Made by a program: the position numbers and the translations under genes. From a virus, in IMG/VR virus record IMGVR_UViG_3300021493_000006, positions 1 to 29,117 of that record: a DNA stretch of 29,117 nt; one strand, given 5' to 3'. Under the pieces are notes generated by a model, which made no database searches, was not told the origin of the DNA, and saw only the letters and a program-made list of their open reading frames with translations. Positions 1 to 29,117 of this stretch are shown piece after piece (the stretch's first letter is position 1; each line of letters opens with the position of its first letter).

Positions 1-125
1 AACTAACCCCCGAACAAATTGAGAAGAAACGAGAACACGATAGAAAAAGACGACAGAGAAAACCTCTTTGGGCGATGATGGAAGAGGATTTAGAGGGACT
101 TGACAACGATGGGCAGATGTGGTAA
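1..125 (+). CDS. C-terminal end of a cut hypothetical gene
   Basis: Reading from base 3, an open frame of 40 codons runs to a TAA at 123-125. The visible part begins LTPEQIEKKREHDRKRRQ and ends DLEGLDNDGQMW: a strongly basic, probably helical stretch followed by an acidic tail. The start lies outside the window. I do not recognise a family; basic helices of this kind occur in nucleic-acid-binding proteins, but that is not evidence of function. A promoter (-35 at 100-105, -10 at 123-128) is embedded in its last codons, so the next transcript starts as this gene ends. Confidence 0.55.
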   Translation, partial: LTPEQIEKKREHDRKRRQRKPLWAMMEEDLEGLDNDGQMW

Positions 126-128
126 AGT
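100..128 (+). promoter_or_regulatory. sigma70-type promoter P0
   Basis: TTGACA at 100-105, a 17-base spacer and TAAAGT at 123-128. The predicted RNA start is near 135. The flanks GGAC before the -35 and GGTA at the -10 are shared with promoter P2 at 1826-1854, which supports a real promoter family. It would drive the structured leader and the gene at 245. Confidence 0.6.
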
Positions 129-134
129 AGGGGG

Positions 135-244
135 TGGAAAATTGGCTATGATGGTTAGAGCATCCAACACCCAGGGAAGTAAAAAGCCACCGAACCAAGC
201 CTTCTGGGTGGGCGGATGCCGGTGGCTTTTTGCTTGTTAGGAGT
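135..244 (+). promoter_or_regulatory. structured leader RNA with interleaved stems and terminator-like hairpin
   Basis: Stem A pairs GCATCC 160-165 with GGATGC 214-219, and CACCCAG 168-174 with CTGGGTG 204-210. Stem B pairs 181-192 (AAAAAGCCACCG) perfectly with 220-231 (CGGTGGCTTTTT). The order is A, B, A', B', with A' and B' contiguous at 219/220; this is pseudoknot topology, or two competing hairpins. Stem B ends in a T run and looks like an intrinsic terminator, 14 bases before the ATG at 245. I infer an attenuator or riboswitch-like control of the downstream operon. The sequence does not match any riboswitch class I can identify with confidence. Confidence 0.5.
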
Positions 245-997
245 ATGGAAGAAAAACAACCAGAAGAACAATCGTTTTATGTAGTAATTCCAACTTTACT
301 ACTGGAAGATGAGGGAATATCCTTAAAAGCCAAGCGTGTTTATGCTTTAATCTCAAGTTTATGTAAAAAAGAGGGCTATTGCTGGGCTTCCAATAAATTT
401 TTAGCCAAAACTCTGAAAATGCCTTTATCTACGGTTAGATTTTCACTAAAGAAATTAGAAGAGAAAAAATGGATAAAGTCGGAAGTCAATAAAGAGGAGG
501 GAAACAGCAGGAGGATTTTTCTAAATATGCCCGATTTTTATCACACCTATGCCAACAAATTAGCAGAGGGCTATGCTAACGCCCCCGAACAAAAAAAACA
601 GAGGTATGCTAATGCTCCCGAACAAAAAATTCCTAATAATAATATAGATAATAATAAACATATAACTATATTAAAAGATATAGGGAAACAAGTTTCATAC
701 GGCAACCCTGATATAAACTCCTTAATGGATTTCTTAAAAGAAAAACTTGGTGGTTCGCCAGACGGGACAATTAAAGAAAACCGCCGATATGCCTACCTTT
801 TGCTTAAAAGAATAAAAAAAGATTACCCCCAGCGGGACAGCGTGAGTATAATTAAATTCCTTATTCAGGCAGGGCTACAAGACAATTTTCACGGCAAGAA
901 CCTTACAAGTTTCAAATACCTTTACAAAAACGCCCAAAAGATAATTCAAACCATTAAAGGTCGGCTTAAAAATCCAAAGTACATTAAGTTAGATTAA
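245..997 (+). CDS. helix-turn-helix protein, replication-initiator-like
   Basis: A 250-residue protein. Residues about 8-95 read as a winged-helix domain of the kind found at the N-terminus of phage replication organisers and plasmid initiators: FYVVIPTLLLEDE, then AKRVYALISSLCKKEGYCWASN, then a recognition-helix segment LPLS-like (MPLSTVRFSLKKLEEKKWI). A linker follows that contains YANAPEQK twice and a run of Asn, then a helical C-terminal domain rich in Lys. I chose the ATG at 245; a TTG at 230 is also in frame but lies inside the upstream hairpin. AGGAG sits only one base before the ATG, too close for a normal ribosome site. The role in replication is inferred from domain type and first position in the early operon. 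A transcriptional regulator is the alternative. Confidence 0.6.
   Translation: MEEKQPEEQSFYVVIPTLLLEDEGISLKAKRVYALISSLCKKEGYCWASNKFLAKTLKMPLSTVRFSLKKLEEKKWIKSEVNKEEGNSRRIFLNMPDFYHTYANKLAEGYANAPEQKKQRYANAPEQKIPNNNIDNNKHITILKDIGKQVSYGNPDINSLMDFLKEKLGGSPDGTIKENRRYAYLLLKRIKKDYPQRDSVSIIKFLIQAGLQDNFHGKNLTSFKYLYKNAQKIIQTIKGRLKNPKYIKLD
956..963 (+). repeat. AAAGGTCG element 1
   Basis: Exact copy within the last codons of the gene at 245-997 (encoding KGR). Its GG is 41 bases before the ATG at 1000. Context is TTAAAGGTCGGCTTAAAA. Confidence 0.6.
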
Positions 998-999
998 AT

Positions 1000-1341
1000 A
1001 TGACAAGAGAACTTTCTAAAAACTTAATGTGTATTTTAGTAAGGGGCGGAATAGAGATATGGTTAGAGGAAGGAAAGGCAAGGCGATTTCAACAGATATT
1101 ACAAAATACTAATGGTGATTTTATAGAAATAGGTGGAGAATCAATCAATAGGCGTGATATCACCGGGGTATTTAAGGCAACAACAATGGAGGATGCAACC
1201 CGGCGAAAAAATGGTCAGTGGAAGTGCAAATATAACACATGGCATAGTAAAGGAGAAGAATGCCATTGTGCAGAATTGCAAAGATATAAAACCTTTAAAA
1301 CTTATGATAAAGGGTTTGCGAGCATCCAAAAAAATAGTTGA
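1000..1341 (+). CDS. small putative zinc-binding hypothetical protein
   Basis: A 113-residue protein whose ATG lies two bases after the previous stop. The N-terminal half looks like a small beta domain (CILVRGGIEIWLEEGKA, then QQILQNTNGDFIEIGGESIN). The C-terminal half carries Cys and His in the pattern C-x5-H-x5-C-x-C (CKYNTWHSKGEECHC, about residues 75-89), which suggests one metal site. The last 38 bases overlap the next gene in another frame. No family recognised. The tight spacing suggests it is cotranslated with the HTH protein upstream. Confidence 0.55.
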   Translation: MTRELSKNLMCILVRGGIEIWLEEGKARRFQQILQNTNGDFIEIGGESINRRDITGVFKATTMEDATRRKNGQWKCKYNTWHSKGEECHCAELQRYKTFKTYDKGFASIQKNS

Positions 1342-1633
1342 GGAGATCCTTCGGGATTACCCCGAAACCCGCAGTTCTGATAAAAAGTTATTCTTAAAAG
1401 TGCTGGAAAGATTTGGTCTCACCCTAACAGACGAGCAAAAGAGAAAATTCCTACAGATACCTATCTCCTACGAGTCGGTTAGAAGAAGCAGGCAGAAAAT
1501 CCAAAACGAGGAGGGCAAATACCTTCCCGATGAGAAGACCTTAAAAGCAAGGCAGTGGGAGAGAGACGCAATGAAGCACGCAATGTTGTCAGAGGAGGAG
1601 AAGTGGAGAAGGTTTAGTGAGATGTGCTTATAG
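1304..1633 (+). CDS. conserved-looking phage hypothetical protein
   Basis: A 109-residue, charged, mostly helical protein. A frame extends upstream to 1133, but the codons before 1304 overlap the previous gene almost completely and look like a shadow. I therefore place the start at the ATG at 1304 (a TTG at 1316 is also possible). The segment YESVRRSRQKIQNEEGKYLP resembles a motif I associate with small phage-encoded hypotheticals; I cannot name the family. A strong promoter begins eight bases after the stop, so this gene probably ends the first early operon. Confidence 0.6.
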   Translation: MIKGLRASKKIVEEILRDYPETRSSDKKLFLKVLERFGLTLTDEQKRKFLQIPISYESVRRSRQKIQNEEGKYLPDEKTLKARQWERDAMKHAMLSEEEKWRRFSEMCL

Positions 1634-1640
1634 GACTTAC

Positions 1641-1669
1641 TTGACAAAATTTTGATAGTTTGGTAGAAT
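1641..1669 (+). promoter_or_regulatory. sigma70-type promoter P1
   Basis: TTGACA at 1641-1646, 17-base spacer, TAGAAT at 1664-1669. The spacer contains TTGATAGT at the same place as P2. The expected RNA start (about 1676) is only three bases before the ATG at 1679, so the transcript would be leaderless or nearly so. Confidence 0.7.
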
Positions 1670-1678
1670 TGGGGCAGT

Positions 1679-1840
1679 ATGCGTGAAAAAAGAGAAAGAA
1701 ACAAAATAATAATTGAGAGAATAAAGCGGGGAGATTTCTTAATGGACATCGCCCGTGAGTTTAACATTAGCCCCTCCCGAGTGTCAAAAATCAAGAGGCA
1801 TTATTTGATAGAGAAAAAGAAGGACTTGACAAAAACTTGA
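1679..1840 (+). CDS. 53-residue helix-turn-helix regulator candidate
   Basis: The protein is basic and consists of little more than one helix-turn-helix: IKRGDFLMDIAREFNISPSR, followed by the recognition-like SRVSKIKRHYL. This resembles the DNA-binding helices of resolvase/Hin or sigma region-4 type proteins. It sits between two near-identical promoters (P1 before it, P2 overlapping its last codons), a usual place for an autoregulator. There is no room for a ribosome site between the predicted transcript start and the ATG, which suggests leaderless translation. Function as a repressor or early switch is inferred from size, fold and position only. Confidence 0.6.
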   Translation: MREKRERNKIIIERIKRGDFLMDIAREFNISPSRVSKIKRHYLIEKKKDLTKT

Positions 1841-1854
1841 TAGTGCGGTATAGT
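1826..1854 (+). promoter_or_regulatory. sigma70-type promoter P2
   Basis: TTGACA at 1826-1831, 17-base spacer, TATAGT at 1849-1854. It overlaps the 3' end of the 53-residue HTH gene. The expected RNA start is near 1861, immediately before AAAGGTCG element 2. Shares TTGACAAAA and TTGATAGT with P1. Confidence 0.7.
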
Positions 1855-1863
1855 AAAGGCAGA

Positions 1864-1871
1864 AAAGGTCG
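1864..1871 (+). repeat. AAAGGTCG element 2
   Basis: Exact copy at the very start of the transcript predicted from P2. Its GG is 42 bases before the ATG at 1909. It is followed by AGGAAATTCCT, whose arms AGGAA/TTCCT are complementary. Confidence 0.6.
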
Positions 1872-1908
1872 GGGAGAAGGAAATTCCTAAAAACCAAGAA
1901 GAGAGAAA

Positions 1909-2169
1909 ATGAAAAAAAATATGAAGAGAAAAAGATTTTATACAATAACAAAACTTGGAAAGAGTGTAGAAATTGTGGGGAGTGTAGATAATTTAGAAAG
2001 GGCAAAGAGGATAGCAAGGAGAGTTGCAGAAAAAGCAGAAAAAGAAGAAGTATTTGATGGAGTGTTTATAGATAAAATATTGCTGAACGAGTATGATGGC
2101 AAATATAGAGTGGATAGGAGTTGGGAGTTAGATGTCTATACTGGTTATCAGCCTTGGGCATTAGAATAG
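1909..2169 (+). CDS. small basic hypothetical protein
   Basis: An 86-residue protein beginning MKKNMKRKRFYTITKLGKSV; the second Met (codon 5) is an equally possible start. It alternates a beta-type N-terminus with an amphipathic basic helix (NLERAKRIARRVAEKAEKEE) and ends in aromatic residues. No family recognised. GAGAG lies just upstream as a weak ribosome site. It is the first gene transcribed from P2. Confidence 0.5.
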   Translation: MKKNMKRKRFYTITKLGKSVEIVGSVDNLERAKRIARRVAEKAEKEEVFDGVFIDKILLNEYDGKYRVDRSWELDVYTGYQPWALE

Positions 2170-2284
2170 TTGGCTTCTGGCTCTCCTTCCTCGCAGAAGC
2201 GGGAGGGAGAGACGAGGGGCTAACCCTCAAAAAGGTCGGCTCAAGGAAAAGAGCATAAAACCAAAAAGGTCGTTAAAGAAAAAT
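2170..2284 (+). promoter_or_regulatory. structured gap with interleaved inverted repeats and two AAAGGTCG elements
   Basis: GCTTCTG 2173-2179 pairs with CAGAAGC 2194-2200. CTCTCCTTCC 2181-2190 pairs with GGAGGGAGAG 2202-2211 (10 pairs, one G-U). The order is A, B, A', B'. A further hairpin GAGGG 2214-2218 / CCCTC 2224-2228 follows, then exact AAAGGTCG copies at 2231-2238 and 2265-2272. The second copy has its GG 17 bases before the ATG at 2285. No promoter of the P0-P2 type was found here, so I read it as a leader or intercistronic RNA element. Confidence 0.5.
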
Positions 2285-2515
2285 ATGAACAAAGAAAACA
2301 AAGAATTCAGACAAAGAGTAGAGATGATAAAAGACATAGCCAAAACCTACGGGAGGACCAAGGGGGCAACAGAGTTAGGCAAAAAATACGGACTTTCAAA
2401 ACAGCGAATACAGCAGTTAGTTACAATTCTCCGAAGGAGAGGAGTAAATATCCCTCATATTCGGTATCGTGGAGCAATAGAAACCGCTGTCAAAGAACTA
2501 AAAAACAACCTATGA
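2285..2515 (+). CDS. helix-turn-helix protein, sigma region-4-like
   Basis: A 76-residue basic protein. Residues about 17-52 (IAKTYGRTKGATELGKKYGL, then SKQRIQQLVTILRRRG) form a helix-turn-helix typical of sigma region 4 or MerR/Cro-type single-domain regulators. It lies after the structured gap with two AAAGGTCG elements and ends in an ATGA junction with the next gene, so the two are probably translationally coupled. Regulator role inferred from fold; target unknown. Confidence 0.55.
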   Translation: MNKENKEFRQRVEMIKDIAKTYGRTKGATELGKKYGLSKQRIQQLVTILRRRGVNIPHIRYRGAIETAVKELKNNL

Positions 2516-2664
2516 CAAGAGAACAAATAAACCAAATAATCAGAGTTTGCGGATTAGGCTTTGATTATTGGGACATCCCGCCGCTTTGGAGAAAAGACAT
2601 CTCCCAAGACGACTGGGAATTCTCCGAAGAAGCGGAGCGGGAAAAACAATTAAAAGGTCGCTAA
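2512..2664 (+). CDS. 50-residue hypothetical protein
   Basis: The start ATG overlaps the upstream stop (ATGA). The protein begins MTREQINQIIRVCGLGFDYW and is acidic toward the end (SQDDWEFSEEAE) before the basic tail KQLKGR. That tail and its stop are encoded by AAAGGTCG element 5 (2653-2660). No domain recognised. It resembles other short, aromatic, acidic phage early proteins that bind host proteins, but this is only a size and composition argument. Confidence 0.5.
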   Translation: MTREQINQIIRVCGLGFDYWDIPPLWRKDISQDDWEFSEEAEREKQLKGR

Positions 2665-2738
2665 AATGGTTGCAGGGACTTGAGAAGGAGATTTTGGGCG
2701 ACCATTTTTCTCCTTCTCAAATCTCTTGCCAAAACTAA
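2652..2738 (+). promoter_or_regulatory. AAAGGTCG element 5 followed by an interleaved double stem
   Basis: AAAGGTCG is at 2653-2660. Stem A pairs AAAATGGTTGC 2663-2673 with GCGACCATTTT 2698-2708 (11 pairs, one G-U). Stem B pairs TTGAGAAGGAGA 2680-2691 with TCTCCTTCTCAA 2709-2720 (12 perfect pairs). A' and B' are contiguous at 2708/2709, and both connecting loops are six bases. Stem A ends in a T run and is terminator-like. GGTCGC of the element (2656-2661) could also pair with GCGACC 2698-2703, giving a third option. The gene at 2739 follows 18 bases later. Confidence 0.55.
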
Positions 2739-3572
2739 ATGAAAAAAGAAATTAGAGAAGTTAAAACAATAAACAAAGAAAAAATTATTCAAATTACTAC
2801 TTTAGATGAGAGATGGTATGCGAAGTCAGTTATAGACCCTCAAACAAATTTACCGAAGTATATTTTCTATCCCTCTGTTACTTGGATTAGTTCTTATTAC
2901 CCTAAAGGAATTGCTTTCTATAAGTGGTTAGCAAATAAAGGCTGGGAAGAGAGTGAAGCGATAAAGATTTCAGCAGGGGAAAAAGGTTCAAAAATCCACC
3001 AAGCCACACAAATGATTGATGACGGCAAAGAGGTAGCAATGAATGATAAGTTTATCAATCCTACCACGATGGAGTTAGAAGAACTCACTCCCGAGGAATA
3101 TAAAGCAGTGATGGATTTTACAGAGTGGCTTGATATAACAAAGCCAGAATTACTTGCAAACGAGATAACGGTTTTCGGTGATGACTATGCTGGAACAATA
3201 GACAGGATTTACAGGATAGACGGGCAAATCTGGATAGTTGATATTAAAACAGGTCAAAACATCTGGGAAGAGTATAAATTGCAGTTAAGTGCATATAGCC
3301 ACGCAAATATAGATTACAAAGAATTAAAGATTACTGACAAAGAATGGCAGAATAGAAAATTAGCAATTTTGCAGATTGGTTATCATCGGAATCAAAGGGG
3401 ATATAAATTTACAGAAGTAGAGGATAAATATGATTTATTCAGAATGGCAAGGCAAATCTGGGAAAATGAAAATCCGAATGCAAAGCCTGACCAAGCCAGT
3501 TATCCGCTTCGGCTTGCCTCAAAGATAAGAGCCAAAAAGGTCGCAAAGACAAATAAAACTAAAAAACTATGA
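2739..3572 (+). CDS. PD-(D/E)XK nuclease, RecB/Cas4-like exonuclease
   Basis: A 277-residue protein. Visible nuclease motifs in order: a helical segment with GEKGSKIHQATQ (about residues 81-92, the conserved His region), GDDYAGTIDRI (about 147-157, first metal Asp), WIVDIKTG (about 165-172, the D-x-K core) and KLQLSAYSHA (about 178-188, the Q-xxx-Y motif). This set is typical of RecB-family and Cas4-like exonucleases that phages use to resect DNA ends for recombination. The tail is very basic (KIRAKKVAKTNKTKKL) and is encoded partly by AAAGGTCG element 6. It is coupled by ATGA to an SSB-like gene, which fits an exonuclease plus single-strand-binding pair. Confidence 0.8.
   Translation: MKKEIREVKTINKEKIIQITTLDERWYAKSVIDPQTNLPKYIFYPSVTWISSYYPKGIAFYKWLANKGWEESEAIKISAGEKGSKIHQATQMIDDGKEVAMNDKFINPTTMELEELTPEEYKAVMDFTEWLDITKPELLANEITVFGDDYAGTIDRIYRIDGQIWIVDIKTGQNIWEEYKLQLSAYSHANIDYKELKITDKEWQNRKLAILQIGYHRNQRGYKFTEVEDKYDLFRMARQIWENENPNAKPDQASYPLRLASKIRAKKVAKTNKTKKL
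3536..3543 (+). repeat. AAAGGTCG element 6
   Basis: Exact copy in the last codons of the nuclease gene. Its GG is 30 bases before the ATG at 3569. Confidence 0.55.
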
Positions 3573-3976
3573 AGGTTCAAAAAAGAGTTTCAATTCAAGG
3601 AGATTGGGCCAAAAAAGGAGAGGATATTAGAGATGGAGACATTATTACAATCAAGGATAGCGGGCAGATTATCTCTGGGGATTATGGAGACAGGTATGTT
3701 TTTAAGATAGAAACGAGAAACGGAGAAAAGTTGCTGACGTTTAATCAGACATCTATAAATAATTTGATAGATGCCTATGGAGACGAAACAGGAAACTGGG
3801 TAAACAAAGAAGTAAAGGTTTGGATTGTAAAACAAAATGTTGCTGGGAAATTGAAAGATGTTATATACCTGACTGCTCCGGATTGGGTGGAAGGAGAAGA
3901 TGGGTTTGTTCCTCCAGAAAAGAAGGAAGATAAAGATATTCCTGTGATCAATGAAGAAAGCGATGTTCCTTTATGA
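3569..3976 (+). CDS. OB-fold / SSB-like protein with acidic tip
   Basis: A 135-residue protein. Residues 1-100 are rich in predicted beta strands (DIITIKDSGQIISGDYGDRY, KVWIVKQNVAGKLKDVIYLT), consistent with an OB-like fold. The C-terminus is acidic and ends INEESDVPL. Bacterial single-strand-binding proteins end in an acidic tail with a D-x-P-F-type tip that recruits partners; SDVPL is similar but has Leu instead of Phe. The gene overlaps the nuclease stop by ATGA and is followed at once by the SWIM protein. I infer a recombination single-strand-binding protein. The fold assignment is by eye and not certain. Confidence 0.5.
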   Translation: MKVQKRVSIQGDWAKKGEDIRDGDIITIKDSGQIISGDYGDRYVFKIETRNGEKLLTFNQTSINNLIDAYGDETGNWVNKEVKVWIVKQNVAGKLKDVIYLTAPDWVEGEDGFVPPEKKEDKDIPVINEESDVPL

Positions 3977-4290
3977 GGGTTATAAGAGTGCCGGCACAAT
4001 CTGTGTTTCAATGGAGAGTTCCCAGTAAATCAAAAAAAGGGAAATATCATATTGTTAGTTGGTCAAAGGATGAAGGTTATGTCTGCGATTGTGAAGGATA
4101 TGCTTGGGCTAAAAAACACGGGCACGATTGCCGGCATATTAGACAGGTTAAAAATTATTTTAAGGGATTAATTTATGAAGGAGAAAATTATAAACGAAAA
4201 TCTACTGAAAGTGAGCGGGAAGTTCCCGATAGACCGTCAATTAGAACTCGGGGAGGATTTAGAAATACGATTGAAAGGCGGAATAGTTAA
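3973..4290 (+). CDS. SWIM-type zinc-finger protein
   Basis: A 105-residue frame starting in an ATGA overlap. Residues 24-60 contain KYHIVSWSKDEGYVCDCEGY and HGHDCRHIRQV: the C-x-C ... C-x-H signature of a SWIM zinc finger, a domain seen in recombination and DNA-repair partner proteins. The last about 38 residues (serine-, arginine- and proline-rich) overlap the next gene in another frame and look unstructured, as if the original stop had been lost. Position after the nuclease and SSB-like genes suggests a recombination accessory role. Confidence 0.65.
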   Translation: MRVIRVPAQSVFQWRVPSKSKKGKYHIVSWSKDEGYVCDCEGYAWAKKHGHDCRHIRQVKNYFKGLIYEGENYKRKSTESEREVPDRPSIRTRGGFRNTIERRNS

Positions 4291-4366
4291 AAAGGAGATT
4301 TTAGATAACCAAGATGGAAGCGTGAATGTAGTTTATATTATTAAGCCAACAGAAATAGAATTATGA
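4175..4366 (+). CDS. 63-residue hypothetical protein overlapping the SWIM gene
   Basis: It overlaps the preceding frame by 116 bases. Its own start looks good: AAGGGA lies about seven bases before the ATG at 4175. The C-terminal half (LEIRLKGGIVKKEILDNQDG, then SVNVVYIIKPTEIEL) reads as a compact beta protein and looks more protein-like than the competing frame. It ends in an ATGA junction. No family recognised. Confidence 0.55.
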   Translation: MKEKIINENLLKVSGKFPIDRQLELGEDLEIRLKGGIVKKEILDNQDGSVNVVYIIKPTEIEL

Positions 4367-4536
4367 GAATGGGAACATATCACATCTGTAAAAAGTGTCT
4401 CGCCCCGATAACAAGAAACGAGGTAGAGATGACAATTGAGGTAAAAGGTAAAAAGGAGTTCGTGGGCTACTTCCACCGCCACTGCGCCGAGGAGGTAGCC
4501 CAAAGAAAGAACTCAAAATACTTCAAACGAGTATGA
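4363..4536 (+). CDS. 57-residue zinc-ribbon-like protein
   Basis: Starts in an ATGA overlap and ends in another at 4533. It begins MRMGTYHICKKCLAPITRNE and contains YFHRHCAEEV. The spacing CxxC ... HxxHC gives one complete candidate zinc site, similar to small LIM-like or treble-clef modules. The rest is basic. No family named. Part of an unbroken coupled chain from 2739 to 5155. Confidence 0.55.
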   Translation: MRMGTYHICKKCLAPITRNEVEMTIEVKGKKEFVGYFHRHCAEEVAQRKNSKYFKRV

Positions 4537-4988
4537 GAAACGAAATTAAATTCTTATTATTGCTCGGCGTTATTTCTGGACTTCTCGGCTATGCTCTTTA
4601 TATCACCTGTGATGCCTTCTTGGCGTTAGCAGATGACCCCTTGCCAGTTATTAAATTGGAACCCAAACACGAGACAACGGCGGAAATCATAGCAAGAGTA
4701 GCAAAAGAACGAGGTTTGAACCCTACTATTACTTTGATGATTGCCGATATGGGTAGCAAACTAAACAGATATGCAATCCATATCAACAAAGATGGAACTT
4801 ACGACAGAGGAGTATTTATGTATAATTCTTATCACTACAGGCATATTCCAGATGAATGTGCTTTTGACCCCGAATGTGCGACAAAAGAATTTGCAAAAGA
4901 AGTAAAGAAAGGTCATTTGAAAAACTGGGTAGAGGTGAGGGGCTTTAGGTTGGAAGTTTTGGAGAAATACCTGATAGAGGAGAGATGA
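4533..4988 (+). CDS. membrane-anchored lytic-transglycosylase-like protein
   Basis: A 151-residue protein. Residues 7-33 are a strong hydrophobic helix (FLLLLGVISGLLGYALYITC), a signal anchor. Residues 50-140 follow the lysozyme/transglycosylase pattern: AEIIARVAKERGLNPTITLM, then DMGSKLNRYAIHINKDG, then TYDRGVFMYN and a cluster of later Cys. In this family the residue before S-G or x-G is normally the catalytic Glu (E-S-G); here it is Asp72 (D-M-G). The protein may have weak activity, use Asp, or be a binding-only relative. Placed before a two-helix membrane protein, it is a reasonable anchored endolysin or virion murein hydrolase candidate. Confidence 0.55.
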   Translation: MRNEIKFLLLLGVISGLLGYALYITCDAFLALADDPLPVIKLEPKHETTAEIIARVAKERGLNPTITLMIADMGSKLNRYAIHINKDGTYDRGVFMYNSYHYRHIPDECAFDPECATKEFAKEVKKGHLKNWVEVRGFRLEVLEKYLIEER

Positions 4989-5155
4989 AAAGATTAGCCT
5001 TTTACCTACTCCGATGGCAATTATCAACTCCAATTCTGTATATGATAATTCATCTGCTTGGTGCAGGTCTGCTACAAACGATTATAGCAAATTTAGTGGG
5101 AGGGCTAATTTTCTACTATGTGGATAGGTGGATTTTTACGGGGTTAAGAAGATAA
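4985..5155 (+). CDS. two-helix membrane protein, holin candidate
   Basis: A 56-residue protein starting in an ATGA overlap. After MKRLAFYLLRWQL there are two hydrophobic segments, PILYMIIHLLGAGLL and TIIANLVGGLIFYYV, separated by one Gln, then the short basic tail RWIFTGLRR. The two-helix hairpin, small size and coupling to the lysozyme-like gene are what one expects of a class II holin. Holins share little sequence, so the call rests on topology and context. Confidence 0.45.
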   Translation: MKRLAFYLLRWQLSTPILYMIIHLLGAGLLQTIIANLVGGLIFYYVDRWIFTGLRR

Positions 5156-5201
5156 ACAATCCCGCTCGGCAGACCTTAAGGCTGGCAGGGAATTAAAAAG
5201 T
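5156..5201 (+). terminator. imperfect intergenic hairpin
   Basis: CCC 5161-5163 with GGG 5188-5190, GC 5164-5165 with GC 5185-5186, CAG 5170-5172 with CTG 5182-5184, and CC/GG closing a TTAA loop. Bulges interrupt it and there is no T run, so it may be a processing or stabilising hairpin, not a true terminator. Confidence 0.3.
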
Positions 5202-5492
5202 ATGAAAAAAGAAAAGAAAACCAACTGGAAGAAAATCAAAATAGAAGAATTGAATAATTTAACTTATCACAAATGGTGGAGAGCAAGAGCAAAAGAACTA
5301 AGAAGATTTATTGAGAAGGTTGTTGCTCAATCTTATCAAGAAGGATTTGAGGCAGGACAACACGAAGCAACTTCCCAATACAAGAAAGATATGGAAGACG
5401 CTTATGAGAAAGGAAGAAGAGATGTGAAGGAAGAGATGAAAGAAAAATTTAAGAGATATAATAGATTACTGAAAGAAATAGATAAATTATAA
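5202..5492 (+). CDS. charged coiled-coil hypothetical protein
   Basis: A 96-residue protein made almost only of charged helix: IEELNNLTYHKWWRARAKEL, then QSYQEGFEAGQHEATSQYKK, then a Lys/Glu-rich end. The QEGFEAG and YEKGRRD pieces resemble the repeated Y/F-x-x-G-x pattern of small coiled-coil phage proteins. No enzyme motif. First gene of the AT-rich small-gene cluster. Confidence 0.5.
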   Translation: MKKEKKTNWKKIKIEELNNLTYHKWWRARAKELRRFIEKVVAQSYQEGFEAGQHEATSQYKKDMEDAYEKGRRDVKEEMKEKFKRYNRLLKEIDKL

Positions 5493-5514
5493 TCTATCTA
5501 AACTAAATAAACCT

Positions 5515-5841
5515 ATGCCAAACCAGAATATCAAAAAAGAAATAAAAAAACACCTTTATATGATACTTAACCTTGCGGGCGTTAAAAAAAGTATCGCCGA
5601 TAAAGTTGTTCCAATCGGAGTAGAAAGAATAATAGACGATGTGGTAAGAGAGGCGTTTGAGCGGTTTATAGAGGAGACGAGGATAGAAGAAGATAAGACA
5701 GATTATAGGGATACGACAGGAAATACAGAAGAAGAAGGAAGGTTGAATTATGAAATTAACGAGGCGGGAAGGCAAGGTTATAATGAAGCAATTGGAGAAA
5801 TCCGCCAAGCCCAAGCAAAATGGCTAAAAGAAAATCTCTAA
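5515..5841 (+). CDS. small helical protein, first member of a duplicated pair
   Basis: A 108-residue protein. Starts MPNQNIKKEIKKHLYMILNL and ends QAQAKWLKENL. The middle contains AFERFIEETRIEE, matched by HFIEETTLP in the next gene, and the last nine residues (QAKWLKENL) are identical between the two. I read them as paralogues from a local duplication. The end of this gene is also the start of the next (22-base overlap), both encoded in one repeated cassette. No domain recognised. Confidence 0.55.
   Translation: MPNQNIKKEIKKHLYMILNLAGVKKSIADKVVPIGVERIIDDVVREAFERFIEETRIEEDKTDYRDTTGNTEEEGRLNYEINEAGRQGYNEAIGEIRQAQAKWLKENL
5810..5837 (+). repeat. gene-start cassette copy 1
   Basis: A 28-base segment (begins CCCAAGCAAAATGG, ends AAAGAAAATCT) identical to 6067-6094. 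It encodes AKWLKEN in the ending gene and MAKRKS in the starting gene. A third copy at 6606 shares the first 20 bases. Confidence 0.75.
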
Positions 5842-6098
5842 AAAACAAAATAAGGACAGAAATAATAAAAATAGCCAGTGTCCCGCCAAAAAGAAAAGGA
5901 GACACGGGTTATCTAAAATTGACGGATGAAGAGATAGATAAGATAGTGGAGTTATTTAAAAAGAGTATTCAACACTTTATAGAGGAGACGACACTGCCAA
6001 TAGTAAAAGTAAAGAATGAAGAAGAAATAAATACCGTTAAAGAATTGCTTACGGAAATCAACCAAACCCAAGCAAAATGGCTAAAAGAAAATCTATGA
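5820..6098 (+). CDS. small helical protein, second member of a duplicated pair
   Basis: A 92-residue paralogue of the preceding protein. It begins MAKRKSLKNKIRTEIIKIAS, contains LTDEEIDKIVELFKKSIQHF and ends NQTQAKWLKENL. Predicted to be helical and basic at the N-terminus. It overlaps the previous gene by 22 bases and the next by 22 bases, both inside copies of the same cassette. No function recognised. Confidence 0.55.
   Translation: MAKRKSLKNKIRTEIIKIASVPPKRKGDTGYLKLTDEEIDKIVELFKKSIQHFIEETTLPIVKVKNEEEINTVKELLTEINQTQAKWLKENL
6067..6094 (+). repeat. gene-start cassette copy 2
   Basis: Perfect 28-base copy of 5810-5837 with the same dual coding: end of one gene in one frame, start of the next in another. 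Confidence 0.75.
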
Positions 6099-6376
6099 AA
6101 AAAAGATTTCCAAAGTGGTTAGTTAAAATATTGTTAAAACTAAAAGTTGGAAAGATAACATTGTCGTATGAATCCTCTGGTGAAAAGGCTGAGATAGATT
6201 ATGATGATATTTGGTTATGGACAGGTTATTTAAGAGGTAAACATGCAGGAAGAACAGTAGGAGATTTTATAGCAGAACATTTTTGGGAGGTTAAAAGATA
6301 TGAAAACTTTCCTAATTGTTGGGTGGTTTATCAAATAAGAGATTGGGAAGATTATTATGAAGAAACCGAAATTTAA
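6077..6376 (+). CDS. hypothetical protein with copied N-terminus
   Basis: A 99-residue protein. The first six residues (MAKRKS) come from the repeated cassette. The rest is unrelated to the paralogue pair: a basic helix (KKRFPKWLVKILLKLKVGK), a beta segment and an aromatic-rich C-terminus (DIWLWTGYLRG, NCWVVYQIRDWEDYY). It looks like a small folded domain. It overlaps the next start by 20 bases. No family recognised. Confidence 0.5.
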   Translation: MAKRKSMKKRFPKWLVKILLKLKVGKITLSYESSGEKAEIDYDDIWLWTGYLRGKHAGRTVGDFIAEHFWEVKRYENFPNCWVVYQIRDWEDYYEETEI

Positions 6377-6599
6377 AATAATTTACAATCTAACAAATGA
6401 AAACAAAGGAAGGAATTGGAAAATTCCTTACGAGGAAGCAGAAAAGGAATGGATTGATTTAGTTGGAAAAAGAAGATGGAATAAATTGTCAAAAAAAGAA
6501 AAAGAATGGCTTGTTATGACGGCAGGAAGTTTATATTTAGGAGAAAATGTAGATTTGGGAAGAATATTCAAATATATCGAAGAATATGAAGATTATTAA
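6357..6599 (+). CDS. 80-residue hypothetical protein
   Basis: Starts MKKPKFKIIYNLTNENKGRN; the middle contains WKIPYEEAEKEWIDLVGKRR and the end is acidic (IFKYIEEYEDY). Helical and Trp/Tyr-rich. It overlaps the upstream gene by 20 bases. No recognisable domain. Confidence 0.5.
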   Translation: MKKPKFKIIYNLTNENKGRNWKIPYEEAEKEWIDLVGKRRWNKLSKKEKEWLVMTAGSLYLGENVDLGRIFKYIEEYEDY

Positions 6600-6605
6600 A
6601 CTAAA

Positions 6606-6625
6606 CCCAAGCAAAATGGCTAAAA
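6606..6625 (+). repeat. gene-start cassette copy 3 (partial)
   Basis: CCCAAGCAAAATGGCTAAAA, the first 20 bases of the cassette, placed over the ATG at 6616. This supports 6616 and not 6586 as the start of the next gene. Confidence 0.65.
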
Positions 6626-7212
6626 AACAACTTCTAAAACAGAGAATTAAAGAGATTATGAAACGATTTGAAGGCTTTACTGATGGAGTGAGAATGATAA
6701 TGCTAACTCAAAGGAATAAAGAGGGTGGAAGAAGTAATAAACCTGATAGAGGGGCTATAAGAAAAATCTCAAGAAATAGAGAAGAATTTGAAAAGATTCT
6801 TAATGAGTTATTGGATATTAAAGAAAGGCATCCCGAAAAAACATTGAGGATATATTCTTGTGTTAATAAAAGAGACATAGAAAAAGGTATTAGAGAATTC
6901 AAAAGAAGGCAACTTGAGGCTGATTACTATGACAAGGAAAGCAGGATAAGATTTTATCTGGATATTAAAAATAGATTTTTAAGTTCATTGATGATTCCAC
7001 AATCACGAGCCGAAACGAAGTTTTTAATAGACATAGATGAAGATGATGACGAAAGTCAGATTAAAATGAAGTTAAGAAAATTAGGTATAAAAATTTTGTT
7101 AGAATATAAAACCAAAAACGGGAAGCATATCATTACTGAACCTTTTAATCCAGCCCTTTTGCCAAAAGCAGAAATTAAGAAAGATGCACTTCTTTTATTA
7201 GATTATGCCTAA
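6616..7212 (+). CDS. hypothetical protein with primase-fold-like motifs
   Basis: A 198-residue protein. The frame is open to an ATG at 6586, but the repeated cassette places the start at 6616. The N-terminal half is basic and helical. The C-terminal half has FLIDIDEDD (D139, D141), then YKTKNGKHIITEPFNP (H171), then LLLLDYA (D196). Order and form resemble the hhDhD, s-x-H and hD motifs of archaeo-eukaryotic primase-fold proteins, although the distance from the second to the third motif is only about 25 residues. It could be a minimal primase-fold protein, an inactive relative or another acidic metal-binding fold. Three-base gene overlap is exceeded only slightly with the next gene (8 bases). 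Confidence 0.45.
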   Translation: MAKKQLLKQRIKEIMKRFEGFTDGVRMIMLTQRNKEGGRSNKPDRGAIRKISRNREEFEKILNELLDIKERHPEKTLRIYSCVNKRDIEKGIREFKRRQLEADYYDKESRIRFYLDIKNRFLSSLMIPQSRAETKFLIDIDEDDDESQIKMKLRKLGIKILLEYKTKNGKHIITEPFNPALLPKAEIKKDALLLLDYA

Positions 7213-7432
7213 AAAACAACCTATAACCAAACAAAAAATAATAAATCAAATAAAAAAGAAAATCAGAAAAAGGTTGAAGGAATTAGCCTTTGAAGATGGG
7301 AATGTTGACGAAAACTGGCGGGTATTATATAAAAAATTAACAGAGGATTTCTACACTCCCGACAACGAAATCAAAATAGACAGCGTGGATTATGACAAAA
7401 GAACAGCGATTAAAGAAGAGATTGAGAAGTAA
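7205..7432 (+). CDS. 75-residue basic hypothetical protein
   Basis: Begins MPKKQPITKQKIINQIKKKI and continues with basic helix, then an acidic loop (DNEIKIDSVDYDK). Overlaps its upstream neighbour by 8 bases and the HNH gene by 41 bases. The first codons resemble the repeated start cassette (ATGCCTAAAAAACAAC). No function recognised. Confidence 0.5.
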   Translation: MPKKQPITKQKIINQIKKKIRKRLKELAFEDGNVDENWRVLYKKLTEDFYTPDNEIKIDSVDYDKRTAIKEEIEK

Positions 7433-7778
7433 AGCGGATAAACTATGGTTCAATCTCTATCTAAAAGAAAGATGCGAAGTATGCGGAAGTACCGATGGAT
7501 TACAAGGACACCACTTTTATTACAAGAAGTCCTACCCTCACTTGAGATATGACCCTGATAACCACATAACATTATGCAAAAGATGCCATTTCCTTTTACA
7601 CCATCAAGACCCCAAAAAAATAGAAAACAAAATAATTGAAACACGAGGAAAACGATGGTATAATAAATTAACCAAAAAAGCCCAGCAATCCCTGTCAAGT
7701 TTTCAAACAATAGAGTGGTATAAAGAGAACATAGAGAGAATGACAAAGGAATATGACCAACAAACAACAACAAATTAA
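7392..7778 (+). CDS. HNH endonuclease
   Basis: A 128-residue protein. Residues 28-34 CEVCGST, 40-42 GHH, and about 57-70 HITLCKRCHFLLHH form the complete zinc-bound HNH core: first Cys pair, the GHH active-site segment, then the second Cys pair followed by His. HNH proteins near terminase genes commonly assist DNA packaging; free-standing ones act as homing nucleases. It lies about 2.2 kb before the small terminase gene with GroEL between them. Cutting activity is well supported; biological role is open. Confidence 0.8.
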   Translation: MTKEQRLKKRLRSKADKLWFNLYLKERCEVCGSTDGLQGHHFYYKKSYPHLRYDPDNHITLCKRCHFLLHHQDPKKIENKIIETRGKRWYNKLTKKAQQSLSSFQTIEWYKENIERMTKEYDQQTTTN

Positions 7779-7812
7779 ACAACTCCAAGTCAAAATAAAA
7801 AAATAAAATCAT

Positions 7813-9363
7813 ATGAGATACCAAAAATCATCAGAATATACTCTTATCTCCTACGAGAAAGAGAAACTAAAAAAAGGAATAGACAAGGTATGCGATGTGG
7901 TAAAACTAACCTTGGGAAGCGCCGGCAGGAATGTGATAATTGAAAGACCCGGCAGAGTGCCGAGGATCACAAACGACGGCGTTTCAGTTGCTCGGCAGAT
8001 TATTTTGCAAGACCCAGTAGAAGATTTAGGCGCTCAATCTGTAATCAATGTGGCAGTCAAAACCAACCAAGAAGTAGGAGACGGAACAACCACCTCCATG
8101 GTTTTGGCCCAAAAAATAGTTGACAAGGTATGGAAAAAACTGGCTGAAAGCGAACACCTAATCCGAAAAGAGGGAAATGTCATGGATATCTACCGCCAGA
8201 TAGACAAAGAATGCCAAGAAGTAGTAGAAAAAATCAAAAAAATATCCCGCCCCGTTAAAAAGAAAGAAGAAGTTGAAAGAGTAGCAATTGTCTCTCTGGA
8301 AAACGAAGAAATGGGAAAGAAAGTAGCAGAAATCATAAACAAATTAGGAAAATATGCTCATGTATCAGTAGAAGAAGGCTTTGCCTCTGAAACCCGAACA
8401 GAAGTAGTCTCCGGTATGAAAATCAAGGGCAAATATATCTCCGAAAAACTGGCTATTACTCCCCGCAAAGAAGCAATTATTGAAGACCCCTTAATTTTAG
8501 TATTCAAAGGACAAATAGAGACCCAGTTTGAATTAAAAGCCGTATGCGACGGATTATTAAAGCAGGGCAAAACCAGTTTGGTTGTAATAGCCGATAGTTT
8601 CAGCAAAGAAATTGAACCCTTTGCGGTTATCAACCTTCAAAAGAAATCATTCTACTGCTTATGCGTCAAAGCGCCAAGTTTAACAACAGAAGAGATGGAA
8701 GATGTGGCTATTTATACCGGGGCTACCTTTTTTGACCCGGCGCAGGACAGAGACTTCCGAAAATTAGGAGTAACTATGGACGACTTCGGCAGAGCCAAAA
8801 AAATCGTAGTAGACAGAAACGACACCTTCATAATCCAAGGAAAAGGAGACAAAAAGAAAATTCAAGAAAGAATTGAAGACCTGAAAGAACAGCAAAAACT
8901 TGAAAAAACAGACATGTTCAGAAAAAGAATAGGCAGGCGAATTTCAGCCCTGTCAGGAGGGGTAGGACTAATAGAGGTGGGAACTGAAACAGATGTAGAG
9001 CGGGGGTATCTTAAACTAAAGGTTGAAGATGCGGTCTGCGCCTGCAAGGCGGCGATGGAAGAAGGAATTGTCCCTGGAGGCGGCTTATGTCTTAAAAGAA
9101 TAGCCGACGAGATGCCGAACGACAGCCTGCTCAAAGAAGCCCTGTCCGCTCCTTATGAGCAAATACAGGAAAACGCCGGCGAAAGCCTTAAAATAGACGA
9201 AAGAAAAATAATAGACCCCGCCAAGGTGGTAAGAGTAGCCCTTCAAAACGCTTGTTCTTTTGCTCAGACCCTTATTACCGTAGAAGCGGCTATTGCTCTC
9301 AACCGAGCCGACCCCCTCAAAGAATTAGGAGAGTATTTAGCCGAAAAGCCATGGGAAAAATAA
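7813..9363 (+). CDS. groEL: GroEL-type chaperonin (phage-encoded)
   Basis: A 516-residue group I chaperonin. Conserved nucleotide residues: ITNDGVSVAR (D55), VGDGTTTSM (D90) and VEDAVCACKAAMEEG (D406) followed by VPGGG. Apical-domain landmarks such as VCVKAPSL-like CLCVKAP are present. It is shorter than the usual ~545 residues. The YGYNA-containing segment near the C-terminal nucleotide pocket is replaced by GESLKIDERKIIDPAKV, and the Gly-Gly-Met tail is missing. No GroES gene is visible in the window. Phage GroELs are known to fold capsid or other virion proteins, sometimes without a phage co-chaperonin. The gene stands directly before the packaging and head genes. I chose the ATG at 7813; no clear ribosome site precedes it. 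Confidence 0.95.
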   Translation: MRYQKSSEYTLISYEKEKLKKGIDKVCDVVKLTLGSAGRNVIIERPGRVPRITNDGVSVARQIILQDPVEDLGAQSVINVAVKTNQEVGDGTTTSMVLAQKIVDKVWKKLAESEHLIRKEGNVMDIYRQIDKECQEVVEKIKKISRPVKKKEEVERVAIVSLENEEMGKKVAEIINKLGKYAHVSVEEGFASETRTEVVSGMKIKGKYISEKLAITPRKEAIIEDPLILVFKGQIETQFELKAVCDGLLKQGKTSLVVIADSFSKEIEPFAVINLQKKSFYCLCVKAPSLTTEEMEDVAIYTGATFFDPAQDRDFRKLGVTMDDFGRAKKIVVDRNDTFIIQGKGDKKKIQERIEDLKEQQKLEKTDMFRKRIGRRISALSGGVGLIEVGTETDVERGYLKLKVEDAVCACKAAMEEGIVPGGGLCLKRIADEMPNDSLLKEALSAPYEQIQENAGESLKIDERKIIDPAKVVRVALQNACSFAQTLITVEAAIALNRADPLKELGEYLAEKPWEK

Positions 9364-9686
9364 TTGACTCTTTAATAAACTATTTGTTAAAATTATACTG
9401 GAAAGAAACCTGGAAAAGAAAAAAGTTAAAAGAACTCTACCAAGCCTATTTAGCAGTCTCGGCAGACTACGAAGCGCAGACAGAACTCTTATTTAACCAG
9501 AAAGACGCAAGAGAAAAAATAACCAGACTTCTGGACGCAGAAATAAAATCAGACGACTGGCTCAAACTCAAAAAGAAACTAAAAGAACAAGACGATGAAA
9601 TAGAAAAAACAGAACAAAGAATTGAAAAAATCCAAGAAAAAGAAGAACAAATCAGACGCCTTATGTCAGCCATAGAAAAAATATAA
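9351..9686 (+). CDS. coiled-coil hypothetical protein downstream of GroEL
   Basis: A 111-residue protein, starting 13 bases before the GroEL stop (a longer frame from a TTG at 9252 is a shadow of GroEL). N-terminus MGKIIDSLINYLLKLYWKET may sit on a membrane surface. Residues 60-111 are a long charged coiled coil (KLKKKLKEQDDEIEKTEQRI). Translational overlap suggests it is made together with GroEL. It is not a GroES, which is a beta-barrel. Function unknown; an adaptor is one speculation. Confidence 0.6.
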   Translation: MGKIIDSLINYLLKLYWKETWKRKKLKELYQAYLAVSADYEAQTELLFNQKDAREKITRLLDAEIKSDDWLKLKKKLKEQDDEIEKTEQRIEKIQEKEEQIRRLMSAIEKI

Positions 9687-9693
9687 AAGGTCG
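9686..9693 (+). repeat. AAAGGTCG element 7
   Basis: Exact copy that begins on the last base of the upstream stop. Context TAAAAGGTCGCTTATTAAAA; GG is 27 bases before the ATG at 9716. Confidence 0.6.
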
Positions 9694-9715
9694 CTTATTA
9701 AAAAGAGCCAAAACG

Positions 9716-9886
9716 ATGCCAAAAGGATTTCTTAACTGCGTCAAACGAAAAGGCAAGGTTCGCCGAATTACCGGACCAAACAAAAGGTGGAAGGTCCCGG
9801 CGGGCAAATACAGGAACATCTGCTTTCTGCCAAACGGAAAAACCTACAAAGGCGAACTCCACACCTTAAAGAAAAAGAAAAAGTAA
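9716..9886 (+). CDS. 56-residue basic protein
   Basis: Below the usual length cut-off but convincing: a compact beta-rich pattern MPKGFLNCVKRKGKVRRITG, then NKRWKVPAGKYRNICFLPNG, then KTYKGELHTLKKKKK. It looks like a small nucleic-acid-binding or structural barrel protein. It follows AAAGGTCG element 7 and precedes a still smaller basic gene. No family recognised. Confidence 0.6.
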   Translation: MPKGFLNCVKRKGKVRRITGPNKRWKVPAGKYRNICFLPNGKTYKGELHTLKKKKK

Positions 9887-9888
9887 TT

Positions 9889-9972
9889 ATGCCCCGAGGA
9901 AGAAGAAGAAGAGTCTGTAAAAGGACAGGGAAAAAGCCTACTTGGCCCCGCCGTAGAAAGCACTGGAGATAA
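9889..9972 (+). CDS. 27-residue Arg-rich micro-protein
   Basis: ATG at 9889, two bases after the previous stop. It begins MPRGRRRRVCKRTGKKPTW and ends PRRRKHWR; 16 of 27 residues are Arg, Lys or His. This is protamine-like in composition. A longer frame from 9787 overlaps the previous gene and is unlikely. A DNA-condensing or RNA-binding role is speculation. No ribosome site is visible, so even expression is uncertain. Confidence 0.35.
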   Translation: MPRGRRRRVCKRTGKKPTWPRRRKHWR

Positions 9973-10025
9973 AGTTCAAGGTGATTTTCTAACCTGCTTA
10001 GGAATTCAGTTATTTTTGAGTTAAT

Positions 10026-10406
10026 ATGGCAAACAAACCCGAAAACCTAAAACCTTTCAAGAAGGGAGGCGACCCTCGCCGACATGTCAAGCAAAAAGGC
10101 GAAATAAGCGCAAAAACAAAGTTCCGCAACTTTATTGAGGACTATTTTAACTACAAAAAGAGCCAAGGAGTTTCAAAAGAGAAAGCGATTAAAGAACTGA
10201 TGGAAAGATTTGATAAGTTCTCCAAAAAAGAGGCGAGGATTTTGACCTATTTAGGAGACAGAATTTACGGCAAGCAAACAGAAAAAGTAGACCTAACCTC
10301 TGGAGGTGAGCAACTTGGAGTAATAATTTTACCCGCTAAACAGAAGAAAGATGAAAATTCACTGGAAGCCACAACCGAAGCAGGCAATAGTCTTAAGCAG
10401 GACTGA
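10026..10406 (+). CDS. terS: terminase small subunit
   Basis: A 126-residue protein. The start MANKPENLKPFKKGGDPRRH is the typical N-P-x-N-L-x-P-F-x-x-G style opening of small terminase or DUF5681-like phage proteins, followed by a helical DNA-binding section (KFRNFIEDYFNYKKSQGVSK). Its last 56 bases overlap the large subunit. Small terminase recognises the packaging site and regulates the motor. Call based on opening motif, size and position. Confidence 0.75.
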   Translation: MANKPENLKPFKKGGDPRRHVKQKGEISAKTKFRNFIEDYFNYKKSQGVSKEKAIKELMERFDKFSKKEARILTYLGDRIYGKQTEKVDLTSGGEQLGVIILPAKQKKDENSLEATTEAGNSLKQD

Positions 10407-11667
10407 ATTTGAGATATTCTTCGGAGGAAGCCGGGGCGGGGGCAAAACAGACGCCGGTATTGCTTGGCTTTTATACGACAAAGATCACCCGAGATATAGG
10501 GCTTTGGTTATTAGACGAAATGCGGACGATTTAAGAGACTGGATTGATAGGGCAAGTTGGATGTATAAGCCAACAGGGGCAAAAAAAGTAGGAAATCCGC
10601 CAGAATTTAGGTTTCCAAGCGGGGCAATTATTAGGACAGGACATTTGAAAGACGAACAGGCTTATACGAAATATCTGGGACACGAATATCAAAAAATGCT
10701 GATAGAGGAGTTAACGCTTATTAGCCGAGAGGAAAATTATAAAAAACTAATATCATCCTGCAGGAGCAGTATCCCTGAAATAAAACCGCAGGTCTTTTGC
10801 ACAGGAAATCCTTTGGAAGCAGGGCACTATTGGGTAAAAGAAAGATGGCGAATTCCAGACTACCCAGACAGGAACAAAATTTATTCTTTTTTTGACGAGA
10901 AAGAGGGCAGGGACAGAGTTTTTATTCCTGCAACCGTGGACGACAACCCGAAATTGATAGAAATCAATCCCGAGTATGTAAAATTCTTGGACGGGCTGGA
11001 GGGAGAACTAAAAGACGCTTGGCGGCACGGCTACTGGACAGGACCAAGACCAGAAGGCGCTTATTACACTAACCAATTAAAAAGAGCCAGAGAAGAAGGA
11101 AGAATAGGAAACGTGCCTTACGAAGAAGATTTACCTGTTTACACTTGGTGGGATTTGGGAGTGTCGGATACAACGGCAATTGGCTTTTTCCAAAAAGTGG
11201 GACAGGAGTGGCACTTGTTTGATTACTACGAAGCCTCAGGCGAAGGGTTGTCCCATTACGCCCAGATTTTACAAGAAAAGGGATATGTTTACGGGGGACA
11301 CTTTGCTCCTCACGATATTAGAGTGAGGGAATTAGGAAGCGGCAAATCTCGTTTAGAGATGGCAAAAAGTTTAGGAATTGATTTTGAGATAGTTCCCAAT
11401 CTTCATATAAACGACGGAATAAACGCAGTAAGGATGAGATTTAACACTCTCTGGATAGATGAGAAAAGATGCGCCCAGTTTCTAAAAGCAATAGCCCTTT
11501 ACCGCAAGGAGTGGAATGAGAAGATGGGAGAATTTAAGCCGAAACCGCTTCATGACTGGGCAAGCCACGCCGCTGACATGCTAAGATATTGGGCGGTGAC
11601 AAACTTTGAAGAGAACGAAGAAGAAGCGGAAGTTTATCTGCCAAACTGGCAGGAGTTAAGAGGCTAA
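10351..11667 (+). CDS. terL: terminase large subunit
   Basis: A 438-residue packaging ATPase-nuclease. An adenine-type QPKQ segment precedes Walker A GGSRGGGKT (residues 25-33). The Walker B position is KMLIEEL (115-121), with Glu where Asp is usual. A coupling motif CTGNP follows near residue 150. The nuclease domain begins at TWWDLGVSDTTAIGFF (D268) and ends with HDWASHAADMLRYW. Length matches the family. It starts inside the small subunit gene, which suggests coupled translation. It cuts and pumps phage DNA into the procapsid through the portal. Confidence 0.95.
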   Translation: MKIHWKPQPKQAIVLSRTEFEIFFGGSRGGGKTDAGIAWLLYDKDHPRYRALVIRRNADDLRDWIDRASWMYKPTGAKKVGNPPEFRFPSGAIIRTGHLKDEQAYTKYLGHEYQKMLIEELTLISREENYKKLISSCRSSIPEIKPQVFCTGNPLEAGHYWVKERWRIPDYPDRNKIYSFFDEKEGRDRVFIPATVDDNPKLIEINPEYVKFLDGLEGELKDAWRHGYWTGPRPEGAYYTNQLKRAREEGRIGNVPYEEDLPVYTWWDLGVSDTTAIGFFQKVGQEWHLFDYYEASGEGLSHYAQILQEKGYVYGGHFAPHDIRVRELGSGKSRLEMAKSLGIDFEIVPNLHINDGINAVRMRFNTLWIDEKRCAQFLKAIALYRKEWNEKMGEFKPKPLHDWASHAADMLRYWAVTNFEENEEEAEVYLPNWQELRG

Positions 11668-11901
11668 ATGAACGACAAATTCACGAAAAAAGAAATTCAA
11701 CTTTTTAAAATAATTCATACCCTTAGAAAGTATTTAAAAAAGGGCGAGATTAAAATTACTTTTCACAATTATGATGTTGACATGATAAGCGAAGCCCGAG
11801 CCGATTTAAGGCTGGACGGAAAAGAAGAAAACGGGGATTTTATCACCCTCTTGACAAAAGTTTTTGATTTTGATAATATAGAGGAAAATACGCCCAACTA
11901 A
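11668..11901 (+). CDS. 77-residue hypothetical protein
   Basis: Follows the terminase stop with no gap. Begins MNDKFTKKEIQLFKIIHTLR; contains a basic helix and then an acidic end (FDFDNIEENTPN). No domain recognised. Promoter P3 is embedded in its 3' end, so the gene marks the boundary between terminase and portal transcription units. Confidence 0.5.
   Translation: MNDKFTKKEIQLFKIIHTLRKYLKKGEIKITFHNYDVDMISEARADLRLDGKEENGDFITLLTKVFDFDNIEENTPN
11851..11879 (+). promoter_or_regulatory. possible promoter P3 before the portal gene
   Basis: TTGACA at 11851-11856, followed at 17 bases by TAATAT 11874-11879 (GATAAT at 11872 with 15 bases is the alternative). The run TTGACAAAAGTTTTTGAT closely resembles P1 (TTGACAAAATTTTGAT). 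Predicted RNA start near 11886. Confidence 0.45.
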
Positions 11902-11927
11902 TTGGCGGGCATAGGCTCAACCATATT

Positions 11928-11988
11928 AGCGGGCAAACTGCTTTTTCTAAGCCTTTTTGGCTTGGAGAAATTGGTTTGCCCGCTTTTT
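11928..11988 (+). terminator. strong intrinsic-terminator hairpin before portal
   Basis: 26 positions 11928-11953 fold onto 11959-11984 with only two mismatches and three G-U pairs around a TTTTT loop. The base of the stem is AGCGGGCAAAC / GTTTGCCCGCT, followed by TTTT. A second GCGGGCA at 11905-11911 can compete for the 3' arm (11977-11983), and 11891-11897 can pair with 11902-11907. These are the elements of an attenuator. It ends 10 bases before the portal ATG. Confidence 0.7.
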
Positions 11989-11998
11989 AATAAAAAAC

Positions 11999-13987
11999 AT
12001 GATTGGTCAATTACCGCTAAAACAAGACGGCTCAATAGATTACGAAAAACTGACCCCGTCTGAGTATCAGCCCTCGGAAGAGGTAAAAAGACTTACCCAG
12101 ATGATAAGAGACGATTACACTATTGGCTGGGACATCTTAAACAGGCCGTTTACGGAATTCAACAACAAGTCCATGATAGAGAGGATGAATATTGACCAAA
12201 AAGCCTTCAACTCCTATGTCCAGCCAAAGAGTACCGACCCCACAATAGCATGGCGCTGGAACGGAATAAGACCTATTACGAGAAACAAACTGCTTGCTAT
12301 TGCTGCCCATGTGATTGCCCTTATGCTTTACCCCGAGGTGGTTGCTCAAAACGACATGGACGAACTGGACAAAAAGGCAGCTCAGATTATGAAATACCTC
12401 ATGGAGTGGCTGATAAGAAATTCAGACTATGAGATTAGTTTCCTTTATGCGGTTATTGCCGCTTTGGTCAACCCAGTGGCTTACTTGGAGGCGGAGTATG
12501 TAGAAGCAGTCCAAAAAATCCGCAAAAGAAACGAAAAAGGCGAAATAACCTTTGAGGAGATGATAGACGAGACAATTTCAGGGTTTCAGGTTCACAACAT
12601 CCCGGCGGATGAGATTTTAATTGCCAATCCTTACGAGTATTATCTCCAAAGGCAGAGATTTATTATTAGGCGAAAATTTGTAGAATACGACGAAGCAAAG
12701 GCAATTTACGGAGACCATCCAAACTTCCAATATGTCCAGCCCGGAGTAAGATGCTTTTTAGAGGATAGTTCCGGCATGTTTTACGAGCAGAAGGACGACC
12801 AACTGGGAAGTTTATGCGAGGTGGTAATCTACAAAAACCGCAGGGAGGATCTTGAGGTTCACTATGTCAACGGCATCTACATGGGAGACGAGGATGTGGA
12901 AAACAATCCTATCCGCCATAGAGACTACCGGGGCGCTCCTAAATACAACTTGGTAAAATTCGGCTATCACCCGATAGATGAAAAAAGATTTTACTTCTAC
13001 AAGTCAGCCGCTTTTGAATTGTCAAACGACCAAGAATTGGTTGACAAAATCTGGAGGCTGTTTATTGACGGGAGTTGGCTTGAAACGATGCCCCCGACAG
13101 CGGTAATAGGCGGGAAAAAACTTGGCTCCAACATCATGTTCCCCGGAGCGGTAACCAACCTTCCCAGAGAAGCGGACATCAAGTCGTTAAACCCCCAAAG
13201 AAATCTGAACGCAGCGGTAAACGCACTGGCTCTAACGGAAAAGTCTATGGAGGAGACAAGCGTCTCCCGAACCTTGGAAGGAGAAGTCGCTGGCGAAAAA
13301 AGGACAGCCTTTGAAATAGCCAGAGCGGAAAGGAACGCCAGAATTCAACTGGGGATTTTTGGTAAGATGGTGGCCGCTATGGTAAAAGAGTTCGGCGAGT
13401 TGATGGTTGATATCATCATAAACCATCTGACAATCGCTCATATTCAGGAGACAACCGGCGGAGCGGTTCAGATGACCTACAGAACCTTCCTTTTGCCCAA
13501 CCAGAGCGAAAACGGCAGGACAATTACCAGAAAAATTAGATTTGAAGGGGAGTTAATCGGCAAAATTATGAGCGAAAAAGAAAGGGAAAGAGAAAGTTTC
13601 AAGGTTTTGGCGGAGGAAGGCGGACCAGAAGGAGAATTAAGATTGTATCGGGTAAACCCTGCTCTGTTTAGGAGATTAAAGTTTTTGATTTATGTTGAGA
13701 CAGGCAACCTTCTGCCAAAAAACGAAGCCTTTGAGCAAATTCTAAAACTTGAAAAATACGACAGGTTAATTCAAAACCCCTTCATCAACCAAGAGCAGGT
13801 AACGAGAGACTTCTTGGTAGAACCGCTGACCGGCGGAGAAGTTGACAAATACATGAGAAAAGGAGACTTTATCCAAAACCAGATATTAAATCTGCCGGAA
13901 ATCAAAAAGAGAGCGGTGTCGCCGGAAACAGGCGAACCTTCCTCTCCAAGGTCGCTGGCAGGCATGTTAGAGAGAGAAGCCTTATAA
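11999..13987 (+). CDS. portal protein
   Basis: A 662-residue head vertex protein. I place the start at the ATG at 11999; an in-frame TTG at 11957 lies in the terminator loop and is unlikely. The protein begins MIGQLPLKQDGSIDYEKLTP and contains the helical core of podovirus-like portals (LYAVIAALVNPVAYLEAEYV, NIPADEILIANPYEYYLQRQ) and a long C-terminal helical part (ETSVSRTLEGEVAGEKRTAF). It forms the dodecameric ring for DNA entry and exit. Order after terminase supports the call. The ATG has no Shine-Dalgarno and directly follows the hairpin. Confidence 0.85.
   Translation: MIGQLPLKQDGSIDYEKLTPSEYQPSEEVKRLTQMIRDDYTIGWDILNRPFTEFNNKSMIERMNIDQKAFNSYVQPKSTDPTIAWRWNGIRPITRNKLLAIAAHVIALMLYPEVVAQNDMDELDKKAAQIMKYLMEWLIRNSDYEISFLYAVIAALVNPVAYLEAEYVEAVQKIRKRNEKGEITFEEMIDETISGFQVHNIPADEILIANPYEYYLQRQRFIIRRKFVEYDEAKAIYGDHPNFQYVQPGVRCFLEDSSGMFYEQKDDQLGSLCEVVIYKNRREDLEVHYVNGIYMGDEDVENNPIRHRDYRGAPKYNLVKFGYHPIDEKRFYFYKSAAFELSNDQELVDKIWRLFIDGSWLETMPPTAVIGGKKLGSNIMFPGAVTNLPREADIKSLNPQRNLNAAVNALALTEKSMEETSVSRTLEGEVAGEKRTAFEIARAERNARIQLGIFGKMVAAMVKEFGELMVDIIINHLTIAHIQETTGGAVQMTYRTFLLPNQSENGRTITRKIRFEGELIGKIMSEKERERESFKVLAEEGGPEGELRLYRVNPALFRRLKFLIYVETGNLLPKNEAFEQILKLEKYDRLIQNPFINQEQVTRDFLVEPLTGGEVDKYMRKGDFIQNQILNLPEIKKRAVSPETGEPSSPRSLAGMLEREAL
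13947..13954 (+). repeat. near-copy of the AAAGGTCG element (CAAGGTCG)
   Basis: One mismatch. Lies in the last codons of the portal gene with its GG 41-42 bases before the ATG at 13991, the same spacing as elements 1 and 2. Confidence 0.3.
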
Positions 13988-13990
13988 GAT

Positions 13991-14365
13991 ATGGTTTCAA
14001 AAAAGCAAAGGGCCTGGATTAAAAACTTAAGAAAGGCTCGGCAAGCGCTTAAAAAGTCTGCCAAAAAGTATATGCGGAAAAAGGGAAAGACCAAAGGGAA
14101 AACAATTGCTACCCCTGTTAGAAAAAGAACAGCCACTATTATTGAGAAAAAAAGAGGCAAGAGAAAAAAAGTAATTAAAAGATACCGCTTTCCGATGCCG
14201 GACAAACCTCACGCCCGCAACGCTTTAGCAAGACTGTCCCAAGCCAAGGGATTAAGCAGGGAGGAAAAAATAAAAATTATAAAAAGGGCTTGCCGAATTT
14301 TAGCCAGAGGGCAGGAAAAAGGATACTTTGCCAAGTGTTGCAAAAAGCACGGCGTAAAGGTCTAA
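13991..14365 (+). CDS. basic HARNALAR-motif phage protein (DUF6582-like)
   Basis: A 124-residue, very basic protein. The N-terminal 70 residues are Lys/Arg-rich and look disordered (KSAKKYMRKKGKTKGKTIAT). The C-terminal part FPMPDKPHARNALARLSQAK, then GLSREEKIKIIKRACRIL, matches a small domain often found near capsid-assembly genes or fused to phage prohead proteins. Here it stands alone between portal and scaffold. Role in assembly inferred from context; biochemical function unknown. Starts three bases after the portal stop. Confidence 0.6.
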   Translation: MVSKKQRAWIKNLRKARQALKKSAKKYMRKKGKTKGKTIATPVRKRTATIIEKKRGKRKKVIKRYRFPMPDKPHARNALARLSQAKGLSREEKIKIIKRACRILARGQEKGYFAKCCKKHGVKV

Positions 14366-14371
14366 AGGTCG
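14364..14371 (+). repeat. AAAGGTCG element 8
   Basis: Exact copy beginning within the stop codon region of the previous gene, which itself ends GTAAAGGTCTAA. Context TAAAGGTCGCTTAATAG; GG is 30 bases before the ATG at 14397. Confidence 0.6.
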
Positions 14372-14396
14372 CTTAATAGAAAAAATTATTGATTTT

Positions 14397-14636
14397 ATGG
14401 CAATCGCACTATTAAACAAAGAAAAATACCTTCGGGCAAAAAGAGTTGCCGGAGACAACGACGAAAAATTAGCCGAGGAATACAAAAGAATTGGGGGATT
14501 TTATGTAGAAGGACCAAACAAGGTAATCAAAGACCATGTAAAGATATACGGAGTATACGACAAAGGAGCCAAGAAGGGAGCCAAAAAACAAACCAAAAAA
14601 CAAGCCAAAAAGAAAACCAAAAAAGCAAAAAAGTAA
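14397..14636 (+). CDS. small protein with Lys-rich tail
   Basis: A 79-residue protein. Residues 1-55 look folded (MAIALLNKEKYLRAKRVAGD, KRIGGFYVEGPNKVIKDHVK). The last 25 residues are Lys-rich low-complexity sequence with Ala/Thr/Gln, similar to histone tails. Likely binds DNA or an acidic partner such as the scaffold. No family recognised. Confidence 0.5.
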   Translation: MAIALLNKEKYLRAKRVAGDNDEKLAEEYKRIGGFYVEGPNKVIKDHVKIYGVYDKGAKKGAKKQTKKQAKKKTKKAKK

Positions 14637-14639
14637 TTC

Positions 14640-15008
14640 ATGCTTAAAAAGATTTACAACGCCCTGCGGAAGAGATTTATCGCTTACCTGACAAAGGATG
14701 TCTTCAGGATAGTAACTGCAGACCAGTTGTTTGAAGAGAGACCAGACGGAATTTACATCAACGGAGAGCGCTTGCCCGACGAAAAAGCCGAGCAACTTAA
14801 ATCAGATGCCAAACTTCTGCTTAATTCAGTTTTATGGGAGGAAGTTTTGGAAAAGCCCTTGGTTTACGACGCCTGCCGAAGGATGTTTGAGGAAGGAACG
14901 AACAACGAACTGGATATCTACCTTGGGAGAATTCAACTGCATGTCATCAGAACCCAAAAAGAACTTTTAAAATCTTTAATAGGACCTGCCAAAGAGATTG
15001 AGGAATAG
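14640..15008 (+). CDS. 122-residue hypothetical head-region protein
   Basis: Begins MLKKIYNALRKRFIAYLTKD, with DQLFEERPDGIYINGERLPD and a helical C-terminus ending GPAKEIEE. The piece IYINGERLPDEKAEQL resembles the short beta-turn that phages use in head-associated proteins, but I cannot name the family. It directly precedes the structured gap before the scaffold gene. Confidence 0.5.
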   Translation: MLKKIYNALRKRFIAYLTKDVFRIVTADQLFEERPDGIYINGERLPDEKAEQLKSDAKLLLNSVLWEEVLEKPLVYDACRRMFEEGTNNELDIYLGRIQLHVIRTQKELLKSLIGPAKEIEE

Positions 15009-15164
15009 TTTCGGTAGCCGAGAAGGAGATTGCCTAAAAAGAGGAAAGAGGGGCAGTCCCCCTCCCGGCTACCGAGACAGGCCGAGATAAGGTCGGGGTC
15101 CCTGTTCCCTTAAACAGGAGGTGCTCAACGGCTGACCCCTTGCCGTAAAAAGGGAGGACAATAT
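15009..15164 (+). promoter_or_regulatory. structured gap with strong ribosome site before the scaffold gene
   Basis: Outer stem TCGGTAGCCG 15011-15020 / CGGCTACCGA 15066-15075 (10 perfect pairs) encloses GAGGGG 15048-15053 / CCCCTC 15059-15064. CCTGTT 15101-15106 can pair with AACAGG 15113-15118, or its CCTGT with ACAGG 15077-15081. GGGGTC 15095-15100 / GACCCC 15134-15139 interleaves with ACGGC 15128-15132 / GCCGT 15142-15146. A near-copy TAAGGTCG lies at 15089-15096. GGGAGG sits about eight bases before the ATG at 15165, the best Shine-Dalgarno in the window. No clear promoter seen. Confidence 0.5.
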
Positions 15165-15767
15165 ATGTCTGACGGAGAGAACTTAAATCCAGAGAAGGAA
15201 AACTCTGGGGCTACTCCAGCCGAAGAAACCGAAGTCCAGCCGGTTGAGGAAAATACCGAGGAAGGTAAAACTCAATCGGGTGGCAGCACCGACCAAGGCG
15301 CAGAGTTAACAGAAGAACTGGAAAAGGCAAAGAGGGAGATGGAGAAACTGCGGGAGGAATTGAAAAAGAAAGACGCTGATTTTAAGCAGCTCGGGTATAG
15401 ATACCGCAAGATAAAGGAGAGAGCAGAGGAGATGGGAGTTGATTTAGAGGAAGAGATGGGCGGCAGCGGATTGTCCCGGGAGGAAGTTGAAGAACTGCTT
15501 CAGCAGAATACCGAACAGATAACCAAGAGGTTTGAAGCAAAATTCAGCGAACTCCTTAAAGGATTGACCAGCCAGCAGAAAAAGGTTTCTGTTGGAGGGG
15601 GAGGACAAAAACCGCCAGCGCCCAGATACCCTATGCCCGATGCTCCTCATGTCAAGCGTCTTATTCAATCAGGTTGGAAGTGGGACAGTCAGAAAGGAAG
15701 ACTAATCAGTCCCCGTGGGAAGGAATACGATATTTCTGACCTTAGCGATTTGGGGCAACTGAAATAA
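15165..15767 (+). CDS. capsid scaffolding protein
   Basis: A 200-residue acidic, helical protein. Residues 1-45 are disordered and Glu-rich; 48-95 form a long coiled coil (LTEELEKAKREMEKLREELK); the C-terminus is basic and proline-containing (VKRLIQSGWKWDSQKGRLIS). Acidic coiled coil with basic C-terminal tail, placed directly before decoration and major capsid genes, is typical of scaffold proteins that guide capsid assembly and then leave. The strong GGGAGG ribosome site fits high production. Confidence 0.7.
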   Translation: MSDGENLNPEKENSGATPAEETEVQPVEENTEEGKTQSGGSTDQGAELTEELEKAKREMEKLREELKKKDADFKQLGYRYRKIKERAEEMGVDLEEEMGGSGLSREEVEELLQQNTEQITKRFEAKFSELLKGLTSQQKKVSVGGGGQKPPAPRYPMPDAPHVKRLIQSGWKWDSQKGRLISPRGKEYDISDLSDLGQLK

Positions 15768-15849
15768 CTCTGCTTCCGGCAATATAAATATCAAGGTCGT
15801 GAGCCGGGCTGGTCGGGAAGGTAAAAATCTGATAAAAATCTGACCAAAG
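15768..15849 (+). promoter_or_regulatory. short gap with tandem 11-base repeat
   Basis: CCGGC 15776-15780 can pair with GCCGG 15803-15807, and CTTCC 15773-15777 alternatively with GGAAG 15816-15820. A near-copy CAAGGTCG is at 15792-15799. TAAAAATCTGA occurs twice in tandem (15822-15832, 15833-15843). GGTC 15811-15814 can pair with GACC 15842-15845. No Shine-Dalgarno is visible before the ATG at 15850. Confidence 0.35.
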
Positions 15850-16377
15850 ATGGTTGAAAACGATATCAAGGTGGTAAAAAATCCCGGTGCTACTCTGGTT
15901 TTTCAGGTGGACGACAGAACTACTTCCAGCGTGACCACTACCATCAAAGCCGGCGAGCCGGTTAAGGTCAGCGGGAATTATGTAATTCCTGTTGCTACCG
16001 GCGACCCGGAGATTGCGACAGATGAGTTTGTGGGAATTGCGAGGAAGGAGTCAACTGAAACCGCCAGCGCCGATGGAGAAGTGGAGGTTATTACCCTTTT
16101 GCCTTATCAGACGGTTTTAAGGGGCAAGCCAACCACTTCTGCCAACGTGGATACCGCATCCGAGTTGGCGGGTGTGATCAACGACTGGGTTACCTTTGAT
16201 GTCACCTCAAGTTCAGGCACCAACGGTATCTTTACCATTGATGAGGACGAAGGGAGCGATCCCAACGTCCACGGCCTGTGCATTATTGACGGCGACATTG
16301 AAAAGGGAACCTTGGATGTCATTGTTCACGCCAACGCTACTCATGCGGCGCCATTGACTGGTCAGACCATGGATTAA
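15850..16377 (+). CDS. capsid decoration or head-stabilising protein
   Basis: A 175-residue, all-beta-looking protein rich in Thr, Val and Gly: VKNPGATLVFQVDDRTTSSV, then EPVKVSGNYVIPVATGDPEI, then a C-terminal domain ending ATHAAPLTGQTMD. The DDRTTSS...IKAGEPVK pattern and position between scaffold and major capsid protein match head decoration proteins of the DUF2190 or related beta-tulip style. It probably binds the outer capsid surface. Confidence 0.6.
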   Translation: MVENDIKVVKNPGATLVFQVDDRTTSSVTTTIKAGEPVKVSGNYVIPVATGDPEIATDEFVGIARKESTETASADGEVEVITLLPYQTVLRGKPTTSANVDTASELAGVINDWVTFDVTSSSGTNGIFTIDEDEGSDPNVHGLCIIDGDIEKGTLDVIVHANATHAAPLTGQTMD

Positions 16378-16383
16378 TAGCCT

Positions 16384-17331
16384 ATGAGTTTAAATTCAGG
16401 ATTAAACGCTAAAGCGGTAAAGACTGAACTTGATGAGATTTTGGACGTGGCTTACACCGAACCCGATAAGAGGTGGGGATTTGCTCATGCGGACAACCCA
16501 ATTCTCTTCAAAATAAAGAGAATTGACAGAGCCGCAAGGATCCTTGCCGAGCACATGGGACCGGGCTTGTTTGAAGAGACAGCCGAGGAAGGAGAGCCTG
16601 TAGAAGCCTCACCCCGAACAGCCAACAAGATGACTGTTGAGGTGAAGACTTTCGCTCAGGACCTTTATATCCCGAAAGAGTTTTACGACGACGACCAATT
16701 TGAACTGGTCCAAAGGGATGTGAAGAAACTTGCTTGGAAAGCCCGGACAACCCAAGACAAGTACGCCTTTGATACTTGTTATGCCGGCGGGTTCGACACC
16801 ACTACAACCCCGGATGGCGCCTATCTGTGGTCTAACAGTCATACCAACCTAAACGGCGACACGATTGACAATCTGGAGACTGGCGCTTTGTCTCCCGACA
16901 ATCTTGAGGTTTTGGTTCGGAAACTTTACGAGCAGAAAGACCAAAACGGAGATTTAGGCGAGCATGGAGCAGCCGCATTGCTTGTTCCTCCAGCCCTTAT
17001 GAAAAAGGCTCTGACTTATACCGAGTCGGAACTTGAACCGGGAACGGCTGACAACGACAGGAACTATATCTCGTTGAGGTTTGACGGTCTGCGGGTCTTT
17101 GAACAGCCCTATGTAGGCGGAACCTACAACGACTATACCAATGCGGATACTGCTTACTATCTCGTCAGTCAGGAGCACGAATTGACCAGAGACATCCGGG
17201 AGAAACTTAATACGGTGATGGTTCCTTGGCAGTACGACAAAAAGAGGCGATATGTATACCGGGCGGCTTACCGAGAGATGTATTACGCTGGAACTTGGGA
17301 AGGAGCGGTGGCTTCAAACGGAACTACATAG
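16384..17331 (+). CDS. major capsid protein
   Basis: A 315-residue HK97-fold capsid subunit, resembling Mu-type major head proteins. Features: N-terminal helix (LKTELDEILDVAY-like, residues 13-25), central YIPKEFYDDDQFELVQRDV spine-like segment, TTTTPDGAYLWSNSHTNLNG and the P-domain-like AALLVPPALMKKALTYTESE; C-terminus RAAYREMYYAGTWEGAVA. Size, position after scaffold and decoration genes and lack of a protease nearby fit a scaffold-dependent capsid without head maturation protease, although a protease could lie elsewhere. Confidence 0.85.
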   Translation: MSLNSGLNAKAVKTELDEILDVAYTEPDKRWGFAHADNPILFKIKRIDRAARILAEHMGPGLFEETAEEGEPVEASPRTANKMTVEVKTFAQDLYIPKEFYDDDQFELVQRDVKKLAWKARTTQDKYAFDTCYAGGFDTTTTPDGAYLWSNSHTNLNGDTIDNLETGALSPDNLEVLVRKLYEQKDQNGDLGEHGAAALLVPPALMKKALTYTESELEPGTADNDRNYISLRFDGLRVFEQPYVGGTYNDYTNADTAYYLVSQEHELTRDIREKLNTVMVPWQYDKKRRYVYRAAYREMYYAGTWEGAVASNGTT

Positions 17332-17521
17332 CGGTTAAGGGAGGATGAAACGGCCCTGCCGAGGATTCCTCTTCTGCCACGACCACTAAACCGGATATTT
17401 GCCAATAAACAGTTTCCTTGTGCTGTTCGTCTGTCGGGGGGAGTTTGCCTCGTCTCCCCCTGACGACGAGGCAAGATGAACAGCAAAAAGGTCGATAAAT
17501 AAAAACATAAACATAAAAAAG
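17332..17521 (+). promoter_or_regulatory. highly structured gap after the capsid gene
   Basis: Three stems fill 17421-17485: outer TGCTGTTCGTC 17421-17431 / GATGAACAGCA 17475-17485; A GTCGGGGGGAG 17433-17443 / CTCCCCCTGAC 17454-17464; B TTGCCTCGTC 17445-17454 / GACGAGGCAA 17465-17474. A and B are interleaved with no spare bases, so they cannot both form: a two-state switch inside a common stem. AAAGGTCG follows at 17487-17494 with its GG 32 bases before the ATG at 17522. Upstream, GGGAGG abuts an ATG at 17345 opening a 14-codon frame (MKRPCRGFLFCHDH), a possible leader peptide. CGACC 17380-17384 could pair with the GGTCG. Confidence 0.55.
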
Positions 17522-17917
17522 ATGGATGCTAAAGATTTAATCATATTTTTAATAATCGGCGTATTGGGAATCTTCCTGATTATGCAGGCGCTGCAGCCCG
17601 GACCTGTTGTTCCGCTTGGGAGTTATAATATTGGAACTTCTGGAGCGGCAAATTCATCTGTAAGCGTGGGAACATCAGCGGCAACAACAACAGACGGACA
17701 CAAAGGAGCCAAGTATATCTCCTACTGCGTTAAGGGCGGCGGAAATGTCTGGCTGAATTTTACCTCTACAAGCACCGGCGTGGCACTTGGAAAAGGAATT
17801 CTTATTTCCTCCAGCACGAGACCCTGTTTTGAGATGTATCCGGACAAATTCATTTGGTATGGTCCTATTTGGGCGATTGCCGATACCACAACCACAGTGG
17901 GAATAACGGTTTATTAA
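17522..17917 (+). CDS. membrane-anchored beta protein
   Basis: A 131-residue protein. After MDAKD comes one strong hydrophobic helix (LIIFLIIGVLGIFLIMQAL, residues 6-24) with no clear cleavage site, so a signal anchor. The rest is Ser/Thr/Gly-rich beta sequence (GTSGAANSSVSVGTSAATTT, later AKYISYCVKGGGNVWLNFTS). It looks like a small beta-sandwich displayed outside the membrane or on the virion. Placed between capsid and neck genes. Anchored virion proteins are unusual in tailed phages. Possible roles: host surface modification, superinfection exclusion or a membrane-assembled virion part. No family recognised. Confidence 0.55.
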   Translation: MDAKDLIIFLIIGVLGIFLIMQALQPGPVVPLGSYNIGTSGAANSSVSVGTSAATTTDGHKGAKYISYCVKGGGNVWLNFTSTSTGVALGKGILISSSTRPCFEMYPDKFIWYGPIWAIADTTTTVGITVY

Positions 17918-17918
17918 A

Positions 17919-19097
17919 ATGGCTTACACCATTGCCAACTTAAAAGACCACCTTGCGGGAATGCTTGGCGGGACGGATTTGAGCAAGGTTAAGAATTTCT
18001 ACCATCTTGCAAACAGAAAGGCAAAAGAACTTCTAACCAGAATAGACCCTGTTGGAACAAAAAGAATAGGACAGATTACAAATGCCATCCACGAGGATAT
18101 TTACGACTATACCGCTCCCGACGACCTGAAAGGGGACAAGGTAATAGACATCTACCCGCAGGCGGGAAGGACAAAGGCGGATATTTTCAGCCAAAGGTTC
18201 AGCCAAAGGTTTGGCTCTTACCTTACTAAAGAAACCTTTTCAGTAAGGGACAAGGATGGAACAAAGATTTTAAGACTATCCGCCTCTATTGAAACGCCGA
18301 AAACAATTCACTCGATGGAAAGCCTTACCGACAATGGAACTTGGTCTGCGGGAGGAGATGCGGACAATCTTACAAGGGACACCCTTTATTACTATTCAGG
18401 CTCGGCTTCGCTTAATTTTGACTTGAAGGATGGCGGTTCGGCAGGCTATATTGAAAACTCAACTATGACAGAGGTGGACTTGGAGGACGAGGACGAGGTA
18501 GGCTCTTTATGGGTGAGGATTTATCTGCCCGACCCCTCTATTATCAGTTCAATTGAGTTAAGATGGGGAAACGACACTTCCAACTATTGGACGGCTACCG
18601 CCACCTCTCCCCACGACCAAAGTTCTTTCAAAACAGGCTGGAATGTAATAAGATTTGACTGGAACGGAGCAACCGAAACAGGAACGGTTGACCCTTCGGC
18701 AATAGATTATGTGAGGATTACGGTAAACTACGACGGAACAGCAGAAACGGACATCAGGATAGATAAAATCACCTGCTCTTTAGGCAAGATTTACGAGATA
18801 GAGTATTATTCGTCTTATATGTTTCAGGATTCAAGCGGAAACTGGAAGGAGAACTGCAGCGCTGACAGCGATATTATCAATTTAGACCTCTCGGCTTACA
18901 GGATTTATTTAAGCGAGATGGCGCTGGGCGCTTTAGACCAGATAAAGCCTGACGAAAACGTCCCCTTAAGGGTGGAACTTAAAAGGGAATTATACGGCGA
19001 AGGGAACATCCCGGGATTGTATGACCTGTATGAGGAGCAATTTCCGTCGGAAGCGCTTAAAAAGGTTGACTTTTACTGGGACCCGAATGTGTATTAA
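17919..19097 (+). CDS. head-tail neck adaptor with inserted carbohydrate-binding-like domain
   Basis: A 392-residue protein. Residues 1-125 and 290-392 form the adaptor part (helical start MAYTIANLKDHLAGMLGG; end helices RVELKRELYGEGNIPGLYDL), similar to podovirus gp4-like or T7-like neck proteins. Residues about 130-286 are an inserted jelly-roll module: NGTWSAGGDADNLTRDTLYY, ELRWGNDTSNYWTATAT, GWNVIRFDWNGATETG, YVRITVNYDG. This repertoire resembles carbohydrate-binding modules on phage surfaces. It may let the virion hold to host sugars. A 12-base tandem repeat (TTCAGCCAAAGG) lies near 18187. Starts one base after the previous stop. Confidence 0.65.
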   Translation: MAYTIANLKDHLAGMLGGTDLSKVKNFYHLANRKAKELLTRIDPVGTKRIGQITNAIHEDIYDYTAPDDLKGDKVIDIYPQAGRTKADIFSQRFSQRFGSYLTKETFSVRDKDGTKILRLSASIETPKTIHSMESLTDNGTWSAGGDADNLTRDTLYYYSGSASLNFDLKDGGSAGYIENSTMTEVDLEDEDEVGSLWVRIYLPDPSIISSIELRWGNDTSNYWTATATSPHDQSSFKTGWNVIRFDWNGATETGTVDPSAIDYVRITVNYDGTAETDIRIDKITCSLGKIYEIEYYSSYMFQDSSGNWKENCSADSDIINLDLSAYRIYLSEMALGALDQIKPDENVPLRVELKRELYGEGNIPGLYDLYEEQFPSEALKKVDFYWDPNVY

Positions 19098-19113
19098 AAT
19101 ATATGACTAAAAT

Positions 19114-20928
19114 ATGAGAAAGTTTTTTCTAACAAAAAGGTTTTTGGGATATTTTTCAAAGATAGACCCGACAAATGCTCCCAACGGGGCTTTGGTAAAG
19201 GGAAGCCAGAATGTTTTAATCAGCGATGACGGAAATGTTGAGATTAGGGGCGGATATAGTCTGGTAGGAGCGTCCAATTCAAACAGAAAAGAAATTGAAA
19301 GTTCTTTTGACTGGTATACATCAAGCGGGGGGGTAATCAATTTAAGAAGTTATGATGACGCTTTGGAGATTTACACATCCTCTTTAGGAGCGTGGACAAA
19401 ATTGGCTGACGGATTTACCGCTTGGGATTTTGTCTACGCTACTATATGGGATGACACGGAAAAGATTGACAAACTGATATTTGCCAACGGCAACGACTGC
19501 TTGTGGGACTGGTCGGGCGGGATTACTACTTTTGCCTCCTGCACCTCAAACACGATTACCAAGCAGGGATCTACCACTTGGGCTCAGGAGAGATTTTACA
19601 CAAGCGGCACAAGAAAAATCAGGATTTTGGACGACACGGGAACTTGGAGGGAGTTTACCTATACAGGAGGAGAAAACACCACCACCCTGACAGGGGTAAC
19701 GCCGGACCCTACCGCCTATAGTTTTACCGCCGGGGCGGTAGTGGTTCAATCAATCAGAAAGAACAACGATGTCCCAGCGGACGGGTTTAAGGTAACTTCT
19801 CTGGCGGTGTTAAACAACCAGTTATGGTGCGGCTCAAACCAGTCAAGGCTGATTTACATCTCAAAGAATTCTGATTTTACTGATTATACTTGCTCCTCGC
19901 CGAGAGTGTCAGGAGAAGGAGAGATTTTAACGATTGACGATGTCTGCCGTGCTTTGGTGGCGACAAGAGAGGAGATGTGGATAGCGGCTGGCAGAGACTT
20001 ATGGTATGTCTCCCAGTTTCAGGAGTTGGATGTTTCGGGAACCATCTCCGAGATTTTGAAAGTAAAACCGATTAAAGCAGGAGCAGGTATGGCGGCTCAA
20101 TCGCAGGACTTAACGGAAAGAATAGGGGATTATGTGGTTTTTCTCAATTTTAACAACGAGTTGGTTATGCTGGGAAACCTTGAAAATTTAGAGTCGCCTG
20201 CCTTAAAGGTTTTGTCAGACCCGATAAAGCCTGACTTTGACGACGGAGATTTTTCAGGAGGGGATATTATTTTTCACAAAAACAGGATTTATATTTCAGA
20301 CCCTGCCAACGACACCGTCTGGATAAACGAGGCAAAACAGGAAATAGACGGCTCAATGACAAGATTCTGGCAGCCTCCCCAAATTCTGCCTGTTAAAAAG
20401 TTTTCAATAATAGACGGAGACCTTTGCGGGCACTCCGGGAGAGTCACAGAAACCTACAAACTGTTTGACGGGAAAAACGACAACGGGAACAGTTTTAAGG
20501 CAATAGCAAGATTTGCCTACCGCAATTACGGCGTCAGGAGCAAAGAGAAAAAACTGGATGAGTGGTTTACAGAAGGATATATTTCGCCGGCAACAGTTTT
20601 AACTCTGACTTTAAGGTTTGACTATTTAGGCTGGCGGCAGGTTTTAACAGGGAAAATAGACGGCTCGGACACGGATATTGTAGAGGAGGTGACATCAAGC
20701 GGGTCTCTCGGGGATGAATCTTTAGGAGACCAGTCAATGGGAGACCAAGAAGCAACCGAAAACCCGAAATTCAGGGTAATACACACGATGCCGGCGGGGG
20801 AATTCTACGAGGTTCAGGCGGAATACAGCACGGATTCGGAGGACGCCTACTGGAAACTATTGGCGTTTGGCGGAAACCCGATTTTAGCGGGAACCACTCC
20901 CGGAAGCAAATTAAAAGCAATCGGCTAA
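19114..20928 (+). CDS. tail beta-propeller protein (P22 gp10 / T7 gp12-like)
   Basis: A 604-residue protein with the features of podovirus tail-tube or stabilisation proteins: N-terminal GYFSKIDPTNAPNGALVKGS and QNVLISDDGNVEIRGGYSLV, an opening seen across this family, followed by repeated W/Y-rich blades (DWYTSSGGVINLRSYDDALE, YVSQFQELDVSG, DYVVFLNFNNELVMLGN). The C-terminus SSGSLGDESLGDQSMGDQ is typical of beta-propeller tail proteins. It probably forms the ring below the portal and connects the adaptor to the fibre. Confidence 0.8.
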   Translation: MRKFFLTKRFLGYFSKIDPTNAPNGALVKGSQNVLISDDGNVEIRGGYSLVGASNSNRKEIESSFDWYTSSGGVINLRSYDDALEIYTSSLGAWTKLADGFTAWDFVYATIWDDTEKIDKLIFANGNDCLWDWSGGITTFASCTSNTITKQGSTTWAQERFYTSGTRKIRILDDTGTWREFTYTGGENTTTLTGVTPDPTAYSFTAGAVVVQSIRKNNDVPADGFKVTSLAVLNNQLWCGSNQSRLIYISKNSDFTDYTCSSPRVSGEGEILTIDDVCRALVATREEMWIAAGRDLWYVSQFQELDVSGTISEILKVKPIKAGAGMAAQSQDLTERIGDYVVFLNFNNELVMLGNLENLESPALKVLSDPIKPDFDDGDFSGGDIIFHKNRIYISDPANDTVWINEAKQEIDGSMTRFWQPPQILPVKKFSIIDGDLCGHSGRVTETYKLFDGKNDNGNSFKAIARFAYRNYGVRSKEKKLDEWFTEGYISPATVLTLTLRFDYLGWRQVLTGKIDGSDTDIVEEVTSSGSLGDESLGDQSMGDQEATENPKFRVIHTMPAGEFYEVQAEYSTDSEDAYWKLLAFGGNPILAGTTPGSKLKAIG

Positions 20929-20956
20929 AGGTCAATCAACAAAGGACACAAAACAT

Positions 20957-22393
20957 ATGAAAAAAACAATATCCAAAATCATAATCGGTCTTATTGCCTT
21001 ATTGGCGGTTTTTGCCGTCGGCTGTGGCTACAACAATTATATAACAAAAAAGGTGATGGAAAAGGTGGAAGTTCAACTGGCAGGCAGAGAAGCCCAAGAA
21101 TTCGGGGCTTATTACCCGGTAGCGGCTGGAACTTATTATTTGGCTGGCTCCGGAATAGGAACAACGGACACCTCTATTACCTTGAGGTCGTTTACTGACC
21201 CCTTTTCCGGCGAAGAATACACGATGTCGGATTTCGGGGATATAGGATACGCCACAATTGACCCGGGCACTTCCAAAAAGGAATTCATCTCCTTTACCGG
21301 CATAAGCCAAGACCCGAACTCGTCGGAAGCGACCCTGACCGGCGTCTCAAGGGGACTGCAGGGGAAGTATCCTTATACCGCCAGTTCAACCTTGGCAAAA
21401 AGCCACTCCGGCGGGGCGAAACTTATTATTTCCAATCCTCCCCAGCACTATGAGAAATACGCCAACAGGGAGAGAAATCAAACTATTTCCGGTGTGTGGA
21501 CTTTCTCTTCTTCTTCGCCTCCAAGGTATAATACCGACTCTTACTCCTTTATTACCGGCTTGTCTTATTTGGTAAACAAGGCTTATGTGGACAATGTGGC
21601 AACCTCCGGGGCTGCCGACGCCTCAACCAATACCAAGGGCTTAGTTGAGCAAGCAACTCTCAGCGAGTTGATGAGCAGTGCCTCGAGCGGGGATACCACC
21701 GCCCCCTTATTTGTGCCAAATCAATACTTTTCAACCTCAAGTTCGGCAACGACCTCCGTAGTAGTAACAAAGAGCAACGGCAAAATAAACCAGAACTTCT
21801 GGGACTTGACAGAGGACTTTACTTGGAGCGGGGAGCATACCTTTTCAGCAACAGCGACTTTTAGCGGAGATATAGATATTACTGGCTCACAACAAGGGGA
21901 TATTTTATATTATGATGGTTCTAAATGGGTTCAGTTAAATGCAACGACAAGCGGATATTGCTTGAAGACGCAGGGAACTACGAGTCCACCAGTGTGGGAG
22001 AAATGTTTTCCAGATTTTGCGGCTGGAGATTGGTTAGAGGCATCTGCCGATACGGTAGGAGGACCTGCAGATATACCAAATTGGACAAAAAAGAAGGAGA
22101 TAAAAATTCCGCATGGGGGAACTTTGAGAATTAAATTTGATTTACATGGAACCAGTGGAGGTGAATACTGTGTAAGAGGTAAGATTTATAGAAATGGGGT
22201 AGCGGTTGGAACTGAGAGAGAGCAATGTGCAGACAGTTGGCAGACATTTTCAGAAGATATTTCTGGGTGGAGCGCTGGAGATTTAGCGCAGTTGTATATA
22301 CAAACTGATGGAAATTACACTGGGTTGGAATGGAGAAATTTCCGCATTTATGTTGATATTCCATCTACGAGTTACGTCAATCAGGACGACTAA
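20957..22393 (+). CDS. tail fibre with lipoprotein-like signal peptide
   Basis: A 478-residue protein. Residues 1-24 are a signal sequence (MKKTISKIIIGLIALLAVFA, then VGC), whose AVGC resembles a lipobox. The middle has the fibre-like pieces ITLRSFTDPFSGEEYTMSDF, TLTGVSRGLQGKYP and RERNQTISGVWTFSSSSPPR. The last ~170 residues (from about 21880) are a distal domain in more AT-rich DNA, ending in a likely receptor-binding beta domain (KIPHGGTLRIKFDLHGTSGG) with four Cys. AAAGGACAC is a fair ribosome site; a near-copy AAAGGTCA lies 28 bases upstream. A fibre with a membrane signal is unusual. Confidence 0.65.
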   Translation: MKKTISKIIIGLIALLAVFAVGCGYNNYITKKVMEKVEVQLAGREAQEFGAYYPVAAGTYYLAGSGIGTTDTSITLRSFTDPFSGEEYTMSDFGDIGYATIDPGTSKKEFISFTGISQDPNSSEATLTGVSRGLQGKYPYTASSTLAKSHSGGAKLIISNPPQHYEKYANRERNQTISGVWTFSSSSPPRYNTDSYSFITGLSYLVNKAYVDNVATSGAADASTNTKGLVEQATLSELMSSASSGDTTAPLFVPNQYFSTSSSATTSVVVTKSNGKINQNFWDLTEDFTWSGEHTFSATATFSGDIDITGSQQGDILYYDGSKWVQLNATTSGYCLKTQGTTSPPVWEKCFPDFAAGDWLEASADTVGGPADIPNWTKKKEIKIPHGGTLRIKFDLHGTSGGEYCVRGKIYRNGVAVGTEREQCADSWQTFSEDISGWSAGDLAQLYIQTDGNYTGLEWRNFRIYVDIPSTSYVNQDD

Positions 22394-22398
22394 ATTCT

Positions 22399-24096
22399 AT
22401 GCCAACAACCTACTACAAAAAATGGGACCAAGGACGAGTAAGATTATTTGACCCAACAGGAAGAGAATTAACCACTACCGAGGAACAGCAGAGAGCCTTA
22501 AAATCTGTAGGCAATGATATTTCCAAGATTCCAAACCTGCCATATCTGCCGATTATCAAGCCCAAAACCGAGAAAAAAGAACCGCTTATTATTGACAGCG
22601 AAGAAGCCCAAAAAAAAATAAACAAATTCCAAAAAGAAACCGGAGCAGTAATTGGAGAAAAGCCTTCCCCCATCACCTTATGGGACAAAAAGGGCAATAA
22701 GGTGGAAGTATCGCCAAACGAGGTGGAGGAAGCAAAAAAGCGGGGATATGTTTATTTGCAGCAGCCGGAAACAAAGAAAGAAGAACCTACAGAGGAAACA
22801 ACCCTCACCCCGGAAGAACTGGCGGTATTGGGGCTGACCCCGGAAAGTATTGAAGCAGTAGACCAATCCACCGCCCAAGTTCTAAAAAAAGGAGCAGGCT
22901 CTCTGCTGGATTTAGAAGAAGATATTAAATCGGTAAAGAACAAAATCAGCCAAATTTCAACCTCGGAAGAAGACGCCACCTCCGCCTTAATAGACGCCTT
23001 AAAAAGAAATTATGATTACCGCATATCGCAGGTAAGGGACGCCAGCAAGAGATACATCGCCTCCCTTAAAACCTTGGGATACAGGACAGGGGCAATTAGA
23101 TACGGCGGAGAGGTTTTTGGAGGAATTATCTCCACAGCGGAGATGAAAGCCCAGCAGGAAGTAGCCAACTTGGAAGCCGAAAGGGACATGCTTATAGCAA
23201 AAGCGAAGCAAGCCCTCTATGACAAGCAGTATGACAAATTCGCCGAAGAATTGGGCAAACTTGAAGAAAACCGCCAAAAGAAAATAGAAGCCCTGATGAA
23301 GTTATACCAAGAGAGTTTTAAGAAAAACCAAGAATTAGAACAAAAAAAAGAAGAAATAACCAAAGAAAACAACATCATAGCGGCAATCCAGCAGTATGAC
23401 ACCAAAGACCCTGCCGAGTTGTTTGCAAAGTTGAACTACGACGAGACAACAGGCGAGTGGGTGGGCGGCTATACCTTGGATGACATAGAGAAGGTTCTTG
23501 AAAAACTGCCCAAAGAAAAAGAGGAGGAATTTAAGGTGCTTGACGGCGTGCCTTACCGGGTTCTTCGGGACAAAGACGGCAAGGTTACCGGCTTTGAGAA
23601 AATCCCTGGCGTGGAAAAGGAAGAAGATGTAAAGTGGGCAAACGGCATTCCTTATCGGGCAGTGAGAGACGCTAAAGGAAACATCATCCGATACGAGAAA
23701 ATCCCCGGCGTGGAGAAAAAGGAGGAAGAAAAAACGGTGAAGTGGTCTGAATGGGCGGCAAAGCGTGGCTTGGTAGGTCTGCCCTACGAGGAAGCCCAAG
23801 ACCTTTTAACAAGGGAAACCCCTCCCAAGTGGTTCAAACAAAGAATAAGAGACGCCCTTATGGAAGCAATCGCCGAACGAGAGAAAAGAAGCAGAGAGCC
23901 GACAGAGGAAGAATATCAAGCCGCTTGGGATGAGGCAAGAAAGCCAATTCTGCAAACCAAAGAGCCAAAGTCAAAAGACATAGACGCCCTTATTTGGGAG
24001 TGGCTTGGAACTTATGGAGACCAATTTTCAGATGAAGAAAAGAGAAAACAAATAATGAGGATGGGGGCAAACCCCGAGGATTTTGGAATTTATTGA
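22399..24096 (+). CDS. large coiled-coil virion protein
   Basis: A 565-residue protein, mostly charged coiled coil. N-terminus MPTTYYKKWDQGRVRLFDPT; residues ~165-300 form a long helix (NYDYRISQVRDASKRYIASL, LGYRTGAIRYGGEVFGGIIS, EVANLEAERDMLIAKAKQAL). Residues 382-414 and 415-447 are two tandem ~33-residue repeats (GVPYRVLRDKDGKVTGFEKI and GIPYRAVRDAKGNIIRYEKI). The position between fibre and ejection-type proteins suggests an internal virion or injected protein. No enzyme motif seen. Confidence 0.6.
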   Translation: MPTTYYKKWDQGRVRLFDPTGRELTTTEEQQRALKSVGNDISKIPNLPYLPIIKPKTEKKEPLIIDSEEAQKKINKFQKETGAVIGEKPSPITLWDKKGNKVEVSPNEVEEAKKRGYVYLQQPETKKEEPTEETTLTPEELAVLGLTPESIEAVDQSTAQVLKKGAGSLLDLEEDIKSVKNKISQISTSEEDATSALIDALKRNYDYRISQVRDASKRYIASLKTLGYRTGAIRYGGEVFGGIISTAEMKAQQEVANLEAERDMLIAKAKQALYDKQYDKFAEELGKLEENRQKKIEALMKLYQESFKKNQELEQKKEEITKENNIIAAIQQYDTKDPAELFAKLNYDETTGEWVGGYTLDDIEKVLEKLPKEKEEEFKVLDGVPYRVLRDKDGKVTGFEKIPGVEKEEDVKWANGIPYRAVRDAKGNIIRYEKIPGVEKKEEEKTVKWSEWAAKRGLVGLPYEEAQDLLTRETPPKWFKQRIRDALMEAIAEREKRSREPTEEEYQAAWDEARKPILQTKEPKSKDIDALIWEWLGTYGDQFSDEEKRKQIMRMGANPEDFGIY

Positions 24097-24097
24097 T

Positions 24098-27000
24098 ATG
24101 GCTTTAACCTTGGAACAATTTGCCAAACAAAAAGGAGTGAAACTGCCGTCTGAAAGATTAGGGATTGAACTCCCGTCTAAACCTGTCGGGCTGGATGTCT
24201 TTTTGAAACAGAGAATAGGTCTAAAGGAATTGCCCAAAGAAAGAAAAATAGCCCGCCTTCAAGCGGAAGCGGAACAGGCTATGAAAAGAGCGGAATACCT
24301 TTCAAGCCCGGTAGGACTGGCAAAGCAAACCATCAAGGAAATACCGGCCGCCGTTAGAAAGATTGTCAGCAGAAAAGGGCTTTTATCTCCCAAGGGAATA
24401 CAGGCGGCAGTGGAAGGGGCTTTCAGAACAGCGGTTATATCGCCTGTGTCCGCTGTTACCAGATTTGCCACAAAAGGGAAACTGGATATTGAAAAAGGCT
24501 GGGCGGAGTTGACCGAACCTTGGAGAAAAACCCTAACCCCCGCCCAAAAGGAAATAGAAAGAGGTTTTGCGATGGGAGGGCTGGTTGTGCCATACGGAGC
24601 GGCGGAAGCGGCAGCCCTTAAAGGAATTAGTTATCTGGGAAAACTTGAAAAAGTAAAACCAGTTGCTACCTTCTTGTTAAACCGCCCAAAACTATTAAAA
24701 GCAGGCAAGGTAGGAGTTAATATGGCTTCCTTTATAGGGACTGGGCAGATTTTGCACAAACCCGAAGACGGCTCACGGGCTAAACAGGCGATGATAGATG
24801 CGGCTTTGGCGGTTGCCTTCCCGGTAATCGGCTACGCAGTAAGAAAGCCCTTAAAAGCCGGCTTAAAATTGGCGATGAAAAGAGTGGAAAAGGTATTTGA
24901 ACCAATTATTGAAAAAATAAAACTCAAAAAGCCTGTCCCGTTAGAGGAAATAGAAAGAGCGGTAGACCAATCCAAAAAGGTTATCAAAAGAACTACCGGC
25001 AAAAGCCCCGAACAGGTCTTAAAAAAGGAAGTTTTGCCCAAAGCCATCGCAGACTCGGCTAAAAAGGGAGAAATCCCAAAAGGAAAAGCGGTAGCAGAAC
25101 TTGAAAAGACCATCGCCAAAGGAAAAAGACCCACAGACAAGCAATTAGACGCCGCCATAAAGGAACTGGAAAGGAAAATAAAAATCAGGGTAAAGGAAGA
25201 AGCCCCAGAATTGCCCGTAGAGGCGATTTCAAAGCCAAAAAAGCCCGCAGAAGCCAAAATAGAGGGAATTCCTAAGGAAGAAAAGGAAAGAATGTGGCTT
25301 CTTGTAGTAGAAGACAGATATATTCCTACAATTTTTAAGGAAAGAAAAAAGTTGCAAGAAATTTATTTGAGGGGATTAAGAGAAATAAGAAAATACTTTC
25401 CAGATGCAAAAATAGGTTATACAAAATCTTCTGTATTATCTCCTGCGGCCCGTAAAATTCTGCATTTAGTAACAGGAGAACCAGAAGTTCTAATAGAGGC
25501 ACAACCTAAAATATTTTTTAAAGTAAAAAATCACTTATTTTCAATAGGACAGAGTGGAGATTGGCCATTATGTAGAGAAACTTCATCAGGAGCAGTTCGT
25601 ATTGTTAAAACAAAAAGGTATCCATATTTAGCAGAAATTATCGAGATTAAACGGCGAGGACACCATGCAGTTTCCTGGGATTACAAAGCTAAAGTAAGCA
25701 GTTGGATTAGAGATTTAGAAAAATCAGATATTGAGAAACTATTAAAAGTCAAAGAAATTGCAAATAAATTAGGGACAGATGCAGCATTAAATATAGGCGG
25801 AATAGAAACAATCCCCTTTCCAACAGAGTTTCTGGGCATATATAAAAAATTACTTCAGAGTCCAAAAGGAGGAGTAAGAGAAATAAAAGTAGGAGAAATA
25901 AAGAAAATAAGCCCCCCGAAAATAAAACCTTCTGAAGTGAAGAGTTTGCAAGTAAGTGAAATTCCAGTAGTCTCAAAACGCAAGATTCCTTCAGGAATTA
26001 GCGAAAAAGCATTTAGATGGATAGATTTCTTCTTTTTTGGTAGTAAAGCCGAGAGAGAAAAAGCATTCAAGTTATTAACTCCTGAAATAAAGAAAGAAAT
26101 AAGTAAATTTAAACCGAACAAACCAGTAAGGTTATATAAATATCCAGGAGAAAGCGAACTACCTCAGGGATTTACATATTGGACTCATGATAAAGAGTTT
26201 GCACAAAGACTTAGTGGGCCAGGAGAATTTGTTAGTAAAGTTATCAAGCCAAAAGATATACTTGTTGATTTTACAGAAACACCATCAAACTTTCCAGGAG
26301 AAAAGGGAGGAATTTGGGGAAAAGGAGTAATTGTAAAACCCTCTGCAGTCAAAGGAGTAAAGGTAGCAGTCAAAGGAGTAAAAGAAGCCAAACCTATCCT
26401 CAAAGAAACCTGGCAAAAAATCTCCACCTACCCTAAAAAAGGCGACTATGTAAGAGTAAACTGGAAAGGCAAAACCTTTGAAGGTAAAATAACAGGCGAA
26501 AAACCCGTCAGATTTAGAACTGGCTATGTGGCAAGGGAGATCACCACCAAAGAGGGAGTTAAAAAGTGGATGCCGTGGACTTCATCGGCAAAATACGAGG
26601 TAAAAGTAGAGAAGCCAGCAAAAACCAAACCAGTAATAAAAGTAGAAAAACCAACACCCGAAATCAAGCCAAAGCGAATAAAAGTCCCTTCCGAACAACT
26701 GCCGGTAGGAGAAGGCAAAGAATTAGCAAGCCGTCTTGAAAAGAGAATAGTTGAAAGATTAAGCAAAGCCCCCGAAAGATACAAAACGGTCACCTATAAA
26801 CAGATGAACAAGGCGGAGCAAATCAAGAAAGCGGTTGACTATGTTGTCAAGAACGAAAGCGAGGCGATGGAGGTCTTGATGGGCAAAAAAGAGCCTCCAA
26901 AGGGACTGCTTTACAACTCAATCTTTCTGGCGATGGAGGAAAAAGCGAAGCAAGATACCGCTTTAGCGGTAAGATTGGCTTCTTTAAGGGCAACGAGGTC

Positions 27001-27214
27001 AGGACAGGAAATAAGCATCTTAACGGAGGCGGACAAAAACAATCCTGTCAGATTTCTGTCTGAAATTCAAAGAGACAGAGTTAAAATAATCGGCGGCAGG
27101 GAAAAGGTAGTCAAATACACAAAAAGTTTAGTCAAACAGGGGAAAAAGATTTTATCCAAAAACTACTTAAAGGTCGATGAGTGGGAAAACTTTATAAAAT
27201 CTATTCAATGCTAA
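24098..27214 (+). CDS. very large polyvalent-type virion/ejection protein with AT-rich insert
   Basis: A 1038-residue protein starting at the ATG at 24098 (an in-frame TTG at 24083 is unlikely). The N-terminus MALTLEQFAKQKGVKLPSER is followed by helical, Lys/Pro-rich linkers. Residues ~388-749 (DNA 25262-26344) are clearly more AT-rich than both sides and end in a tandem 21-base repeat (GCAGTCAAAGGAGTAAA at 26345 and 26366). The insert contains two domains: an unknown alpha/beta one (MWLLVVEDRYIPTIFKERKK) and one with RLYKYPGESELPQGFTYWTH...SGPGEFVSKVIKPKDILVDFTE, which resembles an ADP-ribosyltransferase fold. Later: RVNWKGKTFEGKI (SH3-like) and helical end. It fits multi-domain proteins injected with DNA. 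ART call is weak. Confidence 0.55.
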   Translation: MALTLEQFAKQKGVKLPSERLGIELPSKPVGLDVFLKQRIGLKELPKERKIARLQAEAEQAMKRAEYLSSPVGLAKQTIKEIPAAVRKIVSRKGLLSPKGIQAAVEGAFRTAVISPVSAVTRFATKGKLDIEKGWAELTEPWRKTLTPAQKEIERGFAMGGLVVPYGAAEAAALKGISYLGKLEKVKPVATFLLNRPKLLKAGKVGVNMASFIGTGQILHKPEDGSRAKQAMIDAALAVAFPVIGYAVRKPLKAGLKLAMKRVEKVFEPIIEKIKLKKPVPLEEIERAVDQSKKVIKRTTGKSPEQVLKKEVLPKAIADSAKKGEIPKGKAVAELEKTIAKGKRPTDKQLDAAIKELERKIKIRVKEEAPELPVEAISKPKKPAEAKIEGIPKEEKERMWLLVVEDRYIPTIFKERKKLQEIYLRGLREIRKYFPDAKIGYTKSSVLSPAARKILHLVTGEPEVLIEAQPKIFFKVKNHLFSIGQSGDWPLCRETSSGAVRIVKTKRYPYLAEIIEIKRRGHHAVSWDYKAKVSSWIRDLEKSDIEKLLKVKEIANKLGTDAALNIGGIETIPFPTEFLGIYKKLLQSPKGGVREIKVGEIKKISPPKIKPSEVKSLQVSEIPVVSKRKIPSGISEKAFRWIDFFFFGSKAEREKAFKLLTPEIKKEISKFKPNKPVRLYKYPGESELPQGFTYWTHDKEFAQRLSGPGEFVSKVIKPKDILVDFTETPSNFPGEKGGIWGKGVIVKPSAVKGVKVAVKGVKEAKPILKETWQKISTYPKKGDYVRVNWKGKTFEGKITGEKPVRFRTGYVAREITTKEGVKKWMPWTSSAKYEVKVEKPAKTKPVIKVEKPTPEIKPKRIKVPSEQLPVGEGKELASRLEKRIVERLSKAPERYKTVTYKQMNKAEQIKKAVDYVVKNESEAMEVLMGKKEPPKGLLYNSIFLAMEEKAKQDTALAVRLASLRATRSGQEISILTEADKNNPVRFLSEIQRDRVKIIGGREKVVKYTKSLVKQGKKILSKNYLKVDEWENFIKSIQC
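25262..26344 (+). other. AT-rich inserted segment within the large virion gene
   Basis: Codons change visibly from GC/A-mixed (GCC, CCC, AAG) to AT-rich (TTA, ATA, AAA, AGA) near 25262 and return near 26390. The reading frame stays open throughout, and the right edge carries the 21-base tandem repeat. I read it as a domain cassette acquired by recombination. Confidence 0.5.
27169..27176 (+). repeat. AAAGGTCG element 10
   Basis: Exact copy in the last codons of the large virion gene. GG is 44 bases before the ATG at 27216. Confidence 0.55.
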
Positions 27215-27215
27215 T

Positions 27216-27290
27216 ATGGACCCTTTATTTGAAGAATTAGGAATTTTTGCCCTTATATACTTAATAGCAGTGATAATAGACCACTTATGA
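27216..27290 (+). CDS. 24-residue membrane microprotein
   Basis: ATG one base after the previous stop; ends in an ATGA overlap with the next gene. The peptide is acidic MDPLFEELG followed by one hydrophobic helix IFALIYLIAVIIDHL. Codon-level fit between two tightly packed genes, the stop/start overlap and a plausible transmembrane helix suggest a real gene. It lies between the two largest injected-protein candidates, so it could help membrane passage of DNA or internal proteins, or serve in lysis. It is too short for any family assignment. Confidence 0.5.
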   Translation: MDPLFEELGIFALIYLIAVIIDHL

Positions 27291-29117
27291 TTTGTCTGCC
27301 GAGAAAATACGCCGACGCTTTCTTAAAAGCGTTGAAAAGCGGGAAAATTAACCCAGCGAAACTGATGAATATGACCTCTGAACAGAGGAGGAGGTTTTTT
27401 GCTGACCTTGTTGGAGAACAGCATGCTAAATTTGTCAACGCTGAATTTGAAAGCAAATTATTATTAAAAAACCAAAAACGGGGACTGGTTACTTGGGCAA
27501 AGAGAATGAGCGGCTTAAAAGAATACGCAAGAAAGGACATCCTTGAAAAAATAAAGAAACTGGACAGAGCCCTTAACCCTGCCGAGCAGGAGCAGTTTTT
27601 ACAGGATATTGCCGAAAAAAGATTGGGAGTTCAGGTCAGTTATGAGGACGCCCAGAAATTGGTCAAACTAACCCAAAAAGTAGAGCAGTTAAAGAAGCCC
27701 AATTTAGAGGAGTGGCAGCAGGGAGACAATTACTGGAAAGCAAAGCAGGAACTGATAAAGTTTGCCCGTGAGTTGAAGGCGGACATCCCGCCGTCTGTAA
27801 GCAAATCCGAGGCAGCACGGAAGAGACTGGCTGATTATATCTCGGTTGAGCGGGCAATAAAGGTTGGCTTTGACCTGTCCGCCCCTTTAAGGCAGGGCAG
27901 GGCTTATATGGGAACGAGGGAGTGGAATAACGCTTTCAGGAGGATGTTTAGATACGCCAAAGACCCCACAGCGCTGGATGAATTGGAAATTAAAATGATG
28001 AGGCATAAATACGCTGATGCTGTTATGTCAGTCAAGCGGCAACTTGGATTGACCTCTCTTGGCGAAACCTTTACCCAGAGAGAGGAAGACTTTGCCTCTA
28101 AACTGATTGACAAAATTCCTATTTTAAGAGGTTCGGAAAGGGCTTTTGTCGGCTTCTTAAACGATTTAAGATTTCATCGGTTTGTAAACATAGTTGAGCG
28201 GTTGGAAAGGAACGGAATTAAAATCACGGAGGACAAAGAAGCCCTAAAAGATTTAGCAGAAACTATCGGAGCGGCAACAGGCAGGGGGACACTGGGCTCG
28301 GCGGAAGGGGCGGCTCGTTCGCTGGCAACCGTGTTATTCTCCCCAAGATGGATTGCTTCAAGGGTTCAGATGCTCTTAAATCCAATTATCAAAACTGGAG
28401 AAGCCAGAAAAGAGGCAATACGGAGTCTGGCAACGCTGGCAGGGACTTCAGCGGCTATATTGGGGATGGCTAAAATGGCTGGGGCAGATGTGGAAATTGA
28501 CCCAAGAAGCAGTGATTTCGGAAGAATTAAAATAGGAAATGCGAGGTTTGACATAACAGGAGGGCTTGCTCCCTATATTACCTTGATGACAAGATTGGCG
28601 ACCCGCTCTATGAAAAGTTCCACTACTGGGGTTGTTTATGCTCTGAATTCAAACGCCTACAACGCCCGAACTGCTTATGATGTAGCCTTGGCTTTTCTGA
28701 CAAACAAAACAGCGCCTATTCCTTCCTTGGTAAGAGACTACTTGAGAGGAAAAACTTGGGAGGGGGAAAGATTAGACCCGACAGACACCTCGCCTGAGAA
28801 TATAAAGTTTCTGGCAAAATATCTTGGCAAGGAATTGTTTATGCCTTTAATATCAACAGACGCTCTGGATGCTTATAGGGATAGTTCAGGAGACATCTTA
28901 TTAGGCGCTGGGGCGTTTGTGGGCTCAATGTTCGGAGTTGGGGTTGTTTCTTACCAAGGCTCAATAAAACAGCAGATAAAGAACTTATACTTCCAAGGAG
29001 AGGACGAGGATGCTCTGGAGTTATTGGAAACCGCCTACCACACCCAAAAAATAACCAAGTTCAGTTATGACAGGCTGAAGAAGCAGTTAAAAACAAAAGG
29101 ATACAACAGGGAAATAG
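27287..29117 (+). CDS. large internal virion protein, cut by the window end
   Basis: An open frame of 610 codons from the ATG at 27287 to the last base, no stop. Starts MICLPRKYADAFLKALKSGK, long helical region rich in Lys/Glu, then a glycine/alanine-rich section with hydrophobic helices (SLATLAGTSAAILGMAKMAG; DILLGAGAFVGSMFGVGVVS). The piece LFSPRWIASRVQMLLNP is a motif I associate with large podovirus internal or ejection proteins. It would be ejected into the cell envelope and may build the DNA conduit. Preceded by the 24-residue microprotein with an ATGA overlap. True length unknown. Confidence 0.65.
   Translation, partial: MICLPRKYADAFLKALKSGKINPAKLMNMTSEQRRRFFADLVGEQHAKFVNAEFESKLLLKNQKRGLVTWAKRMSGLKEYARKDILEKIKKLDRALNPAEQEQFLQDIAEKRLGVQVSYEDAQKLVKLTQKVEQLKKPNLEEWQQGDNYWKAKQELIKFARELKADIPPSVSKSEAARKRLADYISVERAIKVGFDLSAPLRQGRAYMGTREWNNAFRRMFRYAKDPTALDELEIKMMRHKYADAVMSVKRQLGLTSLGETFTQREEDFASKLIDKIPILRGSERAFVGFLNDLRFHRFVNIVERLERNGIKITEDKEALKDLAETIGAATGRGTLGSAEGAARSLATVLFSPRWIASRVQMLLNPIIKTGEARKEAIRSLATLAGTSAAILGMAKMAGADVEIDPRSSDFGRIKIGNARFDITGGLAPYITLMTRLATRSMKSSTTGVVYALNSNAYNARTAYDVALAFLTNKTAPIPSLVRDYLRGKTWEGERLDPTDTSPENIKFLAKYLGKELFMPLISTDALDAYRDSSGDILLGAGAFVGSMFGVGVVSYQGSIKQQIKNLYFQGEDEDALELLETAYHTQKITKFSYDRLKKQLKTKGYNREI

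What the first reader, a model, noticed from the sequence alone, without database searches (positions are those of the whole stretch)
956..27176. Recurrent + strand element AAAGGTCG before many starts
Ten exact copies: 956, 1864, 2231, 2265, 2653, 3536, 9686, 14364, 17487, 27169. All are on the + strand; the reverse complement CGACCTTT was not seen. All lie in the last codons of a gene or in the gap before the next one. The distance from the GG to the next ATG is mostly 27-45 bases (41, 42, 30, 27, 30, 32, 44), with exceptions at 17 and 83. Near-copies sit at 13947, 15089, 15792 and 20927. Equal base frequencies would give about 0.4 copies in this length. The wider form is TAAAAGGTCGCTTA. Position argues for an RNA-level signal in 5' leaders: a standby ribosome site, processing site, antitermination site (CGCTTA faintly resembles boxA) or phage-protein binding site. 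AAAGG alone could mimic a Shine-Dalgarno, but the spacing is too long for normal initiation.
Basis: partly seen in the sequence, partly recalled or inferred. Interest (0 to 1): 0.8.

Follow-up and report, generated by a model that had tools for sequence, protein, structure and literature searches.

The report
Strict leader signal in CPR bacteria, phages
The repeated word AAAGGTCG in this phage is an exact eight-letter signal shared with its probable bacterial hosts, a group of tiny CPR bacteria whose ribosomes have lost the usual start-site reader; there it sits in the leaders of apparently highly expressed genes and probably helps ribosomes find them.

Summary
In detail: 10 exact AAAGGTCG copies, all on + (about 1 expected), all just before gene starts. 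The element is not phage-specific. Phages with portal proteins mostly 45-65% identical keep it at the same places, and one such contig sits in a 'Candidatus Microgenomatus' MAG. In that MAG's order (121 genomes), TATAAT followed by AAAGGTCG occurs 320 times against 60 for a reversed control. In pooled host genomes it is the most start-associated 8-mer, ahead of the -10 box. All 8 bases matter. Its distance to the ATG begins sharply at 16 nt and mostly ends by about 43; most longer gaps contain hairpins. It precedes HU, pilin, MscS-like, DUF378, KhpA and DnaK genes. The 16S rRNAs read in this order lack the anti-Shine-Dalgarno CCUCC. Of 30 HU leaders there, 25 carry AAAGGTCG and none an SD; in class relatives with canonical tails, 4 of 29 carry it and 12 of 29 an SD. 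The rRNAs examined offer no conserved complement. Best reading: an mRNA leader signal, probably read by a protein, that promotes translation initiation from just outside the ribosome footprint, also used by phages. The mechanism is inferred and the factor unknown. I found no published description.

The parts
956..963 (+). AAAGGTCG copy 1, in the last codons of the 230-997 replication-initiator-like gene, 36 nt before ATG 1000
1826..1854 (+). sigma70-type promoter TTGACA-17-TATAGT, 9 nt upstream of copy 2
   Evidence: sequence
1864..1871 (+). AAAGGTCG copy 2, near the predicted 5' end of the mRNA, 37 nt before ATG 1909
2231..2238 (+). AAAGGTCG copy 3, intergenic, first of a tandem pair, 46 nt before ATG 2285
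2265..2272 (+). AAAGGTCG copy 4, second of the pair, 12 nt before ATG 2285 (below the usual 16-nt minimum)
2653..2660 (+). AAAGGTCG copy 5, last codons of ORF 2512-2664, 78 nt before exonuclease ATG 2739
2680..2720 (+). core hairpin between copy 5 and its start codon (gap folds with z -5.9), shortening the effective distance
3536..3543 (+). AAAGGTCG copy 6, last codons of the exonuclease gene, 25 nt before ATG 3569
9686..9693 (+). AAAGGTCG copy 7, overlaps the stop of ORF 9252-9686, 22 nt before ATG 9716
14364..14371 (+). AAAGGTCG copy 8, overlaps a stop codon, 25 nt before ATG 14397; counterpart copies in the portal-downstream leader of L075, L076, L077 and L143
15088..15095 (+). degenerate copy TAAGGTCG where L075, L076, L077 and L079 have exact copies
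17487..17494 (+). AAAGGTCG copy 9, intergenic, 27 nt before ATG 17522; conserved in L074 and L133
27169..27176 (+). AAAGGTCG copy 10, last codons of the 24083-27214 gene, 39 nt before a 24-codon ORF

Best explanation
AAAGGUCG is a cis-acting mRNA leader signal of one order of Patescibacteria (CPR) bacteria and of phages that infect them. It lies within the transcript, upstream of individual cistrons, normally at least 16 nt from the start codon, which puts it just outside the 5' edge of an initiating 30S subunit. I infer that a sequence-specific RNA-binding protein, or a ribosomal protein near the mRNA exit, recognises it and recruits or anchors the 30S subunit, raising translation of selected genes in a lineage that has lost SD:anti-SD pairing. 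Shown: exact sequence, strand, position, spacing limit, clade distribution, gene classes, anti-SD loss, no conserved rRNA complement in the rRNAs read. Inferred: that it acts in translation initiation, that it raises and does not lower expression, and that a protein reads it.
For: Top-ranked 8-mer before gene starts in G324, G298, G331 and related phages. Pooled hosts: 31/85 copies against a 2.4% background, every single-base variant at background. Order-wide 320 versus 60 control matches. Sharp onset of spacing at 16 nt, absent for reverse-complement and shuffled words. Hairpins in most long gaps. Copies inside operons at ends of upstream genes, without promoters. Conserved gene classes: pilins, HU, MscS-like, DUF378, KhpA, DnaK, uL10. 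HU leaders: 25/30 with element and 0/30 with SD in the order, versus 4/29 and 12/29 in canonical-tail relatives. CCUCC absent from 13/13 readable 16S tails of the order. No conserved 16S complement and none in the one 23S read.
Against: Only a few percent of host genes carry it, so most genes start without it. Three canonical-tail genomes (G443, G487, G495) also have it before HU, so it is not strictly a replacement for SD. The effect is weak by the ranking test in G040 itself (4/31, rank 313), and no 16S tail was recoverable for G040. Window copy 2265 lies only 12 nt from its ATG. No factor identified and no expression data.
Confidence: 0.6

Rival explanations
1. RNA processing or stability site: a sequence-specific endonuclease cuts at AAAGGUCG, or a bound protein blocks decay, giving each cistron a defined, stable 5' end some distance from the AUG.
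For: Strict sequence, RNA strand specificity, intercistronic positions and highly expressed genes all fit.
Against: Gives no clear reason for the sharp 16-nt limit to the ATG or for hairpins filling long gaps; copies close behind promoters would need cutting a few nt from the 5' end.
Confidence: 0.22
2. DNA-level element: a transcription-factor site or part of a promoter for an alternative or phage-modified RNA polymerase.
For: Enriched a short distance downstream of TATAAT-like boxes.
Against: Spacing from the -10 box is variable, 9 of 10 window copies lack a convincing promoter, orientation is fixed, and the distance rule refers to the ATG.
Confidence: 0.1
3. Alternative Shine-Dalgarno: AAAGGUCG pairs with CGACCUUU in an rRNA.
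For: Anti-SD lost in the order.
Against: No CGACCUUU in the 16S loci read, and near-complements are not conserved; none in the one 23S read; variants that could pair through G-U are not used; distance is too long for the classical geometry.
Confidence: 0.04
4. Phage-specific protein-binding site.
For: High density in the window and conserved positions in relatives.
Against: The same element precedes host genes across an order.
Confidence: 0.02

Closest known systems
Shine-Dalgarno sequence
   Same: Short purine-rich leader word upstream of start codons, oriented, before single cistrons
   Different: 16-43 nt away and not 5-10; no complement at the 16S 3' end, which lacks CCUCC here; exact 8-mer with no tolerated variants; carried by a small share of genes
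Standby sites and translational enhancers (S1-bound A/U-rich leaders, phage T7 gene 10 epsilon; from general knowledge)
   Same: Lie upstream of the ribosome footprint and are thought to raise initiation
   Different: Those are loose A/U-rich or structural features, or proposed to pair with 16S; this is a strict 8-mer without rRNA complement
Anti-SD-less bacteria described earlier, e.g. SR1, Wolfebacteria, Campbellbacteria and Peribacter (PMC10783764)
   Same: 16S tail without CCUCC and scarce SD
   Different: No replacement leader word is reported for them in the passages read
boxA / phage antitermination sites (from general knowledge)
   Same: Oriented leader RNA element
   Different: No boxA-like extension conserved; found before single cistrons inside operons

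Membership tests
Shine-Dalgarno sequence | Complementary to the 3' end of 16S rRNA | tested here: not met
   13 readable tails of the order lack CCUCC, most ending GUGGAUCAAUUAAA; no complement to the element there
Shine-Dalgarno sequence | About 5-10 nt before the start codon | tested here: not met
   Enrichment starts at 16 nt
Translational enhancer / standby site | Lies upstream of the ribosome footprint in the mRNA leader | tested here: met
   Gap spectrum 16-43 nt; hairpins in most longer gaps
Translational enhancer / standby site | Raises translation of the downstream gene | not testable with these tools
   No expression data; only an association with probably abundant proteins
sigma70 promoter element | Fixed spacing to -10/-35 boxes | tested here: not met
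   Variable distance from TATAAT; 9 of 10 window copies without a convincing promoter
boxA antitermination site | Conserved boxA-like sequence next to the element | tested here: not met
   No conserved flank
Structured RNA leader / riboswitch | Conserved secondary structure or Rfam match | tested here: not met
   No Rfam hit in the window; element pairing no different from shuffled controls
RNA processing site | RNA ends or cleavage at the site | not testable with these tools
   Needs 5'-end mapping

The most novel reading that the evidence does not exclude
A lineage of bacteria that abandoned the Shine-Dalgarno interaction marks selected, highly expressed genes with a separate, exact 8-nt RNA word read by a dedicated protein just outside the ribosome: a different principle of bacterial start-site selection, adopted also by unrelated phages of these bacteria.
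Probability: 0.5. Interest if true: 0.93.

Novelty: new variant of a known kind. Interest (0 to 1): 0.85.

Why it matters
How bacteria without an anti-Shine-Dalgarno sequence choose their start codons is an open question. This gives a concrete, testable cis-signal in an order of uncultured CPR bacteria. It also gives a sequence handle for linking uncultured phages to CPR hosts and for correcting gene starts in these genomes.

Tried and rejected
Chance or composition: rejected. Phage-only signal: rejected once host copies were found. Phylum-wide CPR signal: only 37 of 192 genomes had a TATAAT-anchored match, with no visible excess over control, and no excess in 51 class members with a canonical 16S tail (34 vs 46). 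Base pairing with 16S or 23S: rejected for the genomes read. Conserved structure around the element: none. Rfam: nothing. Extension CGCTTA: not conserved. My pattern for anti-SD-less tails across the class was too strict and found only 6 genomes, so anti-SD loss was not mapped across the class. Ranking k-mers near TATAAT or near any ATG without gene calls was too noisy. Literature: searches for CPR, Patescibacteria and Shine-Dalgarno found no such leader signal; of 395 papers containing the string, only 20 were listed and none of those titles or abstract openings concerned it.

Full report
OBSERVATION. AAAGGTCG occurs ten times on the + strand of the 29,117-base window at exactly the listed positions, and its reverse complement not at all. 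Dinucleotide shuffles give 1.04 on both strands on average, and none of 100 reaches ten. All ten copies end 12-80 nt before a called gene start, a zone covering 8.5% of the window. Four copies lie in gaps between genes, the others in the last codons or over the stop codon of the preceding gene. Only the copy at 1864 follows a convincing sigma70 promoter (TTGACA-17-TATAGT).

WHAT THE WINDOW IS. The window is a whole IMG/VR viral record. Its called genes lie on + and include replication-initiator-like, exonuclease, HNH, GroEL-like, terminase and head genes; I call 11957-13987 the portal from its place and size, as no PHROG matched it. A 98-99% identical contig (L074) keeps both copies it covers (14364 and 17487).

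CONSERVATION IN RELATIVES. Relatives found with the portal and capsid proteins include L075, L076, L077, L078, L079, L133 and L143; portal identities run from 46 to 64%. L075, L076, L077 and L143 carry an exact copy in the leader of a gene just downstream of the portal, matching window 14364. L075, L076, L077 and L079 also carry an exact copy where the window has the degenerate 15089 copy. L133 carries one where the window has 17487.

A HOST ELEMENT. L143 is a 20-kb phage contig in a MAG titled 'Candidatus Microgenomatus sp.'. The MAG as a whole (about 0.6 Mb) has 37 copies against 7 of the reversed word. Several lie just after TATAAT-like boxes and 17-40 nt before start codons. Scanning TATAATN{6,30}AAAGGTCG, 100 of 121 genomes of the same order match, with 320 matches against 60 for the reversed pattern. 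The phylum sample shows no such excess. In the class, 51 genomes with a GGATCACC 16S tail show 34 against 46, and the 171 others outside the known order members 182 against 120. So the signal is centred on this order, with some spread to neighbours. The genome service gives no taxon names, so I identify the order only by this MAG.

UNBIASED RANKING. In held host sequence I ranked every 8-mer by how often a gene start follows 14-45 nt later. AAAGGTCG is first of 56,322 in G324, of 28,695 in G298, of 34,317 in G331 and of 13,960 in the related phages. It is third in G311, 24th in G302, fifth in the window, and only 313th in G040, whose G+C is higher. Pooled over six hosts, 31 of 85 copies qualify against a background of 2.4% (log10 P about -28), ahead of all -10-box words, and each of the 24 single-substitution variants scores 0-4 hits. 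All eight positions therefore matter; the flanks do not.

SPACING. The distance from the element's last base to the A of the ATG is nearly empty below 16 nt, jumps at 16-18, and decays by about 43. Reverse-complement and shuffled words show no peak. Phage copies show the same range (15 of 29 in 16-40). From general knowledge, 16 nt is about where the 5' edge of an initiating ribosome lies. Most leaders with longer gaps contain a stable hairpin between element and ATG (z about -2 to -6 in the clear cases, including window 2653-2739 at z -5.9), leaving roughly 14-32 unpaired nt in most of them; the 72 short-gap leaders show no excess structure (mean z -0.04). A few long-gap cases without a hairpin are probably chance copies. 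Distance measured through folded RNA is what one expects of a signal read at initiation.

GENES. Of 73 proteins after the element, Pfam recognises type IV pilins (9), DUF378 (8), T4SS pilins (8), MscS-like channels (6), HU (5), KhpA (3), and single DnaK, uL10, RRM and DoxX proteins. Most are of kinds that are usually abundant or structural (inference). In a direct test on HU genes, 25 of 30 leaders from the order carry the exact element and none an SD. In class members with a canonical tail, 4 of 29 carry it and 12 of 29 match a strict SD pattern. Twenty such tails read in full all contain CACCTCC.

ANTI-SD LOSS. Thirteen of thirteen order genomes whose 16S tail could be read lack CCUCC; most read GUGGAUCAAUUAAA. 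The window's own genes rarely have an SD either. Anti-SD loss in some CPR lineages is known (PMC10783764); I found no description of a leader signal used in its place. Three genomes with intact CCUCC (G443, G487, G495) also have the element 25-44 nt before HU, so the element may predate the loss and is not simply its substitute.

MECHANISM. DNA-level models fit poorly: spacing from the -10 box is variable, most window copies have no promoter, and the distance rule refers to the ATG. rRNA pairing is excluded for the rRNAs read: 16S of about ten genomes and one 23S; variants that could pair through G-U are not used. What remains is recognition of an 8-nt word by a protein at the mRNA exit side of the 30S subunit, probably raising initiation. 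The factor is unknown. KhpA and an RRM protein carry the element in their own leaders and are natural candidates, which is a lead only. RNA processing or stabilisation is the main rival.

LIMITS. A phage-like region in G324 (C1, 1-40 kb) without detectable similarity to the window's proteins also carries several copies, which suggests use by unrelated phages.

Noticed in passing
L236-L247, L249, L251 (16S loci of the order): The 16S 3' end has lost CCUCC (most read GGAUCAAUUAAA) in all 13 readable genomes of the order; class relatives keep CACCUCC.
   Followed up: partly
window 7813-9363; L174:3514-4971: A GroEL-like chaperonin gene in the phage and in a related phage contig (37% identical) next to the head genes.
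   Followed up: no
L077 near 9549 and L079 near 12681: The element is preceded by a short stem whose loop ACCUUU could pair with AAAGGU (pseudoknot-like), which might hide or present the element.
   Followed up: no
L218 near 12637 (23S rRNA of G324): AAAGGTCG also occurs in sense orientation in the 23S rRNA, upstream of the conserved GGGGATAACAGGCTG stretch; possible shared protein site or coincidence.
   Followed up: no
G324 C1 1-40000 (L216, L217): Phage-like gene cluster (tail tube PF18906) without detectable similarity to the window carries several copies of the element.
   Followed up: partly
L216:1538-1822, L309, L312 (KhpA); L299 (RRM protein): Genes for the RNA-binding proteins KhpA and an RRM protein carry the element in their own leaders: candidate readers or autoregulators.
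   Followed up: no
window 1679-1840 and 2285-2515: Two small helix-turn-helix-like ORFs; the second is preceded by a tandem pair of elements, one only 12 nt from its ATG.
   Followed up: no
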